Source: Rufibacter sp. XAAS-G3-1 (GTDB lineage Bacteria > Bacteroidota > Bacteroidia > Cytophagales > Hymenobacteraceae). Taken from it: a stretch of DNA of 64,000 nt. The translations under genes and the position numbers were made by a program. The DNA is taken from NCBI RefSeq assembly GCF_013623775.1, contig NZ_JABFAM010000007.1:186001-250000 (forward strand), given 5' to 3'. Below the pieces are notes generated by a model. That model worked only from the letters and a program-made list of their open reading frames with translations. It ran no database searches and was not told the DNA's origin. How positions within the stretch are numbered: position 1 is the first letter of the stretch; the number at the start of each line of letters is the position of its first letter. Positions 1 through 64,000 of this stretch are shown here, piece after piece.

Positions 1-15
1 GCGTCTGTATGCAGC

Positions 16-765
16 ATGGAAAACGCCCAGGAAAATCTATACATCGGCACCTCCGGTTTCAGCTACGCGTGGAAAGGCATCTTCTACCCCGAAGACATCA
101 AATCGGCGGAGATGCTGCCGTACTATGCGCAGCACTTCAATTGCACCGAGGTCAACAGCAGTTTCTACCATTTCACCATGGAGAAGACCATTCTCAAATG
201 GCTGGAGACCACGCCCGCTCACTTTAAATTCGCGCCCAAGTTGCACCGCTCCATCACCCATGAAAACCGGCTGCAGAACATAGAAGAACCCCTGCGCAAG
301 TGGATGGATCGCTTTCTTGTCATGGGCGACCGGCTGGGGCCAGTGCTGGTGCAGTTGCCGGGCTCTTTCCATTTCAACGAGCTTATTGCCCACCACTTCT
401 TCACGCTACTGCGCAACTTGTACCCCACCACCGTCTTTGCCCTGGAAGTACGGCACGCCTCCTGGCATACAGATGAGGTGCTGGAACTGCTGGAGGAATT
501 TGACATCTCACTGGTGGTCATTAGTGCAGGCAAGCGTTGGCCCGGCTTGGCGGCCGCTACCACCAATACCGTGTACCTGCGCCTGCACGGCCACGAGCAA
601 CTCTACCGCGGCGCCTACCCCGACGAGGAACTGGAACGTTTCGCCTACATGGCCCAAGATTGGCTTCTGGACGGGAAAACGGTGTGGTGCTTTTTCAACA
701 ACACCATCGGCGGAAACGCCACCACAGATGCGCAAAAGCTGCGGCAGGTCATCCAAAACCTGTAA
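16..765 (+). CDS. DUF72 (YecE-like) family protein
   Basis: A 249-residue protein of the DUF72/YecE family, which adopts a TIM-barrel-like fold and has no firmly established function. The N-terminal motif YIGTSGFSYAWKG followed by NCTEVNSSFYHF is the family hallmark, and the length is typical. The frame stays open to the window edge (codons for A-S-V-C-S precede the ATG), so the true start could lie just upstream, although the ATG at 16 puts the conserved motif at the usual distance from the N-terminus. It is followed by an H-family palindrome at 796-829. The family call is secure; the cellular role is unknown. Confidence 0.85.
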   Translation: MENAQENLYIGTSGFSYAWKGIFYPEDIKSAEMLPYYAQHFNCTEVNSSFYHFTMEKTILKWLETTPAHFKFAPKLHRSITHENRLQNIEEPLRKWMDRFLVMGDRLGPVLVQLPGSFHFNELIAHHFFTLLRNLYPTTVFALEVRHASWHTDEVLELLEEFDISLVVISAGKRWPGLAAATTNTVYLRLHGHEQLYRGAYPDEELERFAYMAQDWLLDGKTVWCFFNNTIGGNATTDAQKLRQVIQNL

Positions 766-1152
766 GCTAAACCAAAAGTTTATGCCGTTTCCCGCTTTCA
801 GCCTGTTTTCTGGAAAAGAGGCTGAAAACAGGAGGGACGCTGTGCGTAGAGTTAGCGTCAGCGCTCTACGCACTTCTGGACAGCCAATCTCCTGATTGGC
901 GTGGAGGTCACTGTCACAAACGCTCGCAGGTCTAAAGACGCTACGAGGTCTTTGAAGAAGCGACACAGCGGCAGGCAGAAAAAGCTCCCCTCCTGATTCA
1001 GGAGGGGAGCCCGAAGGGCGGGGGTGAATAGGCGGTAACTGGAGTAGTAACCGCCCTTTTCAGCAATGCATGGATTTCGCTGCAATGCAGCGAGGCTAGT
1101 CAGAAACTCGCGCCAGCGTTTGGGGAATTATTGCAAACGCCAGCCAAAAAAC
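766..1152. other. Intergenic region with hairpins and repeat fragments
   Basis: A 387 bp stretch between convergent genes without a credible ORF. It holds an H-family palindrome (796-829), a short repeat fragment around 922-955 resembling 32780-32812 (GGTCTAAAGAC...GAGGTCTTT-like), a perfect GC-rich hairpin at 985-1012 with arms GCTCCCCTCCTGA and TCAGGAGGGGAGC, and a second hairpin at 1032-1056 (GGCGGTAACT/AGTAACCGCC-like). The hairpins could stop transcription from both sides. Confidence 0.6.
985..1012. terminator. Strong GC-rich hairpin between convergent genes
   Basis: Perfect inverted repeat of 13 bp arms around a two-base centre, sitting between the plus-strand DUF72 gene and the minus-strand CtlX gene. 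No long U-tract follows on the plus strand. Read on the minus strand it is followed by TTTTTCTGCC, which fits a terminator. Call rests on position and symmetry only. Confidence 0.4.
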
Positions 1153-2106
1153 TTATCGGTAAATCTCGGCCAGCATGCAGCGGGCGCTACCGCCGCCGTG
1201 GGCTTCAATGGTTCGCAGGTCTGAGCGCATTATTTTGGTGCGGTGGTTGAGGTCTTCAAACTGGTCTTTGCGGAGGGCTTTGTAGCCTTTGTCAGACATG
1301 ACCAGCACCGGCTCACCGGCTTTGTTGCGCACCTGGAGCATATTGCCCGCCATTTTCTTCACCTGGGCCAGGGTCAGATCCAGGATTTCTTTGCCGGTGT
1401 CTACCAGGGCTTCCAGTAGAAGGCCTTGTTCCTCTTCGTCGGGGATGGCTTCCAGGCACACCAGCGCGAAATCGGCACCAATGCTGAGGATGACGTTGGT
1501 GTGGTATATGGGAAGGCCGTTGCCGTCAAAGGCGTGGAACACAATGGGGCGGTAGTCTAATTGCTCGCAGAAGGCCTGCAAGGGTTCTACGTGCGTACGT
1601 TCTGAAAGGCAGGCGTAGGCGATTCTGTGCTGGCGATCCAGTACCAGGCTGCCGGTGCCTTCCAGAAACTTGCCTTCGTTCTCAAAAGAAGTGAGGTCTA
1701 TGACTTGGGTAAATGTCAGGCCGTGTTCTTCCTGCAGTTGGGTGAACAGCTGAGGGTGGCGTTCTAACCGGCGGGTAGGGGAGAGCATGGGGTAGAGCAC
1801 CACTTTGCCGCCTTTGTGGAAGGAAATCCAGTTGTTGGGGAAAACGGCATCGGGCGTGGCCGGGTCTTCCACGTCATCCAGCACCACGGCATCAATGCGG
1901 GAGGCCCACAGTTTCAGCAAAAACTGGTTGAACTCGTCCAGCGCTTTTTGCTGCACCTGGTCGGCGGCGCCGGGCGGCACTTCCTGCTGGAAACCGTTGG
2001 TGGCCGCGGTCTCTGGGTTAGCGCCGAAGCGGGCCGGGCGTACCAGCAATACCTGCGTGGCGAGCGGAACGGTGGGATGGGTGGGTCGTTTGTTTTCGGT
2101 TTCCAT
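1153..2106 (-). CDS. ctlX: CtlX-type citrulline/arginine-modifying hydrolase (amidinotransferase fold)
   Basis: A 317-residue member of the guanidino-group-modifying superfamily (arginine deiminase / dimethylargininase fold), closest by motif to the Bacteroidota citrulline-utilization hydrolase CtlX. Visible active-site features are FPNNW at about residue 89, LEGTGSLVLDR near 149, the catalytic histidine in YHTNV at about 202, and the nucleophilic Cys310 in GGGSARCML near the C-terminus. Members act on guanidino or ureido groups of amino acids in the cytoplasm. It stands alone, with no arginine or citrulline pathway genes nearby, so the substrate is not settled by context. Family call firm; exact substrate inferred. 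Confidence 0.8.
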   Translation of the reverse strand: METENKRPTHPTVPLATQVLLVRPARFGANPETAATNGFQQEVPPGAADQVQQKALDEFNQFLLKLWASRIDAVVLDDVEDPATPDAVFPNNWISFHKGGKVVLYPMLSPTRRLERHPQLFTQLQEEHGLTFTQVIDLTSFENEGKFLEGTGSLVLDRQHRIAYACLSERTHVEPLQAFCEQLDYRPIVFHAFDGNGLPIYHTNVILSIGADFALVCLEAIPDEEEQGLLLEALVDTGKEILDLTLAQVKKMAGNMLQVRNKAGEPVLVMSDKGYKALRKDQFEDLNHRTKIMRSDLRTIEAHGGGSARCMLAEIYR

Positions 2107-2216
2107 GGCGGTGCCTTGTTGTTGGGTTCTGCAAGATACGCCAAAACAGGAAACCGTACACCCTGTGGAAAAGAAGGAGAACGGGCAGCGGGGAAATCAG
2201 CCAGGCGGGTGTAGCT

Positions 2217-2254
2217 GGTTTTGGGGCTGTTTTCTGGAAAATGGCCCAAAAACA
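2217..2254. repeat. H-family palindrome
   Basis: Imperfect palindrome TTTTGGGGCTGTTTTC ... GAAAATGGCCCAAAAA between ctlX and the small 83-residue gene, of the same type as about 30 others in the window (see findings). A second GC-rich hairpin (CCCCG...CGGGG) follows at 2260-2294. Confidence 0.6.
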
Positions 2255-2321
2255 GAATCCCCGCCCCCGGTCATGTGGTAGACCAGGGACGGGGATGGGA
2301 GTATTACTTAAAAACGGGTTT

Positions 2322-2573
2322 TTACGCTAAAGAGGCCCCTGTTTTGGGTTGAACAGGGGTGGCGGTTCTGTTCCGCCAGAAATATCGGAAGCACCGGCCC
2401 ATAATGCCTCTGAAATTCTTGGGGAAAGTAGCCCGGCACCAGCGCTTCAATTCTCTAATCTCATGGGTCAGCAATAGGCGCAGGCATTTCCGGAACTCTT
2501 TCTCAAATAAAACGGCGTCAAAACTAACTTTTAGAAGAATGAATTTACTGTACTGTAAATACGAAGTGCTCAT
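2322..2573 (-). CDS. Small conserved hypothetical protein (83 aa)
   Basis: A short protein starting MSTSYLQYSKFILLKVSFD and ending with a basic stretch. The pattern of a YLQYSK start, then LFEKEF and an Arg/Lys-rich helix resembles a small protein I associate with Cytophagales genomes, always of unknown function. A longer in-frame start exists 31 codons upstream, but its extra residues look unlike the conserved N-terminus and the ATG at 2573 is preferred. No signal peptide or membrane segment is seen; the protein is strongly basic (many Arg/Lys), which would suit nucleic-acid or membrane association. Function unknown. Confidence 0.55.
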   Translation of the reverse strand: MSTSYLQYSKFILLKVSFDAVLFEKEFRKCLRLLLTHEIRELKRWCRATFPKNFRGIMGRCFRYFWRNRTATPVQPKTGASLA

Positions 2574-3160
2574 GGTTGTGTTGGTTTTGGGTGTTATGTT
2601 GTGAGTAATCTGCCTGAAAGCACAAGCCATCCTTTTCGCAAAGGAAAATCTGGGAATCAGAGCCAATCTTCTGGGTTTGCCAGCCGCATGAAAAGGCAGG
2701 ATAACAAACGTTCAGAAGGTTACTAATATACGTTTTAGAAGAAGTTCTGTTCAGGCGGGCGGGCTTGCCATGGCCTGCCTTGGAAGGGAAACATGCTCTG
2801 TGCCGGAAGACGAAAAGAGAGCCCTTAAGGAGGGCCAGGCGGCGCTATCTCGCTTATAGGCAAGCGGGTGCGAAGGGCAAAGTTGCTGTAACCGCTTTGC
2901 CTGCCGATGATCGCACGATAGAGAAAAGAACCTGTTGATTTGGGGCATCATTGGTCTCTGCGCTTGTAACCCTCTTCCGGACACCTCTTGCCGGGAAGGA
3001 AACAAGTATAGGTATAAACTACTTAAAAGTCAAGTGGTTAATAGAAGCGCTGCCCTCTCTGTTGGAACTGTTTTTGCGTTAAAATGCCGAAACAAGCCCA
3101 GATACGCCGTTGGGTTTTTCAGGCTGCACCTAGTACCTTTGATGAAATCAGTATTTAAAC
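2574..3160. other. Intergenic region with a possible folded segment
   Basis: A 587 bp stretch without a believable gene. Positions about 2740-2940 are rich in nested inverted repeats: GCCCT/AGGGC near 2821-2836, GGCAAGCGG (about 2861) pairing with CCGCTTTGCC (about 2894), enclosed by CTATCTCG/CGATAG. No known riboswitch core was recognised. The promoter of the next gene (3110-3141) lies downstream of it, so the folded segment is not part of that gene's leader. Confidence 0.4.
3110..3141 (+). promoter_or_regulatory. Bacteroidota-type promoter
   Basis: TTG at 3110-3112 followed after 21 bases by TACCTTTG at 3134-3141, a full match to the Bacteroidota -7 box TAnnTTTG with a -33 TTG at about the expected spacing. 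It predicts transcription starting near 3148, just ahead of the ATG at 3161. Confidence 0.55.
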
Positions 3161-3931
3161 ATGCCTTTATTCCCATATTTCCGTACTCGCCACCTCTCCC
3201 TGAGCGTGGCGGTCGCGTTGCTGCTGGCCGGGTGCCAAAAGGAGTTGGTTCCTGCCGCCAGTCTCTCCCCAACCACCGATATTCCGATTACCACCCAACT
3301 CAGCGCCGACCCAACCGCCGAGACCACCATCATGCCTTACCGCACCCGGGTAGACCAAACCATGAACGAGGTGATTGGGCAGGCGCCCGAGGCGATTGAC
3401 CGCGGCATCATTGAATCGCCCCTCGGGAATTTTGTGGCCGATTTGAGCCGCAGCCAAACCATGGCGGTCTATGGTAAGCCCATTGACATGGGGGCCATGA
3501 CCAACGGCGGGTTACGCAACCCCATAGACAAGGGCCCCATTACCGTGGGCGATGTCTTTGAGATGATGCCTTTTGAAAACGAGATGCTGGTGCTTACCCT
3601 TTCAGGGGCTACCGTGAAAGAGATGTTTGACTTTGCCGCGCGTACCAAAATCTTATTCGTGGCGAACGCGTCCTACACCCTGCGCAACAGCCAGGCGGAA
3701 AGCATTTCCATTGGCGGCAAACCCTTTGATATCAATAAAACTTACACGTTGGCTATCTCAGATTACCTGGCCAACGGCGGCGATAGCATGGGTTTCCTGA
3801 AAAACGCCCTTAAAGTGGAGAAAATTGGTTTGCTGGCCCGTGATGCCATCATGAAAGAAATAAAACAGCGCACCGCCCAAGGTCAACCCGTAGTAGCCCA
3901 GAAAGACGGTCGCGTGAAAGTCTTGAACTAG
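3161..3931 (+). CDS. 5-nucleotidase C-terminal-domain lipoprotein
   Basis: A 256-residue protein with a lipoprotein signal (LLLAGC, acylated Cys25) and the substrate-binding C-terminal domain of 5-nucleotidases (Pfam 5_nucleotid_C), seen in ESPLGNFVADLSR, TNGGLRNPIDKGPIT, FENEMLVLTLSG and SDYLANGGD. It has no metallophosphatase domain. The catalytic half is encoded by the next gene on the same strand, so the two are probably a split UshA-like nucleotidase acting outside the inner membrane on nucleotides or similar phosphoesters. A good promoter precedes it. Confidence 0.88.
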   Translation: MPLFPYFRTRHLSLSVAVALLLAGCQKELVPAASLSPTTDIPITTQLSADPTAETTIMPYRTRVDQTMNEVIGQAPEAIDRGIIESPLGNFVADLSRSQTMAVYGKPIDMGAMTNGGLRNPIDKGPITVGDVFEMMPFENEMLVLTLSGATVKEMFDFAARTKILFVANASYTLRNSQAESISIGGKPFDINKTYTLAISDYLANGGDSMGFLKNALKVEKIGLLARDAIMKEIKQRTAQGQPVVAQKDGRVKVLN

Positions 3932-4063
3932 ATGAGGAGATTTGAAGATGTGAGAATGTGGAGATGAAAAATCATTTTCAAATTTCCAAATTTTCTCATT
4001 GCCACATCTTCTCATTACCACATCTTCTCATCTTCAAATCTGCACATCTTCCAATTTGAAACA
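3932..4063. repeat. AT-rich tandem/inverted repeat between the split nucleotidase genes
   Basis: A 132 bp spacer made of near-identical words: GAGATTTGAAGATGTG-AGAATGTGG on one side and CCACATCTTCTCAT twice, then CTTCAAATCTGCACATCTTCC, on the other. It can fold into a long AT-rich hairpin between the two cistrons. The same word (GAAGATGTGGAAATTTGAAGATGTG-like) recurs at 23938-23965 after porQ, so it is a dispersed repeat. Confidence 0.6.
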
Positions 4064-4999
4064 ATGAATCGCAGAGATTTTATAAAGAATACCGTGGCCG
4101 GAACGGCAGGGTTGGCGGTATTGGGCCTGCCTAGCCTGGCAGATGCTGCGGCCGCGCCCATCAAGCTAACCATTTTACACACCAATGACATGCACTCCCG
4201 CATTGACCCGTTCCCCAACGATGGGCGCAAGTACGGCGGCATGGGCGGGATGGCCCGGAGGGCAACGCTGGTAAAGCAGATTAGGGCGCAGGAACCAAAC
4301 GTGCTGTTGCTGGATGCCGGTGATATCTGGCAGGGCACGCCGTATTTTAACTTCTTTGGCGGAGAACTGGAGTACAAACTCATGACCCAAATGGCCTATG
4401 ACGCGGCTACTTTGGGGAACCACGACTTTGACAATGGCCTGGAAGGGCTGCAAAAGCAACTGCCGCACGCCGGTTTCCCGTTTATCATTGCCAATTATGA
4501 CTTCTCAGACACTATTCTGAAAGGGAGGTTCCAGCCGTATAAAGTATTTGTAAAGGAAGGCGTACGCGTGGGCGTGTTCGGGCTGGGGATTCAGTTAGCT
4601 GGTCTGGTGGCAGATAATCATTCTGCCGGTACCAAATACCTGGATCCGGTGGTGACCGCCAGTAACATGGTGAAAACGCTAAAAGAGCAGGAAAACGTAG
4701 ATCTGGTGATTTGCCTTTCGCACCTGGGCCATTCCTATGAGTATGAGAAGATAGATGACCGCAAACTGGCCCGGCAGGTAAGTGGCATTGACCTCATCAT
4801 CGGTGGTCACACCCACACCTTTCTGGACGAGCCGGAGAAGATTGCCCATGCCAGCGGCCACGTGACCTTGGTGAACCAGGTGGGTTGGTCGGGCATTAAC
4901 CTGGGGCGCATAGATTTTACCTTCAACAGAAAAAATAAATCAAAAACAACCACCACAGCCTCCGTTCTGCCTTTAAATTATAGTGTCAGAATTTCATAA
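4064..4999 (+). CDS. 5-nucleotidase metallophosphatase-domain protein, Tat-exported
   Basis: A 311-residue calcineurin-like phosphoesterase carrying a twin-arginine signal (MNRRDFIKN, cleavage near LADA-AAAP). All metal-binding motifs are present: HTNDMHS (about 39-45), DAGDIWQG, LGNHDFDNG, CLSHLGH and GGHTHTF. The protein ends after the catalytic domain and lacks the 5-nucleotidase C-terminal domain, which the preceding lipoprotein gene supplies. Predicted to hydrolyse nucleotide or related phosphate esters in the periplasm. Tat export suggests the metal site is loaded in the cytoplasm. Confidence 0.9.
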   Translation: MNRRDFIKNTVAGTAGLAVLGLPSLADAAAAPIKLTILHTNDMHSRIDPFPNDGRKYGGMGGMARRATLVKQIRAQEPNVLLLDAGDIWQGTPYFNFFGGELEYKLMTQMAYDAATLGNHDFDNGLEGLQKQLPHAGFPFIIANYDFSDTILKGRFQPYKVFVKEGVRVGVFGLGIQLAGLVADNHSAGTKYLDPVVTASNMVKTLKEQENVDLVICLSHLGHSYEYEKIDDRKLARQVSGIDLIIGGHTHTFLDEPEKIAHASGHVTLVNQVGWSGINLGRIDFTFNRKNKSKTTTTASVLPLNYSVRIS

Positions 5000-5089
5000 G
5001 GTTCAAGTTTTTTGTTCGGGAGTTTTTCTCCATTTTTGTAACCCCCTCAAGAAAACGATACTCATTTAAACGCGGGATTGGAAGAAGCG

Positions 5090-6520
5090 ATGTTAATGGT
5101 AAAAGACTCTATAACCGTCTGGCATAACTGTTTACAGGTTATCAAAGACAATATCGGCGAGCAGAGCTACAAGACGTGGTTCGAGCCTATTACGCCCTTG
5201 TCTTTGGCTAATAACGTATTAACCATCCAGGTACCCAGCCAATTCTTCTATGAATGGCTGGAGGAACATTACGTGAGCCTGCTCAAGAAAGTGGTGTTCC
5301 AGGAACTGGGCAGCGAAGGCCGCCTGGAGTACTCTATTATAGTAGACCAGGGCAACGACCACAGCAAACCGCAGACCGTCAGCATCCCTACCAAGAAAGT
5401 ACCTACCGCCGTTTCCAACTCCTATAGCCCAGAGCGTAGCTTCCTGAAGAACCCGTTTGAGTCCAAAGCCATTGACCGGCACTTCTTCAACTCACAGCTG
5501 AACAACAGCTATACCTTTGATAACTACATAGAGGGAGACTGCAACCGCCTGGCCCGTTCGGCGGGTTACGCCGTGGCCAACAAACCCGGTACCACGTCCT
5601 TTAACCCGCTAATGGTGTACGGCGGCGTAGGTTTGGGCAAAACCCACCTGGTGCAGGCCATAGGCAACCACATCAAGAGCAACAACCCAGACAAGTTCGT
5701 GCTGTACGTGTCGTCAGAGAAATTCGTGAACCAGTTCATTGAGTCTTTGAAGACGAACAACGTGCAGGATTTCGCCAATTTCTATTTATTGGTGGACATT
5801 CTCATCATTGACGATGTGCAGTTCCTGAGCGGCAAGGAGAAAACCCAGGAGATGTTCTTCCACATCTTCAACCACCTGCACCAAAGCGGAAAGCAGATTG
5901 TAATGACCTCAGACTGTCCGCCCCGCGACCTCAAAGGCCTGGAAGAGCGTCTGTTGTCCCGCTTCAAGTGGGGCCTCACGGCCGATTTGCAGAGCCCGGA
6001 TTTTGAGACCCGCATGGCCATCATCTACAAAAAGATGCAGAGTGACGGAATCCTCATCCCCGACAACGTGATTGAGTACCTCGCCTACAGCGTAGATACC
6101 AACGTGCGGGAACTGGAAGGCGTGCTGATTTCGTTAATAGCGCAGTCCTCCTTGAACCGCAAAGAGATTGACCTGGAATTGGCCAAACAAGCCCTGAAAC
6201 ACATCATTGAAGATGTGGAGACCGAGGTGAACCTGGACTTCATCCAGAAAACCGTGGCCGAGTACTTTCAGGTAAGTTTAGATTCGCTCAAAGCCAAAAC
6301 CCGCAAGAAAGAAATTGTGACGGCGCGCCAGGTAGCCATGTATTTCGCGAAGGAATACACCAGCCACTCGCTCAAGTCCATCGGGTACCATTTTGGTGGC
6401 CGCGACCATTCTACGGTGATTCACTCGGTACAGACCGTTTCTGACCTGATTGATACCGACAAAAAATTCAAGGCTTCTATCCAGGAGTTGCAGAAGAAGT
6501 TCAAGGTGAAGGCGGTTTAA
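5090..6520 (+). CDS. dnaA: Chromosomal replication initiator protein DnaA
   Basis: Complete DnaA of about 476 residues. Domain I is seen in [21 protein letters not shown]; the AAA+ domain has Walker [13 protein letters not shown], Walker [11 protein letters not shown] and arginine-finger region LLSRFKWGL; domain IV carries the DnaA-box binding helix [15 protein letters not shown]. The frame also opens at a TTG (5078) and an ATG at 5096. The ATG at 5090 is chosen because GGAAGAAG lies just upstream. It binds DnaA boxes and loads the helicase at the origin. No cluster of DnaA boxes is visible next to it. The Rrf2 regulator follows after 22 bp and may be co-transcribed. Confidence 0.95.
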
Positions 6521-6542
6521 TCACGCTTTTCTCTACCCTAAT

Positions 6543-6992
6543 ATGATTTCAAAAAAAGCCAAGTACGCCCTAAAAGCACTTCTTTATTTGGCGAAGCAGC
6601 ACGACCGCGGTCTGGTGCTCATCTCTGAGATTGCCGCCGCTGAGCGTATTCCGCGCAAGTTCCTGGAAGCCATTCTGGTGGACCTGAAGGTGCAGCAGAT
6701 TGTACAGAGTACCCGTGGCAAGAACGGTGGCTATACCCTGGTGAAAGACCCGGCGCAGATTTCAGTGGGCAACGTCATTAGAATGGTAGACGGCCCGTTG
6801 GCGCCCGTGCACTGCGTGAGCCATCTGTATTACCGCAAGTGCGAAGAGTGCGTAGATGAGGCCACCTGTGAGATTCGCTTGCTCATGAAACGGGTTCGTG
6901 ATGCCACTTGTGATATTCTGGACACCACGTATCTAGCCGATTTCTCCAAAGTTACTGCGTTGGTGGTGGAGGAAGAGGCCAACCAGATTTAA
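6543..6992 (+). CDS. Rrf2-family transcriptional regulator, probable Fe-S sensor
   Basis: A 149-residue Rrf2 protein starting MISKKAKYALKALLYLAK with the typical winged helix (ERIPRKFLEAILVDLKVQQIVQSTRGKNGGYTL in two segments). A cysteine cluster Cys91, Cys100, Cys103 and Cys109, plus Cys123, lies where IscR/NsrR-type members bind an iron-sulfur cluster, so redox, nitric-oxide or cluster-status sensing is plausible. It lies 22 bp behind dnaA in the same direction and is followed by a terminator at 7013-7051. Targets cannot be told from the window; no isc/suf genes are nearby. Confidence 0.88.
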   Translation: MISKKAKYALKALLYLAKQHDRGLVLISEIAAAERIPRKFLEAILVDLKVQQIVQSTRGKNGGYTLVKDPAQISVGNVIRMVDGPLAPVHCVSHLYYRKCEECVDEATCEIRLLMKRVRDATCDILDTTYLADFSKVTALVVEEEANQI

Positions 6993-7012
6993 CTTTTATG
7001 TTTCCGTTTAGG

Positions 7013-7051
7013 GGCTGTTTTGACTGAAAGAAGGTTGAAACAGCCTTTTTT
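7013..7051 (+). terminator. Rho-independent terminator after the Rrf2 gene
   Basis: Stem GGCTGTTT ... AAACAGCC followed by TTTTTT, 20 bases after the stop codon: a classical intrinsic terminator for the dnaA-rrf2 unit. Confidence 0.75.
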
Positions 7052-7211
7052 GTGGGGTATTCTGAGCTTAGTCGAAGTATCTAGTAGAAATAATTGCTGC
7101 TAATGGTTCATTTCTGGACTTTATCATCTGCCTGCTTAGTGAGGAAATCCCCTCTTGGGAAGGGTAGGGGTGGGTTAATGCGCATTTCTTAATGTACTGT
7201 TAAGAGTTTTT

Positions 7212-7464
7212 GGTGCACGCCTTTGCTGTTCCCTAGGTTTGGCTATTTGTTGCGTGGGTGCAGGTGCTGTATTGTTTCATCTGTTCCGCTAAGCGCTCAC
7301 GGCCGCGAGGCCCCGTCTTCCCCTCTCGCACTGCCCTTTCGGCCTGGGAAATTCTCTTCTCTTAGCTGAGGTCTGTCTAGGGCCAAAAGCGAGGCGCGCT
7401 CGGGGAAGACGGGAACTGGGGAAAGTAACGGAAGAGGAGGTGATGGTAGAACCCCTAGAGACCA
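7212..7464 (+). repeat. R1 mosaic repeat, copy A
   Basis: GC-rich dispersed repeat shared with copies at about 9910-10222 (reverse), 29327-29697 and 32836-33164 (reverse). Landmarks: GGTGCACGCC, GTGGGTGCAGGTGCTG, GTTTCATCT, CGCTCACGGCCGCGAGGCC, the 12-bp inverted repeat CCCGTCTTCCCC (7312-7323) / GGGGAAGACGGG (7402-7413), GGCCAAAAGCGAGGCGCGC, and AACTGGGGAAAGT. Non-coding in appearance. Confidence 0.75.
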
Positions 7465-7832
7465 CGCACGGCCTTGTCTCCCAAGCATTGCTAATAGGTT
7501 TCAACGTTACCAGTGTCGCTGTTTGTTTACCTGAATGACCCGGCATAGATTTAGGGCGTTGCAGAAAGAGACAAGGCGGTGCTAGGTCTCTACAGCGGGG
7601 TAACAAACGTCTTCCAGTCCTTTTAGGCCTGTTTTCTGAAAAATAGGCTCAAAAGGGAAACCACTCTGCCCACTAGGGCAAAAGACTGAAGAACTTGGTG
7701 GTGAAAGTCTACTTTCTTTGTCAACTTACTAATTTTATTGTTTGTCAGTTGGATTTCCAGTAATTGATCTCTTTATTTGTCTACTTCATCTATAGAGATT
7801 CTATAGGCCTGCTGCTGTTTGGGTATGTTTTA

Positions 7833-7887
7833 AGAGCTTGTTTAAATTTGAGGTTTGCAGCGCAAAGATGAAATTGAAACAAGCTCT
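7833..7887. repeat. R2 inverted-repeat element, short copy
   Basis: Perfect 11-bp terminal inverted repeats AGAGCTTGTTT (7833-7843) and AAACAAGCTCT (7877-7887) around AAATTTGAGGTTTGCAGCG. This is the minimal form of the larger R2 element found at 17808-17970 and 34428-34586. It lies 62 bp upstream of the peroxiredoxin gene. Confidence 0.65.
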
Positions 7888-7949
7888 AAGGGTTAAGCGG
7901 GAAGAAATCTATTGTATTTCACTTTTATCTAAATAGAAAAAACAAAACC

Positions 7950-8588
7950 ATGGCTTTACGATTAGGCGACATTGCCCCTGATTTTACCGCAGAAACCTCA
8001 GAAGGCACCATCCATTTCCATGAATGGCTGGGCGATGGCTGGGCGGTGTTGTTCTCGCACCCCCGCGACTATACTCCGGTTTGTACCACCGAACTGGGCG
8101 CCGTGGCCCGAATCAAAGGCGAGTTTGACCGCCGGGGGGTGAAAGTGGCCGCCTTGAGCGTAGATCCCATTGACTCCCACCACGGCTGGATTCAGGACAT
8201 CAATGAGACGCAGAACACCACGGTGAACTTCCCCATCATTGCAGACTCAGACAGAAAGGTGTCTGATTTGTATGACATGATTCACCCCAACGCCAGCGAT
8301 ACTTTCACGGTGCGGTCGGTGTTCATTATTGGGCCAGACAAGAAAGTGAAACTGATCTTTACGTATCCGGCCTCTACCGGACGCAATTTCGCCGAGATCC
8401 TGCGCGTGATTGATTCTTTGCAATTAACCGCCAACCACAGCGTAGCCACTCCGGCTAACTGGGAAAACGGCCAGGACTGCGTGATTCTGCCCTCGGTGAA
8501 GCAGGAAGAAGTAGAAGCCAAGTTCCCGAAAGGGCACGTAGTGGTAAAACCTTATCTTCGTCTTACCCCTCAGCCAAACCTGAACTAA
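7950..8588 (+). CDS. Peroxiredoxin, 1-Cys (Prx6) type
   Basis: A 212-residue peroxiredoxin that reduces hydrogen peroxide and organic hydroperoxides in the cytoplasm. The peroxidatic cysteine is Cys45 in YTPVCTTELG. The Prx6 group is indicated by DFTAETSEGTIHFHEW, the long C-terminal arm (GQDCVILPSVKQEEV ... GHVVVKPYLR) and the length. No resolving cysteine of the typical 2-Cys type is seen. Monocistronic: a perfect bidirectional hairpin follows at 8619-8684, and the upstream region holds an R2 element. Confidence 0.92.
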   Translation: MALRLGDIAPDFTAETSEGTIHFHEWLGDGWAVLFSHPRDYTPVCTTELGAVARIKGEFDRRGVKVAALSVDPIDSHHGWIQDINETQNTTVNFPIIADSDRKVSDLYDMIHPNASDTFTVRSVFIIGPDKKVKLIFTYPASTGRNFAEILRVIDSLQLTANHSVATPANWENGQDCVILPSVKQEEVEAKFPKGHVVVKPYLRLTPQPNLN

Positions 8589-8618
8589 GCATTTCACGCT
8601 TTTCATTGAGTTTTTGAT

Positions 8619-8684
8619 AAAACAGGCCAAAAACAGAAGCGGCCACTCTGCAAAGAGCGGCCGCTTCTGTTTTTGGCCTGTTTT
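8619..8684. terminator. Perfect 26-bp inverted repeat, bidirectional terminator
   Basis: Arms 8619-8644 and 8659-8684 are exact reverse complements (AAAACAGGCCAAAAACAG... / ...CTGTTTTTGGCCTGTTTT) around a 14-base loop, between the convergent peroxiredoxin gene and the minus-strand membrane-protein gene. In both directions the stem starts with an A-tract and ends with a T-tract, as expected of a two-way terminator. It contains the H-family core. Confidence 0.75.
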
Positions 8685-8708
8685 AGGGAAATAAGCCCCT
8701 AAACGGAT

Positions 8709-9206
8709 TTATCTGCGGATAGAAGTAGAAGTGTCAGTGACCGGAATGGCGTGTTTTTCGGCTACTTCCAGAATTCTGGCTTTGACAATCTGTTGGCTCT
8801 TGCGGGAGCTGATCAGTTTAAGGTTCACCTGGCACTTGGTGCCATCACGCATCGTGAAACGGGCTAAGGCGTTGTTCAGGCTAATGCCCAGAACATCCTG
8901 CAGGGGAATGGCGATCTTCTTCTTGAAATGTCCCCGCTTCTCTACCACGTAGGCTGGCGTGATCTCCAGGTAAGACTGTGTGCCGAACACCGACGTGTTC
9001 TGCGCCAGAATGAACAGGAGGTAGCCAAAGGCCAGAACCAGGAACACGTAATGGATAAAATGGCGGTCATTCGCGGCATTTTCGGGTTCCGTGAAAATAA
9101 GGAACAATCCGTACGTCATCCACAGCAGTACCAACGCCAACTGTACCCCGAAGGAAATCTTGTGGTCGCGTGACGGCCGCAACCCAACCCTAGCCAATGA
9201 TCTCAT
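8709..9206 (-). CDS. Small membrane protein with a C-terminal PH-like domain
   Basis: A 165-residue protein with two predicted transmembrane segments (about 22-40, VQLALVLLWMTYGLFLIF, and about 53-68, VFLVLAFGYLLFILA), then a soluble domain of about 90 residues rich in beta strands (YLEITPAYVVEKRGHFKKK ... IPLQDVLGISL) resembling bacterial PH/YdbT-like domains. The function is unknown. A perfect -7 box (TATCTTTG on the minus strand, 9224-9231) lies 18 bases upstream of the start, so the leader is very short. Convergent with the peroxiredoxin gene. Confidence 0.6.
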   Translation of the reverse strand: MRSLARVGLRPSRDHKISFGVQLALVLLWMTYGLFLIFTEPENAANDRHFIHYVFLVLAFGYLLFILAQNTSVFGTQSYLEITPAYVVEKRGHFKKKIAIPLQDVLGISLNNALARFTMRDGTKCQVNLKLISSRKSQQIVKARILEVAEKHAIPVTDTSTSIRR

Positions 9207-9223
9207 GCAATAAAATTATTGGG

Positions 9224-9231
9224 CAAAGATA
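9224..9231 (-). promoter_or_regulatory. -7 promoter box (TATCTTTG)
   Basis: CAAAGATA on the plus strand reads TATCTTTG on the minus strand, a full TAnnTTTG match directly upstream of the membrane-protein gene. No clear -33 box. Confidence 0.45.
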
Positions 9232-9270
9232 GTGAAAATATGATACCAGTTCCGGGACATGGTAATGAGG

Positions 9271-9705
9271 CTAAGCGCCTTTCAAGGTAGCCTTCAACGT
9301 CATTTCGGGCACAGAGGCCAAGGCCCGGGAAATGGGGCAGCCTTCCTTGGCTTTCTGGGCCAGCTCTTGCAGCTCATCGTCAGACAGGCCGGGGGCTTCC
9401 ACCTGGGTGGTTAGATCAATCTTGCGGATGAAGGGCCCGTTTTCCTGCCCCAGATGGACTTTGGCTTGGGTTCTTACCGAAGTAGCTTTTTTGCCGGCCC
9501 CTTCCAGAAGGCTGCTCAAAAACATAGAGAAGCAGCCTGCGTGCGCCGCCCCCACCAATTCCTCTGGATTGGTGCCGGTAACATCCTCCTCAAAGCGGGT
9601 GCCAAAAGAGTAGCGGACATCTAAGGTGCCACTTTGGGTAGATACGGTGCCTTTTCCGTCTTTCAGGCCGCCTTCCCAGACGCCTGTACCTGTGTTATTT
9701 GCCAT
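9271..9705 (-). CDS. OsmC family peroxide-reductase protein
   Basis: A 144-residue OsmC/Ohr-family thiol peroxidase, expected to reduce organic hydroperoxides in the cytoplasm. Both redox cysteines are present: one in AAHAGCFSMFL and the second in KEGCPISRAL. GTGVWEGGLKDGKGTVS and GTNPEELVGAAHAGC are typical OsmC rather than Ohr motifs. The ATG at 9705 is preferred to an in-frame TTG 11 codons upstream, because the family starts close to this point. With the nearby peroxiredoxin it makes a small peroxide-defence neighbourhood. Confidence 0.88.
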   Translation of the reverse strand: MANNTGTGVWEGGLKDGKGTVSTQSGTLDVRYSFGTRFEEDVTGTNPEELVGAAHAGCFSMFLSSLLEGAGKKATSVRTQAKVHLGQENGPFIRKIDLTTQVEAPGLSDDELQELAQKAKEGCPISRALASVPEMTLKATLKGA

Positions 9706-10462
9706 AGTTTTTGTGGATTTGGGTTTGTTATCCTTCAAGTTACTAGAAAATAGCTTGTTTGGTTTTAAGGCAGTAGTGTCCAGACGTAAACTGAACCGAT
9801 AGAAATACAGGAAACCCCCTTGAAATCACTGCCTAACTTCTGTTTTAGAGCTTGTTTTTATTTTTGACATCATAAGCTAAAACAACCAAGGTAATACCCC
9901 TCTTGCATGATTGGTGCGCCTTGGAGGGAGACGGTGGAGCGCCAGAACCCACCCCAACCCCTCTGAGGAGGGGAATACGCCTTTGCAGTAGAATAGGGGC
10001 ACTACTGCCAATAACCGCTACTACCTTTACTACTTTTAGTACCGTCATTACTTACTTTCCCCAGTTCCAGTCTTCCCCGAGCGCTTAGCGGAAGCTATGC
10101 AAAGAGCCGCACCTGCACCCACGGAACAAACAGGAAAGCCAAGGGAACAGCAGACTGCATGCACCTGCTCATGCCCGCGCACCAAGCATACAAGCCAAGG
10201 CAACAGCAAAAGACGTGCACCCATCAAGCGATTTAAAGCGCAAACGCAAGTTCTCCCTATGCCCGTTTGCAGCACGAAACACATTCTAAACATGCTCTTA
10301 CCTATGATTTTCCGGAGACACCCTAACATGCAAAAGAAAGCCCGGCAGAAAAGAACTTACAGAAGATTGCTATCTTTACTGAATTCCACAGGCGGAAACC
10401 TGAGGCGCTCCCGGCGTTTTTAGAGGTTTTCCGCCTTATCCGGTCACTAGCAAACAGTCTAC
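9706..10462. other. 757 bp gene-free region, composite R2/R1 repeat
   Basis: An R2 end (AGAGCTTGTTT) at 9847-9857 and an R2-like opposite end (AAACATGCTCTTA) at 10288-10300 enclose R1 copy B (9910-10222). The ORF over 10097-10423 reads through repeat DNA and is not credible. Before the next gene, TATCTTTA at 10371-10378 is a seven-of-eight match to the -7 box and may drive it. Confidence 0.55.
9910..10222 (-). repeat. R1 mosaic repeat, copy B (internally deleted)
   Basis: Reverse-oriented R1 copy. It shares GCGCCTTGGA...GGTGGAGCGCCAGAACCC with copy C, and GAGGAGGGGAATACGCCTTTGCA and CCCCAGTTCCAGTCTTCCCC (in part) with copy D. At 10078-10091 it jumps straight from CCCCGAGCGC to TTAGCGGA. Copy D has 103 bp more between two GAGCGC words (32974 and 33077), so this copy has lost that segment between short direct repeats. 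Confidence 0.7.
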
Positions 10463-11959
10463 ATGGGAATAAAAGCGTTCTTGAGTAAACCTTTGGCGGC
10501 GTGGGTGCACGCCCAACAGCAAAGCTGGATGGAGAGGCCCGCCCAGGCTCAGCAGGAGGTGTTTCAGTCAATCATCCGCAAAGCGGCCAATACCGCCTTC
10601 GGGAAAGACCATTATTTCAAGGACATTCAGAGCCCCCAGGAATTAGCCCAAGCCGTACCCGTGCGCGATTACGAGGCCCTGCGCCCGTACTTTGACCGGT
10701 TGAAGCAAGGGGAGCGGGATGTGCTCTGGCCGGGATTGCCGCTGTATTTCGCCAAAACGTCGGGCACCACCTCGGGCACCAAGTACATTCCCATCACCAA
10801 AGACTCTATCCCAAACCACATCAACGGGGCCAGGAACGCGCTCTTAAATTATATCCATGAAACCGGCAAGTCACAGTTTCTGGACGGCAAACTCATTTTC
10901 CTGAGCGGCAGTCCGGTGCTGGAGCAGGTCAACGGCATCAATACCGGTCGGCTTTCGGGTATAGTGAACCACCACGTGCCGGGCTATCTGCGCACAAACC
11001 AGATGCCCTGTTATGAGACCAACTGCCTGGAAGATTGGGAAACCAAGCTGGAGGCCATTGTGAATGAGACCATGGAGCAGCGCATGACGCTTATCTCGGG
11101 TATTCCGCCGTGGGTGCAGATGTATTTTGACAAAATCATGGCCCGCACCGGCAAGCCCATCAAAGACGTGTTCCCAGATTTTAACCTCTTTGTGTACGGC
11201 GGCGTGAACTTTGCCCCGTACCGGGCTAAGTTGTATGAGAGCATTGGGCGCAAAATTGATTCCATTGAGACTTTCCCCGCCTCAGAGGGCTTTTTCGCGT
11301 TCCAGAATCAGCAGGATGCCCCCGGACTCCTTTTGTTAGCCAACAGCGGCATCTTCTACGAGTTTATCCCCGCCGAGGAATTCCACCAACCCAACCCGCG
11401 CCGCCTCACCCTGGGCGAGGTGAAAACCGGCGTAAACTACGCGCTCATCATAAACAGCAACGCCGGGCTGTGGGGCTACTCCATTGGCGACACGGTGAAA
11501 TTCACCTCGCTGTTCCCGCATAAACTGGTGGTAAGCGGCCGCCTGAAACACTTTATCTCGGCGTTTGGCGAACACGTGATTGGTGAGGAAGTGGAGGGGG
11601 CGCTGCAAGACGCCATGGCCGAGTTCCCCGAAGTAGCCGTGACCGAGTTTACCGTGGCGCCTTACGTAAGCCAGGGCGAAGGAGCCTCTTACCACGAGTG
11701 GTTTATTGCCTTTGATACGCCGCCGCATGAGCCAGAGCGGTTTGCCAAGGCCATTAACTGGCACCTGCGCCGCCGCAACAGCTATTATGATGACCTGATT
11801 TCGGGCAACATCCTGGCCAACCTGCAAGTGACGGCCTTGCCCCCTAATGCTTTCCAGCAGTACATGAAGCGCCAGGGCAAATTAGGCGGGCAGAACAAAG
11901 TGCCCCGGCTGAGCAATGACCGTACCCTCGCCGATGGTTTGTTGGAAGTGGTCGGGTAA
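10463..11959 (+). CDS. GH3-type acyl-acid amido synthetase (auxin-responsive GH3 family)
   Basis: A 498-residue member of the GH3 family of acyl-adenylating enzymes (ANL superfamily), named after plant auxin-conjugating proteins and unrelated to glycoside hydrolase family 3. The adenylate-binding signature FAKTSGTTSGTKYIPIT lies near residue 95, with YGGVNFAPY and the C-terminal region KLVVSGRLKHFISAFGEHVIGEEV. Plant members conjugate carboxylic acids with amino acids. The bacterial substrate is unknown. The start codon gives a full-length protein. The CNNM gene follows after 23 bp and may be co-transcribed. Confidence 0.85.
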   Translation: MGIKAFLSKPLAAWVHAQQQSWMERPAQAQQEVFQSIIRKAANTAFGKDHYFKDIQSPQELAQAVPVRDYEALRPYFDRLKQGERDVLWPGLPLYFAKTSGTTSGTKYIPITKDSIPNHINGARNALLNYIHETGKSQFLDGKLIFLSGSPVLEQVNGINTGRLSGIVNHHVPGYLRTNQMPCYETNCLEDWETKLEAIVNETMEQRMTLISGIPPWVQMYFDKIMARTGKPIKDVFPDFNLFVYGGVNFAPYRAKLYESIGRKIDSIETFPASEGFFAFQNQQDAPGLLLLANSGIFYEFIPAEEFHQPNPRRLTLGEVKTGVNYALIINSNAGLWGYSIGDTVKFTSLFPHKLVVSGRLKHFISAFGEHVIGEEVEGALQDAMAEFPEVAVTEFTVAPYVSQGEGASYHEWFIAFDTPPHEPERFAKAINWHLRRRNSYYDDLISGNILANLQVTALPPNAFQQYMKRQGKLGGQNKVPRLSNDRTLADGLLEVVG

Positions 11960-11982
11960 TTTTTAGCAACTGATCCCTCATT

Positions 11983-13266
11983 ATGGAAATCCTCATTCTT
12001 GTTATTTTAACTCTATTAAACGGTTTTTTCGCCCTTTCTGAAATCTCCATCATCTCCGTGCGGAAAGACCGGATGAAGCGGAAAGCCCAGGAAGGCAGTA
12101 AAAGCGCCCAAACCGTGTTGGATTTGCTGGATGAACCCGAGGATTTCCTGTCGGCGGTGCAGGTGGGCATCACGTTGATTGGAGTGGTGCTGGGGGCCTA
12201 CGGCGGGGCGGCGCTCTCAGATGACATGCGGGTGGTGCTGGAGCAGGTTTCCTTTCTGGCTCCTTATGCCAACACCCTGTCGGTGGTGGTGGTGATTGGG
12301 CTGATTACCTACTTTTCCATTGTCATTGGCGAACTGATCCCTAAAACGCTGGCCATGGGCAACAGCGAAGCCATAGCGCTGTTTGTGGCCCCCATTATCA
12401 AAATCTTCACCAAAGGCACCCTTCCGCTGGTCAAGCTGCTGTCTCTGTCTACCAACGTGGTCATCAAACTGCTGCGCATCAAAGCACCCGAAGAGGAGAA
12501 ACTGTCTGAAGAGGAACTGCGGCAGATCATCAAAACCGCCGGCAGGCAAGGGGTGCTGGCCAAAGAGGAGACCGACCTACACCAGAATATTTTCCACTAC
12601 GCAGAGCAGAAAGCCAAGCACCTTAAAACGCACCGCATGGAGGTAGAATGGGTGAACCTGCAAGATTCTTTTGAAGTGATCAACCACAAGCTGCACGTGA
12701 GCGCGCACTCCAAGTTTCCGGTGTATGACCGCTCCCAAGACCAGGTGTTGGGCATCCTGAACGCCAAAGACTTCTATGAAAACCTCTTAAACCAACGGGC
12801 CCCGCTGACCACGCTGCTCAAAGAGCCGCTGTACGTGCCAGAGACCATGTACGCCAGTGCGGTGTTGGCCCTGTTCAGAAAACATAAACAGTACCTGGGG
12901 GTGGTGGTAGATGAGTTTGGGTCTGTGGAGGGAATCATCACGCTGCATGACATTCTGGAGGCCATTGTGGGCGATATCCCAGATATAGACGAAGAACGGG
13001 AGACAAACTTCGTGCGCAGAGAGGATCATTCATACCTGGTGAGCGGTTCCCTTCCTGTACGGGAGCTGAATAAAAAACTGAAGCGGGAATTCATCAAGAA
13101 GAATCCCGGCGAATATGAAACAGTGGCTGGCTTTGTGCTTCACTTCCTCAACGGCCTCCCCGCCGTGGGCGAGAAGTTTGTCCACAACGGCGTAGAGGTA
13201 GAGATAGTGGATCTGGACGGCAGCAAGATTGACAAACTGATCCTGAAAGAGATAGACGCCAAATGA
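11983..13266 (+). CDS. CNNM/CorC-type membrane transporter with CBS domains (hemolysin family)
   Basis: A 427-residue inner-membrane protein: an N-terminal DUF21/CNNM domain with about four membrane segments (first at residues 1-22, others around 55-75, 95-115 and 130-150; motifs NGFFALSEISIISVRKDR and GELIPKTLAM), a CBS pair (about 205-335, LGVVVDEFGSVEGIITLHDILEAIVGDI) and a C-terminal CorC_HlyC domain. Such proteins are linked to magnesium or cobalt efflux; the old name hemolysin is misleading. It starts 23 bp after the GH3 synthetase stop. Confidence 0.9.
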   Translation: MEILILVILTLLNGFFALSEISIISVRKDRMKRKAQEGSKSAQTVLDLLDEPEDFLSAVQVGITLIGVVLGAYGGAALSDDMRVVLEQVSFLAPYANTLSVVVVIGLITYFSIVIGELIPKTLAMGNSEAIALFVAPIIKIFTKGTLPLVKLLSLSTNVVIKLLRIKAPEEEKLSEEELRQIIKTAGRQGVLAKEETDLHQNIFHYAEQKAKHLKTHRMEVEWVNLQDSFEVINHKLHVSAHSKFPVYDRSQDQVLGILNAKDFYENLLNQRAPLTTLLKEPLYVPETMYASAVLALFRKHKQYLGVVVDEFGSVEGIITLHDILEAIVGDIPDIDEERETNFVRREDHSYLVSGSLPVRELNKKLKREFIKKNPGEYETVAGFVLHFLNGLPAVGEKFVHNGVEVEIVDLDGSKIDKLILKEIDAK

Positions 13267-13276
13267 ACACCCGTTT

Positions 13277-13500
13277 AACGCCTATTTTCCCAAAACCAGC
13301 CCTAAAACAGGTGAAGGACGTGGGGGCTACCTCACAAAAACACCGGGTGGAATTACAGCAGGCTTCATGGTGCAGCCACGCCCGGGCAAAGAATGAATAA
13401 GCTCTTGGCACGGTTCCTGAAATCGCGCCCAGCGCTAGTTCCCTCCCGTTTTTAGCCTAATTTTGTAAAAACAAGCCTAAAATGGCTTAAAGAAGATTAC
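13277..13500. repeat. Two H-family palindromes between the CNNM gene and dxr
   Basis: Palindromes at about 13277-13314 (CCTATTTTCCC...CAGCCCTAAAACAGG) and 13447-13486 (GTTTTTAGCCTAATTTT ... AAACAAGCCTAAAAT). The second ends 15 bases ahead of the dxr ATG, close to where its ribosome-binding site would be. No gene in this 234 bp gap. Confidence 0.55.
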
Positions 13501-14655
13501 ATGAAGAAACGAGTAGCCATTCTTGGCTCCACGGGCTCCATTGGGACGCAGACGCTGGAGGTGATACAGGGCCAGCCAGATGCGTTTGAGGTGGAGGTGC
13601 TCACCGCCCATTCCAACGCCGATCTTTTGATTACCCAGGCCATCGCGTTTCAGCCCAATGCGGTGGTGATCACGCAGGAATGCCTGTATGAGCAAGTGCG
13701 TGACGCGTTGTCATCGCATCCCATCAAAGTGTATGCGGGCATGAACGCCGTGAACAGCGTGGTGCAGATGGACACCGTTGACATTGTGCTCACCGCCATG
13801 GTGGGCTATGCGGGCTTACAACCCACCATCAAAGCCATTGAGGCCGGTAAAACCATCGCGCTCGCGAACAAGGAAACCTTGGTGGTGGCTGGGGAGATGA
13901 TCACGCAACTGGCCCGAGAGAAAGGCGTGAACATTTATCCGGTAGACTCTGAGCACAGCGCTATTTTTCAGTGCCTGGCCGGTGAGTTCCATAACCCAAT
14001 TGAGAAAATCATCTTAACCGCTTCGGGCGGGCCGTTCAGGGGCAAGAACCAGGAGTATCTGCAAACGGTGACCAGAGCGCAGGCGCTAAAGCACCCTAAC
14101 TGGGAAATGGGCGCCAAAATCACCATTGACTCGGCCTCGCTCATGAACAAAGGGCTGGAGGTGATTGAGGCCAAATGGCTCTTCGGGTTGCGCAATGATC
14201 AGATAGAAGTAGTGGTGCACCCGCAATCTATTGTGCATTCGCTCGTTCAGTTTGAGGACGGTTCTTTGAAGGCGCAAATGGGGCTGCCAGACATGAAATT
14301 GCCGATCCAGTACGCCTTGAACTACCCCAACCGCCTGAAATCCGCTTTCCCCCGGTTCAATTTCCTGAACTATCCGCAGCTTACGTTTGAGCGGCCAGAT
14401 CTGGAGACGTTCCGCAACTTAGGTTTGGCCTTTGAAGCCATGGAAAAAGGCGGAAACGCGCCTTGTATCTTGAATGCGGCCAATGAAGTGGCGGTGGCGG
14501 CGTTTCTGCGGGAAGAGGTAGGCTTTTTGGAGATGTCTGACCTCATCTCTGACTGTCTCGCTAAAGTTGCGTATATTGCCACGCCTTCTTTGGACGACTA
14601 CGTGCAAACCGATAAAGAGGCGCGTCAACTGGCCTTAAGCCTGCTGCAGGCGTAA
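13501..14655 (+). CDS. dxr: 1-deoxy-D-xylulose 5-phosphate reductoisomerase
   Basis: Complete Dxr of 384 residues, converting DXP to MEP with NADPH, the committed step of the non-mevalonate isoprenoid pathway, in the cytoplasm. Motifs: NADPH-binding [14 protein letters not shown] at the N-terminus, [12 protein letters not shown], metal and substrate site [21 protein letters not shown], and the active-site segment [26 protein letters not shown]. The rseP homologue follows after 77 bp on the same strand, an order common in bacteria. Confidence 0.97.
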   Translation: [384 protein letters not shown]

Positions 14656-14732
14656 TCTTATTTCAAAACAATCGACTAAATACTGCCGGGCAGTTCTTCA
14701 TTGCCTTGGGATAGACCTTATAAACACAGTAA

Positions 14733-16046
14733 ATGGAAGCATTAGTAATGGCCGGCCAGTTAATTCTGGGCCTGACCATCTTGGTAGGAATACATGAATT
14801 GGGCCACATGCTTACGGCCAAATGGTTTGGGATGCGCGTGGAGAAGTACGCCATCGGGTTTCCGCCCAAACTGGTAAGCAAGCAGATAGGAGAGACCGAG
14901 TACATGATTGGCCTGATTCCGCTGGGCGGCTTCGTGAAAATCTCGGGCATGATAGACGAGTCTTTGGACACGGCCACCCTCAACCAGGAACCGGAGCCGT
15001 GGGAATTCAGGGCCAAACCGGCCTGGCAGCGCCTCATTGTCATGATGGGCGGCATTATCTTCAACGTAATCACCGGTATCATCATCTTCGCCGCGCTTAC
15101 GTACATGTACGGCGAGAGTTACCTGTTGGCCAAAGACGTGCAATACGGTATTGAGACCAACGAGATTGGCGAGCAGATGGGCCTGCGCGACGGCGACAAA
15201 ATTGTGGCCGTGAACGGAAAGCCGCTGGTTGAATTCCAGGAGGTCTACAGCCCCGATGTGTTGCTGGGGCAGAACGGTTCTTACACCGTAGAGCGCAACG
15301 GGCAGCAAGTGCAGGTACCCGTGCCTTCTAACCTCATTGACAAACTAGCCGACGGCAATAAGGTAGGCTTCATTATGGCCCGCGAACCCTTTGAGGTAGC
15401 CTCTGTCAAGGCCAAAAGCCCGGCCTCTGCGGCGGGCCTGCAGCCCGGCGACCGCATCACGCAGGTAGGCAACCAACCCGTTCAGTTTTTCCATGATTTC
15501 CAACAAACCCTGCAGGCCAACAAAGGCAAAACCATTGCCCTGCAGGTAGAGCGCAACGGCCAGCCGGTGACGTTGAAAACAAACGTAGACCAAGACGGTA
15601 CCCTGGGCTTTTACCCTAAGTTGTTATTGCCCCGGGCCACCCGCGAATACAGTTTATTGGCCTCTATTCCCGCCGGCGCTGAAAAAGCCTTCTCGGTGAT
15701 TACCACCAACATCAAAGGTTTCGCCAAAATCTTTAGGGCCGAGGTTTCTCCGTCTAAAGCGTTGAGCGGCCCCATAGGTATTGCGCAGATCTTTGGCGGT
15801 AACTTCTCCTGGGTCAACTTCTGGGCGATCACGGCCATGCTTTCCATGGTGTTGGCGTTCATGAACTTCCTGCCAATTCCGGCCTTGGATGGCGGCCACG
15901 TCATGTTCCTGACCTACGAGATTATTTCGGGCCGCAAACCTTCTGATAAATTCCTGGAGAACGCCCAGAAAGTAGGGATGGTGTTACTGTTGGGTTTGAT
16001 GGGTTTTGCAATCTTTAATGACTTCTTTAAGTTGATATTCAACTAA
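14733..16046 (+). CDS. rseP: RseP-type site-2 intramembrane metalloprotease
   Basis: A 437-residue inner-membrane zinc protease of the site-2 family, which cleaves membrane-anchored anti-sigma factors and signal-peptide remnants. The zinc motif HELGH is at residues 21-25 in the first membrane helix; the third ligand lies in the conserved NFLPIPALDGGH segment near the C-terminus. Two PDZ domains are seen (about 130-205, MGLRDGDKIVAVNG, and about 220-300, AAGLQPGDRITQVG). A second methionine at codon 6 is possible as start. It follows dxr on the same strand. Confidence 0.95.
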   Translation: MEALVMAGQLILGLTILVGIHELGHMLTAKWFGMRVEKYAIGFPPKLVSKQIGETEYMIGLIPLGGFVKISGMIDESLDTATLNQEPEPWEFRAKPAWQRLIVMMGGIIFNVITGIIIFAALTYMYGESYLLAKDVQYGIETNEIGEQMGLRDGDKIVAVNGKPLVEFQEVYSPDVLLGQNGSYTVERNGQQVQVPVPSNLIDKLADGNKVGFIMAREPFEVASVKAKSPASAAGLQPGDRITQVGNQPVQFFHDFQQTLQANKGKTIALQVERNGQPVTLKTNVDQDGTLGFYPKLLLPRATREYSLLASIPAGAEKAFSVITTNIKGFAKIFRAEVSPSKALSGPIGIAQIFGGNFSWVNFWAITAMLSMVLAFMNFLPIPALDGGHVMFLTYEIISGRKPSDKFLENAQKVGMVLLLGLMGFAIFNDFFKLIFN

Positions 16047-16152
16047 TTATAGAGGTTGAACTAGATTCTGTGGATAAAAAATTGCCAAGGGAGACGCAAG
16101 ATAATTGCGTCTTTCTCTGTTTCTTGGGAAGAATGGGAAGAAGTTTAAAACG

Positions 16153-16665
16153 ATGATGAAAAGAGCAGGTGGTTCTACATTTTGGCTGGCACTAGTGCTA
16201 GGGCTCTGGCTTCCGGCAGCGGCGTGGGCGCATGACTTCCACACCAGCATCACTGATGCCCGCTACAACCCCAAGAACCAGACGTATGAACTGTCTGTGC
16301 GCGTCTTCGCCGATGACCTGGAGGAGGCCCTGAGCCGCCGCCACAAAACCACCATCCGGTTAGACCGCTCAGAGAAGGTGAACAAACTCATGGCCGAGTA
16401 CCTCCAAGCGCATGTAGCCATTTCTGCCGTGAAAGGCACCAGAGCCACCCAGAAGTTCCTGGGCGCGCAGGAAGAGGCTGATGCCGTCTGGCTGTACCTG
16501 GAAATCCCGGCCGGGAAGGTTCCAGCCGGGCAATTGTGGGTGCAGAATGCCCTTTTAGTGGAGATTTTCGACGATCAGACCAACATCCTGAATCTGGAGG
16601 TGGCTGGCAAAAAACGCTCCGTTCTCTGCCGTCCCGGCGAAACCCAGCAAACGGTAACCCTCTAG
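16153..16665 (+). CDS. Secreted DUF6702-like protein
   Basis: A 170-residue protein with a clear signal peptide (MMKRAGG...LWLPAAAWA, cut before HDF) and the pattern HDFHTSITDARYNPKNQTYELSVRVFADDLEEAL seen in the Bacteroidota DUF6702 family. These are periplasmic proteins often encoded beside DUF/TonB or metal-related genes. The function is unknown. The ATG at 16153 is preferred; an in-frame TTG at 16105 would put 16 residues ahead of the signal peptide. It lies about 100 bp downstream of rseP. Confidence 0.7.
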   Translation: MMKRAGGSTFWLALVLGLWLPAAAWAHDFHTSITDARYNPKNQTYELSVRVFADDLEEALSRRHKTTIRLDRSEKVNKLMAEYLQAHVAISAVKGTRATQKFLGAQEEADAVWLYLEIPAGKVPAGQLWVQNALLVEIFDDQTNILNLEVAGKKRSVLCRPGETQQTVTL

Positions 16666-16961
16666 CTTTCTTTGAAAATTCACGGAACTGGCCGTAGGGG
16701 TATGCTCTACTTTCAGCATCTTTTTAACGTGCTCAAGCAAGTCGTTGCGGCGAAAGCGTGTACCTTTGCAACCTAGTGCCAAGGAGTTTATCCCTAGATA
16801 AATTAGAACCATATCAACCTGCCAGATAGGGAAGCAAGACAGGTCGTCTTCACACTTCTTATGGGGCAGGGGTTAATTTGAATAATGTTGTTTTTGCCTC
16901 ATAGAAGAGTTGGGTGGAGGAAAGCGAAGAGGCCGTTTGAGTTGAATTTTAGGAGTACTTT

Positions 16962-17792
16962 ATGAGAAAAAGCTTTCTTCGGGTAGTAGGATTCATGGTT
17001 GGTTTGGGGGCCACTGGTTGTTCCTCTGTGTACATGCCCAACGTGCCTAATACCCCTATGTTAACCTCCAAAGGAGAGTTAAGCACCAGCGGGCACATCA
17101 CGTTAAAGGGCAATGCCAGTTTTAACTCGGCCTATGCCGTCACAGACCATGTGGGCGTGCTGCTAAGCGGGGCCATGATGAACAACAATAACGACAAGAA
17201 AGACTTCAGGCATAACTTGTTAGAGGCGGGCGGCGGCTACTTTACCACCTTTGGGCCTAACCAGAACCGTGTGTTGGAAGTGTACGCGGGTATTGGCCGC
17301 GGCAGCAGTGACCGAACCTACAAAGACAAAACGTCAGAAGGCCTCATGACCTATGACCGGCAGGAAACCACCTTCAACAAATATTTCATGCAGGTGAATT
17401 ACTCTTCCAAGAAAAAACGGCTGCTGAAGCTGTTCGGGAATGAGCACTTCCTGAACTACGGCACCGCCTTACGGTTGAGTTATGTCACCATGGGAGAGTT
17501 TGTCCGGAATGACATCAAACAACCCACGGAGGACAATATCTTCTTTGAGCCCATCTTCTACACCCGCATGACGCTCACGCCTTCCATCCAACTCCAGTAC
17601 ACCAGCGGCAGCAACTTCGGGCTGAAGAACCGCGATTTTATGACCGCCGGTAACTCCGTTTTCAGCATTGGGTTTATTGTGAACGTGGGCGGCAGAAAAT
17701 TGAAGAAAGACGCCCCCAGACCAGAAGATAGAACCCCAGCGCTGCCGTCATTGCCTAAATGGAATAAGAAAGGAAACACCATCAAGCTGTAA
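16962..17792 (+). CDS. Hypothetical lipoprotein, beta-barrel-like
   Basis: A 276-residue protein with a lipoprotein signal (GLGATGCSSVYMPN, acylated Cys20) and a good Shine-Dalgarno AGGAGT. The body is rich in alternating polar/hydrophobic strands with repeated aromatic ends (SFNSAYAVTDHVGVLLSG, GGGYFTTFGPNQNRVLEVYAGIGRG, TPSIQLQYTSG, FSIGFIVNVGG), as in outer-membrane barrel-like proteins. The C-terminal 30 residues are basic and proline-rich. I do not recognise a named family. It is followed by an R2 element and H palindromes. Confidence 0.55.
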   Translation: MRKSFLRVVGFMVGLGATGCSSVYMPNVPNTPMLTSKGELSTSGHITLKGNASFNSAYAVTDHVGVLLSGAMMNNNNDKKDFRHNLLEAGGGYFTTFGPNQNRVLEVYAGIGRGSSDRTYKDKTSEGLMTYDRQETTFNKYFMQVNYSSKKKRLLKLFGNEHFLNYGTALRLSYVTMGEFVRNDIKQPTEDNIFFEPIFYTRMTLTPSIQLQYTSGSNFGLKNRDFMTAGNSVFSIGFIVNVGGRKLKKDAPRPEDRTPALPSLPKWNKKGNTIKL

Positions 17793-18166
17793 TCAAGAGC
17801 ATCAGTTAGAGCTTGTTTAAATTTCAGGTTTGCCGGCGAAAATGGTCAGAGAAAGGTTCTGCGGAAGCGTTTTTCTCGCCGCGTAGCAGCGCTACGGGGC
17901 GAGAAAAAGGCGAACGCAGGTTCTTTTTATGGCCGTTTGTAGCGCAAAAATGAAATTTAAGCATGCTCTTAAGACATAAAAAGTGTTTTGAGGCTGTTTT
18001 TCTAGAAAGAGCCTCAAAACACTTTTGTCGTTTATAACCTTTTGTTTGTGCTGAGATGTAGAGGCAACCATCAGGGATTGCCCCTACAGCCTGCTAACGT
18101 AGTGCCACCCTGGTGTAGTGGCGTTTTGGGGCTGATTTTAGGAAAGTAGCCCTAAAACGCTGGAGC
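17793..18166. other. 374 bp repeat region between convergent genes
   Basis: No gene. It holds a full R2 element (17808-17970), an H palindrome at 17983-18024 and another at 18121-18161, the last ending five bases before the stop codon of the OmpA-like gene. Confidence 0.6.
17808..17970 (+). repeat. R2 inverted-repeat element, full copy
   Basis: About 163 bp bounded by AGAGCTTGTTTAAATTT (17808-17824) and AAATTTAAGCATGCTCTT (17953-17970). Inside are a strong hairpin TTTTTCTCGCC...GGGCGAGAAAAA (about 17870-17907) and the words AAGGTTCTGCGGAAGCG and CGAACGCAGGTTCT. The copy at 34428-34586 is the same sequence in the opposite orientation with a changed central hairpin. Confidence 0.75.
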
Positions 18167-20158
18167 TTACCAATCACCTCCGCCAGTGGCTCCGGGAGCG
18201 GGTCTGATCAGTTTGAATTCCACGCGGCGGTTCACGGCACGGTCTTCCACGGTGAGTTCGGGTTTGATGGGTTCTGAGCTGCCTTTGCCTACGGCCTCAA
18301 TGCGGCCGGGGGCGAGTTTGCCTTTGTCCTCCAGGTACTTCTGGATGGAAAGGGCGCGCCATTGGGAGAGTTCCAGGTTGGCATCGGGGTTGCCGCTGGC
18401 ATCGGTGTGGCCTTCAATGCTGAGTTTTAACTGCGGATGGTCTACCAGGAACAGCACAATGCGGTCTAGGGTGGGCTTCATGGCCTCTTTTATTTCGGCC
18501 TTGCCCTCATCAAACTCCAGGTTCTTGAAGATAAGCGGAATGCTGTAGTCAATGAGGCTGGTCATGATCTTGATCACAGAATCTTCTTTCAGGTTGATCT
18601 CCTGTTCAATAGAGAAAAAGTCGGGGCTCTGAATGAGCATCATGTAGCGGCTGTTGTCAATGAGGTCGAAGTCAAAGGAGCCGTCTTCGCGCAGGTACTT
18701 GGAGGCCACCTCAATGCCGTTGTCCAGGTCAATGATGGAGATAATGCCGTTCAGGGGTTTGTTGGTGACTGAGTCCATCAAGACACCCGTGAGTTTGGTG
18801 ACGGCCAGCGGGTGCGCCTCCATGGGCAGCGGAAACGAGTACAGATCCAGGTTCTTGAGGTTGGTGGGCTCTGAGCGGGCGTAGTACAGGTTGGTGGAAT
18901 TGGCGTTGATGGTGAAATAGTACTCACTGCCTTTGCCGTTCACCAAGGGGCCAATGTTGCGGGGTTCCTGCCAGTGGCCGTTGATGCGGTAGGCTTTATA
19001 GATGTCAAAGTCCCCGAAGTTGAGCAATTGTCCCCGCGAGCTGAAGTACAAAACCTGGTACAGCGGGTGGAAATAAGGGCTTACCTCACTTTCGCGGGTA
19101 TTCACCACGGGGCCCAGGTTCTGGGCCGGGGCCCATTGTCCGTTTTTGCCTTTGTAGGTGAAATAGAGGTCAGACATGCCAAAACCGCCCAGACGGTCAG
19201 AGGCAAAGTAGAGCGTATCTTCCTGCGGCGAAAGCGTAGGCTGTGAATCCCAGGATCTGCTGTTCACGTTGGCACCCAGGTTCCTGAGTTGGCCCCAGGA
19301 ACCATCGGCCAGGCGGGTGGCAGAGTAAATATCGCAGTTGCCCAAGCCATCGGGGCTTTCGCAGCGGGCAAAGTAAAGGGTTTTGCCGTCGCGGCTGAGG
19401 CAGGCCGAGCCTTCGTTGTACATGCTGTTGATGGGTTTGCCAAACGGTTCGCCCTCGTGCCAGAACCCATTCTCAAAGCGGGAGAAGTACAGGTCTTCAT
19501 CGGTGCCGGTGGCTTTCACGCCTTTGCGGCGCGAGGTGTAAATGAACAGTTCCTCGTCTGAACGAACGGCCGGGCCGTAGTCTTCAGCTTTGGAATTGAT
19601 GGCATCGCCCATGTTGGTGTACACGCCGCGCGGAGGCTTGAACGTAGCCACAGATTTGCGGTACTCCACCAGTTCATAGTAGTAGTGCAGCGGTACGTAC
19701 AGGTCTTGGTTTTTCTTTTCCAGCGAGTCATAGTACTGCTGCACCTGCCTAATGTCGGTGCGGTGGTGCTTCAAAACCAAGCGGTAGCAAGCTATTGCTT
19801 TCTCCCGTTGCCCCAGCCTTTCATAAAGCTGCCCCAAACGCCAGAGAAGTTTTGTATCTTTATAAAAATTGTCAATCCCGAAGTTACCAACATACTCCGC
19901 CAGCAGAGGAAGCACCTTGTCCCAGGCTTTTTTCTTCTCCAGTTTCAGGATGGTGGCATACTTGGCTTTGTGGTAGTAATAAGGAATGCGGTTGATGTTA
20001 GGGAAATCCAGGGCGACTTCGGCTTGGGGGGCTTTTTTCCGGAGCGAGTCAGAAACCGGCCGTTGCTGTAGGCGCAGGGCGGGTTTGTTCTGTCCGGCGG
20101 CGGAGAAACCAAGAACCTGCGTGAGTAGAAGAAGAAGGAAAAACCCAGTACGCGACAT
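18167..20158 (-). CDS. OmpA-family protein with TPR and PD40 repeats, PorE-like architecture
   Basis: A 663-residue exported protein (signal MSRTGFFLLLLL...FSAAGQ). Order of domains: N-terminal TPR-like helices (about 45-150), a WD40-like/PD40 beta-propeller (about 170-430; repeats such as SRDGKTLYFARCESPDG, SPQEDTLYFASDR), a carboxypeptidase-regulatory-like beta-sandwich (about 445-520) and a C-terminal OmpA peptidoglycan-binding domain (IEGHTDASG, LSQWRALSIQKYL, VEDRAVNRRVEF). TPR-propeller-CRD-OmpA is the layout of PorE, which links the type IX secretion system to peptidoglycan. Many paralogues share it, and no lipobox cysteine is seen here, unlike PorE. The upstream -7 box at 20201-20208 overlaps a possible TTG start, which favours the ATG at 20158 (or 20182). 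Confidence 0.75.
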   Translation of the reverse strand: MSRTGFFLLLLLTQVLGFSAAGQNKPALRLQQRPVSDSLRKKAPQAEVALDFPNINRIPYYYHKAKYATILKLEKKKAWDKVLPLLAEYVGNFGIDNFYKDTKLLWRLGQLYERLGQREKAIACYRLVLKHHRTDIRQVQQYYDSLEKKNQDLYVPLHYYYELVEYRKSVATFKPPRGVYTNMGDAINSKAEDYGPAVRSDEELFIYTSRRKGVKATGTDEDLYFSRFENGFWHEGEPFGKPINSMYNEGSACLSRDGKTLYFARCESPDGLGNCDIYSATRLADGSWGQLRNLGANVNSRSWDSQPTLSPQEDTLYFASDRLGGFGMSDLYFTYKGKNGQWAPAQNLGPVVNTRESEVSPYFHPLYQVLYFSSRGQLLNFGDFDIYKAYRINGHWQEPRNIGPLVNGKGSEYYFTINANSTNLYYARSEPTNLKNLDLYSFPLPMEAHPLAVTKLTGVLMDSVTNKPLNGIISIIDLDNGIEVASKYLREDGSFDFDLIDNSRYMMLIQSPDFFSIEQEINLKEDSVIKIMTSLIDYSIPLIFKNLEFDEGKAEIKEAMKPTLDRIVLFLVDHPQLKLSIEGHTDASGNPDANLELSQWRALSIQKYLEDKGKLAPGRIEAVGKGSSEPIKPELTVEDRAVNRRVEFKLIRPAPGATGGGDW

Positions 20159-20200
20159 AACAGAAAAGCATCTGAAAAGCATTATTTCAATACGCTCTTC

Positions 20201-20208
20201 CAAATGTA
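20201..20208 (-). promoter_or_regulatory. -7 promoter box (TACATTTG)
   Basis: CAAATGTA on the plus strand reads TACATTTG on the minus strand, a full TAnnTTTG match 20-45 bases upstream of the ATG choices of the OmpA-like gene. A CAAA at 20233-20236 could be the -33 box, though the spacing (24) is long. Confidence 0.45.
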
Positions 20209-20353
20209 GCTCTTTCTAGGCTGAATTTATCCCAAACGCAACAGATTTCCCGCCAGATATTGGCACAGGACTTGACAAGTATCTATCTTCAAGACAAACA
20301 AGAGAACCGACGGGAGGGTTGCTGTCAAATTGGCATCCTCAGAGACACGACGT

Positions 20354-22852
20354 ATGAATTATACCCAAGAGAACCTACTACAGCAACTCATGTTGACTGA
20401 TTTATCTGATGATGGCAATGGCGAATTGATCTCCATCATCACCACAGAGTTGGATGACCTAGAGGGCGCTGAAAAAAATAACCCTGATTCCTTGCCGCTG
20501 CTGCCCATCAGAAACACAGTACTGTTTCCGGGCGTGGTCATTCCCATTACGGTAAGCCGGAAGAGATCTGTGCGGCTGGTACGCAAAGCCTACCGCGGCG
20601 ACAAAACCGTGGGCGTGGTGGCCCAGAAGAACATGTCGGCCGAAGAACCTACGCCAGACGATTTGTTTGAGGTAGGCACCATGGCCAAGATCTTAAAAAT
20701 GCTGGTGCTGCCAGACGGCAATACCACCATCATTATCCAGGGGCAGAGCCGCTTCAAGATTGAGGAGGTAACCCAGGAAGATCCGTTCATGGTAGCCAAG
20801 GTTTCTTACTGCCCAGAGACGTTCCCCAAAAAGAACAGCAAAGAGGTGAAGGCACTGGTGGAGTCTTTGCAAGAGGCGGCCGCCAAAATCCTGAAACTGA
20901 ACCCCGAGATTCCGCAGGAGGCCCAGGTGGCCCTGGATAACATTGACAGCCCCAGCTTCCTGACCCATTTCCTGTCTTCCAACATCAACGCCGAAGTAGC
21001 CCAGAAACAGAAGTTGCTGGAGATCAATGACGGCGTGGAGCGCGGCACTACGCTGTTGCAACTGATGATGCGTGAGATCCAGATGCTGGAGATCAAGCAG
21101 GAAATCCACACCAAAGTGCATACGGATATTGACGAGCAGCAGCGTGATTATTTTCTGCGCCAGCAAATCAAGGTGCTGCAAGATGAGTTGGGCATGGAAG
21201 GCCCAGAGCAGGAAGTGGAGAAGATGCGGGCCGCTGCCGCCAAGAAAAAATGGCCCGAAGCCGTTGCCAAGCACTTCAGCAAGGAAATGGACAAACTCAG
21301 CCGCCTCAACCCGCAGGCCGCCGAGTACCCTATTTCCCTCAACTACTGCGAGTTCCTCCTGGACTTGCCCTGGAACGACTACACCAAAGACAACTTCAAC
21401 CTGAAGCGCACCAAGAAGATTCTGGACGCTGACCACTACGGGTTGGAGAAAGTGAAAGAGCGCATTCTGGAGTACCTGGCCGTGCTTAAACTGAAGAACG
21501 ACATGAAGGCGCCCATCCTTTGCCTTTACGGGCCGCCGGGCGTGGGGAAAACCTCGCTGGGCCGTTCCGTGGCCAAAGCCTTGGGCCGTAAATACGTGCG
21601 CATTGCCCTGGGCGGCGTACGCGATGAGGCCGAGATCAGAGGGCACCGTAAAACCTACGTGGGCGCTATGCCGGGCCGCATCATCAGCCAGATCAAGAAA
21701 GTAAGCTCCGCCAACCCGGTCATGATTCTGGACGAGGTAGACAAACTGACGTCTGATTTCCGGGGAGATCCGTCTTCGGCCTTGCTGGAGGTGCTAGACC
21801 CTGAGCAGAACCACACCTTCGTGGACAACTACCTGGAGGTGGAGTATGATCTGTCTAAAGTCCTGTTCATTGCCACGGCCAACTCGCTGGATACCATTCA
21901 CCCCGCCTTGCGTGACCGGATGGAGATCATTGAGGTGACCGGCTACACCGTAGAGGAGAAAACCGAAATCGCGAAGCGCCATCTTATCCCTAAACAGAAG
22001 GAAGACCATGGACTGCTACCCAAAGATGTGGCGTTCTCTACGGCGGCCATCCAGAAGGTGATTGAAGACTATTCCCGTGAATCTGGGGTCAGAAACCTGG
22101 AGCGCAAATTAGGGGCGGTGATCCGGAACATTGCCAAATCCAAAGCCATGGAAGAGGAATGGCCCGCTAAACTGGAACCCAAAGACGTGCTGCGCATTCT
22201 GGGGCCCGAGATTTTTGACAAAGAACTGTACCAAGACAACGAAACCGCCGGCGTGGTGACGGGCCTGGCCTGGACATCGGTGGGCGGAGACATTCTGTTT
22301 ATTGAGTCATTGTTGAGCCGGGGCAAAGGTAAATTGACCCTGTCTGGCCAGTTAGGCGATGTGATGAAGGAATCTGCCATTACGGCGGTTTCTTACCTCC
22401 GCGCCCGCGCCGATGAACTGGGCATTGACTACCGCCTCTTTGACCAATATGACCTGCACATCCACTTCCCCGAAGGGGCGGTACCCAAAGATGGGCCTAG
22501 CGCCGGTATCGCCATCTTTACGTCCATTGCCTCGGTGTTCACCCAACGCAAGGTGCGGTCGCATTTGGCTATGACCGGGGAGATCACGCTGCGCGGAAAA
22601 GTACTGCCGGTGGGCGGCATTAAGGAAAAGATTCTGGCCGCCAAGCGGGCGGGCATCAAAGATGTGATTCTGTGCCAGAAAAACCGCAAGGACGTGAACG
22701 AGATCTCGGCGCACTACATTGAAGGCCTCAACATCCATTATGTAGACCGCGTGGACGAGGTGCTTGATTATGCGCTCTTACCGGAGAAAGTGGCCAAACC
22801 TTTAGAGCTGCGGGTACGCGAAGAAGCGGTTCCGGCCAAAGCTGAAAGCTGA
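20354..22852 (+). CDS. lon: ATP-dependent protease La (Lon)
   Basis: Complete Lon of about 832 residues, the cytoplasmic AAA+ serine protease that degrades misfolded and regulatory proteins. Seen in order: the substrate-binding LON domain ([19 protein letters not shown]), a coiled-coil linker, the AAA+ module (Walker [17 protein letters not shown], Walker [11 protein letters not shown]) and the protease domain with the catalytic Ser in [12 protein letters not shown] and Lys in [13 protein letters not shown]. The ATG at 20354 is preferred to an in-frame TTG at 20330. porQ follows after 24 bp, separated only by half an H palindrome. Confidence 0.96.
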
Positions 22853-22876
22853 TTTTAGCCTATTTTTGGAAAACGA

Positions 22877-23923
22877 ATGCAGAAACGCCTTCTCCTTTGG
22901 GGTCTAATGCTGGTTGCCGCCGGGCAACCGGCTTCCGCCCAGATGGGAGGGCGTTCTGTGTTTCGGTTTCTGGACGTGCCCACGCACGCCCGGGTAGCGG
23001 CGCTGGGCGGGGTCAACGTTTCCTCGGGGTTGGAAGACGTGAATGCCGCAGGGGCCAACCCGGCGTTGATGCACGGCAAAACCAATCACCACCTGGGACT
23101 CACGCACCTGAATTATTTAGCTGATGTAAGCCAGAATAATGTCAACTACACCTTTGAAAGCAGCCGTTGGGGCCGAAACGCCGTGGGCATCCAGTACCTG
23201 GACTATGGTTCGTTCACCCAAACCAATGAGGCCGGGGTAGAAGAGGGCCGCTTTCACGTGCGCGACTACGCGGTTTCCTTGTCGCATGCCGCCACCATTG
23301 CGCCTTTCACCTTGGGGGGCACGGCTAAAGTTGCCGTTTCCAGCATTGCCGGAGACCAGGCCGTAGCCATGCTGGTAGACCTAGGCGGAACCTTCAAACA
23401 CCCCGAGCAGGATTTTGTGATAGGCCTGGCCATCAGGAATCTGGGCGTGATGCTGAAGCCCTATGACAACGGCGAGCGCGAAGACATGCCGCTAGACATT
23501 CAACTTGGGGCCAGCTTTAAACCAGAACACGCCCCTTTCAGGCTGTCAGTGACGGCGCACCAACTGCAACGCTTTGACATTGTCTACCTTGACCCAGATA
23601 AACCTGGCGCCATCAACGAGAACAACGAAGAAGTGAAAGCCGAGAAAACCTTCGGTGATAAGCTGGCCAGGCACTTTGTGGTAGGCGGGGAGTTTATTCT
23701 GGGGCCGGGCTTTCAACTGCGGGCTGGCTATAACCACCTCCGCAGAAAAGAGCTGGTGGTAGAAAACGTTGGCGGCATGGCCGGGTATTCCTTCGGGGCT
23801 TCCGTCAAAGTGCACGCCTTTCGGTTTGAATACACCTATGCCAAGTACCACGTAGCCGGGGCCAGCAATTACCTCACCCTCAACACAGATTTGAACCGTT
23901 TCCTGAAAAAGAAGCTGGATTGA
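22877..23923 (+). CDS. porQ: Type IX secretion system protein PorQ
   Basis: A 348-residue exported protein of the PorQ family (signal MQKRLLLWGLMLVAAGQPASA). Family motifs are FRFLDVPTHARVAALGG near the mature N-terminus, GANPALM, and a C-terminal barrel-like region (FQLRAGYNHLRRKEL, GYSFGASVKVHAFRFEYTYA). In the type IX system PorQ belongs to the outer-membrane attachment complex with PorU, PorV and PorZ, which cleaves C-terminal sorting signals and links cargo to the cell surface. It starts 24 bp behind lon; other por genes are not in the window. Confidence 0.9.
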   Translation: MQKRLLLWGLMLVAAGQPASAQMGGRSVFRFLDVPTHARVAALGGVNVSSGLEDVNAAGANPALMHGKTNHHLGLTHLNYLADVSQNNVNYTFESSRWGRNAVGIQYLDYGSFTQTNEAGVEEGRFHVRDYAVSLSHAATIAPFTLGGTAKVAVSSIAGDQAVAMLVDLGGTFKHPEQDFVIGLAIRNLGVMLKPYDNGEREDMPLDIQLGASFKPEHAPFRLSVTAHQLQRFDIVYLDPDKPGAINENNEEVKAEKTFGDKLARHFVVGGEFILGPGFQLRAGYNHLRRKELVVENVGGMAGYSFGASVKVHAFRFEYTYAKYHVAGASNYLTLNTDLNRFLKKKLD

Positions 23924-24205
23924 TGTTTGTAGGAGGGGAAGATGTGGAAATTTGAAGATGTGGGAAGGGGATAGGCGTTTTGGGGCTGATTTCTGGAAAA
24001 GAAGCCGAAAACCGTTAAAACCGCTGTTGGCAGTTCTCACCAACAACTTTTTGCATAAGACGTTAAGGCAGGTGAGCGTCTGAACAGATGAACTTAAATT
24101 AAAACAAACCGGTAGTTCACCGTTTAAAAGAAGATAACCAGTACAAAGAATGAGCAGGCTTTTATTACTCATTCAAGCACTCATTCTCTCAATCACTCCA
24201 TAAAT
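23924..24205. repeat. Spacer with GAAGATGTG repeat and H palindrome
   Basis: Positions 23938-23965 repeat the word found between the nucleotidase genes (GAAGATGTGGAAATTTGAAGATGTG-like), and 23978-24018 is an H palindrome (CGTTTTGGGGCTGATTTC ... GAAGCCGAAAACCG). No gene and no clear promoter for hslU. Confidence 0.5.
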
Positions 24206-25612
24206 ATGCTAGATTCAAGTAAGTATTTAACCCCTAGGCAGATTGTAGCCGAGTTAGATAAATATATCATTGGGCAGCACGATGCCAAACGGAACGTGGC
24301 CATTGCCTTGCGTAACCGCTGGCGCCGGATGCACGCGGATCCCGAGATGCAGAAAGAAATTGTGCCCAACAATATCTTGATGATTGGGGCCACTGGCGTG
24401 GGAAAGACCGAGATCGCCCGCCGCCTAGCCAGCATTGCCGATGCCCCTTTCACCAAAGTAGAAGCCTCTAAGTTTACTGAAGTGGGCTACGTGGGCCGTG
24501 ACGTGGAAAGCATGGTGCGTGACCTGGTAGAACAGGCCGTGAACATGGTGAAAACCCGCAAAAAAGAAGAAGTAAAGCAACAGGCCGCCCTCCTGGTGGA
24601 AGAAGTGATTTTGGATGCCCTCATCCCGCCCATCAGCCAGCCGGGCAACCGCGACATGGTAGGCTTCGGCGGCAACAATCATTCCTCTGCTGAGATGCCC
24701 GATAGCGACCTGGAACTGAATGAGCGTACCCGCGAGCGGTTCAGACAAAAAATCCGGAACGGCGAGCTGGAAGACCGCAAGATTGACATCAAGGTGTCGC
24801 AGAGTCCGTCCTCGGGCGTGGGCGTCATGGGGCCGGGCATGGATGAAATGCAGATGGCGGGCATCCAGGAAATGATTGGGAACATGATGCCCAAGAAAAC
24901 CAAGAAGCGCAAAGTGACCATTGCCGAAGCGCGTAAAATCCTGCTGGAAGAAGAAGCGGCCAAGCTCATTGACATGGACGAAGTCAAAGAAGAAGCCATC
25001 CAGAAAGCCGAGAGCGCCGGCGTGATCTTCATTGACGAGATTGACAAAGTAGCCAGTGCCAGCGGCAAAGGCGGCAGCGGCCCAGACGTAAGCCGCGAGG
25101 GCGTACAACGCGATTTACTTCCTATTGTGGAAGGCAGCACCGTGAACACCAAATACGGCGTCATCAAAACCGACCATATTCTGTTCATCGCCGCGGGGGC
25201 GTTTCACGTGGCCAAACCGTCAGATTTGATTCCTGAGCTGCAGGGCCGTTTCCCCATCAGAGTGGAGCTGCAAAGCCTGAGCAAAGACGATTTCTACCAA
25301 ATCCTGAAGTTTCCCAAGAACGCCTTGACCAAGCAGTACGAAGAACTGCTCCGGGCCGAAGGGGTGGAACTCAGCTTCACCGATGAAGCCCTGCGCAAAC
25401 TGGCCGAAATCTCGTTTGAGGTAAACGCCGAGGTGGAGAACATTGGTGCCCGCCGCCTGCACACCGTCATGAGCCGCCTGCTCAATGATATTTTGTTTGA
25501 AGTGCCAGACACCATTCCGCCCAACGCGCACCTCATGATCACCCCAGAACTGGTAGAAGAACGCCTCCGGGACATGGTGAAAAACCGCGACCTGAGCCAA
25601 TACATTTTGTAG
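24206..25612 (+). CDS. hslU: ATP-dependent protease ATPase subunit HslU
   Basis: Complete HslU (ClpY) of 468 residues, the AAA+ unfoldase that feeds substrates to the HslV peptidase in the cytoplasm. The start LTPRQIVAELDKYIIGQHDAK is diagnostic. Walker A is MIGATGVGKTEIARRLA, the pore loop follows in EVGYVGRDVESMVRDLVE, an intermediate (I) domain spans about 110-240, and Walker B is GVIFIDEIDKVA. The C-terminus NRDLSQYIL carries the usual HslV-docking tail. hslV, normally adjacent, is not in this window. Confidence 0.96.
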   Translation: MLDSSKYLTPRQIVAELDKYIIGQHDAKRNVAIALRNRWRRMHADPEMQKEIVPNNILMIGATGVGKTEIARRLASIADAPFTKVEASKFTEVGYVGRDVESMVRDLVEQAVNMVKTRKKEEVKQQAALLVEEVILDALIPPISQPGNRDMVGFGGNNHSSAEMPDSDLELNERTRERFRQKIRNGELEDRKIDIKVSQSPSSGVGVMGPGMDEMQMAGIQEMIGNMMPKKTKKRKVTIAEARKILLEEEAAKLIDMDEVKEEAIQKAESAGVIFIDEIDKVASASGKGGSGPDVSREGVQRDLLPIVEGSTVNTKYGVIKTDHILFIAAGAFHVAKPSDLIPELQGRFPIRVELQSLSKDDFYQILKFPKNALTKQYEELLRAEGVELSFTDEALRKLAEISFEVNAEVENIGARRLHTVMSRLLNDILFEVPDTIPPNAHLMITPELVEERLRDMVKNRDLSQYIL

Positions 25613-25644
25613 AATTAGAAATTAGGAATTAGTTTTTTCCTCTT

Positions 25645-25731
25645 GTCCTCCTGAAAGGATCTTGTGGGCAAACGGTAACAGCAGCTATTCAGAGCCTTTC
25701 TAGTTCGCTCACAAGATCATTCCAAGATGAC
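25645..25731. repeat. R3 hairpin repeat, copy 1
   Basis: About 87 bp: GTCCTCCTGAAAGGATCTTG (start) ... TTCGCTCACAAGATCATTCC (end), self-complementary at its ends. Close relative at 31278-31364. Confidence 0.65.
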
Positions 25732-25740
25732 AAAACTATA

Positions 25741-25780
25741 ACAGAAAGAGCCGCTGCCAGAGGGAAGCGGCTCTTTCTGT
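25741..25780. terminator. Terminator hairpin after hslU
   Basis: Exact 15-bp arms ACAGAAAGAGCCGCT / AGCGGCTCTTTCTGT around a ten-base loop, ending in a T-rich stretch (CTCTTTCTGTTTTG) on the plus strand. Directly follows R3 copy 1. Confidence 0.6.
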
Positions 25781-26024
25781 TTTGAGCCTATTTTGCAAAA
25801 ATGACGCTGAAAACAGAACTACTACCAATTATCTATGGCACGGAAGTAACTTCCGCGCCATAGTGAGAGGTTGCATAGGCCAAGAGGCGGCCAGAGGCCG
25901 CAGGTATCCCCCATTCGCCAGAGGCGAGCGAGTGTTCTGTTTTAGGGCCATTTTCCCAAAATACCGCTGAAAACAGAACTAATGCTTCCACAAGGCCAAC
26001 GGTGAAAGCTAAACTCTGCTAGAG

Positions 26025-26032
26025 TACTTTTG
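26025..26032 (+). promoter_or_regulatory. -7 promoter box (TACTTTTG)
   Basis: Full TAnnTTTG match 62 bp upstream of the SDR start; no convincing -33 box. Confidence 0.45.
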
Positions 26033-26094
26033 CGTATGCTGAAATGGAATTCGGTTTCAGTCATCCCTAATTCTCAATTATTAATTGATTAGAA

Positions 26095-26823
26095 ATGAAC
26101 TACTACATCATCACCGGGGCCAGCCGGGGGTTGGGAAAAGCCCTGGCCGAGGCCTTGTTAGAGGACGAAAATAACTGCGTAGTGGGCGTTTCCCGCAACA
26201 GCACCATCACGCATGCCCGCTATCGGCACCAGCCGCTGGACTTTTCAGACATTGCCGGGGTGGAGCATAACCTGCACAAAGTGTTCGCGCCATTTGAAGA
26301 TGCCCAGAAACTGGTGCTGGTGAACAACGCCGGGGTGATTGGGGAGATTGGCTACGTTGGCCAGAGCAAGAATGAGCACTTTGAGTTCGTCTTTGACGTG
26401 AACGTGATTGTGCCGGCCATGCTTATGAACCTATTTCTGCAAAGCTACCAGCACCGCCCCAACTGCAAAAAAATGATTGTGAACATCAGTTCTGGGGCCG
26501 GGCAGAGAGCCAAAGACGGTTGGGCGGCTTACTGCGCCTCCAAAGCCGCGCTGGACATGCTCTCGCAAACGGCGCAGCTGGAGCAAGACCAGTTAGGAAC
26601 GGGTGTACAGGTGTTCTCTCTGTCCCCGGGTTTGATTGACACTGAGATGCAGGAGCAGATCAGGGCTGCTGATGCAGGGCAGTTCAGCAGTGTTGAGCAG
26701 TTCAGGGACTACAAAGCGCAAGGTGCCTTGGTGTCCCCAGAAGATGTGGCCCAAAAAGTAATGAAACTGATGGAAGAGCCACATCTGGCCAGCGCCGTGG
26801 TTTGTTCCGTGCGTGATTTTTAA
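26095..26823 (+). CDS. Short-chain dehydrogenase/reductase (SDR), sepiapterin-reductase-like
   Basis: A 242-residue classical SDR. The NAD(P)-binding motif is TGASRGLG at residues 7-14, NNAG follows near 81, and the catalytic tetrad is seen in NVIVPAML, VNISSGAG and YCASK. The C-terminal half (FSLSPGLIDTEMQEQIR) resembles benzil and sepiapterin reductases (YueD-like), which reduce diketones or pterin side chains with NADPH. Substrate unproven. Stands alone behind its own -7 box. Confidence 0.85.
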   Translation: MNYYIITGASRGLGKALAEALLEDENNCVVGVSRNSTITHARYRHQPLDFSDIAGVEHNLHKVFAPFEDAQKLVLVNNAGVIGEIGYVGQSKNEHFEFVFDVNVIVPAMLMNLFLQSYQHRPNCKKMIVNISSGAGQRAKDGWAAYCASKAALDMLSQTAQLEQDQLGTGVQVFSLSPGLIDTEMQEQIRAADAGQFSSVEQFRDYKAQGALVSPEDVAQKVMKLMEEPHLASAVVCSVRDF

Positions 26824-26837
26824 GGGCTTTTGTAATT

Positions 26838-26985
26838 TTTGGATTCGTAAGCTCAACTGGCAAGTTAAGGTTCTACGGAAGCCTGTATCAGAGCCTCATA
26901 GCAACGCTGCGAAAGCGAGGGAAGCGCGAGCGCAGGTTCTCTCTTTGGCCGTTTGCAGCACGAAAGGCAAAGTTTAACAGGCATG
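26838..26985 (-). repeat. R2 element, degenerate copy
   Basis: Carries the R2 interior words GGTTCTACGGAAGC, GAGCGCAGGTTCT and GGCCGTTTGCAGCACGAAA, but the terminal inverted repeats have decayed (TAAGCTCAACTGG at the left, TTTAACAGGCATG at the right). Confidence 0.5.
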
Positions 26986-27059
26986 AAGGGCGTTTTAAGG
27001 GTGTTTACGAGAAAACAGGCAAGAATCAGTTAAGGTAGGGCGATGCCGGTTTTTTGACC

Positions 27060-27067
27060 TACTTTTG
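27060..27067 (+). promoter_or_regulatory. -7 promoter box (TACTTTTG)
   Basis: Full TAnnTTTG match 32 bp upstream of the ATG at 27099, identical to the box in front of the SDR gene. It lies downstream of the alternative start at 27054, which argues against that start. Confidence 0.5.
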
Positions 27068-27098
27068 TATTTCCGATTCCAAACCATCCAACCAAAGC

Positions 27099-27890
27099 AT
27101 GAGCGTTTTCAAAAAACTGATTGTATTCAGCGTCTTCCTGTATTTGCCGTTCCAGTCCATGGCGTGGGGCATGCTGGGGCACCGCATTGTGGGCGAAATA
27201 GCCGACCGTCACCTTTCCTCCAAGGCCAGAAAGAACATCAAAAAGATACTGGGCAATGAATCCATTGCCATGGCCAGCAACTGGGCCGACTTTGTCAAGT
27301 CTGATCCGGCGTATGACTATTTAGATAAATGGCATTACGTGAATCTGAAACAAGGCTTGACCCAGAGCGAGGTGGAAGCGTTTCTCCAGCAGGACACCGC
27401 CACAGATGCCTACACCCGCATTCAGTTTCTTCAGAATGAACTAAAGAAAAAGGATTTGCCCCAAGTCCGGCAGGTCACGTACCTGCGGCTGCTGATCCAT
27501 TTTGTGGGAGATGTGCACCAACCCATGCACGTTGGCCGTCCCGAAGACCTGGGCGGCAACCGCATTAGGGTGGAGTGGTTCAACCAGCCCTCCAACCTGC
27601 ACCGGGTATGGGATTCGCAGTTGCTGGAGCACCAACAGTTAAGCTACACCGAGTACGCCACCGCCCTCAATTTTGCCTCCAAAGACCAGGTAAAAACGTG
27701 GCAGAAACAATTGGCCCCTATCTGGTTTTTTGAGTCTTACCAGATTGCCCAGCAGTTGTACAAAGGTATTACTAAGCCCGGAGAGAACCTTAGCTACCGC
27801 TATAATTTTGATTACGTGCAAACCATGAATGATCAGCTTCTAAAAGGCGGTGTGCGCCTGGCCGGAGTGCTGAATGAAATCTTCGGCTAA
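27099..27890 (+). CDS. S1/P1-type zinc nuclease, secreted
   Basis: A 263-residue exported nuclease of the S1/P1 family, which cleaves single-stranded DNA and RNA with three zinc ions. After the signal peptide (MSVFKKLIVFSVFLYLPFQSMA) the mature protein begins with Trp23, whose backbone is a zinc ligand in this family. Further ligands are in WGMLGHRIVGEIADRHL, KWHYVN, HFVGDVHQPMHVG and NLHRVWDSQLL. Probably scavenges nucleic acids outside the cell, together with nucleotidases such as the pair at 3161-4999. A bidirectional hairpin follows. Confidence 0.92.
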   Translation: MSVFKKLIVFSVFLYLPFQSMAWGMLGHRIVGEIADRHLSSKARKNIKKILGNESIAMASNWADFVKSDPAYDYLDKWHYVNLKQGLTQSEVEAFLQQDTATDAYTRIQFLQNELKKKDLPQVRQVTYLRLLIHFVGDVHQPMHVGRPEDLGGNRIRVEWFNQPSNLHRVWDSQLLEHQQLSYTEYATALNFASKDQVKTWQKQLAPIWFFESYQIAQQLYKGITKPGENLSYRYNFDYVQTMNDQLLKGGVRLAGVLNEIFG

Positions 27891-27928
27891 GCGTTTTCTG
27901 TTTTAAGCCGATTTTCTCAAAAACGGCA

Positions 27929-27970
27929 CCAAAAAGGCGGATACTCTTAGAGGAGTATCCGCCTTTTTGG
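27929..27970. terminator. Bidirectional terminator between convergent genes
   Basis: Exact arms CCAAAAAGGCGGATACTC / GAGTATCCGCCTTTTTGG around a six-base loop, with A-tract before and T-tract after in both directions, between the S1/P1 nuclease and the convergent DUF922-like gene. An H palindrome (27895-27930) abuts it. Confidence 0.8.
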
Positions 27971-27983
27971 TTTACAGGTGTAG

Positions 27984-29138
27984 CTAGGGCTTAATCTTCA
28001 GTTCGCGCAGTTCCTGGTCTATCTTCTGGTTCCATCTTTCCTGGGCCACGCGGTTGAGGCCGTGACTGGTTTCACCATCATACTGTTTCTGCAGTTTGTC
28101 CATTTCCCACAGCGCTTCCAGGTACTGGTATCTGATAATGCTTTCATAGTCTTCCAGGGTAAGCTTCTCGGGTCTTAACCGCTGCTTGTAATGTTCAGAA
28201 ACCAGTTTCAGGATATCAAAGTGGCGCTGTTCATGGTTGAGGGTGTACTCCGTTCTGGAATCTGGCAGCACCTTAGACAAATTGCGCAGGATGTACGGTT
28301 TGGTAGAGACCCGTATATGAATCACGCCATTCTCAACGGTAGAGTGAATGTCATTGGAAAGCCCGGGGAAAACCGTAGCTGCATAATTGCCCGAGATTCG
28401 GGAACCGCCCTTGAAATCGCTCCAGTTCAATGGCCGGTCTGGGTCATAGAACAGGGTATCATCGTCTTGGTGTTGCTTGTAGTCTTCAAAATGCACCTTT
28501 ATTTCCCGCGCCAGTTTCTCATTGTGGGCCGCCTCTTTGTCTATCCAGAGGGTGAGGTAGCGCAGTGATTCAGACAAAGTCTTCCTCAAGGTAGGTTCCA
28601 CCACGGCCAAACTGTTCACCGGACGGGCGTACCGCGCGCCGCTTTTATAATTAAACAAGTGTAATCTCTTGCCTTCGCGCTGCACCTCAAAAGCCGCCGA
28701 GATCTGGACTTGTCCTTCCACCCGGCCCCCGGCCCTCGGCTTCTCTGTGACTTGGTATTCTTTCAGCCGCATGATAATAGGGCGGGCTTTAGAGTTGTGC
28801 GAGAAACTTTCGTTGATGTATTTCTTGATGGCCGCCACACTGCCCCCCTGGAAATCTACGGCCTGAGGCGCGGCAGTGGTCGTTGTAGGGGCGGTAGGCA
28901 CTAGTAAGCCCACCGCTTTGGGGTTCTGGCGCTCGTCCACCACATCGGCTACATAAAACTCCTTGGTCTGGAAAGGCAGCTGCTCAGATTTGAGTACCAA
29001 AGGCTCCTGTTTGGCCGCAGGTTTCCCGGCGCCGCCGATGACCAGCAGGAAGGGCAGAAAAAGAAGCAGAAGCCAGCGGCATTTATCAACTATTTTTATT
29101 CCCTGCTGAGGCAAGGAGCTATATGGGTGCAGGTTCAT
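27984..29138 (-). CDS. Secreted putative zinc protease (DUF922-like)
   Basis: A 384-residue protein with an N-terminal hydrophobic segment (about 21-38) acting as signal or anchor. The C-terminal half has PLNWSDFKGGSR (about 236-247) and HEQRH at residues 302-306, an HExxH zinc-protease motif in the context LNHEQRHFDI typical of the DUF922 family of predicted secreted Zn proteases. The N-terminal half (about 45-230) looks like a separate lipoprotein-type domain (VADVVDERQNPKAVGLL, AIKKYINESF) of unknown role. Activity is inferred from the motif only. Convergent with the nuclease gene. Confidence 0.6.
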   Translation of the reverse strand: MNLHPYSSLPQQGIKIVDKCRWLLLLFLPFLLVIGGAGKPAAKQEPLVLKSEQLPFQTKEFYVADVVDERQNPKAVGLLVPTAPTTTTAAPQAVDFQGGSVAAIKKYINESFSHNSKARPIIMRLKEYQVTEKPRAGGRVEGQVQISAAFEVQREGKRLHLFNYKSGARYARPVNSLAVVEPTLRKTLSESLRYLTLWIDKEAAHNEKLAREIKVHFEDYKQHQDDDTLFYDPDRPLNWSDFKGGSRISGNYAATVFPGLSNDIHSTVENGVIHIRVSTKPYILRNLSKVLPDSRTEYTLNHEQRHFDILKLVSEHYKQRLRPEKLTLEDYESIIRYQYLEALWEMDKLQKQYDGETSHGLNRVAQERWNQKIDQELRELKIKP

Positions 29139-29970
29139 CAGTAAAGGTTTGAAGATCTGCTACTTTGGATTCAGGGAAGTAGCTGTTTGGTGAACATGCA
29201 GGAAATGGGATGGGTTCAACAGGAGGGCTTCTGTAAGGGTTCTATAGCTTTACGTAAGGGTACAAGGCTTATATTTCTGTTTTATACCTCTATTGGTTCA
29301 TAACTGGCTTCTTTGGTGATATTGGCGGGTGCACGCCATACGGTATTCCCCTGGCTTTTCCGCTTTCTGCGTGGGTGCACGTGCTGTGTTGTTTCATCTT
29401 TGGCGGTATGCGCTCACGGCCGCGAGGCCCCGCCTTCCCCTCTCGCACTGCCCTTTCGGCCTGAGAAGATATTCGCTCTTAGTTTTGCCTGTCCAGGGCC
29501 AAAAGCGAGGCGCGCTCGGGGAAGACTGGAACTGGGGAAAGTAGCAGAAGTGGTGCTACTGATAGAACCCGTAGAGACCAGGCATGCCTGGTCTCTTACA
29601 CGCATTCCCATCTTCTGCAAAGTAGAATTTCCCTCCTGGGAGGGGTTGGGGTGGGTTCTGGCGCTCCACCATCTTCCAAGGCGCATACATCACCACTAGG
29701 TGTTTTTGGTCTGTTTTTCAGGAAGTAGGCGTAAATCGGTTACCGTGTTTTGCTTTCTTACCAAAAATGCAAACCAAGGCAAACTGCGCGCTCCAGCAGA
29801 AGGATTGAATTTAAAGCTTTGTTGGCTCCGTAAAAACCACTATCTTCATAGTAGTGCTGAAAGATGGGAAAGCTGAGAATCAAAGAGAAAGCATAAAGGT
29901 TTTTTGATCTCTCCTGCGCCCTGGCTTTGCATTTAACGTATCAAGGAAATGAACCTTTTCATCTTTTGAT
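29139..29970. other. 832 bp gene-free region with R1 copy C
   Basis: Positions 29327-29697 are R1 copy C, 29700-29740 a weak H palindrome; the rest (29139-29326 and 29741-29970) shows nothing recognisable. ORFs over 29313-29699 run through R1 and are rejected. Confidence 0.55.
29327..29697 (+). repeat. R1 mosaic repeat, copy C (longest)
   Basis: Runs from GGGTGCACGCC through CGCTCACGGCCGCGAGGCCC, GGCCAAAAGCGAGGCGCGC, GGGGAAGACTGGAACTGGGG, then a nested palindrome GTAGAGACCAGGCATGCC/GGTCTC (about 29571-29596), CCCTCCTGGGAGGGGTTGGG and TTCTGGCGCTCCACC. It shows that R1 is built from several smaller repeats. Confidence 0.75.
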
Positions 29971-30477
29971 ATGAAAACATCCTTTCGCCTCTCATTTGTC
30001 CTGCTGCTGGTGACGGGGAGCGTTGCCTCTGCGCAGCTGCCCTCAAGGCCAGAAGTATACCCCAAAACTGCCATTGCTTCTTTTCCTGTGAAAGTTCCGC
30101 TGGTGCTCATCAATTCGCAGGAGACTTACTGGCAGAGTTTGATTGTGTACGAGTCAGATGTGCAGGTGCTCCAGGTCTACAAGAATGCTGGGGCGGTGAA
30201 GCCGTATGGCACCAAAGGCCAAAACGGCGTGGTAGTGGCGGCTGTCAAAGGAAACCCGCAGCTGTACCGGTTAAGCGGAGTGTTAGACCATTTCCAGGTA
30301 CCGGCAGAGCAGCGGAGACTGAAAGTGCTGGTGAACAACAGGCAGGTAAATCCTGATTATTTATTAGCGGATATCCGCCAGATCCAGAAAGTGGAAGTCA
30401 CCAAGCAAGACCCCACTGCACCAATTAGGCTTAGCTGGAACCCTGACGAGGAATTCCTCAACATTGTGACGATATAG
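29971..30477 (+). CDS. Small secreted protein with two TonB-plug-like motifs
   Basis: A 168-residue exported protein (signal MKTSFRLSFVLLLVTGSVASA). The body looks like two similar units of about 50 residues: PLVLINSQE ... DVQVLQVYKNAG..KPYGTKGQNGVVVAAVK, and LKVLVNNRQVNPD ... IRQIQKVEVTKQD ... EEFLNIVTI. Each recalls the plug-domain pattern of SusC-type receptors (VVDG ... IESIEVLKD ... YGxxGANGVIxITTK), but there is no barrel. The function is unknown; a periplasmic or surface adaptor is a guess. The next small secreted gene follows after 46 bp. Confidence 0.55.
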   Translation: MKTSFRLSFVLLLVTGSVASAQLPSRPEVYPKTAIASFPVKVPLVLINSQETYWQSLIVYESDVQVLQVYKNAGAVKPYGTKGQNGVVVAAVKGNPQLYRLSGVLDHFQVPAEQRRLKVLVNNRQVNPDYLLADIRQIQKVEVTKQDPTAPIRLSWNPDEEFLNIVTI

Positions 30478-30523
30478 TAACTATGTTTACCTATTAACCT
30501 ACGTTTAGAAAGAAGCATCAGAA

Positions 30524-30955
30524 ATGGAAAAGAAGATCTTTGCGGTGCTCGTGCTGTTTTTAGCGGTTGGAACAGCTTTTGCCCAGGCACCTACTGATAG
30601 TACCAAGGCCCAGAAAAGTCCTGAACTATTGCCGCGGTTAAAGTTTAAAAAGAAGGCAGACAGGTCAGCCTTTAAGTTTGAGATGCCTCAAGAGAACGGG
30701 CGAAACCTTATTGCTAGAGCACTACCTGATTTTACTACCCCACCACCAGCGAAACAGGAGGAAGAAGTGACGCCGTTCTACAGCAACATGCCAATGGCTA
30801 AACTGCAAGGAAGAAAGCAGCCAATGCCCGCCGCAAAAGCAGATTCTACCAGGCACTATCATCTGCTGAAGAAGCGTTTCAAAGTGCTTCCTGTGCCCAC
30901 TGAGCCAGAAGAATCAAAGGAAACTGAATATCAGGGCACAGAATCAAGAAAGTAG
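30524..30955 (+). CDS. Small secreted hypothetical protein
   Basis: A 143-residue protein with a signal peptide (MEKKIFAVLVLFLAVGTAFA) and a mature part that is lysine-, proline- and glutamate-rich with no predicted fold (KFKKKADRSAFKFEMP, TTPPPAKQEEE, KVLPVPTEPEESKETE). I recognise no family. It starts 46 bp after the plug-like protein gene on the same strand, so the two are probably co-transcribed and may work together. Confidence 0.5.
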   Translation: MEKKIFAVLVLFLAVGTAFAQAPTDSTKAQKSPELLPRLKFKKKADRSAFKFEMPQENGRNLIARALPDFTTPPPAKQEEEVTPFYSNMPMAKLQGRKQPMPAAKADSTRHYHLLKKRFKVLPVPTEPEESKETEYQGTESRK

Positions 30956-31277
30956 ACAGGTGCTTGGAAGCGGGGAGCAGTAGTTGTGGATGCCTTTTTT
31001 GCCGTAGCATCCCTTTTATGCCAAATCAAATAAAAAACCTGTTTAGAGTTTTTCATTAATCGGCGTTTAGAGCAATTCCTCTGGTGCAAGCGTCCGCTGG
31101 TGCCGTTGTTTTTAGGCTACTTTTATGGAAACAGGCCAGAAACAGGAGGTTTATCTGCACACTAGTGCAAGCATCCGCTTGTATCGCCGTTTTATGCCTG
31201 TTTTTATAAAAACAGGCATAAAACTCTAAACAGCTTCAAAGTAAGTACGCGGACAAAATTAGTTTGACTTACTTATC

Positions 31278-31364
31278 TTCCTCCTGGGAGGATCTTGGTG
31301 GCGAACGGCATTAGCGTTTCATCAAAGCTATTCTAGTTCGCCCACAAGATCCTTCCAGGAGGAC
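31278..31364. repeat. R3 hairpin repeat, copy 2
   Basis: TCCTCCTGGGAGGATCTTGG ... GTTCGCCCACAAGATCCTTC then CAGGAGGAC; the two ends pair over more than 20 bp. Shares TCTAGTTCGC and ACAAGATC with copy 1 at 25645-25731. Confidence 0.7.
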
Positions 31365-31438
31365 AAATAGTATAACGTAATGCTGTCTCCGTACTTAGTT
31401 GGTAGTAGCCTCTTTGCCAGAAAACAGCCTTAAAACAG

Positions 31439-31472
31439 GAAGGCCTTTCCACTCTGCTGCGGAAAGGCCTTC
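31439..31472. terminator. Terminator hairpin at the prfB 3' end
   Basis: Arms GAAGGCCTTTCC / GGAAAGGCCTTC around a ten-base loop, 20 bases beyond the prfB stop on the minus strand, flanked by AAAAC and GTTTT. Confidence 0.6.
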
Positions 31473-31492
31473 TCGTTTTAGAAAATCTAACT

Positions 31493-32570
31493 TTACGCCT
31501 GCATCAGGAATGCTTTGATGTAGTCATCCAGGTCACCGTCCAGCACATTCTGCACATCGGTGCGTTCTACGCCTGTTCTAATGTCTTTGATGAGCTTATA
31601 CGGGTGCAGCACGTAGTTGCGGATCTGCGAACCGAAGTCAATGCGCTTTTTGGTGCTTTCCACTTTGTCGCGCTCCTCATTGCGCTTGTTGACCTCAATC
31701 TGGTAGAGCTGCGATTTCAGCATTCTAATGGCGTGCTCCTTGTTCATGAGCTGCGAGCGTTCAATCTGCACCGCAATGGTAATGCCCGTGGGTTTGTGCT
31801 TCAGGCGGACGGCTGTCTCTACCTTGTTCACATTCTGCCCACCGGCCCCACCGGCGCGGTACGTATCCCACTCAATATCCCCGGGGTTCACGTTAATCTC
31901 AATGGTGTCATCCACCACCGGGTACACAAACACAGAGGCAAAGGAAGTGTGGCGGCGTCCGCCCGAGTCAAAAGGGGAGATGCGCACCAAGCGGTGTACG
32001 CCAATCTCGGCTTTCAGGTAGCCGTAGGCAAAATCCCCGTCAAACTGCAGCGTCGCCGATTTAATGCCCGCGCCCTCCCCGTGCTGAAGGTCTAGTTGTT
32101 TCACCGTGTAGCCTTTGCGCTCACCCCACATGAGGTACATGCGGTACAGCATCTCGGCCCAATCCTGGCTTTCCGTTCCGCCCGCGCCGGAGTTTACCTC
32201 CAGCACCGCGCCCAACTGGTCTTCCTCGTTGCTGAGCATCCGCTTGAACTCCAATCCTTCCACCGAAGCTTCGGCGGCTTTATATTCGGCGGTGATGTCT
32301 TCCTCAGAAACGTCGCCTTCCTTGTAGAAATCAAAAAGCACCTCCAGGTCATCTACCGCCTTAGACATCACCTCAAAGTCATCGGTCCAGGTCTTCAGGC
32401 TTTTGGCCTCCTTTAATACCGTCTCGGCTTTCTTGGGATCATCCCAAAAGTCTGGGGCAGTAGATTGCGCCTCAATGCTGGTTATCTGTTCTTTCTTGGT
32501 ATCGTAGTCAAAGATACCTCCTCAACGCCTCTACTCGGCCTTTCAATTCTTTTACTTGTTCTTGGGTCAT
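31493..32570 (-). CDS. prfB: Peptide chain release factor 2, with programmed +1 frameshift
   Basis: RF2 recognises UGA and UAA stop codons and triggers peptide release on the ribosome. The long frame (start of ORF at 32371) is only the C-terminal 292 residues. The real start is the ATG at 32570: 20 codons ([20 protein letters not shown]) end in an in-frame UGA at 32510-32508. The context is AGGAGG TAT CTT TGA C, the classical autoregulatory slippery site: AGGAGG acts as internal Shine-Dalgarno and CUU slips +1, after which [16 protein letters not shown] leads into the main frame. The combined product is about 358 residues, the normal RF2 length. The GGQ motif ([17 protein letters not shown]) is intact. 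Confidence 0.93.
32508..32522 (-). promoter_or_regulatory. RF2 recoding site
   Basis: On the minus strand AGGAGG (32522-32517), TAT, CTT (32513-32511), TGA (32510-32508), C. When RF2 is scarce the ribosome pauses at UGA and slips forward one base, so the protein controls its own level. Confidence 0.9.
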
Positions 32571-32613
32571 ATTAGGAGTGTGCTACTGCAAATAGGCGCA
32601 ATAGCCGTTTTTA

Positions 32614-32621
32614 CAAAGATA
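32614..32621 (-). promoter_or_regulatory. -7 promoter box of prfB (TATCTTTG)
   Basis: CAAAGATA on the plus strand; full TAnnTTTG match 44 bases upstream of the true prfB start at 32570, which supports that start. Confidence 0.5.
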
Positions 32622-32835
32622 CTAGTTATAAGGAAAGTTGGTGGAAAAGGTTGTAGTGAGGATTGTACTCTGGACAATCTGGAAGGAGGAGAGAACCCGT
32701 TGCTTTCACCCCGCCAAAGAAAAGCGTTTTAGGCCTGATTTAGTGAAAACAGGCTTAAAACGCGATTGGCACAGACGCTTGCCAGTCTGAAGACACTGCA
32801 AGGTCTTTTGAGCAGGCATTTTTGCAATATGAAAC

Positions 32836-33164
32836 ACAACCCACCCCTACCCCTCCGAGGAGGGGAATACGCCTTTGCACAGGGAATAAGGACAATATAA
32901 CTTGTACAACCAATAACTGCCACTGCCTTTGCTACAATGGCCTTTACTACTGTCCCCAGTTCCAGTCTTCCCCGAGCGCGCCTCGCTTTTGGCCATAGAT
33001 AGACTTCAGCTAAGAGAAGAGAACCTCCCAGGCCGAAAGGGCAGTGCGCGAGGGGAAGACGGGGCCTCGCGGCCGTGAGCGCTTAGCGGAACAGATGAAA
33101 CAATACAGCGCTTGCACCCACGCAACAAGCGTACAAGCCAAGGGAATAGCATAAGGCGTGCACC
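32836..33164 (-). repeat. R1 mosaic repeat, copy D
   Basis: Reverse-oriented R1 copy with CCCACCCCTACCCCTCCGAG at its start, AGTTCCAGTCTTCCCCGAGC, CGCGCCTCGCTTTTGGCC, GGGCAGTGCGCGAGGGGAAG, CCTCGCGGCCGTGAGCGC and GGCGTGCACC at its end. It keeps both GAGCGC words (32974-32979 and 33077-33082) between which copy B has lost 103 bp. Confidence 0.75.
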
Positions 33165-33243
33165 TTAACACGCGATAACCGGACAAACCAAGGTGACAGC
33201 ATAAGGCAGATCCAACTATTACCTCGTCTCTCCTCCAAAAAAA

Positions 33244-33289
33244 AATCCGTTTTGGGGCCGTTTCTCGCAAAACAGCCCCAAAACGGATT
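33244..33289. terminator. Terminator of ilvE (H-type palindrome)
   Basis: Exact arms AATCCGTTTTGGGG / CCCCAAAACGGATT with further pairing inside. On the minus strand it is followed by nine to ten T, so this H copy works as an intrinsic terminator for ilvE. Confidence 0.75.
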
Positions 33290-33307
33290 CAAAAAATAAC
33301 AGGGAGT

Positions 33308-34378
33308 TTAAACCACCGGCACCACCCATCCATGCGGATCAGGCGCCAGACCGTAACGGATATTATCCAGTTCAACAGAGATCTTGTTAGAGAGCGTGCG
33401 CTCCGCAACCGGCGGTAACATCATTTCATCCCCTCTAAAGGTAATAGACTGAATGTGCGCTATGGTGGCGGCGGTACCGGTGCCAAACGCATCTTCCAGT
33501 GTACCAGCTTTATAAGCATCAACAATCTCCTGCACTTTAATGCGTCTTTCCTCCACCGGTACACCCCAGTCACGGGCCAGTTGCAGGACGCTGTCGCGGG
33601 TGACACCTGCCAGAATGGACGTGCTCAGGGCCGGCGTGACCAGGGTGCCGTCAATCACGAACATGACGTTCATGGTGCCAGATTCCTCAATGTAGTTGTG
33701 CTCACGGCCATCGGTCCAGATGATTTGGTGGTAGCCTTCTTCGTGGGCCAGTTTAGCGGGGAGCAAAGATCCGCCGTAGTTCCCGGCCGCTTTGGCAAAG
33801 CCGAATCCGCCTTCCACGGCACGGGTGTAGTGCTCTTCAATTTTCACGCGCACGGGCTCAGCGTAGTACCCGCTGGCGGGGCTGCAAAAGATCATGAACT
33901 TGTATTCTGACGCCGGGCGAACCCCTAGCAGGCCCTCAGACCCGAACATGAACGGACGGATGTACAACGAATATCCAGGGCGCTGCGGAACCCAGTCAGC
34001 GTCTAACGCCACCAACTGTTTCAAACCCTCCATGAACAGTTCCTCCGGAATCTCGGGCATGCACAACCGAACGGCCGATTTGTTCATTCTGGCCCAGTTG
34101 TCCTGCGGCCGGAAAAGCACCACGTTGCCTTCCTGGGTTTTGTAGGCTTTCATTCCTTCAAACATGGCTTGCCCATAATGCAGGGCGGCGGCGGCCGGAC
34201 TTACTTGAATTGGGCCGTAAGGAAGAATGCGCGGTTGTTGCCAGGCACCGTCTTTGTAATCTATCTCCAGCATGTGGTCTGCAAAGACCTTCCCGAACTG
34301 CAGGTTTTCTAAATCAAGATCGGCTAACTGACTGGCGGTGGTAACGGTAGTATGAATAGACATGGATTCTGTTTGCAT
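33308..34378 (-). CDS. ilvE: Branched-chain amino-acid aminotransferase
   Basis: A 356-residue PLP-dependent class IV aminotransferase of the eukaryote-like (long) IlvE type, making or degrading valine, leucine and isoleucine by amino exchange with 2-oxoglutarate in the cytoplasm. Seen: LHYGQAMFEGMKAY, YIRPFMFGSEG, the PLP lysine in GFAKAAGNYGGSLLP, YIEESGTMNVMFV and FGTGTAATIAHI. Methionine 6 is an alternative start. Monocistronic, closed by the hairpin at 33244-33289; an R2 element lies upstream. Confidence 0.95.
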   Translation of the reverse strand: MQTESMSIHTTVTTASQLADLDLENLQFGKVFADHMLEIDYKDGAWQQPRILPYGPIQVSPAAAALHYGQAMFEGMKAYKTQEGNVVLFRPQDNWARMNKSAVRLCMPEIPEELFMEGLKQLVALDADWVPQRPGYSLYIRPFMFGSEGLLGVRPASEYKFMIFCSPASGYYAEPVRVKIEEHYTRAVEGGFGFAKAAGNYGGSLLPAKLAHEEGYHQIIWTDGREHNYIEESGTMNVMFVIDGTLVTPALSTSILAGVTRDSVLQLARDWGVPVEERRIKVQEIVDAYKAGTLEDAFGTGTAATIAHIQSITFRGDEMMLPPVAERTLSNKISVELDNIRYGLAPDPHGWVVPVV

Positions 34379-34427
34379 AGATTAGGTGATATGGTGAGTA
34401 ATATACGCGATTCTGGCAATTCTGAAT

Positions 34428-34586
34428 AAGAGCCTGCTTAAATTTCATCTTTGCGCTACGGGCCATAGAAAGAACCTGCGTTCGTCTTTCTATGGCCCGT
34501 AGCGCCGCTACGCGGCTCAAAAAACGCTTCCGCAGAACCTTTCTCTGACTAGTTGAGCCAGCAAACCTGAAATTTAAACAAGCTCT
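34428..34586 (-). repeat. R2 inverted-repeat element, full copy in reverse orientation
   Basis: Bounded by AAGAGCCTGCTTAAATTTCA and TGAAATTTAAACAAGCTCT. The interior words AGAACCTGCGTTCG, CGCTTCCGCAGAACCT and CTCTGACTAGTTGAGCC match the copy at 17808-17970 read backwards; the central hairpin here is CTATGGCCCGTAGCGCCGC-like. It starts one base after the T-tract of the adenosyltransferase terminator. Confidence 0.75.
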
Positions 34587-34611
34587 AAAAAAAGCCTCAC
34601 ATACGAGGCTT
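34587..34611 (-). terminator. Intrinsic terminator overlapping the stop codon of the adenosyltransferase
   Basis: On the minus strand AAGCCTC-GTATGT-GAGGCTT followed by T-run (seven T in total). The TGA stop (34599-34597) lies inside the hairpin, so the end of the operon and the end of the reading frame coincide. Confidence 0.75.
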
Positions 34612-35148
34612 CCAGGTAATTTCTTTGACTCCCAGCTCAAACCCGATGGTGCGGCTCAGCACAAAGAGAAAGTCAGATAGGCGGTTGAGGTATTGCACCA
34701 CCAGGTCATCTACGTGCGATTCTTCCTGTAGCGCAATCACCAGGCGCTCGGCACGGCGGCAAACGGTACGGGCCACGTGGCAAAACGAAACGGCCGGGTG
34801 GCCGCCGGGCAAAATGAAGTTGCGGAGAGGCGGTAGTTGCTCATCCATCAGATCCATCTGCTCTTCCAGCAGTTTTATGTCGCCTTGGTGGAGGTCTGGG
34901 GTCTGGACTTTGCCTTCTTTCACCGGGTCAGTGGCCAGGGTAGAACCGATGGTAAACAGGCGGTCTTGTATCTCAGAGAATAAAGCCTGCCGTTTCTGAT
35001 TCACATCCTGGTCACGTACCACGCCCAGAAACGAGTTCAGCTCGTCTACGGTGCCATACGCCTCAATGCGTAGGTGTGATTTCTTTACCCGGGTACCGCC
35101 AATGAGGGAGGTTTCGCCTTTGTCACCGGTTTTGGTGTAAATTTTCAT
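34597..35148 (-). CDS. Cob(I)yrinic acid a,c-diamide adenosyltransferase, PduO type
   Basis: A 183-residue ATP:cob(I)alamin adenosyltransferase of the PduO/MMAB type, which makes adenosylcobalamin. The ATP site is [16 protein letters not shown] at the N-terminus; [16 protein letters not shown] and the C-terminal [16 protein letters not shown] are family motifs. Its start overlaps the stop of the ATPase gene by four bases (ATGA), so it is translationally coupled and is the last gene of the plsC-gatC operon. No cobalamin-dependent enzyme is nearby. Confidence 0.93.
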
Positions 35149-35879
35149 TCAGAGGTGTTCAAAGCGGCCGCCTGTAGGGCAGGCACCGTAATGTTCTGGT
35201 TCATTTCATCAGACTCTATCAGCCCGTCGCGCAGGCGCACAATGCGGTGGGCGTAATGGGCGATGTCGTCTTCGTGGGTTACCATGATAATGGTGTTGCC
35301 TTTGGCGTGCAGGGCCTCAAACAAACCCATGATCTCGTAAGAAGTCTTGGTGTCAAGGTTACCGGTAGGCTCATCGGCTAGAATAATGCTGGGGTCATTC
35401 ACCAGTGCCCGGGCAATGGCCACGCGTTGGCGCTGCCCGCCCGAAAGCTCGTTGGGTTTATGCTGCGCTCTGGAACCCAGCCCCACGCTGTTCAACGCTT
35501 CCATGGCCCGTTCATTGCGCTCAGATTTGCCGTAACCGGCGTAAATCAAAGGCAAAGCCACGTTGTCCAGCGAAGAGGAGCGGGGTAGTAAGTTGAACGT
35601 CTGGAACACGAACCCAATCTCTTTGTTGCGCACCGTCGCCAGTTCATTGTCGGCCATGTTGCTGACGTCGTTGCCGTTCAGAATATAGGTGCCCGAGGTA
35701 GGGGTGTCCAGACAACCCACAATGTTCATGAGCGTGGATTTACCCGAGCCGGATGGGCCCATGAACGCCACATATTCGCCTTTCTTTATCTCAATGGAAA
35801 TAGACCGCAGGGCATGAATGGTTTCAGTCCCCATCTGGTACATCTTGGAGATATTCTCGGTTTTAATGATGGTGCTCAT
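35145..35879 (-). CDS. ABC transporter ATP-binding protein, LolD/MacB type
   Basis: A 244-residue ABC ATPase of the MacB/LolD/FtsE group. Walker [19 protein letters not shown]-loop [10 protein letters not shown], signature [15 protein letters not shown] and Walker [13 protein letters not shown] are all intact. These ATPases drive mechanotransmission permeases (lipoprotein release, macrolide or peptide export). No FtsX-like permease gene is adjacent; instead the gene lies 9 bp behind a large membrane-TPR protein and overlaps the adenosyltransferase gene by four bases. The partner is therefore unclear. Confidence 0.93.
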
Positions 35880-35888
35880 ACGGTTTCT

Positions 35889-38800
35889 TTATTGCCATTC
35901 CTGCTGCAGGGCCTCGCTGGCCTGCAATTGGGGGGCTATTTCTTTTCTAAAAGTAAGGTATTCCTGAGGACTTACCAAAGGTTCCAACTGCTCCAGGCCT
36001 TGCAGCGCATAGTCGCGTAAACCTTGGCTCAACGCCACTTTCACGTAGGCTTTGCGCAACGTTACCGAGGTGGGATTATACCCGATGCCTTCCAGCAAAA
36101 GGTCATACGCCCGCATGGGTTGCTTTTGGCCGATAAAGAAATCGGCGGCGGCCAACTGCCCTTTTTCAAACCAAGGTGCCCGTTGCAGTAGCTGGTTGAA
36201 TAGATTAGTCGCGGCTTTGGCATTATTATTACGCTGGGCCAGCAAAGCCTGGTAATAAAGTTTAAATCCCGCATCTTGCGGACTGAAATAGAGCGTAGGC
36301 AACTGCGACGTCAATTCCTGTACTTGTCCGTTTTTCCACCACAACTCCGCCTGCAACACATTGGCTTCTGATTTCAGGCTGTTTTTAGGGAAACTGGCCG
36401 GAAAATGGATGCGCAGCAGATTCTGAGCGGTAGTGAAATTGTTTTCCTGAAGATACCGCTGAACCAAAGGCAAGGCTGCTACCGGGGCCAAGGCTGGGGT
36501 GGTAATGCCGTTCGCTACGTTCTCCACTTGTGCCAAAGGCAAAGAAGCAGCCCGTAACTGCAGGAACTGTACTTTCAGAGAGTCTGGGGCAGTGGTGGCT
36601 TGTTCGGGCGTTAATTGCGAGGCTATGGCAATTTGGGTAGCCGCCTTCTGCTGCCAAGATTCCGGAAAATCATTCGTGCCGAAGGCAATTTGCGCGGCCT
36701 GCTGGAAATTGCCTGCTAACGCCAGGGCCACCACTGCGTGCAAATGCGCATCACGGTAACCGGCTTGCCGGGCTCTCAGGAAGTAATCAGCGGCCAAGGG
36801 GTACAATTTGCCTTGCAACATCCACTGGCCCAGAATGTCATAATAGTAGCCCGCCGCTCCGCCGCTGTTGGCCGCCAGAAACTCCAGGGTTGCTTTGGCC
36901 TGCGCGGGTTGCGGAGCAGAGGCCGTGCCTTGGTGGAGCAGCAGCGACTTCACCAAAGTCAAGTCATCCAGAAACGCTTGGTTCTCTTCCTGCCGTAACA
37001 ACATGTTGAGCCTGGTCAAAGTGGCCGGGTCTTTCTGGTTTCCCGCAAAGAGGTGCCGGTTATAGAAACTGGCGAAAGCCTGGGTGCTAAGCAGGCTGTC
37101 CTGGGGCAAGGGAGGGAGATTCTGCGGTGTGGCGGCACCCAAAGCCAGGGAAATAGCCATCCGGTTCGTGAGCAAGGGGCCGTAAGTGCCGGCCGCGTAC
37201 TGCCGGGCGAACTCCTTGGCTTGCTGCGGAAATCCGTGGCTCGCTAAATAGGCTAATTGGTTGGCTTGTATTACTTCGGGTTCCTGGCTTTGGGCCAGAG
37301 CCGCGTCTAAGTAGAATCCTGCTGAGTCAGCGAATGAAGTGGTACCGTACAGCAGCCCCAGGTTGTTCAGCAGGGGCGCATGGGTAGGAAAATGTTTCAC
37401 CGCCTCCTGTAGCACCCGCAAATGGTCGAACAGGTCTGAGGAAGACGTAAACAGGTTGGTCAGGCGCAGATAGCCTTCCGGCGATGGTTTTCTTTCCAGG
37501 GCTTCCTGCAGGCGGTTCATCTCCAGGGTACGCATGCCGCCCTGGTGGTACATGTCGGCGAGGGAGAAACTGGCGCGTTGATTGTTTCGGGACTGAACAC
37601 TGGCCTCATTGTAGAATTGCTCGGCCAGGAGCGGCTGTTCTTCGGTTTGGCGGTAAAGATCTCCCAGGTAATTGTAATATCCGGCCTGGTGCAGGAAATA
37701 AAAAGAATAATTGCTGCGCAGGACAAGCACCACCAACAGAACCGTGCCCATGAGGTACACGGTGAAATAAGGCAGCTGGCGCGGATCATACACTACTTTG
37801 TAGACGCGCAATCTTTGCTTTAAAAGCGGCCCGAAGTTGACTAGCACGTAAACAAAGAACGCTACGCCATAAGCAAGATGCGTGAGGGTAACGGCACTAC
37901 GGTAGGCTTGTACCAGGGGGTCATTGGCCAGAAGAAAAGCGTAGCCCAGATTCAGGAACGTAAGCATCGCCAGCACCAGGTACAGCGGAGCCGCCTCGGT
38001 CTCAAACCGGAAATACTGGGTGTAATGCACTTGCCGCTGCTTCAACCCCCAGAGGCCCACCAACGCCGAGCAGAGGAAAACCAGTAAGGCATCCAGCCCT
38101 GAAAAGTCAAACTGAATCATGCCGGTTTGGCGCAGATACAACAGCAGTAGGTTTCCCAGATACAGCACACTAATAAGTACAAACTGCACCAGCCCGAACC
38201 GGCGTTGCGGCTGTTGGGCCTGGGTATTGAACCAAAGCAGCCCGTGCAGGTTTTCATAGGCCACCAACACCATAAACAGCACAGAAAATACAAAGCTGGC
38301 CAGGGTGCTGTAGTTGACCACGTGTAAGGCCGTGAGCGGGGCAGGCAAGGGCGAGAAATGGAACAGCGCCAGACTTAAGAGCAGGACAAGCCCGCCAAAG
38401 GCCAGAAAACGCAGCAGAAAAGAGACTCTCGTCCAGAACGCCTGGAACAGAAAACTTCCCAAGCCCAAAGAACCCAGGGAGATGAGAAGTAAGATCCGGC
38501 TGTTTTGGGAAAAAATGCCCAATAAATCCAGGTTGAACGTGGAAAGCCAGAGCATGCCCAAGGTGGCCGCCCCGTAGTACGGAAGACGTTTCAAGGTGCT
38601 GGCGAGCGTCCAGAAGAAGGCCAGTGCCACGGCCAAACCGGCAAAATAAATCCAGGTAGCCCAGAGCGGAAGCTGCATATCGCCAATGGCATAGCGCTCC
38701 GTGACCAGATAGGCGTTCACTTCCACGCGCAGGGGCGTGAGCAGGGGAGAAGAAGGACGAAGGTGGGCCTCAACGGGAAACAGCTCCGCTTGTTTTTCCA

Positions 38801-38936
38801 GCGGAAACACCAGTTGCTGGCCCTCAAAGTACCCGTAGATGCTCAGGCCTGTGGTGCCCAGCACCAGCAATGCCAACAGAAAATACAGAAAACGGCGGCC
38901 GGGCTCTACCGCCGGCCAGAAAGAGAAAAGCTTCAT
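35889..38936 (-). CDS. Large membrane protein with about 11 TM helices and a TPR-like C-terminal half
   Basis: A 1015-residue protein of unknown function. The N-terminal 430 residues contain about eleven hydrophobic helices (first FLYFLLALLVLGTTGLSI near 17; last FTVYLMGTVLLVVLVL near 395). From about 430 to the end it is helical with TPR-like units (YNYLGDLYRQTEEQPLLAEQF, LLNNLGLLYGTTSFADSAGFY, ATNLFNQLLQRAPWFEKGQ). It starts 6 bp after gatC and ends 9 bp before the ABC ATPase gene, so it is firmly in the operon. A scaffold or assembly factor in the inner membrane is a guess. No known family recognised. Confidence 0.7.
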   Translation of the reverse strand: MKLFSFWPAVEPGRRFLYFLLALLVLGTTGLSIYGYFEGQQLVFPLEKQAELFPVEAHLRPSSPLLTPLRVEVNAYLVTERYAIGDMQLPLWATWIYFAGLAVALAFFWTLASTLKRLPYYGAATLGMLWLSTFNLDLLGIFSQNSRILLLISLGSLGLGSFLFQAFWTRVSFLLRFLAFGGLVLLLSLALFHFSPLPAPLTALHVVNYSTLASFVFSVLFMVLVAYENLHGLLWFNTQAQQPQRRFGLVQFVLISVLYLGNLLLLYLRQTGMIQFDFSGLDALLVFLCSALVGLWGLKQRQVHYTQYFRFETEAAPLYLVLAMLTFLNLGYAFLLANDPLVQAYRSAVTLTHLAYGVAFFVYVLVNFGPLLKQRLRVYKVVYDPRQLPYFTVYLMGTVLLVVLVLRSNYSFYFLHQAGYYNYLGDLYRQTEEQPLLAEQFYNEASVQSRNNQRASFSLADMYHQGGMRTLEMNRLQEALERKPSPEGYLRLTNLFTSSSDLFDHLRVLQEAVKHFPTHAPLLNNLGLLYGTTSFADSAGFYLDAALAQSQEPEVIQANQLAYLASHGFPQQAKEFARQYAAGTYGPLLTNRMAISLALGAATPQNLPPLPQDSLLSTQAFASFYNRHLFAGNQKDPATLTRLNMLLRQEENQAFLDDLTLVKSLLLHQGTASAPQPAQAKATLEFLAANSGGAAGYYYDILGQWMLQGKLYPLAADYFLRARQAGYRDAHLHAVVALALAGNFQQAAQIAFGTNDFPESWQQKAATQIAIASQLTPEQATTAPDSLKVQFLQLRAASLPLAQVENVANGITTPALAPVAALPLVQRYLQENNFTTAQNLLRIHFPASFPKNSLKSEANVLQAELWWKNGQVQELTSQLPTLYFSPQDAGFKLYYQALLAQRNNNAKAATNLFNQLLQRAPWFEKGQLAAADFFIGQKQPMRAYDLLLEGIGYNPTSVTLRKAYVKVALSQGLRDYALQGLEQLEPLVSPQEYLTFRKEIAPQLQASEALQQEWQ

Positions 38937-38942
38937 TCAGGC

Positions 38943-39230
38943 TTACTCCAGTACTTTAGGAACCCGGAAGTAATCTGAGTCTTTGCGCGGGGCCAGACGC
39001 AGCGCGTCTTCATGGCGCACGGTGTTTTGCGCGATATCTTCCCGCATCACGTTCAGCTCTTCAGAGATATGGATGAGCGGCTCTACGTTCTGGGTGTCCA
39101 ATTGGCGCAGTTGGTCAACCCAGTCCAGAATGTTGTTCAGGTCTTTGAGCATTTCCTGCTCTTTGGTCTCGTCAAACTCAAGCCGGGCTAAGTGCGCCAG
39201 CTGCCGTAAGGTTTCTATGTTGGTGCTCAT
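38943..39230 (-). CDS. gatC: Asp-tRNA(Asn)/Glu-tRNA(Gln) amidotransferase subunit C
   Basis: A 95-residue GatC, the small subunit that stabilises the GatA/GatB amidotransferase making Gln-tRNA or Asn-tRNA by transamidation. The start MSTNIETLRQLAHLARLEFD, then LNNILDWVDQLRQLDTQNVEPL and the C-terminal LRLAPRKDSDYFRVPKVLE are diagnostic. gatA and gatB are not here. Its first 17 codons lie inside the 3' end of the plsC gene in another frame (53-base overlap), and the membrane-TPR gene follows after 6 bp. Confidence 0.93.
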   Translation of the reverse strand: MSTNIETLRQLAHLARLEFDETKEQEMLKDLNNILDWVDQLRQLDTQNVEPLIHISEELNVMREDIAQNTVRHEDALRLAPRKDSDYFRVPKVLE

Positions 39231-39972
39231 GGTTTTTCTTGTCTAAAGTCTCTTGAATAATGGTGAAGGTCTGCCTTTTCAGGAACTCCAGATCCTTCAA
39301 AGTCATCCCTTCAGTGGAGATAGGCCGATGGATGATCATTTCCAGCGGATGGTACCGGATAATGAGTTTGCCTTTCACATCGGGCAGAAACAGGTGGTTG
39401 TACGGCATGGTGATAGGCACAACGGGTACCTGTTTCTCAATGGCCAGTTTAAACGGCCCGTCTTTGAACGGCAGCAGTTTGCGGCCAGATTCCGGGGAAA
39501 TCTTGCCTTCGGGGAAAATCACCACACTGCGGCCCGCTTCCAGGCTCTGTTTGCTGGCAATGTACGCTTTGGCACTGCTGATGGGGCTGTCACGGTCTAC
39601 TGAAATATACAGCGCCTCATAGATCTTGCCCCACAACGGCACCTTGGTCAAGGATTTCTTGCCCACGAAGTTCAGGAAACCCGGTACGGCCGCCAGAATC
39701 ATGGGAATGTCAATGTACGAACTGTGGTTAGGCGCAAAAACGTACTTCTGGTTCGGGGCCAATTGCTCCACGCCTTTTACTTTCACCGGCATCAGGTACA
39801 TGCGCAACTGAAACTTAGACCAAAGGCGGTTCAGATGGTGGGCGTGCTTCAAGCGGCTGGGCTTGGCAATGAGTAACCTGAAAAGTGGGTACGAGGTGAG
39901 AAAAGGTAACACAAACCAGGCGGTACACCACACCGAGTATGCTTTTTTGCCGATTCCTTTTAATCCGTTCAT
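39178..39972 (-). CDS. plsC: 1-acyl-sn-glycerol-3-phosphate acyltransferase (PlsC family)
   Basis: A 264-residue membrane-bound lysophosphatidic acid acyltransferase making phosphatidic acid. The catalytic HX4D motif is NHSSYID (His83, Asp88); the glycerophosphate site is VIFPEGKISPESGRKLLPF. One N-terminal membrane segment is present (AWFVLPFLTSYPLFRLLI). The ATG at 39972 is preferred to a TTG three codons upstream. The last 17 residues (HEHQHRNLTAAGALSPA) are encoded by DNA that also encodes the start of gatC. First gene of the five-gene operon. Confidence 0.9.
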   Translation of the reverse strand: MNGLKGIGKKAYSVWCTAWFVLPFLTSYPLFRLLIAKPSRLKHAHHLNRLWSKFQLRMYLMPVKVKGVEQLAPNQKYVFAPNHSSYIDIPMILAAVPGFLNFVGKKSLTKVPLWGKIYEALYISVDRDSPISSAKAYIASKQSLEAGRSVVIFPEGKISPESGRKLLPFKDGPFKLAIEKQVPVVPITMPYNHLFLPDVKGKLIIRYHPLEMIIHRPISTEGMTLKDLEFLKRQTFTIIQETLDKKNHEHQHRNLTAAGALSPA

Positions 39973-40027
39973 CTTTCCCAAAATTACTAATTATTAAGAA
40001 AAGCACCACATGTGCCTGCCGTCACTC

Positions 40028-40064
40028 CCTTTTTGGCCTGTTTTCAGAAAAACGGCTCTAAAAC
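40028..40064. repeat. H-family palindrome
   Basis: CTTTTTGGCCTGTTTTCAG ... AAACGGCTCTAAAACG between the Nudix gene and the plsC operon. Another copy (40723-40760) lies upstream of the Nudix gene. Confidence 0.55.
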
Positions 40065-40106
40065 GGCAAACGCGCCCCGCCCAGACTTAGTGCCACTCAC
40101 CAGCGT

Positions 40107-40685
40107 TTATTTGGGGCGGCGGGTTAGAAGGATCTTCTCGGCTTTCAGCAGACCGGCTATGCTAATGGCATCGGTGATTTCGCTGTCCATGGCCATGCGT
40201 ACCGCCTCGTGCAAAGGCAATTTCCAGATTTTGAGGTCTTCGGTTTCCTCAAACTCGGTTTCACCGGCGGTCAGTTCCTCGGCCAGAAAGATGAAGCCTT
40301 CCTCATCGGTCACCGAGTTGGAGGTATGGATGCGGCCAATGTTCGTCCACTCAGCGGCGGTAAAGCCGGTTTCCTCTTTCAATTCCCGCTTCGCGGATTC
40401 CAGCGGGTCTATGCCTATCGGTCCGCCGCCCATGGGAATTTCCCAGGAATATTCATTCACCGTGTACCGGTATTGGCCCACCAGCCAAGTATTGCCTTCG
40501 TCATCCACGGGAATGATGCCAATGGCTTTGTTTTTCATGGAGACCACGCCGTAAATACCTCTGCCACCCCCCGGGTTGATGACCTGCTCCTCGCGCACGC
40601 TAATCCAGGGGTTGCTGTAAATGGGGGTAGACTCCAGGGTATTCCAGGGGTTTTCTAGCGAGTGGGGTGGTTTTTCGTGGTTCAT
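40107..40685 (-). CDS. Nudix hydrolase, ADP-ribose pyrophosphatase-like
   Basis: A 192-residue Nudix enzyme. The Nudix box GGGPIGIDPLESAKRELK followed by EETGF fits Gx5Ex7REUxEExGU, and the upstream VRQYR-like WLVGQYRYTVNEYSWEIP is typical of ADP-sugar pyrophosphatases (NudF/NudE type), which hydrolyse ADP-ribose to AMP and ribose 5-phosphate. The exact substrate is inferred. Stands between two H palindromes as a single gene. Confidence 0.88.
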   Translation of the reverse strand: MNHEKPPHSLENPWNTLESTPIYSNPWISVREEQVINPGGGRGIYGVVSMKNKAIGIIPVDDEGNTWLVGQYRYTVNEYSWEIPMGGGPIGIDPLESAKRELKEETGFTAAEWTNIGRIHTSNSVTDEEGFIFLAEELTAGETEFEETEDLKIWKLPLHEAVRMAMDSEITDAISIAGLLKAEKILLTRRPK

Positions 40686-40796
40686 GAAGGGTGCGTAAAA
40701 TGCAGGATTGAAAATTGATTATTGTTTTAGGCCTGTTTTGGTAAATCTAGCCTTAAAATAGCTGCTGAATGTTCTTTGCAAGGTTGGGGTGAGTGG

Positions 40797-41183
40797 TTAG
40801 CTAGTGGGGGAAGGTACCGTTTTCTCCTCTATCCACTTTTTTATACCGTCAAACGATCTTTCTCCGGTGGCAATGGAGATGACAAAGGCATACTTCTCCT
40901 CTTGCGTTGCCTGAAGGTCAAGAGCAGACTGTAAAAGTAGGAGTCGCATTAGTACGTAACCGGTTCGCTTGTTCCCATCTATGAAGGGGTGGTTGAGTAA
41001 GATGCTTTCTATCAGGGCTGCTGCTTTGTCTGCCGGAGTAGGGTAGAGTTCCTGTTGGTCAAAGGTTGCGTAGGGCCGGTGCAAGGCAGCATCTAAGGCT
41101 TCTTCATCTCTTATTCCTTTTGCGCCCCCAAATTCCTCAATAAGCAGGGTATGGATTTGATCTACCTCCCGCAGGCTAATCAT
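40797..41183 (-). CDS. Death-on-curing (Doc/Fic) family toxin
   Basis: A 128-residue Fic-fold protein of the Doc toxin group. The active-site motif HPFIDGNKR is at residues 65-73, with the usual LREVDQIHTLLIEEFGG start and GIRDEEALDAALHRP. Doc phosphorylates EF-Tu and stops translation; other Fic proteins add AMP. Its start overlaps the stop of the upstream antitoxin gene by four bases, the normal arrangement of a toxin-antitoxin pair. Confidence 0.88.
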   Translation of the reverse strand: MISLREVDQIHTLLIEEFGGAKGIRDEEALDAALHRPYATFDQQELYPTPADKAAALIESILLNHPFIDGNKRTGYVLMRLLLLQSALDLQATQEEKYAFVISIATGERSFDGIKKWIEEKTVPSPTS

Positions 41184-41368
41184 AGCGCAAGTTTTCTTAG
41201 AACCTCTCGGTCTTCATCTAGTATTTTTTTTAAATGCTGGGCGTTCCTGGTTTGGGTGGCCGTACCCTTCTCTACTTCCTGTACATAGGCAAGCACATGC
41301 TCCAAGAGGTTTTCTGGAACGTTATCCAATACTTTTATTATTTCCGCTTTAAGGTCTTTGGTGGTCAC
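41180..41368 (-). CDS. Putative antitoxin of the Doc-type module
   Basis: A 62-residue protein with a GTG start behind a good Shine-Dalgarno (AGGAAAGGG). It is charged and mostly helical (LKAEIIKVLDNVPENLLEHVL, then AQHLKKILDEDREVLRKLAL). No clear Phd/YefM DNA-binding motif is seen; the N-terminal part resembles small DUF2281-like antitoxins. Identified mainly by its position directly upstream of, and overlapping, the Doc gene. Confidence 0.7.
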   Translation of the reverse strand: MTTKDLKAEIIKVLDNVPENLLEHVLAYVQEVEKGTATQTRNAQHLKKILDEDREVLRKLAL

Positions 41369-41475
41369 TCATCATTCCCTTTCCTAACTCTTTGATGTAA
41401 CTACTAACGTAAAACCTGATTTCCCTATAAGTACGATAGAATTCTCCTGAAAGAGGGTGCCTTACGAAACAAATA

Positions 41476-42612
41476 TCACACTCGCGTACGAACAGCCTCT
41501 GCGGCCTGTAGGTAAACATCCTCATACATGGGAACAATCTTGCTGATCTCAAACTCTTTGGCGCGGGCCAGGGCGTTGGCTTTGAAAATAGGCAACTGGC
41601 CGTCTTGCAGCAGGAACAGCGTGTTCTTGACCATGTCTTTCACATCGCCCACGTTGCTCACGAAACCCGTTACCCCGTGCACGTTCAACTCAGGCAAGCC
41701 ACCGGCGTTGGAAGAAATAACCGGAACCTCGCAGGCCATGGCTTCCAGGGCGGCCAACCCGAAGCTTTCTTTCTCAGAAGGCATCAGGAAGACATCGGCA
41801 ATGGAGAGCAGTTCTTCCACGGCCTCCAGTTTGCCCAGGAACCGGACATCGGCGCAGATGCCCAGCTTACGGCACAGCTTTTCCATTTTGGGGCGCTCAG
41901 GGCCGTCACCCACCAGCAACAGCTTGCTGGGCATCTGTTCCCTAACCTTGGAGAAGATCTTGATGACATCGCCAATGCGTTTCACCGCCCGGAAGTTGGA
42001 CGTGTGTACCAACAGTTTCTCGCCGAACGGCGCAATGGCCGATTTAAAATGCTCTTTCCGCTGTTTCTGGAAACGCTCCAGGTTGATGAAGTTAGGGATC
42101 ACCACAATTTCCTTCTCAATGGGGAAGTACTCATAGGTTTCACGGCGCAAGTCCTCTGAGACGGAGGTAACCGCGTCTGACTGGTTAATACTGAACGTGA
42201 CCACCGGTTCATACGAAGCATCTTTGCCCACCAGTGTGATGTCTGTCCCGTGCAACGTGGTGATGACCGGAATCTGGATGCCTTTGGTCAATAAGATCTG
42301 CTTGGCCATAAACGCCGCCGAAGCGTGCGGAATGGCGTAGTGCACGTGCAACACGTCTAAATGCTCAAACTGCACAATATCTACCATCTTGCTGGCCAAA
42401 GCCAGTTCATACGGAGGGTACTGGAATAGAGGGTAATTGGGGATATTGACCTCGTGGTAAAACAGGTTCTCGTTGAAAGAATCTAACCGGGCTGGTTGGC
42501 TATAGGTGATAAAATGGACTTTATGCCCCTTCTGCGCCAAGGCTTTCCCCAACTCGGTAGCCACCACTCCGCTACCGCCAAAGGTAGGGTAGCATACAAT
42601 TCCAATCTTCAT
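41476..42612 (-). CDS. bshA: N-acetyl-alpha-D-glucosaminyl L-malate synthase
   Basis: A 378-residue GT4-family glycosyltransferase that joins N-acetylglucosamine from UDP-GlcNAc to L-malate, the first step of bacillithiol synthesis. The start MKIGIVCYPTFGGSGVVATELG is diagnostic. Donor-binding motifs HTSNFRAVKRIGDVI and LMPSEKESFGLAALEAMACE are present, and VHYAIPHASAAFMA fits the malate site. It implies that the organism uses bacillithiol as low-molecular-weight thiol, consistent with the peroxiredoxin and OsmC genes in the window. bshB and bshC are elsewhere. Confidence 0.93.
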   Translation of the reverse strand: MKIGIVCYPTFGGSGVVATELGKALAQKGHKVHFITYSQPARLDSFNENLFYHEVNIPNYPLFQYPPYELALASKMVDIVQFEHLDVLHVHYAIPHASAAFMAKQILLTKGIQIPVITTLHGTDITLVGKDASYEPVVTFSINQSDAVTSVSEDLRRETYEYFPIEKEIVVIPNFINLERFQKQRKEHFKSAIAPFGEKLLVHTSNFRAVKRIGDVIKIFSKVREQMPSKLLLVGDGPERPKMEKLCRKLGICADVRFLGKLEAVEELLSIADVFLMPSEKESFGLAALEAMACEVPVISSNAGGLPELNVHGVTGFVSNVGDVKDMVKNTLFLLQDGQLPIFKANALARAKEFEISKIVPMYEDVYLQAAEAVRTRV

Positions 42613-42634
42613 GCTGTATAGGTTTGCCGCGAAG

Positions 42635-45589
42635 TTACGGGTTAGGGACTAACGATTGATATACTACGTCATGAATCCGGGTGCGGATGTTATACTGGAG
42701 CAACTTATCGTTCTCAGAGTCAGGGTAGACGCGGTTAGACAGGAAAATGTAAATAATGTTGTTCTCTGGGTCAAGCCAGGTACCGGTGCCCGTAAAACCG
42801 GTATGGCCGAAGGTGCTCATGGGGGCCAGGTCAGAGGTAGGGCCGTTTCCCTGGGGGTCTGGTTTGTCCCAGCCTAGGCCGCGGCGGCTGGTTTGGCTGC
42901 CGTTTTCAGAAAATTCGGTCACAACCGGACCCTTGAAATACTGCTGTCCGCCGTAGTTACCGTTCTGCAAATCCATCTGCATGAGAATGGCCAGGTCATT
43001 GGCATTGGAGAACAGACCCGCGTGCCCGGCTTTGCCGCCCAGCATGGCGGCGGTGGCGTCATGCACGGTTCCCTGCAACGGAACACCGGCGTTGAACTGG
43101 GAACCGGGAGCGGTAGGGGCAATCTGCTCTTTCAGGAATTTGTTCAATGGATTGAAGGTGAGTGTGGCGGCTCCCAGCGGGGCGTAAAAGTTCTGCTCCA
43201 GAAAATCGGGCAAAGGTTGGTTTAAGAGCCGCTCGGCCATGCGCTTCATGAGGTGCAGCCCCAGGTCTGAGTACTGGTAGTCAAATTTGCCGGTGGCGTT
43301 GCGCTTTCCGGCTAAGTCAGACTTCACGATCCATTTCCACACAGAGTCTTCCAGGCGTTGGTTGCTGTACACGCCGGGCACCACCAGGTTAGGGTAGGCC
43401 GCAGACGGAAGGCTGTCATAGTAAAGGGGGTTTAACGTGCCATTTTTCAGCGTTCGCGTCCAAAAAGGGATATAGGCTGCCAGACCAGCCTGGTGCAAAA
43501 GTACGTCCCGTACGGTGAGGGTGGCTTTGTTGGAGCCCTTCAGTTCGGGCAGGTAGGTGACCAGTTTCGCATCTAAATTGAGGCGGCCCTGGTCTTTCAA
43601 AAACATGACGGCCTGCAACGTGGCGGCTACTTTGGTAATGGAAGCCAGGTCATAGATGGTTTTCTCAGTAACGGGCTGGGTGCGGTCATAGGTGTAGTAC
43701 CCGTAGGCTTTCTCCAGTACCACGGTGCCGTCTTTCACCACCAGCACCTGACACCCCGGCGTAGCGGCGTAGGCAATGGCTTCCAGGGCAATGTTGTCAA
43801 TTTGTTTCAGGGTACCCGAGTTCATGCCCACGCTCTCCGGCACCGCGTATTTCAGGCGACTTAGGGAAGGGGTGGAGATGCCATCACCGGCCTTGAATTT
43901 AGGGGAAGCGGTGACCGGTAAGCGGCCGTGCGCCGGCAGCGCCCCAAACAGAACCTGCGGAATGACCTTACGGGTGACCTCATTGTCTTCATAGCCGCAG
44001 ACCAACCAGTTACTGCCCTCAAAATTCTTGAGGCTGTACGCGTTGCCCATCACCACCACTACCACCTTCTTGGTAGGGTCACGCTGCAATGTCCTAATGA
44101 ACTCTATGGCCGTGCCCGACAGATTGAAATTGCTGTTAGGGTTATTGCTAAGGTTGTGCAAAGACACCACCACCACGTCTGTCCCGGCCAGGTCTCTGGT
44201 GATACTGGCATACAAACTATCCGGCGCAAACCGGCTGGTAACCGCGAATTTCTTGAACGGGGCGTATTTGTCTAAGGTCTGGGAGAGTATGTTGTTCAAA
44301 CCTGCGCCTATTGAAACCGAGGCAAACTCAGTCGTGTCCAGCACCCTGAAAGGCAGAAGGTCATTCTTGTTGGATACTACCGTGACCGCCTGCTCGTACA
44401 ATTGCTGCTGTAGCACTTTGCTTACCGGGCGGCTTAGGTCTTGGGACAAGTTTTCTAGGTTGACAGGCGCATATTGGTTCAGCCCGGCCCAGTATTTGGC
44501 GTGCAGCATCTTTCTTACCCGCACTTCTATCTCCTGTTCGGTGATGGTGCTGTCTGCAATGGCCCGGCGGATGCTGGCGAAGGCTTTGGGCACATCCTCA
44601 GAGAATAAAAGGACATCATTCCCGGCTTTTAAGGCCAAAGCGTCTACCTCGCCGGGCGCATGGTAACGGGTCACGCCTTTCATGTTCAGGGCATCGGTAA
44701 AGACCAGGCCTTCATACTGCATTTTGCCTTTGAGCAGGTCGTTCACCAGGTAAGGCGATAGGGTAGCGGCACGGTTGGCGATGGAGTCTAGCTTGGGCAC
44801 GTGCAGGTGCGCCACCATCACCCCCATCACCCCGGCATCAAAGGAACGCTTGAATGGATATAGCTCTACATCATCCAGGCGGGCCATGTCGTGCGAGAGT
44901 ACGGGCAGGGAAAGGTGCGAATCGGCATCAGTGTCGCCGTGGCCGGGGAAGTGTTTGGCGACCGCAATGATGCCGTGGTCTTGCAGGCCTTTGATGTAGG
45001 CAATGCTGCGGGCAGTCACTTTTTCTTTGCTTTCGCCAAACGAGCGGTTCCCGATGACCGGGTTCTTGGGGTTGCTGTTCACGTCCACCACCGGCGAAAA
45101 ATTCACGTGAATGCCCAGACGCTTCAATTTCAAAGCGATTTCGCGGCCCATGAGGTACACGTAGTGGTCATCGGGCAGCGCCCCCAAGGTCATTTGTTTG
45201 GCGAAGTGCATGCTGCTGTCCAGGCGCATGTCTAAGCCCCACTCGGCGTCAATGGCTACCAACAGAGGAACTTTGGAAATGCTTTGGTACCGGTTGGTCA
45301 GTTTGGCTTGCCGCACCGGGCCGCCTTGCATGAACATCACGCCGCCTATGCCATACTGGGTAATAAGGTTTTCTATTCCCCGTATATGGCTTTGCGGTTT
45401 GTTGGAGTAAGCGGCCACCATGAAGAGCTGGCCCAGGCGCTGGTCCGGGGTAAGGGTCTGGTACACACTGTCTACCCAACGTTGCTCCTGTACGGTAATG
45501 TTGCCCCGGCCTTTAGGGGCAAACCCCGACAAAGCCACCCAGGTGCCCATCACTACCAGCAGCAGCCACAGGCTATATCGCTTTAGCAT
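42635..45589 (-). CDS. Fusion of GH3 beta-N-acetylhexosaminidase and serine hydrolase (beta-lactamase fold)
   Basis: A 984-residue exported protein (N-terminal signal/anchor LWLLLVVMGTWVAL). Residues about 35-380 form a NagZ-like GH3 barrel: KHFPGHGDTDADSHLSLP holds the Asp-His pair typical of N-acetylglucosaminidases and VFTDALNMKG the nucleophile Asp. A GH3 C-terminal domain follows (about 390-570). Residues about 590-975 are a class C beta-lactamase/DD-peptidase fold with SxxK (SITK), YSD (QYSDLG) and HTG (FGHTGFTGTG). Both halves look active. Likely trims or recycles cell-wall muropeptides or glycans in the periplasm. Known fusion type in Bacteroidota. Confidence 0.9.
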   Translation of the reverse strand: MLKRYSLWLLLVVMGTWVALSGFAPKGRGNITVQEQRWVDSVYQTLTPDQRLGQLFMVAAYSNKPQSHIRGIENLITQYGIGGVMFMQGGPVRQAKLTNRYQSISKVPLLVAIDAEWGLDMRLDSSMHFAKQMTLGALPDDHYVYLMGREIALKLKRLGIHVNFSPVVDVNSNPKNPVIGNRSFGESKEKVTARSIAYIKGLQDHGIIAVAKHFPGHGDTDADSHLSLPVLSHDMARLDDVELYPFKRSFDAGVMGVMVAHLHVPKLDSIANRAATLSPYLVNDLLKGKMQYEGLVFTDALNMKGVTRYHAPGEVDALALKAGNDVLLFSEDVPKAFASIRRAIADSTITEQEIEVRVRKMLHAKYWAGLNQYAPVNLENLSQDLSRPVSKVLQQQLYEQAVTVVSNKNDLLPFRVLDTTEFASVSIGAGLNNILSQTLDKYAPFKKFAVTSRFAPDSLYASITRDLAGTDVVVVSLHNLSNNPNSNFNLSGTAIEFIRTLQRDPTKKVVVVVMGNAYSLKNFEGSNWLVCGYEDNEVTRKVIPQVLFGALPAHGRLPVTASPKFKAGDGISTPSLSRLKYAVPESVGMNSGTLKQIDNIALEAIAYAATPGCQVLVVKDGTVVLEKAYGYYTYDRTQPVTEKTIYDLASITKVAATLQAVMFLKDQGRLNLDAKLVTYLPELKGSNKATLTVRDVLLHQAGLAAYIPFWTRTLKNGTLNPLYYDSLPSAAYPNLVVPGVYSNQRLEDSVWKWIVKSDLAGKRNATGKFDYQYSDLGLHLMKRMAERLLNQPLPDFLEQNFYAPLGAATLTFNPLNKFLKEQIAPTAPGSQFNAGVPLQGTVHDATAAMLGGKAGHAGLFSNANDLAILMQMDLQNGNYGGQQYFKGPVVTEFSENGSQTSRRGLGWDKPDPQGNGPTSDLAPMSTFGHTGFTGTGTWLDPENNIIYIFLSNRVYPDSENDKLLQYNIRTRIHDVVYQSLVPNP

Positions 45590-46240
45590 TTCGCAACGCG
45601 TAATTTAATTTGAATAAAGTTTTCATAGGGCTACTTTCGCAGAGGAAAACTAGCCGCGGCTGAGTAGGCTCTGAAGCGTTTTGCGCCGGATTTTCAGAAA
45701 ACGGCTTAAAACGGGATTTGTTCAGAACCACCCTCCCTAAATTTTGCCTTTAAGTCTATCCCTCAAAACTAGTGACCAACAAGGTCATGTAAAGGGGCAG
45801 AAAAGAGCGAAAAGCCAGAAGGCGAGGGAGGTTAGGCCGCCGTTTAAGCTCGTAATATTACTCAAAAATTTGCTTTAGTGCCGTAAAAATCTCCAGAGGA
45901 AGGCTCCGGTTGGGTTGGGCTTCGGTAGATGGGAAGGAAAACTAGGGCGATGTAGGCACACATGCCCCATTTTTTCCTTTTGCAGGGAGCTGGGAAGTAC
46001 TAGGTGAACTTGGTAAATCTGTTTTGGGGCCGTTTCCCCAAAAACAGCCCCAAAACGGGTTTCGCGCCTGTTTGGATTTTGGGACTTGTGCGGCAAACGG
46101 CTGCCCGAAGCATTATTGACGTACCACCACCACGGGGCATTTCTTTTCCGGAAGCCAGCGGTGTAAGGTGTGTTCTGCGGAAAACAGCCCCAGAAGCTCT
46201 GCCACTTCAATACGGGCACAGCAGGCTTTGGGGAGATCAG
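45590..46240. other. 651 bp gene-free region
   Basis: Holds H palindromes at 45674-45712 and 46019-46059 (the latter near-perfect) and nothing else clear. On the minus strand 46214-46113 encodes a short open segment ending LPEKKCPVVVVRQ-stop that looks like the tail of a universal-stress-type protein; it has no start or N-terminal part and may be a gene remnant. Confidence 0.4.
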
Positions 46241-47032
46241 TTACCGCTCCTGCGAAAACAGCCACGGCAGCAAGCCCGGCTCCGCGAAAGCGGCGTCCCA
46301 ACTGTTGTGGTTGGCGTTGGGATAAACGGTGTGCTTCACCTCTTTGGCACCCAGGGCTTTGAGTTGGGCGACTACCCGCCCCGAGAGGTGCGGGGCCACC
46401 ACGTCATCCTTGCCGCCGTGGAAAACCCACAGGGGCACCTTCCGGTATTTTCGGGCGTTGGCCACGTTGTCGCCGCCGCAGATGGCAAAGGCCGCCGCGA
46501 AGTACCTGGGCTCCCGCCTAAGCACCTCAAACGTGCCCATGCCGCCCATAGACAGGCCACCCACGTAGAGGCGCTTCTTGTCCACGTGTTTCTCAGAACG
46601 GGTTTGCTTCACCAAGTCCAGCAGCAGGCGCAGGGGGGGCATGGGGGCGCAGCCGGTCAGGAAATTGAAGTGCCGCTTGCCGCCGGGCTCGGTCACGATG
46701 TTCACGTTTGACCAGTAACTGTCTTGGGGGCACTGCGGGAAGATGACAATGGCCGGGAAGTTCTGCCTTACGCTATCCTGCAGAAAGAGCCTGCCCCCGT
46801 GCACCAACTGCGCTTCATTGTTGTCGCCCCGCTCCCCGGCACCGTGCAGGAAAAATAAAACGGGGTACTTCTGGGCGGGGTTGAAGTCTGCGGGGTACAG
46901 AATGCGGTACCGCAGCGTGTCAGATTTGGAAATGAACTGTCTGTGTGCATACTCGGGGAAATCCTGCGCCTGGCCCGGGTAGGAGAGAAGTGTCAGAAGC
47001 AGGCAGAGCCACCGGTGTTTTTTCGTTTTCAT
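46241..47032 (-). CDS. Secreted alpha/beta-hydrolase (esterase/feruloyl esterase-like)
   Basis: A 263-residue exported alpha/beta-hydrolase (signal MKTKKHRWLCLLLTLLSYPGQA). Catalytic elements: oxyanion-side FFLHGAGERGDNN, nucleophile Ser in GGLSMGGMG, Asp in FHGGKDDVV and His in NANHNSWD. It resembles the one-domain esterases common in polysaccharide loci, which remove acyl groups from glycans. The ATG at 47032 puts the signal peptide at the N-terminus; a longer frame exists but begins in repeat DNA. It is the last gene of the minus-strand polysaccharide locus. Confidence 0.82.
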   Translation of the reverse strand: MKTKKHRWLCLLLTLLSYPGQAQDFPEYAHRQFISKSDTLRYRILYPADFNPAQKYPVLFFLHGAGERGDNNEAQLVHGGRLFLQDSVRQNFPAIVIFPQCPQDSYWSNVNIVTEPGGKRHFNFLTGCAPMPPLRLLLDLVKQTRSEKHVDKKRLYVGGLSMGGMGTFEVLRREPRYFAAAFAICGGDNVANARKYRKVPLWVFHGGKDDVVAPHLSGRVVAQLKALGAKEVKHTVYPNANHNSWDAAFAEPGLLPWLFSQER

Positions 47033-47341
47033 AAGATTTGGGGTTTGGGGTGAAAGCAAGGCGTAAGGACGATACTGGTCAGCGTTTTCCATTTTGGTTC
47101 TGGCGCAAGCGTTCGCTTGGGCCCAGACTGGCGGGGCGTTCTGTTTTCCGGCTGTTTTCCGGAATCAACCTGAAAAACGTTGGCCCAAGCAGACGCTTGC
47201 GCCAGGCAAGACTGCTAGGAATGCCCATTTCAAATAACTCTGAACAGGCTTTACTTCTTTGGCTTACTGTAAAAAGAATCCTGGGTTTTGGGGCCGTTTT
47301 CCCGAAAACGGCCCCAAAACCCAGGATAAAAACATGCTCCG
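47033..47341. other. Intergenic repeat block between esterase and GH3 genes
   Basis: Contains a long inverted repeat with arms TGGCGCAAGCGTTCGCTTGG (about 47100) and CCAAGCAGACGCTTGCGCCA (about 47193) enclosing an H palindrome (47138-47180), then a perfect 22-bp-arm palindrome at 47280-47325. No gene. Confidence 0.6.
47280..47325. terminator. Perfect 22-bp H palindrome at the end of the GH3 gene
   Basis: Arms CCTGGGTTTTGGGGCCGTTT-TC and GA-AAACGGCCCCAAAACCCAGG with only two bases between. It lies 17 bp beyond the GH3 stop on the minus strand and is followed there by ATTCTTTTT, so it probably ends transcription. Confidence 0.6.
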
Positions 47342-49681
47342 TTATTTCACTAGGGTAAACGAAGCCGCCTGCACATCACGGGAGTTGGTGCCCACGTACA
47401 CGTTGAAATCGCCGGGCTCGGCCACGTAGTTCAGGTTGAGGTCGTGGAACTTCAGGTCTTCCTCGCGAAGCGTGAAGGTGACGGTTTTGGTTTCGCCTTT
47501 CTTCAGGAAAATCTTCTGGAAGTTCTTCAGCTCTTTCACGGGTCTGGTCACGGAGCCCACCACGTCCTGCACGTACAGCTGCACCACTTCCTCGCCGTCT
47601 AGGTTGCCGGTGTTTTTCACCTGCACGGTGACGTTCACGGTGCCGCCCGCCTGCAGCGTCTTGCTGCTCAGGGTAGGGGCAGCGTAAGAGAAAGTGGTAT
47701 AACTCAAGCCGTACCCGAACGGATACAGCGGTTCATTGGGGACATCCAGGTACCGGGACTTGTATTTGTCCAGCAGTTGGCCAGCATAGGGGCGGCCGGT
47801 GGCTTTGTGGTTGTAGTAAATGGGCACCTGGCCCACCGCCTGCGGAAAGGTGGCCGTGATCTTACCGGAGGGGTTGTAGTTCCCGAACAGCACGTCGGCA
47901 ATGGCGTTCCCGCCCTCGGTGCCGGCAAACCAGGTTTCCAGGATAGCATCGGCGTGGTCGTTTTCCCACTTCAGGGCCAGCGGCCGGCCGTTCATCAAGA
48001 CCACCACCAGCGGCTTGCCGGTGGCTTTGAGGGCCTTGAGCAAGTCCAGCTGGTGGCCGGGCAGGGTGATGTCGGCCCGGCTGGAGGCCTCGCCGGTCAT
48101 GCCCTGCGACTCGCCCACTACGGCTACCACCACCTCGGCCCGCTGGGCCACCTGCACAGCTTCCCGGATCATCTCCTGCGGCGTTCTGGGGTCAATCTCC
48201 AGCATGCCGCCGTGGGCGTTGAGCCGTTGCAGCATAAGGGTGTCTGCGGCAATGTTGGCTCCCTTGGCGTAGGTGATTTTCACGTTGGGGCCGGCCACGT
48301 TGCGGATGCCCTGCTCCACGCTGATGGCCTGTTTCCAGTCGCCGGCGCCGTTCCAATTGCCCAGCTGGTCAATCTGGCTTTTCACCAGGGGGCCTACCAG
48401 GGCAATGGAGGCCGTTTTCTTAAGTGGTAGGGCCTGGTTCTGGTTTTTGAGCAAGACCAGGGTGCGGCGGGCGATGTCACGGGCCGCCTCTCGGTATTCC
48501 TTCTTGAGCAGGGTTTCTTTGGCGCGCTGTTCGTTGGCGTAGCGGTAGGGGTCCTCAAAAAGGCCCAGCTTGTACTTGCCTTCCAGAATACGGCGGCAGG
48601 CGACGTCTATCTGGGCCGGGGTGACTTTGCCGTCCTTTACCAGTTGGCCCAGGTGGTTGAGGAACACCTCGCCCACCATGTCCATGTCAATGCCGGCGTC
48701 CAGGGCCACCTTGGCCACCTCGTACTCGTTCTTGCCCATGCCGTGCGGAATCAGCTCGTTGATGGCGGTGTAATCCGTGACCACGAACCCGTCAAACCCC
48801 CATTTGGTGCGGAGCAGGTCGGTCATGAGCCATTTGTTGCCGGTGGCGGGTACGCCGTTGATGTCGTTGAAGGAGGACATGACGCTGGCGGCCCCAGCAT
48901 CCAGGGCGGCCTTGTAGGGCGGCAGGTATTCGTCCAGCATGCGGCGGTCGCTCATGTCGGTGGTATTGTAGTCGCGGCCGGCCTCGGCGGCCCCGTACAG
49001 GGCGAAGTGCTTCACGCAGGCCATCACGGTGTTGTAGGCGGCCAGGTCGGTGCCCTGGTACCCGCGCACCATCGCCATGGCGATCTGGGAGGTGAGCCAG
49101 GTGTCTTCGCCGGAGCCTTCCGAAACCCGCCCCCAGCGCGGGTCGCGGGCTACGTCTACCATGGGCGAGAAAACCCAGTTTAGGCCATCGGCCGAGGCCT
49201 CATCTGCCGAGATGCGGGCACTGCGCTCAATGGCGGCCAGGTCCCAGCTGGCGGCCAGCCCGATGGGCATGGGGAAAATGGTGCGGTGCCCGTGGATGAC
49301 GTCATAGCCGAAGATAAGCGGGATCTTGAGCCGCGACTGGCTCAGGGCTTTCTCCTGCAGTTTGCGTACCGCGATGGGGGTGAACGTGTTGAACACGCCG
49401 CCCACCAGCCCCTTGCTGATTTTCTCGTCCACGTTCTCGCTCACCACCGGGCCGGTCACCGTGAACCCCACCGAGACCAGGTTCAGCTGGCCTATCTTTT
49501 CCTCCAGCGTCATTTTGGCCATGAGCTCATCTATGAATTTCTTCATCTGGGCCGGGTTGGTGGGCGTATGCTTTTGCTGGACGGCCGCCGGGGCGGCTTT
49601 CTTGGTTTTCGCTTTCTGGGCGTGCAGCGGAGGGCATACCAAACCGAGGGACAACGCAAGGGCAAGGCTTATTTTTCTCAT
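47342..49681 (-). CDS. bglX: Beta-glucosidase, glycoside hydrolase family 3 (BglX-like)
   Basis: A 779-residue exported GH3 enzyme (signal MRKISLALALSLGLVCPPLHA). The barrel domain has MTLEEKIGQL, the substrate-binding KHFALYGAAEAGRDYN and the nucleophile Asp in VVTDYTAINE; the GH3 C-terminal domain and a fibronectin-III-like domain (about 675-779, VNVTVQVKNTGNLDGEEVVQLYV) follow. The architecture matches periplasmic BglX, which removes glucose from the non-reducing end of beta-glucans. A much longer frame runs upstream to 50014, but its extra 111 residues are Arg-rich repeat-derived sequence; the ATG at 49681 gives a proper signal peptide. Confidence 0.92.
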   Translation of the reverse strand: MRKISLALALSLGLVCPPLHAQKAKTKKAAPAAVQQKHTPTNPAQMKKFIDELMAKMTLEEKIGQLNLVSVGFTVTGPVVSENVDEKISKGLVGGVFNTFTPIAVRKLQEKALSQSRLKIPLIFGYDVIHGHRTIFPMPIGLAASWDLAAIERSARISADEASADGLNWVFSPMVDVARDPRWGRVSEGSGEDTWLTSQIAMAMVRGYQGTDLAAYNTVMACVKHFALYGAAEAGRDYNTTDMSDRRMLDEYLPPYKAALDAGAASVMSSFNDINGVPATGNKWLMTDLLRTKWGFDGFVVTDYTAINELIPHGMGKNEYEVAKVALDAGIDMDMVGEVFLNHLGQLVKDGKVTPAQIDVACRRILEGKYKLGLFEDPYRYANEQRAKETLLKKEYREAARDIARRTLVLLKNQNQALPLKKTASIALVGPLVKSQIDQLGNWNGAGDWKQAISVEQGIRNVAGPNVKITYAKGANIAADTLMLQRLNAHGGMLEIDPRTPQEMIREAVQVAQRAEVVVAVVGESQGMTGEASSRADITLPGHQLDLLKALKATGKPLVVVLMNGRPLALKWENDHADAILETWFAGTEGGNAIADVLFGNYNPSGKITATFPQAVGQVPIYYNHKATGRPYAGQLLDKYKSRYLDVPNEPLYPFGYGLSYTTFSYAAPTLSSKTLQAGGTVNVTVQVKNTGNLDGEEVVQLYVQDVVGSVTRPVKELKNFQKIFLKKGETKTVTFTLREEDLKFHDLNLNYVAEPGDFNVYVGTNSRDVQAASFTLVK

Positions 49682-49768
49682 TCTCTGTAGTGTTAAACGC
49701 TTAAATCTGTACTCTTTCTTTCTCTTTTGCTCATTCTCTAAAGGCCTCTGTTCGCCGCGAGGCAAACC

Positions 49769-49806
49769 TGTTTTGGGCTCGTTTTCCGGAAAACAAGCCC
49801 AAAACA
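49769..49806. repeat. H-family palindrome inside the locus
   Basis: TGTTTTGGGCTCGTTTTCC / GGAAAACAAGCCCAAAACA, almost perfect, seven bases past the stop codon of the GH43 gene and upstream of the GH3 start. No T-tract, so it may not stop transcription into the GH3 gene. Confidence 0.6.
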
Positions 49807-49812
49807 CCGCAC

Positions 49813-51564
49813 TTATTTTGACTCCAGCACCGGGCTTCGTTCCGAGACCCCGTTTTCGTTGATGGCCTCTATCTGGAAATAGTAGGGCAGGTCTTTGTCC
49901 ATGCCTTTGTAGTAATACTCGCCGCTGCCGTGCACCATAATGCAGTTGTAGAGCTTGTCTGGGGCAATGCCCACGTAAATGTTGTAGGCGTAGGCGTCTG
50001 CCGACTGAGACCACTTGAGCCAGGCGCTGCGCTTGTCTTTCTGGGTGCGCAAGACCACCAGGTTGTTCACGGGCCGGGGCTTGGCGCCAGTTCCGGTGCC
50101 AAACACCCTGAACCCGCTGATCGCGAATTTGCCGGTGGGCATGTGCAGGTTCTCCAGCTTCAGGAACCGGGTCTTCACGGGTTGGGGTAGTTCCAGGTAG
50201 TCGTGGGGAACATCGGTCTTGTTCCTGCTTTTATCCACCAGCACGTTCCATTTCTTGCCGTCCCGGGAGTGGAGGATTTTGTATTGGTGGTACGTGCCGG
50301 TTTGTTTGCCCAGGAATTCGGCGTCCTGGTCGGCGTAGTTGAGCTGGATGGCCCGCACGGTGCTCAGAGCGCCCAGATCGGTCTGGATCCATTCGCCTTT
50401 GTCTCCGGTGGCGGCGCTCCAGTAGGTTTTGATGCTTTCGTCTACGGCATAGTTGGGCGCATAGGCGGCCAAGGTGGAAGACACCGTGACCGGTTTGTTG
50501 TAGTTGAGGAGCATCCAACCGGTGAAGCGGCTTTTGAGGTGGTCGGCGGGGCCCCCGGGCAGGTAGTGCGGGTAATCGCCGAAGGCGGTGTTGCTGTAGA
50601 GCACCCCGTCTTTGTCAAACCCGGCGGGCCACAGGCCCAGGCGGCGCTCAAAGTTATTCTTCACGGAGACAACCATGGTAGACACGTGCCACCAGTTGTT
50701 CCATCTGTCCTGGAAGGTATTGCCGTGCCCGGCCCCGCGCGCGAAACCGCCGGGCTTGTAGGCGAAGGGGTTGTGCGGTTGGGGGGTAAACGGCCCCAGC
50801 GGATGGTCGCTCACCTGCACGCCATCGGCGTAGCCGCTGAATTCAGTGCCGGGGGCGCCGTATTGGAGGTAGTACTTGCCGTTATGCTTGGTAACCCAGG
50901 CCCCTTCCATAAACGGATCCAGAAAGGTGTTGTCTAAATACTCACCGAAGCGCTGCCAGCCGAATTTCTCGTGGTTGAGGTGGATGAGCGCTTTCTTCTC
51001 GCCAATGGGCTGGAAGGTTTTCCGGTTGATTTCAATGCCGTACAGCGGTAACTCATTGCTGCTGCCCCAGTAGAGGTAGAGGCGGCCGTCGTCGTCCAGG
51101 AAGAAAGCGGGGTCCCAGGCTCCTACCTGGAAGGGCTCCACGGCTTCTTTCCACTCATTGCCCTTGGGGTTGGTGCTCATCCAGAGCGGGAAGTTCTTCT
51201 CATGGGTAGACCCGAAGACCAGCATGGTGTCGCCCAGCACAAACACGGCGGGGGCGCACAAGTCGTCATAGACTTTGTGGTGCGGTTTAAGGAAAGACTT
51301 GGACACGAAATTCCATTGCGCCAGGTCTGGGCTCCACCAGTAGCCCCACTGGTTGGTGGAGAAGAGGTAGTAGTCGCCTTGGTAGGTGACAATGACGGGA
51401 TCTGCGGTGGCACGGTGCTTGCCAGACGCGGTGAACTCTGGGATGGGCGTGTAGCCGTAGTCCAGGTTCATGGGGTTGCAGTAGGTCAGGGGCTTTTGCT
51501 GCCCCAGCGCCTGTCCGGTACCCCCCACCCAAAGTAGGGCGGCTATGAGGCAGAGAATTCTCAT
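49813..51564 (-). CDS. Family 43 glycosyl hydrolase with C-terminal F5/8C-like and FnIII-like domains
   Basis: A 583-residue exported protein (signal MRILCLIAALLWVGGTGQALG). The five-bladed GH43-type propeller (about 25-340) shows HRATADPVIVTYQGDYYLFS (catalytic Asp), WDPAFFLDDDGRLYLYWG and FMEGAWVTKHNGKYYLQYG (catalytic Glu). A discoidin/F5-8C-like domain (about 350-480, YAVDESIKTYWSA) and an FnIII-like domain (about 490-583) follow. GH43-like clans include arabinosidases, xylosidases and galactosidases; the exact activity cannot be read from sequence. It overlaps the upstream GH144-like gene by four bases. Confidence 0.8.
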   Translation of the reverse strand: MRILCLIAALLWVGGTGQALGQQKPLTYCNPMNLDYGYTPIPEFTASGKHRATADPVIVTYQGDYYLFSTNQWGYWWSPDLAQWNFVSKSFLKPHHKVYDDLCAPAVFVLGDTMLVFGSTHEKNFPLWMSTNPKGNEWKEAVEPFQVGAWDPAFFLDDDGRLYLYWGSSNELPLYGIEINRKTFQPIGEKKALIHLNHEKFGWQRFGEYLDNTFLDPFMEGAWVTKHNGKYYLQYGAPGTEFSGYADGVQVSDHPLGPFTPQPHNPFAYKPGGFARGAGHGNTFQDRWNNWWHVSTMVVSVKNNFERRLGLWPAGFDKDGVLYSNTAFGDYPHYLPGGPADHLKSRFTGWMLLNYNKPVTVSSTLAAYAPNYAVDESIKTYWSAATGDKGEWIQTDLGALSTVRAIQLNYADQDAEFLGKQTGTYHQYKILHSRDGKKWNVLVDKSRNKTDVPHDYLELPQPVKTRFLKLENLHMPTGKFAISGFRVFGTGTGAKPRPVNNLVVLRTQKDKRSAWLKWSQSADAYAYNIYVGIAPDKLYNCIMVHGSGEYYYKGMDKDLPYYFQIEAINENGVSERSPVLESK

Positions 51565-52919
51565 TTGGCGGGCGCTGTTGGTAGTTGCGGGCTTTCAAAG
51601 CCCAGTTTCCTCAACCCGCTCTGCACGTCTTTGTCGGCCATGAACAGTTTCCAGAGCAGGCCGGTGCGGTGGTTCTCAACCATGACGATAATGGGGCCCT
51701 GGTCAATGGCCAGGTGGGAGTTGGCGTACCAGTTGTGGTGTTCACTGAAGGCGTCCACAAAACCGTACTCGCCCCAGATTCTGTCGCCCAGGGTGTAGTA
51801 GAAATGCTTGAGGGCCTGCATGGAATACTCAGGCGTGTAAGGGAACGCAGACAGGGCTGCGGTAGGCGTAATGACGCCCAGGTCTTCAGTGGGGGAGTGG
51901 GCGGCGTAGCCCCGGTGGCTGTCAGAGGCGGTTAGCCCCCAGCTGTTGGCACTGTAGCCCTTGTATTGCTTGGGGTTCTGGATCACGTAGGCGCGGTTGA
52001 TGAGGGTGTGGTTTCTGTTCTGCTCCCAGTAGTCGGCGTAGTGGTCTTTGAGGCCGCGCGGGTCCAGGCCCAGGAAGGAGTAGTGGCTGAAGAACAGAGG
52101 GCCGCCGTAATCATAGCCCAGCGGGAGCTTGATGCCCAGGTACTCCCGCCCGTTGCGGAAGTGGTTGCTATTGGCCCAGCCCTGGTGGTAGACCTGCGGG
52201 CTGATTGAATATCTGGGAGATGCCGCCGCCAGCACGTAGGTGATCAGGCATTCGTTAAACCCCCGTATCTGGTGGTTCATGCTCCAGCCGTTGTTGGGGC
52301 TCCAGTGCCAGTACAGTACGTTCTGCCCCCCTTGGGTGTACCAGTTCCACTCAATGCCGTCCCACATTCCCTGGATTTTGCTGCGGAGCTGGTTTTCGGC
52401 GGGGGTGTTGCCGGTGAAATATTGCTTGGCGCAGATAAGGCCCTGGAACAGGAGGGACGTCTCCACCAGATCGCCGCCGTCGTCTTTGGGGCTGAAGCGG
52501 ATCACTTTGCCGGTCTCGCCGTTTAGCCAGTGTGGGAACACACCGTGGAACATGTCGGCCTTCCAGAGGAAGTTTACGATTTTGAGCGTCCGCTCGGCGG
52601 CCTGTTGCCGGGTAATCCAACCGCGCTCGGCGGCTACTATGATGGCCATGACCCCAAAGCCGGTACCGCCCGTGGTCACTACCTCGTTGCCGTAGTCAAA
52701 GGAGGTGTTGCTGCGTTCCCGGGCCATGCCGCTCACGGGGTGCCCAAAATCCCAGAAATATTTAAAGGTCTGTTTCTGCACCAAGTCCAGGAGTTGCTCA
52801 TCGGATAGGTTCTGGGGGCGTTGCAGGGCTTTTTTGGGGGGGGTACTGTTTTTACGTTGGCCAGTAGCCAGGTTGCCTACGAGCAGGCAGATAAGGAGGA
52901 AGACGGAAAGTTTCTTCAT
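51561..52919 (-). CDS. Glucoamylase-family protein, GH144-like (first copy)
   Basis: A 452-residue exported protein (signal MKKLSVFLLICLLVGNLATG) of the putative glucoamylase family (PF10091) that contains GH144 endo-beta-1,2-glucanases. Seen: LVQKQTFKYFWDFGHPVSGMARER near the N-terminus, TTGGTGFGVMAIIVA, SPKDDGGDLVETS, NVLYWHWSPNNGW, YGGPLFFSHYSFLGLDPRG, SWGLTASDSHRGYAAHSPTED and HLAIDQGPIIVMVENHRTGL, an (alpha/alpha)6-barrel pattern. The long frame upstream to 53144 is rejected because the ATG at 52919 gives the signal peptide. Coupled to the GH43 gene by a four-base overlap. Confidence 0.85.
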   Translation of the reverse strand: MKKLSVFLLICLLVGNLATGQRKNSTPPKKALQRPQNLSDEQLLDLVQKQTFKYFWDFGHPVSGMARERSNTSFDYGNEVVTTGGTGFGVMAIIVAAERGWITRQQAAERTLKIVNFLWKADMFHGVFPHWLNGETGKVIRFSPKDDGGDLVETSLLFQGLICAKQYFTGNTPAENQLRSKIQGMWDGIEWNWYTQGGQNVLYWHWSPNNGWSMNHQIRGFNECLITYVLAAASPRYSISPQVYHQGWANSNHFRNGREYLGIKLPLGYDYGGPLFFSHYSFLGLDPRGLKDHYADYWEQNRNHTLINRAYVIQNPKQYKGYSANSWGLTASDSHRGYAAHSPTEDLGVITPTAALSAFPYTPEYSMQALKHFYYTLGDRIWGEYGFVDAFSEHHNWYANSHLAIDQGPIIVMVENHRTGLLWKLFMADKDVQSGLRKLGFESPQLPTAPAK

Positions 52920-53097
52920 AGGTGGTAAAGGCTGATGGGAAGGAAGGTAAAGCAGTGGCTGCGGTACGTTTGCCTCCCGGGTAAAGGGTAAAGAGGGGAG
53001 TGCCGCCGGGCAAAGCGTTCCTGGCGCGGTTAGACTCCCCCATGAAAGAACTGGTGACGGGCAGGGGCTAAGAACCCGGGCCTTAGAAGTAGAAGGG

Positions 53098-53137
53098 CGT
53101 TTCTGGGCTGTTTTTAGTGAAACAGCCCAGAAACGCA
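53098..53137. repeat. H-family palindrome (near-perfect)
   Basis: GCGTTTCTGGGCTGTTT ... AAACAGCCCAGAAACGC with 17-bp arms, 20 bases beyond the LamG lipoprotein stop codon on the minus strand and upstream of the first GH144-like gene. Confidence 0.65.
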
Positions 53138-53156
53138 CCCTCAACTGGGCAGGTGG

Positions 53157-54428
53157 TTATTTTTCAGTGTTGTACATGGCCAATACCTCGGCCCCGGTTA
53201 AGGCGGTGTGGAAAATCCTTACTTCATCCAAGCTGCCTCTGAAGTGGTTGGCGGTGGTGAAATTATAGCCTCCCCAAGGCTCTGCGGCCCACAGCGTGCC
53301 TCCCCTGGACTGGTTGAAGCCAAGGGCCAACTTATTTTCCACTTCAGTATTGGCGTTGAATTTTATTCCCTTCACCGTTTTCAGTTTTTCGGTGTCTGGC
53401 AACAAGGTGAAATTGTCTTTCTCCATCAGCTCGCCGTTGATGTACAGGTACCTTGATTTAGTGGCGCTGTTGAACACGAAGGTGATGTGGGCCCATTTGT
53501 CTTTTAGCAAAGCGGCCACCCCGCCAGAGCCGGTAAGGTCTTTGCGGGTTTCAACCGCCGCCCATCCGCCGTTGGCGGCGTTTTTCCCGTCGCCGTTGAA
53601 GAAGAAGTCGTTGGAGCCAGTGGTTCCGTCTGCCCACTCAAACCTGTTCCCCATTTTAATGGAGCCATAGTCGCCGGCCACCTCCATGGAAAGCCCGTGG
53701 AAAGCACCCAGCCCAAACACAAAGTGCGCCTTAGGTTTGCCGCTGGCATCTACATGGTCTGTGGAGACCGCCTTCATCCAGAAACTCATGGTGAAATTAG
53801 TGGCGTTGATGAGTTGCGCGCCGTCGGGGATTTCAATGATGGAGGTGGTTCCGTTGAAAACGGCCGCGGCGTTGGCCTGGTTTTTCCGGTCTGGGCCGTA
53901 CGTGATGCCCACCATGCCGCTGGACGGGGCCGAGAAGGAGCCTAAGGCATCAGCGGCGTTGCCGTTGAACGACCAATGCGCAATAACGCCGGGCATTGGG
54001 GCCGTACCGGCCGTGGTGAAGCTTTTGGTCATGGCCGGCAGGGTTTGCCCGTCAGCAGATTTCATGGCCCCAACGCTTAGGGTGTAGGCGGTTCCGGCCG
54101 TGAGGGTGGCAGACGGGGTAAGGGTAACCTCTGCCCCAGTCACCGTCACGTTGGCGGGCACGTTGGCGGTTTGGCCTTGCTTTGTGAGCGTTACGGTGGT
54201 GTTAGTGGCACTGGCGGGGTCTACGTTGGTAGAGAAAGTGGCTTTGATTGGGGCATCAGTAGGTACGTTGGTGGCGGCGGCAGAAGTGTTGAGGTCTACT
54301 GTGCCGACCATCAGTGACTGAAGCACAAACTTGGTTGGCTCTGGGGCATCATCTTCGCCACAGGCGGTAAAACAGAGAAAGGTGATGGCTGCCAGCCATA
54401 GTTTCCAGCGGTTTAATTGATTTTTCAT
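53157..54428 (-). CDS. Lipoprotein with Ig-like and LamG (concanavalin-like) domains
   Basis: A 423-residue lipoprotein (signal ...ITFLCFTACGEDD, acylated Cys24). Residues about 30-140 form a bacterial Ig-like domain (DAPIKATFSTNVDPASATN, LTAGTAYTLSVG) and about 150-420 a LamG/concanavalin-like lectin domain (VIAHWSFNGNAADALG at the start, NHFRGSLDEVRIFHTALTGAEV at the end). The position between the two GH144-like genes and the SusC/SusD pair suggests a surface glycan-binding protein of the locus. No catalytic residues recognised. Confidence 0.8.
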   Translation of the reverse strand: MKNQLNRWKLWLAAITFLCFTACGEDDAPEPTKFVLQSLMVGTVDLNTSAAATNVPTDAPIKATFSTNVDPASATNTTVTLTKQGQTANVPANVTVTGAEVTLTPSATLTAGTAYTLSVGAMKSADGQTLPAMTKSFTTAGTAPMPGVIAHWSFNGNAADALGSFSAPSSGMVGITYGPDRKNQANAAAVFNGTTSIIEIPDGAQLINATNFTMSFWMKAVSTDHVDASGKPKAHFVFGLGAFHGLSMEVAGDYGSIKMGNRFEWADGTTGSNDFFFNGDGKNAANGGWAAVETRKDLTGSGGVAALLKDKWAHITFVFNSATKSRYLYINGELMEKDNFTLLPDTEKLKTVKGIKFNANTEVENKLALGFNQSRGGTLWAAEPWGGYNFTTANHFRGSLDEVRIFHTALTGAEVLAMYNTEK

Positions 54429-54631
54429 GCAGATGTTTGTTTTTGATTGTATGGGTGGATGTATAAGAAGAATCTGACCTGAAAGCGTTTTCTCCCCGTT
54501 AGGGCCGGTTTACCCCAGAAACAGGGTTTCATGGAAGATTTACCTTGCTTGTTTGGCTCTGTGCCGGAAAGGAGCCTCTTCATCTGCCCCGGTAAACGGA
54601 GACGTTTGCCGGGACAGAAGCAATGGTATTG

Positions 54632-56266
54632 TTAATGGAGAAAGACCGTAAGGGTTTTGTTGACGGAAGCGTTCTTGAGCCGTAAGCGGTAGGTGGCCGG
54701 GGGCAGGGTCTTCCCGAAACGGACGGTGTGCAGGCCGTTGGCTTTGGTTTCGTTGGTCCAGATGGTTTCCACCACGGTACCGTCGCCTTTTTCTACCGTG
54801 AGCGTAAGGCCAGGGGCATTGTTGACGGCTACTTCCAGTTGGTAGGCATCGGCGTCTGGGTGCTTCAGGAGGTCTACCAGATTTGCCTGTACCTCCGGCA
54901 CGGCCAGCGGGAAACCGGTCTCATAGACAGGCTTGGAGAGGTTGGCTTTGGCGAGCCCCGCCTGAATCTCCGGCAGGTTGGTGAAGAGCGACCATAAAAG
55001 CCCGCTACGGTAGTTCTCAATCATGGTCACAATGGGCCCCTGGTCAATGGCCAGGTTCTGGGTGCCCACCCAGTTCCTGGATTTGTTGTACGCATCATAA
55101 GGGCCGTAGGGGCCTATCATGGTGGTATTCAGGTCTTTGTAGAGGTGCCGCAGCACCTGCATGGAATAATAGGGGGTGTACGGAAAAGAAGACAGGGCGG
55201 CCGTGGGCGACACGGTGCCGTTGTCATTGGTGGGGCTGTGCGCCGTGTAGCCGTTGTAGGTGTCTGAGGCCGTAAGCCCCCAAAGGCTGGCGGAGTAACC
55301 GTAGTGCTTAGGGGCCGTGTGAAGGCTGTAAGACCGGTTGATGAGCGTATGCGTCACATTCTGCCGCCAGTAGTTGGTGTACTGATCCTGCAGCTGCCTG
55401 GGGTCTAGGCTTATAAAGGAGTAATGGGAAAAGAACAGAGGGCCTCCCAGCCGTTCCCCCAGATCAAGGGTATAGCCTTCATAGGTGTTGCCGTTCCGGA
55501 AAGGCCCGCCGCTGGTCCAGGTGTTGCGGTAAACGGTGGCGCTAACCGGGTGGGTAGGGGAGGACAAGGCCAGGACATGGGCAATGAGGCCTTCGTTCCA
55601 GCCTCTGATGGGCATGTTCATGTCCCAGCCGTAGGTTGGGCTCCAGTGCCAGTAGAGCAGGTTGTCGCCGCGGGAGGCGTACCAGTCCCACTCCACGGTT
55701 TCCCAGAGCTGGGTGATTTTGGTGCGGAGGGCGGCCTCCCTGGCATCTGCGCCGTTGAAGTAGGCCCGCGCGGTTAACAGACCGTTTACCAGAAAGGCGG
55801 TCTCTATCACGTCGCCGCCGTTGTCTTTCTGGCTGAAACTCATGACTTTCCCGGTGTTGCCGTTGATCCAGTGGCTCCAGACCCCGTGGAACCTGTCGGC
55901 CGAGGCCAGGAAATCGCATATCTTGTGCAGGCGGTCTACGGCCTGGGCGCGGGTGACAAAACCACGGTCTGCCCCTACCACAAGGGCCTGCACCCCAAAG
56001 CCCGAACCGCCGCTGGTGACCATGTCGCCGGAGGTGGTGCGTTCCCGGGCCATGCCTGAGGCCGGGTGGGCAAAATCCCAGAAATACTTGAACGTTTCGC
56101 GCTGTACCTGGTCCAGGAGCTGTTTGTCTTCGGCCGTGGAAGACGGGGCCAGGGTCTGCGGTTGGTCCGGGAGGGGGGCGTCGTTCTCTTTGCAGCCCTG
56201 GGTACTACCGCCCAAACAAAGAAGGGCGATGAGTACCAGAGGGAGTTGCTTTGCAAAATTCAGCAT
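54632..56266 (-). CDS. Glucoamylase-family lipoprotein, GH144-like (second copy), with extra C-terminal domain
   Basis: A 544-residue paralogue of the protein at 51561-52919. It shares VQRETFKYFWDFAHPASGMARER, NLLYWHWSPTYGW, GGPLFFSHYSFISLDPRQ, LWGLTASDTYNGYTAHSPTND and NLAIDQGPIVTMIENYRSGL. The N-terminus (LLCLGGSTQGCKEN) has a lipobox-like cysteine, so it may sit on the outer membrane. After the catalytic barrel an extra domain of about 90 residues (AYQLEVAVNNAPGLTLTVEK ... LPPATYRLRLKNASVNKTLT) recalls a beta-sandwich or sorting-type tail. Likely an endo-acting glucanase that makes oligosaccharides for SusC/SusD uptake. Confidence 0.82.
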   Translation of the reverse strand: MLNFAKQLPLVLIALLCLGGSTQGCKENDAPLPDQPQTLAPSSTAEDKQLLDQVQRETFKYFWDFAHPASGMARERTTSGDMVTSGGSGFGVQALVVGADRGFVTRAQAVDRLHKICDFLASADRFHGVWSHWINGNTGKVMSFSQKDNGGDVIETAFLVNGLLTARAYFNGADAREAALRTKITQLWETVEWDWYASRGDNLLYWHWSPTYGWDMNMPIRGWNEGLIAHVLALSSPTHPVSATVYRNTWTSGGPFRNGNTYEGYTLDLGERLGGPLFFSHYSFISLDPRQLQDQYTNYWRQNVTHTLINRSYSLHTAPKHYGYSASLWGLTASDTYNGYTAHSPTNDNGTVSPTAALSSFPYTPYYSMQVLRHLYKDLNTTMIGPYGPYDAYNKSRNWVGTQNLAIDQGPIVTMIENYRSGLLWSLFTNLPEIQAGLAKANLSKPVYETGFPLAVPEVQANLVDLLKHPDADAYQLEVAVNNAPGLTLTVEKGDGTVVETIWTNETKANGLHTVRFGKTLPPATYRLRLKNASVNKTLTVFLH

Positions 56267-56332
56267 ATGTCTGTTTGTGTTTGTTCTTAGCCGGTAAGCT
56301 CTAAGGCCGTTGGCTACTAAATGGGAATTCAA

Positions 56333-56544
56333 CTTTCGCCTTGCTCAGGTAGGAAGCGTTTTAGGGCTCTTTTTTCAGAAACAGGCCTAAAAACACTTCC
56401 CGTCCCCGCCGAGCAAGGCGCCCCGCCCGTAGCCTGAAGCCGTTTCAAGGGTGGTTCCCCAAAAGCAGGCCTAAAACGCCGGTGTCGCTTAGGAGTGTAA
56501 AGTACAGGGGCAGGGAAGCACCCGCCTCCCTGCCCCTGTACGGG
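56333..56544. repeat. Two H-family palindromes between the second GH144-like gene and susD
   Basis: About 56351-56392 (AAGCGTTTTAGGGCTCTTTT ... AACAGGCCTAAAAACACTT) and a weaker one at 56448-56482 (ending AAAGCAGGCCTAAAACGCC). A short hairpin of GGGGCAGGGA/TCCCTGCCCC (56507-56536) lies just past the susD stop and may act as terminator or attenuate transcription between receptor and enzyme genes. Confidence 0.55.
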
Positions 56545-58035
56545 TTAGTAATTGGGGTTCTGGGTAAGGACTCCGGCAGATTTGTCTATCTCGCTTTGTG
56601 GAATAGGCATCACTTCATGTTTGCCGGTCACAAAGTTTTTACCGGCGGCGCGTAACACATCGCCGGCAATGCCCCAGCGCACCAGGTCATAAAAACGCTC
56701 GTGCTCCATGGCCAGCTCAATGCGCCGCTCCTGGCGGATCAAGGTGCGGAGGGCGGCCTGGTTGCGTTCCGTGATTCTGGGTAAGATGGCCGCGTTGTTG
56801 CCCCGGGCGCGGGCGCGCACCATCTCCAGGTTGGCCAAGGCGATGTCTGTGTTGGCCGTGCCACCCAGTTCATTGGCGGCCTCGGCGGCCATGAGCACCA
56901 CATCCGCGTAGCGGAGAAGGCGGATGTTCATCCAGTACCCTTTCTGGTTGCCCACGGTGGTGCGTACGCTGGGGTTGGTGTACACCTTCTGGTTGTAGCG
57001 CTCGTTAGGCGGGGTGGTCTGCATGGTTTCCCCGTAAGGCGTGGTTTCGCCCCGGTACAGGATGGTGGCCTCCCGGCGCGGGTCGTTCGGCTCATAGGCA
57101 TTGTGCAGGAGAAGCGACGGCGAGTTGAAGCCCCAGCCCAAGTCTTGCGCGCCGGAGCCCCGGAAACCCTGCACCTCGGCATACTGGGTGCCAAACTGGT
57201 TGGTGCGGGTGTAGACCGCCTGCACCTCAAACACAGATTCGCGGCTGTTTTCCCGGGTTTCAGTGAAAATCTGGTTGTACGGCACGCTCAAGTCATACAT
57301 GCCCGAGCCCATCACTGCCTGGGCGCTGGACAAGGCCGCCCCCCATTTCTGCTGGTAGAGATACACTTTGGCCAGCATGGCCTGGGCCGTCCAACTGGTG
57401 GGCCGGCCGGCAAAACCGGTTCCCCAGGACGAAGGCAGGCTGGCGGCCGCAAACTGGAGGTCTTGCTCAATAAAGGCGTAAAGCTGGGCCTTGGAAGACT
57501 GCGGGATGTTGAAGTTATCGCCTTCGGCGAAGACTTTGTCTACAATGGGTACCCGGCCGTAGGTTCTTACCAGGTTAAAGTACAGATACGCCCTGATGAA
57601 CCGGGCCTCGGCCTGCGAAGTGGTGTAATCTTCTGGGGTGATGGTGCTTCTGAGGGCCTCGGCCTGTTGGAGCACAATGTTGCATTTGCTGATAGCCGTG
57701 TAGTGCGCCCGGTAAAAATCTGTGATGAGGCCGTTGGCGGGCAGGATAGTGAAGTTGTCCAGGGCCAGTTGGTCGGCTCCGTCGGCCGGGGTGCTGCCTT
57801 TGTCGGCGTCGTCTGAGGTAATGCTGGTGATGCCCACGAACGCGAACGCGTGCACGCCCCAAGACCGCAGGTCTGAATACATGCCGTACACGTACTGGGT
57901 AAGCCCCCCGGCAGGGTACGTCTCGGTGGTGAATCTGCCCAGCGGCTCCCGGTCCAAGAAATCGTTGCAGGAGAGGCCGGTAAGGGAAAGTGACCCCAGC
58001 AGGGCGATGGAGGTATATTTAGATAGCTTTTTCAT
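56545..58035 (-). CDS. SusD/RagB family nutrient-binding outer-membrane lipoprotein
   Basis: A 496-residue SusD-type lipoprotein (LTGLSCNDFLDREPLG; acylated Cys23 followed by the family start CxDFLDREP). The N-terminal helices are TPR-like (ALDNFTILPANGLITDFYRAHYTAISKCNIVLQ in segments, ARFIRAYLYFNLVRTYG), and the C-terminal part holds RIELAMEHERFYDLVRWG. SusD caps the SusC barrel and binds the glycan. The gene begins six bases after the end of susC, so the two are co-translated. Confidence 0.93.
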   Translation of the reverse strand: MKKLSKYTSIALLGSLSLTGLSCNDFLDREPLGRFTTETYPAGGLTQYVYGMYSDLRSWGVHAFAFVGITSITSDDADKGSTPADGADQLALDNFTILPANGLITDFYRAHYTAISKCNIVLQQAEALRSTITPEDYTTSQAEARFIRAYLYFNLVRTYGRVPIVDKVFAEGDNFNIPQSSKAQLYAFIEQDLQFAAASLPSSWGTGFAGRPTSWTAQAMLAKVYLYQQKWGAALSSAQAVMGSGMYDLSVPYNQIFTETRENSRESVFEVQAVYTRTNQFGTQYAEVQGFRGSGAQDLGWGFNSPSLLLHNAYEPNDPRREATILYRGETTPYGETMQTTPPNERYNQKVYTNPSVRTTVGNQKGYWMNIRLLRYADVVLMAAEAANELGGTANTDIALANLEMVRARARGNNAAILPRITERNQAALRTLIRQERRIELAMEHERFYDLVRWGIAGDVLRAAGKNFVTGKHEVMPIPQSEIDKSAGVLTQNPNY

Positions 58036-58041
58036 ACAGAC

Positions 58042-61032
58042 TTAGAAATTAATGTTGATGCCTCCGGTAAAGATGGACGGTACCGGATAGGTGCCGTTGT
58101 CAACGCCAGAGCTCAATGGCCCCCCGCCAACCTCTGGCGAGTACCCGGTGGCCTTGGTGAAGGTCTTGAGGTTCTGGGCGTTCACGTAGATTTTTGCCCC
58201 TTTCATGCGGAGTTTCTCCAGCACACCTCCCCGCAGGTTATAGCCCAGGGTAAGGTTTCTGATCCGGAAATAGTCTCCTTTCTCCAGAAAGTAGTCGGAG
58301 GGCAGGAAGTTCTGGGCGCGGGTGTTGTCTAAGATGGGCTCAAAGGTAGAGGTGCCTGGGCCGGTCCAGCGGTTAAACCGGCGGGCTTCGTAGTTCAGGA
58401 TGGAGAAATTTTGGGCAATGCGGTTGTTGTAAATGTGGTTTCCGGCTACGCCTTGTACATCTACCCCCAGTTCAAACCCTTTAAAGGTTAAGTTTACGGA
58501 AGCTCCGTAGGTTAACTCTGGGGTGGGCGAGCCAATATACGTACGGTCTTTGTCATTAAAGATGCCGTCGCCGTTTACGTCTTTGAAACGGATGTCACCT
58601 GGTTTGGCGGTGGTGGCCTGTAAAGAGCCGGCTACCTCTTCGGGGGTTTGGAAGATACCGTCATGCACGTAGCCGTAAAAGTGACCGATTGGGTAATTGA
58701 CGGACGTTCTGGAAAAGTTACCCGCAAAGATGTTAAATCCTTCGTTTTCCCCCAGGGCCAGCACCTCGTTATGGATGGTGGTCAGGTTGGCGCTCACGCT
58801 GTAGCCGAAATCCCCTTTCTGGTCGTTCAAAGTGCCTGAGAACTCAAATCCCCGGTTCAGAACAGTGCCGGCGTTCACTAAGGTGGTGGGAACGCCCACG
58901 GTGGCTTGGCGTTCTATGGTGGTTAAGATGTCTTTTGTTTTGCGGTTGTAGTAATCTACCTCAATGCTGAGTTTGTTGTTGAGCGTTACGAGCTCTACGC
59001 CCGCATCAAAGCCTTCAATCTTTTCCCACCTAATGCCGGGGTTAGGCACGTAGGCGGGCACGGCGGCTGGGTAGATCTGCTCCCCGAACACTGCCGAGAC
59101 CCCGGTGTTTAGCGTAGGGTAGATGACGTAGTCGCCCTGTTGGTTTCCCTGCTGGCCCCAAGACGTTTTCAGTTTGAGGAAGTTGACGAAACTCTGGCTC
59201 TGCATGAAGTTCTCCTCACTGATGACCCAGCCGGCACCTACCGCAGGAAAGTTGTCGTACTGGTTCACGGGGCCAAACCGAGAGGTTCCGTCGCGGCGCA
59301 GGGACGCATTCAGCAAATATTTGCTGGCGAACGCGTAATTCACCCGGATAAACGTGGCTGCCAGGGCGTTTTCGCTGGCCCCGCCACCGTTGCGCTGGGT
59401 TTCCCGGTCATTGCTGATGCCCAGGTACCAGAAATCTGGGTTGTTGGGGATGGGGGTAGTGAGGCCCTGCACAGAACCACTCACGTTGTCATTGCCGCTG
59501 TACTGCATGGTGGCGCCCACCAGCACAGTTACATCATGTTTCTCCTGGAAGGTTTTGCTGTAAGTGAGAAGGTGGTCTTGCTGCCAGGCGGTGAAAGTGC
59601 TTTTGGATTGGTTAACCCCGCTCACGTCATTGAACTGGGCCCGCTGGTCACCGTACCCAATGGAATAGATGGGGGTATAGCCCCTGCTTTGGTTAAAGCC
59701 CAGATCTGTGAAGAAGGTGGAGCGCCAGGTGAAGTTCTGCAGGAACTTCACCTCAGCGAAGGCAGACCCTACCAAGCGGTAGCCGTTGCTGACGTTGGTT
59801 CCCTTGTTTATTTCCATGAAGGCGACCGGGTTGGCCACCTGCGCCCGCTGGAAAGCGGGCCCAGAGTTGTAGGCCCCCGTTTCATGGTACGGGTTGTACA
59901 CGGGGGCAGCCCAAAGCGAACCTGAAATGCTGCCCGTGGCGGGGGTGCGGTCCCAACGGAACAGGCTCAGGTCGGCGCCTACCTTCACGTGCTTATTCAC
60001 GGTGAACTCATCGCGCAAGTGGGCGGTGTATCTTTTGTAAGAGTCGTATTTCACCAGGCCCTCCTGGTTGAAGTAACTAAGGCTTAGGCTGGCCGAGTTG
60101 CGCTCCGAGGCGGTGGAAATGCTGACGCTGTTGTTGTTGATGAAGGCGTTTTGCCGGAGAATCTGGTCTTGCCAGTCCGTGTTGGCGGTGTAGCCGTTGA
60201 ACTCAAAGTCATAGGGAGACTGGCCCAAGTTGGTGAGCTGCTCATTGTAGAGTTGCTTGAACTGGGCCGCGTTGGCCACCTCAATCTTCTGCCCAACCCG
60301 CTGAATACCCGCGTAGCTGTTCACGTTGATGTTGGTCTCGCCCTGTTTGGCGCGTTTGGTAGTGATGATGATCACCCCGTTGGCACCCTGCAGACCAAAG
60401 ATGGCCAGCGAGGAGGCATCCTTCAGAATCTCCATGGAGGCAATGTCATTGGGGTTTACAAAATCAATGTTATTGGTGAAGATGCCGTCTACTACATACA
60501 GCGGGGAGACCCCGTTGATAGAACCCACACCTCTGATACGGATGCTGGGGGAAGAACCCGGCGAGCCGTTGTTGGTGATCAGCACCCCGGCCGCCTTTCC
60601 CTGGAGGGCGTTCAAGGGATTTGGCACGGGTACGTCTTCAAATTCCTCGGCTTTCAAAGACACAATGGAACCTGTCACATCGCGCTTCTGCTGGGTGCCG
60701 TAACCAATCACCACAACCTGTTCCAATTCATTGGAAGTGCTTTGCAGCTGCACATTGACGGTGGTTCTGCCGTTCACCGCTACCTCCTGGGGGCTGTACC
60801 CCAGATAGCTGAAAACCAGCACACCAGTAGAGGGCACATTGGCGAGGGTATAGTCTCCATTCACATCCGTTTGGGTGCCCAGAGTGGAGCCTTTTAGTTG
60901 AACGCTGGCCCCAATCAGGTTTTCGGGGGGAGTGCCGCTTGTGATTTTTCCTCTTACCGTAAGCAGCTCCTGCGCGTGCAAGGCTGGGATTAGGAAGAGG
61001 GAAAGCAAAATAGTCAGTAAGGTTTTACGCAT
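58042..61032 (-). CDS. SusC/RagA family TonB-linked outer-membrane receptor
   Basis: A 996-residue TonB-dependent transporter (signal MRKTLLTILLSLFLIPALHA). A carboxypeptidase-regulatory-like domain (about 22-105) is followed by the plug with SusC signatures LNALQGKAAGVLI, SPSIRIRGVGS, PLYVVDGIF and ASMEILKDASSLAIFGLQGANG, and a 22-stranded barrel ending in FTGGININF. It imports oligosaccharides together with SusD. The ATG at 61032 is chosen because it gives the signal peptide; the longer frame to 61083 has 17 extra residues. No FecR/sigma pair is present; control is likely by the Y_Y_Y regulator upstream. Confidence 0.94.
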   Translation of the reverse strand: MRKTLLTILLSLFLIPALHAQELLTVRGKITSGTPPENLIGASVQLKGSTLGTQTDVNGDYTLANVPSTGVLVFSYLGYSPQEVAVNGRTTVNVQLQSTSNELEQVVVIGYGTQQKRDVTGSIVSLKAEEFEDVPVPNPLNALQGKAAGVLITNNGSPGSSPSIRIRGVGSINGVSPLYVVDGIFTNNIDFVNPNDIASMEILKDASSLAIFGLQGANGVIIITTKRAKQGETNINVNSYAGIQRVGQKIEVANAAQFKQLYNEQLTNLGQSPYDFEFNGYTANTDWQDQILRQNAFINNNSVSISTASERNSASLSLSYFNQEGLVKYDSYKRYTAHLRDEFTVNKHVKVGADLSLFRWDRTPATGSISGSLWAAPVYNPYHETGAYNSGPAFQRAQVANPVAFMEINKGTNVSNGYRLVGSAFAEVKFLQNFTWRSTFFTDLGFNQSRGYTPIYSIGYGDQRAQFNDVSGVNQSKSTFTAWQQDHLLTYSKTFQEKHDVTVLVGATMQYSGNDNVSGSVQGLTTPIPNNPDFWYLGISNDRETQRNGGGASENALAATFIRVNYAFASKYLLNASLRRDGTSRFGPVNQYDNFPAVGAGWVISEENFMQSQSFVNFLKLKTSWGQQGNQQGDYVIYPTLNTGVSAVFGEQIYPAAVPAYVPNPGIRWEKIEGFDAGVELVTLNNKLSIEVDYYNRKTKDILTTIERQATVGVPTTLVNAGTVLNRGFEFSGTLNDQKGDFGYSVSANLTTIHNEVLALGENEGFNIFAGNFSRTSVNYPIGHFYGYVHDGIFQTPEEVAGSLQATTAKPGDIRFKDVNGDGIFNDKDRTYIGSPTPELTYGASVNLTFKGFELGVDVQGVAGNHIYNNRIAQNFSILNYEARRFNRWTGPGTSTFEPILDNTRAQNFLPSDYFLEKGDYFRIRNLTLGYNLRGGVLEKLRMKGAKIYVNAQNLKTFTKATGYSPEVGGGPLSSGVDNGTYPVPSIFTGGININF

Positions 61033-61710
61033 AGTAGAATAGGTTAGGGAATGGAAGCTCAGTTTGCTTTGAATCTGATTCAAATGTCTTTACTTATCCG
61101 GTGTGAACCCAAAAAAGCACCTATACATGGCTACATCAGGTGAAAAAATGTTAAAATAAGTTGAATAAATCGGCTTAAAAGTAGTTTTAAGCCAAAATAT
61201 AGGGTCTTATTTAACAAATTAGCATTTGCCTGTCTGGCTGGCTTTTAAAGCTTTGTGTGGTAATGTTGAGGTGAAATATGCCCCAGGCCAGGTGAATTAG
61301 AAGCCCATGCCAACGTGGTGCTCCCTAACTGAAGAGGCCGTGCGGCTGTTTCCAGCCCGTTTTTAGAAAAACAGGACGTAAACGCCTGAGCGGCTCTTAT
61401 CTCTGGCGGAGAGTGGCTGGAATGAAATGAATTGCCGCAAGTTGACTCTGGGGTTTCCCGTTAACGGAAGGAGGGGTAGGGCTGAAGCACCTGGGGAGAG
61501 CTGGTTTTGCTGCGGTTTCCCGGCTTAGATCTCAAACAGCAGCAAGCCGTCTTTGCTTGGCGTGAGACCCTCCCTAAAAAGCCGGTTGGGAATAACGCTT
61601 GCTGCTCACTTTCTGAGACCTTGCCCACTACAAAGCGCGTTTACGGCCTGTTTTTAGAAAAACAGGCCGTAAACGCGCTTTGTAGTGGGCAGGGTAATCT
61701 CCCGGCGGGC
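61033..61710. other. 678 bp region between the regulator gene and susC
   Basis: The AT-rich part next to susC (61083-61260) is the likely promoter and operator zone. No full TAnnTTTG match was found there, which would fit a promoter that needs an activator. Further on are an H palindrome (61340-61380) and the perfect palindrome at 61623-61690. No gene seen. Confidence 0.5.
61623..61690. terminator. Perfect 33-bp palindrome after the regulator gene
   Basis: Arms 61623-61655 and 61658-61690 are exact reverse complements with two bases between. It contains the H core GGCCTGTTTTT/AAAAACAGGCC, extended outward by GCCCACTACAAAGCGCG. Twenty bases past the regulator stop on the minus strand. No T-tract follows it. 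Confidence 0.65.
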
Positions 61711-64000
61711 CTATACTTCCATCAAGAACTCCACCAGGTTTTTCTCGTGGTCCAGGTTCAGCTTTTTGCGGAGGCGGTAGCGGCTTATCTCCACGCTCCG
61801 GACGGTAATGTTCAACAGGGAGGCAATTTCCTTGCTGTTCATGTTCAGGCGCAGGTAGGCGCAAAGCTTCAGGTCTTTGGGGGTGAGCTCGGGGTGAAGG
61901 GTCTTGAGTTTCTTGAAATAGTTTTCGTGGGCCTCGTTGAAACTGCTCTCAAACAGGTTCCAGTCATACCCTTTGTCTATGCCTTCGTCAATCACTTTCT
62001 GCAGCTTTTTCAGTTGCTCGGGAGAGAGTTTTTTGCCGCTGGCGTCTTTCAGAAGCAGGATTTCTTGGCGGATGCCTTCCAGCAGCTCATTCTTAGAGAC
62101 AATGTTGAGGGCCGAGTTGGCCAACTCGCGGCTTTTTACGGCCAGTTCAGACTCCAGCTGCTCATTGCGGAGCTTCACCAGCTTCTGTTCATTGACAATG
62201 GCCTCGCGGCGGAGGTGCTCTTCCTTTTCCTGCTCCAGCTTCAGCCGTATCCTTTCCTTGTCTTGGTGCAGCCGGGCGTGGTACAGATGCCTGAAAAGCA
62301 GCAGTAGCAGCAGGCCCACCACCACGTACCCCAGGTAGGCCCAGTACGTGGCATACCACGGCGGCCCCACGGTAAACCTAAACGCAGTGACGGGTGAGGT
62401 GGCCTCGTTCTCAATCTTGGCCCGCACCAGAAAACGGTAGTTGCCCTGGGCCAGGTTAAGGAATTCCTTTTGGGAAGCGTACGCCCAGTCTGACCATTCT
62501 TTGGAATAGCCTTCCAGAAAATACTGGAATTTGGGTTTCATCTGGCTGTAATAGGGCAAGGAGAAAGCAATGCTGAGGCTGTTTCTCTTGTAAGGAATCT
62601 CCAGGTGAACAGAATTCGTCTCGGCCAGGGGGTAGCGGGCTTCTGAATGGTGCTGCACTTTTCTGATGAGCACCGGCGGAAGGGTCTTTTTGGGGGGAGG
62701 GGCTACTTCGGTGTTGTACACCGCAAAGCCATCATCAATACTGATAAGGTAGCTGGACTTGCTGATGCGGCTGATGTTTTCATAGTACTGCACCATGTGG
62801 CCGCTGAGCAGGTTGAAAGGGGTGGAGCTTACGCGAACGGTGCCCGCCTGGGGCATGTCTACCAAGGCCAGCCGGCCATGGTTTATAAACCAGTACTGGG
62901 TGCCCGCCGCCTGAATGATGCGGTTGGAGGACGCGAAAGCCCCCAGTTTCTTGTTGAGCTCAGTGTATTTGGAGAAGCTGTCGCTCACGGCGTCGTACCC
63001 GTAGAAACCGTCCTCTGAGGTGAAAACGGCGCGGCCGTTTAACCGAAACACGTTGATCTGGTCATCGGCCGGAAGGCCTTGCTCCTGGTTGTAGTACGTA
63101 ACGGACTCGGCCCTAGTCATGTCGGCGCTCAGGGTCAGTTTGTACAGGCCGCGGTAGGCGTGGCTCACCCAGATGTGGCCCGTGTTGTCCTGCTCCACAA
63201 ACCGGGACGGCTCCCCAAAGCCCTCTATCCTATGGGAGACCACCCACTTGCCGCCCGCGTCCTTTTTATAGACCACCAGGCCCGTGTAGGTGCCCTGTAG
63301 AAGGGTTGGCGCTGGGGAGGTGAGTTTCTTGAGCGTCCAGCCCCCTTTGAACCCCGACAGTTTCTGAAGCCGGTCGCCCTCTACCCTGAAGGTGCCCTCG
63401 TTATGCCCGCACAGCAGCTGGCCGTCTTGCAGCGTGAGTTCCCACACCTGCCCCTGGCTGCCTTCAATGATCCTGAAATCCAGGGATTGGTACTGCTGGG
63501 CGTGGTTTGGGGCCCAGTCGCTGTAAAAAAGCCCCTGGTTGGTGCCCAGATAGATTTTGCCTTGGTGAATGATGCTGGAATAAACCGTGCCGAAGGTTCC
63601 GGTTTTGTCAAAGTAGAAGTACAGCGGGGAATTGACCTCAATGCGGTCAACGCCGTTGTCTAAACCCGCCCAGAGGTTGTTTTCCCGGTCGGTGAACAGG
63701 CTGAGGACGGTGTTGTTTTGCAGGCCGCCGGCTTTGTTCATGCGGTGCAGGATCTTTCCTTCCTGGTTTAGGATCACCAAGCCGTTGAGGATGGTGCCGT
63801 ACGCCACCGTTTGGTTCTGCAAGACCACCCCGTTGTTCAGCTGGTTGGTTTTCAGGAAATCATTGGCGGCAGGGGAGCCCCACGGCGAAATGGAAGTGCC
63901 GTCAAACAGAAACAGCCCGCTCTTGGCGGTGCCAATCAGAAAGGAATTGCCCTGGAAAGGCAGCACAGACAGTACTCCCGTGTTGCCCATGGCCTCACTG
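61711..64000 (-). CDS. Transmembrane regulator with beta-propeller, Y_Y_Y and LuxR-type HTH (partial, N-terminus outside window)
   Basis: The visible 759 residues start inside the protein; the frame stays open to the window edge, and no signal peptide is seen. The N-terminal part is propeller-like (GTILNGLVILNQEGKILHR, NTVLSLFTDRENNLWAGLDNG). A Y_Y_Y domain follows (about 480-565), then one membrane helix (YLGYVVVGLLLLLLF), a coiled coil rich in Glu/Lys/Arg and a cytoplasmic LuxR/GerE-type HTH (LTPKDLKLCAYLRLNMNSKE, VRSVEISRYRLRKKLNL). No histidine kinase or receiver domain is present, so it senses outside and binds DNA with one chain. Likely regulator of the adjacent susC operon. Confidence 0.85.
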   Translation of the reverse strand, partial: SEAMGNTGVLSVLPFQGNSFLIGTAKSGLFLFDGTSISPWGSPAANDFLKTNQLNNGVVLQNQTVAYGTILNGLVILNQEGKILHRMNKAGGLQNNTVLSLFTDRENNLWAGLDNGVDRIEVNSPLYFYFDKTGTFGTVYSSIIHQGKIYLGTNQGLFYSDWAPNHAQQYQSLDFRIIEGSQGQVWELTLQDGQLLCGHNEGTFRVEGDRLQKLSGFKGGWTLKKLTSPAPTLLQGTYTGLVVYKKDAGGKWVVSHRIEGFGEPSRFVEQDNTGHIWVSHAYRGLYKLTLSADMTRAESVTYYNQEQGLPADDQINVFRLNGRAVFTSEDGFYGYDAVSDSFSKYTELNKKLGAFASSNRIIQAAGTQYWFINHGRLALVDMPQAGTVRVSSTPFNLLSGHMVQYYENISRISKSSYLISIDDGFAVYNTEVAPPPKKTLPPVLIRKVQHHSEARYPLAETNSVHLEIPYKRNSLSIAFSLPYYSQMKPKFQYFLEGYSKEWSDWAYASQKEFLNLAQGNYRFLVRAKIENEATSPVTAFRFTVGPPWYATYWAYLGYVVVGLLLLLLFRHLYHARLHQDKERIRLKLEQEKEEHLRREAIVNEQKLVKLRNEQLESELAVKSRELANSALNIVSKNELLEGIRQEILLLKDASGKKLSPEQLKKLQKVIDEGIDKGYDWNLFESSFNEAHENYFKKLKTLHPELTPKDLKLCAYLRLNMNSKEIASLLNITVRSVEISRYRLRKKLNLDHEKNLVEFLMEV

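Follow-up and report, generated by a model that had tools for sequence, protein, structure and literature searches.

The question raised by the locus at positions 46241 to 64000 of the 64,000-nucleotide stretch of DNA that was analysed (the window) is which glycan it serves to use and what a GH43 protein does in it beside a pair of GH144 proteins. Beta-1,2-glucan, the first guess of the initial annotation, is a sugar polymer of bacterial origin, and beta-1,2-glucans shape bacterial dealings with hosts and with osmotic stress. Open reading frames and domain matches gave the same gene order as had been proposed, that is, regulator, SusC, SusD, GH144-A, LamG, GH144-B, GH43, GH3 and esterase, with all nine genes present on the minus strand. 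The SusC/SusD pair and the glycoside hydrolases on this one strand make it, by its gene content, a locus of the polysaccharide utilization type, as had been claimed. The SusC/RagA TonB-linked outer-membrane transporter (58042..61083) matched TIGR04056 at 828 bits, the SusD-like protein (56545..58035) matched PF07980 and PF14322, and the LamG protein (53157..54428), with Big_5 and Laminin_G_3 domain matches and a start that looks lipoprotein-like by eye, is probably a surface glycan-binding protein. For SusC, GH144-A, GH144-B and the esterase, signal-like sequence placed the likely starts, chosen by eye, 3' of the ORF starts (at 61032, 56266, 52919 and 47032, respectively) and the same was done for GH3. 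A GH3-beta-lactamase fusion at 42635-45589, on the same strand, was left out of the locus and was the best match nowhere in the 80 GH43 loci that were mapped.

GH144-A (54632..56332) and GH144-B (51561..53144) are 52% identical to each other and are the two PF10091 matches in the whole genome at E up to 0.001, with 225 and 266 bits (1e-66 and 2.8e-79), respectively, against a cut-off of 27. The aligned catalytic domain of GH144-A matched the CpSGL structure 5gzh at E 1.2e-144 and that of GH144-B matched 4gl3 at E 1.5e-188 and 5gzh at E 1.7e-167. It has been reported that the activity of CpSGL drops drastically when D135, D139, E142 or E211 is mutated and that E211, F268 and Y330 are the residues that define the clan (PMC12102758). 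The initial annotation had made its substrate guess depend on the catalytic residues of both proteins, and in the alignment to CpSGL all six of these residues are kept in GH144-A and in GH144-B, which rules out the loss of any of those checked and leaves the guess unrefuted. The same six columns, F268 being column 351, were invariant in 100/100 rows, of which 98 were GH144 proteins from GH43 loci and two were those of the window. What did not hold is the statement that all characterised GH144 members are endo-beta-1,2-glucanases, since an exo-type enzyme that releases sophorose has been described among the GH144 homologs (PMC11842490). GH144-A is predicted to be a surface lipoprotein and GH144-B to be periplasmic. 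Where a locus has a pair of GH144 genes (29 loci), a simple home-made pattern classed the first gene as lipobox-like in 25/29 and the second as not lipobox-like in 21/29; where it has a single GH144 gene (28 loci), that gene was lipobox-like in 7/28, and therefore a surface cutter is not general.

The GH3 protein (47342..49681) scored 1072 bits against the equivalog model NF011678 (BglX), the cut-off of which is 666, and is predicted to be a beta-glucosidase of the BglX type. Its best solved relative is 3u48 (JMB19063; E 6.7e-290) and it also matched 5xxl, listed as a periplasmic beta-glucosidase (E 3e-263), both over nearly the full length. We take 5xxl to be BT_3567, a beta-1,2-glucan enzyme of Bacteroides. 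Intact GH144 residues together with a GH3 of the BglX type support beta-1,2-glucan as the first guess. That the polymer is instead galactose-containing or a mixed beta-1,2 polymer is very unlikely; a Bacteroides xylanisolvens GH144 locus does encode a beta-1,2-galactosidase that ignores beta-1,2-gluco-oligosaccharides (PMC11739564), but the exo-enzyme here is the BglX-type GH3, and the domain scan found no GH35 or GH2 within the locus. The esterase (46241..47092; PF00326, PF02230 and PF00756), a predicted periplasmic alpha/beta-hydrolase, had been counted together with GH43 as a misfit to a plain beta-1,2-glucan. This stood for GH43 and fell for the esterase, because natural beta-1,2-glucans are reported to be often succinylated or acetylated (PMC4726272); the esterase is thus no obstacle to the beta-1,2-glucan reading and was rejected as a strong sign of an undescribed polymer. 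The suggested decorated polymer is thus ordinary in part, and it is for GH43 that the case was strengthened. An esterase-related gene was found in 15/80 GH43 loci, and none matched in the stretch of one congener (L095).

The regulator (61711..64000) continues beyond the window edge with its 5' part, to the equivalent of 64608, and its full length in the contig is 965 aa. It consists of propeller repeats (Reg_prop), Y_Y_Y, one obvious membrane span and a charged helical part. When all 965 aa were scanned at a limit of 1e-5, only Y_Y_Y and Reg_prop were listed and no histidine kinase or receiver domain matched; PF00196 (LuxR-type HTH) falls outside this limit. It was the sole addition when the part in the window was scanned at E up to 0.001, with 22.9 bits, just below the cut-off of 23.5 (E 6.8e-5), and an HTH of the LuxR type is probable. 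With neither a histidine kinase nor a receiver match, a hybrid two-component system was rejected and the one-chain transmembrane regulator that had been proposed is supported. A regulator-related gene is present upstream of SusC in 25/80 GH43 loci. The gene beyond the regulator is divergent and, by eye, encodes a MutL-type protein.

A likely explanation, judged from the sequences, is that this locus serves the utilization of beta-1,2-glucan, probably bacterial periplasmic or cyclic glucans with ester groups, and that GH43 is a periplasmic partner acting on the same glycan. We infer the substrate and the order of the steps from the gene set, and the locations from signal sequences. The LamG lipoprotein and SusD would catch the glucan at the cell surface, where GH144-A would cut it, and SusC would bring the pieces in. 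GH144-B would then shorten the imported pieces, the esterase would strip acyl groups and GH3 would turn the oligosaccharides into glucose, and the propeller regulator may detect the periplasmic pieces and directly switch on the genes. As to GH43, it would most likely take off a non-glucose side sugar or cleave beta-1,2-gluco-oligosaccharides themselves.

GH43 enzymes are five-bladed propellers with an Asp base, an Asp modulator and a Glu acid. The GH43 protein of the locus (49813..51564), which is followed by an F5/8 type C domain (PF00754, 4.8e-17) and a C-terminal FN3-like part with a weak profile match (7jgt) alone, scored 95 bits against PF04616 (5.9e-27; cut-off 32.2), and its triad of D55, D151 and E220 is invariant in 43 sequences. 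Its AlphaFold2 model (pLDDT 84.2) fitted 4qqs with Z 25.6 and rmsd 2.6 over 284 aligned residues at 24% identity. The profile match, the complete triad and this fit place it in the family, the residue roles and the number of blades being general knowledge of GH43. Among solved structures 4qqs was also the best profile match (E 2.7e-12), and identity to the 50 listed as closest was 18-26%; 5msx (GH43_34) matched at E 9.7e-8, the subfamily comparison covering solved members. The best Foldseek match was BT_3662 (5msx), at 19% identity and with an alignment that covers GH43 and the next domain. Because the closest solved relatives are this distant, function is not transferable from them. One tentative reading, somewhat less than evenly weighted, is that GH43 removes an alpha-L-arabinofuranosyl, beta-D-xylosyl or beta-D-galactofuranosyl side group and that the substrate is an undescribed decorated beta-1,2-glucan. 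Activities of this pentose or galactofuranose kind are those known for GH43 (PMC6550366, PMC8939339), the invariant triad is complete and BT_3662 is an alpha-L-arabinofuranosidase (PMC8939339), but the distance to solved relatives speaks against it, as does the description of glucose as the sole constitutive sugar of OPGs (PMC3818809).

The place of GH43 was then examined in the best 80 of at least 588 GH43 relatives, a choice which biases this set of loci to close relatives and in which GH43 is 68-85% conserved; in eight loci compared it is more conserved than SusC or SusD. GH144 was found upstream of GH43 in 61/80 loci, and in all of these (61/61) the closest GH144 gene precedes GH43 and shares its strand; in L016 a GH144 that adjoins GH43 on the upstream side has 799 bits to CpSGL (5gzk, 5gzh). 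The stretch examined had no GH144 gene call in 19/80 loci, of which L068 has a GH144 fragment at the contig edge, L058 was left out and 17 had their genomes searched whole, and a GH144 match was found elsewhere in 16 of the 17, two of them only partial. In an evenly drawn sample of the phylum the two genes lie within 20 kb in 34/66 genomes with both and more than 30 kb apart or on other contigs in 31/66, which weakens the view, drawn from the 61/80 best loci, that GH43 and GH144 are constant neighbours. GH43 as a strain-specific insertion is ruled out, as three congeners (L093 to L095) have it in the same locus and at least 588 relatives of the protein exist. Two loci from the same family (L096 and L097) have GH144, GH144 and GH3 without GH43, and this, together with 70/136 GH144 genomes without the GH43 clade, means that GH43 is dispensable for some glucan use. 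No pentose-specific gene was present among 16 scanned representatives of the 45 neighbour clusters listed. Four neighbour genes scanned in GH43 loci without GH144 gave no substrate hint; they encode an FtsX/MacB permease and a serine carboxypeptidase (L044), an H+-pyrophosphatase (L070) and a GH2 (L083).

Among 395 Bacteroidota genomes the GH43 clade occurs in 69, and GH144 is present in 66/69 of these, that is, absent in 3/69, compared to a base rate of 136/395. GH144 was found in 46/110 genomes with only other PF04616 proteins (Fisher 8e-15 against the clade) and in 31/50 genomes with only other strong PF04616 proteins, chosen by eye at E under 1e-30 (Fisher 3e-6, on related genomes that are not independent trials). 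The control list is incomplete because the PF04616 search missed three clade-bearing genomes (G257, G281 and G375). Within the genus (16 genomes) both genes are present in nine and neither in seven, and in the nine both lie in one locus so that joint loss is possible. GH43-clade genomes thus nearly always have GH144, though often not adjoining, and this strengthens the case for GH43 as the misfit. That saprophytes rich in glycan loci merely keep both families and that GH43 acts on an unrelated glycan is unlikely: genomes with other strong GH43 proteins are also rich in GH144 (31/50) and the 31/66 genomes with distant genes point the same way, but the association survives the strong-GH43 control, the same-strand upstream position is constant in the best loci with both genes, and the pair is all-or-none in the genus, with the reservation that one shared locus allows joint loss.

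The rarity of GH43 without GH144 (3/69, 1/17 and 0/9 genomes) also bears on a second reading of the clade, possible yet rather doubtful, in which GH43 has changed its specificity to become an inverting exo-enzyme that attacks sophorose and longer chains of beta-1,2-linked glucose alongside GH3. Its conservation above SusC and SusD and the lack of a pentose-specific gene in the scanned clusters agree with this, but the latter covers 16 of 45 clusters and GH3 already provides the sophorose-type step. We know of no GH43 with beta-1,2-glucose-cleaving activity, which counts against it. Cleavage of beta-glucans is not among the activities described for GH43 (PMC6550366), and a search at title and abstract level for work that links GH43 to beta-1,2-glucan or to sophorose found no relevant paper, a weak test because some linkage terms match poorly. 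Apart from GH43, its one misfit, the locus is mostly ordinary, and this misfit is not a local oddity. We give about even weight to the proposal that this clade forms a new group by specificity, serving to complete natural beta-1,2-glucan breakdown, by way of an undescribed side sugar or as beta-1,2-gluco-oligosaccharide hydrolases. If true, this would supply a step so far missing from the way in which many Bacteroidota use beta-1,2-glucan. As the clade is kept almost only with GH144, current accounts of the natural polymer, or of how it is broken down, may be incomplete.

GH144 loci with SusC/SusD are among the abundant ones in Bacteroidetes (Lapebie et al. 2019, PMC6499787), and the window has the same combination, whereas the part of that account on these loci mentions no GH43 partner, which the window has. 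Marine GH144 loci share a GH144 pair, GH3 and susCD with the window but have a sulfatase where it has an esterase and GH43 (PMC6499787, PMC8072126). CpSGL of Chitinophaga pinensis, the founding GH144 endo-beta-1,2-glucanase (5gzh, 5gzk), has the six checked residues in common with both GH144 proteins of the window, which differs in having two paralogs, one a predicted surface lipoprotein. The GH3 is likened to 3u48 and 5xxl by sequence and its specificity is predicted. BT_3662, the GH43_34 alpha-L-arabinofuranosidase (5msx) that aligns across GH43 and the next domain, acts on RG-II (PMC8939339), and an identity of only 19% does not imply membership of its subfamily.

The nine genes and their order (regulator, SusC, SusD, GH144-A, LamG, GH144-B, GH43, GH3 and esterase) were all found on the minus strand, as claimed by the initial annotation. 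The window is part of contig C47, and no match to PF10091, the GH144 model, was found in the 5.30 Mb genome beyond GH144-A (54632-56332) and GH144-B (51561-53144). The regulator crosses the window edge and its full length, taken as a single stretch from the contig, is 965 aa. By eye, its start is signal-like and its C-terminal end HTH-like, and in between are a propeller part, Y_Y_Y, a single obvious hydrophobic span and a charged helical part. The HTH-like end scored slightly under the cut-off of PF00196. Because a domain-model scan of the full protein and of its window part detected no kinase or receiver domain, its earlier description as a one-chain transmembrane regulator is fair.

GH144-A and GH144-B are 52% identical; GH144-A matched CpSGL, the GH144 endo-beta-1,2-glucanase of Chitinophaga pinensis (5gzh), at 1.2e-144, and GH144-B matched 4gl3 at 1.5e-188 and CpSGL at 1.7e-167. 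According to the available text of PMC12102758, mutants of D135, D139, E142 and E211 of CpSGL have drastically lowered activity and the clan is defined by E211, F268 and Y330. When the possibility that both proteins lack the catalytic residues was checked, with numbering verified against the printed CpSGL chain sequence, all six residues were found in both, and they were kept in 100 of 100 alignment rows (GH144 proteins of related loci and the window pair). The statement that characterised GH144 members are endo-beta-1,2-glucanases was too narrow, since exo-type action is known among homologs (PMC11842490, in the part available), and therefore endo action of both window proteins is not a given. 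By eye, the N-terminus of GH144-A is lipoprotein-like and that of GH144-B is like that of a secreted periplasmic protein. Of the 29 loci that carry a GH144 pair, 25 have a lipobox-like first gene and 21 a second gene that is not lipobox-like, but of the 28 loci with a single GH144 gene only seven have a lipobox-like one. These N-termini suggest that the pair is split into a surface cutter and a periplasmic cutter.

The GH43 protein (49813-51564) consists of a GH43 domain and an F5/8 type C domain, and a lipobox-like start is absent in 78 of 81 of its relatives. D55, D151 and E220, which we take to be the base, modulator and acid, respectively, were invariant in 43 sequences. Its AlphaFold2 model (mean pLDDT 84.2) has a GH43 fold, the best fold match being 4qqs (Z 25.6, rmsd 2.6, 284 aligned, 24% identity) and the best Foldseek match BT_3662 (19% identity). 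From residues and model, the protein is probably active as a glycoside hydrolase. The solved relatives are distant, at 18-26% identity in the 50 fold-comparison entries listed and a best E of 2.7e-12 in a profile search of solved chains, and hence its activity cannot be transferred from any of them. The nearest named relatives, among the matches listed, were from Rufibacter and Sabulibacter (84-85%), which makes a Rufibacter-like bacterium of the Hymenobacteraceae the probable source of the window. One related locus has a second GH43 relative, 43% identical, in addition to the first (L073:13243-14970).

A scan of the genome collection with GH43 gave at least 594 stretches and at least 588 relatives, of which the best 80 loci were analysed. 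Among these best 80, GH3 was present in 56 and GH144 was called in 61, the nearest copy being upstream on the same strand in all 61 and directly before GH43 in 51. For 17 of the 19 loci without GH144 the genomes were searched whole, and 16 had a PF10091 match elsewhere, two of these partial only. Loci with both genes were from Hymenobacteraceae, Sphingobacteriaceae, Chitinophagaceae, Lentimicrobiaceae and unclassified Bacteroidota. As these 80 loci are the closest relatives, 395 Bacteroidota genomes were searched in addition with GH43 (E up to 1e-100), PF10091 and PF04616, the general GH43 model. The GH43 clade, the close relatives of the window protein, was found in 69 genomes, GH144 in 136 and both in 66, counts which are not independent trials because the genomes are related. 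GH144 was present in 46 of 110 genomes with PF04616 but without the clade and in 31 of 50 in the strong-PF04616 subset; GH43-rich genomes do hold more GH144, yet short of 66 of 69. In the genus, GH43 and two GH144 genes occur together in nine of 16 genomes, and the other seven hold neither. A strict need is argued against by the 70 of 136 GH144 genomes without the clade, by two loci of the same family (L096 and L097) with GH144, GH144 and GH3 but no GH43, and by three genomes with the clade but no GH144 (G190, G219 and G249).

In the 66 genomes with both, GH43 and GH144 were within 10 kb in 33, within 20 kb in 34 and within 30 kb in 35, and in 31 they were further apart or on separate contigs. 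Linkage in the phylum sample is thus looser than the best 80 loci suggest. Linkage within 20 kb was found in 18 of 41 genomes at 60% GH43 identity or more and in 16 of 25 below 60%, and a tree of 82 GH43 rows requires at least 12 changes of the linked state, compared to 16.5 in shuffles. That GH144 is retained even when the genes are separate speaks for shared use over hitch-hiking, although a shared lifestyle could also produce it.

What does GH43 do? Removal of a side sugar is a plausible reading, somewhat short of even odds, and is in line with known GH43 activities (PMC6550366 and PMC8939339, in the parts available). Cleavage of beta-1,2-gluco-oligosaccharides, which we hold more tentatively, follows from the dependence of GH43 on GH144 and from the absence of pentose genes in the 16 neighbour clusters scanned (one representative each; 45 clusters listed). 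Near some GH43 loci there are a GH31 cluster (three loci; L035:7401-9926) and a GH97 cluster (four loci; L005:14874-17060), whose products, as an idea only, could act on the single alpha-1,6 bond of alpha-1,6-cyclized beta-1,2-glucans. In a Pedobacter locus (L021:17647-21173) the PUL is followed by genes for a Gluconate_2-dh3 protein, a GMC oxidoreductase and a Gfo/Idh/MocA protein, with relatives in 8, 10 and 6, respectively, of the best 80 of at least 588 loci; this set suggests oxidative handling of released sugars.

GH3 passed the BglX equivalog model (1072 bits); among solved structures 3u48 is its best relative, and it is also close to several chains that carry the name periplasmic beta-glucosidase. 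Of the best 80 of at least 588 loci, 15 have a relative of the esterase and 17 have another cluster, a GDSL-type esterase by its one scanned member, directly after GH43 in 16. The LamG protein (Big_5 and Laminin_G_3) reads as a surface glycan-binding protein. A LamG-type cluster (one member scanned) in 19 of these 80 loci, lipobox-like in 18, had no match to it at 1e-20 and is therefore an analogue and not a shown relative. Among the loci compared (1e-20 / 1e-10), the LamG gene was matched only in three congeners (L093 to L095), two of which also gave an esterase match. SusC and SusD (56545-61083) are 74-81% identical to those of these congeners and 41-49% identical to those of the Rufibacter/Sabulibacter version (L005, L006 and L007), yet GH43 and GH3 are 83-85% identical to the latter. 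Families, residues and co-occurrence are directly supported, and the course of degradation that we infer is that the propeller regulator would induce the locus, LamG and SusD would capture the glucan at the surface, GH144-A would make the first cut, SusC would import the products, GH144-B would cut further and, after a de-esterification step, GH3 would convert them to glucose.

Five near-perfect palindromes, one family by look, lie at 61618-61695, 53097-53136, 49769-49806, 47278-47327 and 31189-31224, four of them intergenic within the nine-gene locus. Across the genome there are 46 exact copies of the core of the first palindrome (GGCCTGTTTT, 4-base loop, AAAACAGGCC) and none of its reversed control pattern; the other four window copies deviate from that core. 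The palindromes may be a REP-like element or a family of terminators. At 42635-45589, adjoining the BshA gene (41476-42612), a 984-aa fusion protein joins a GH3 N-terminal domain to a serine hydrolase domain of the beta-lactamase type.

GH144 loci are reported to be abundant in Bacteroidetes, with sulfatase in marine forms (PMC6499787 and PMC8072126, in the parts available), and the window locus is therefore of a known kind. GH43 is not named as a partner of GH144 in the available text of PMC6499787, PMC8072126, PMC10405439, PMC6550366 and PMC9122927; the pairing may be tabulated in PULDB, CAZy subfamilies or supplementary tables. The locus itself is ordinary and the dependence of GH43 on GH144 is a testable gap, and the GH144 locus with a GH35 beta-1,2-galactosidase described in the available part of PMC11739564 is a caution that the substrates of GH144 loci may go beyond plain glucan.
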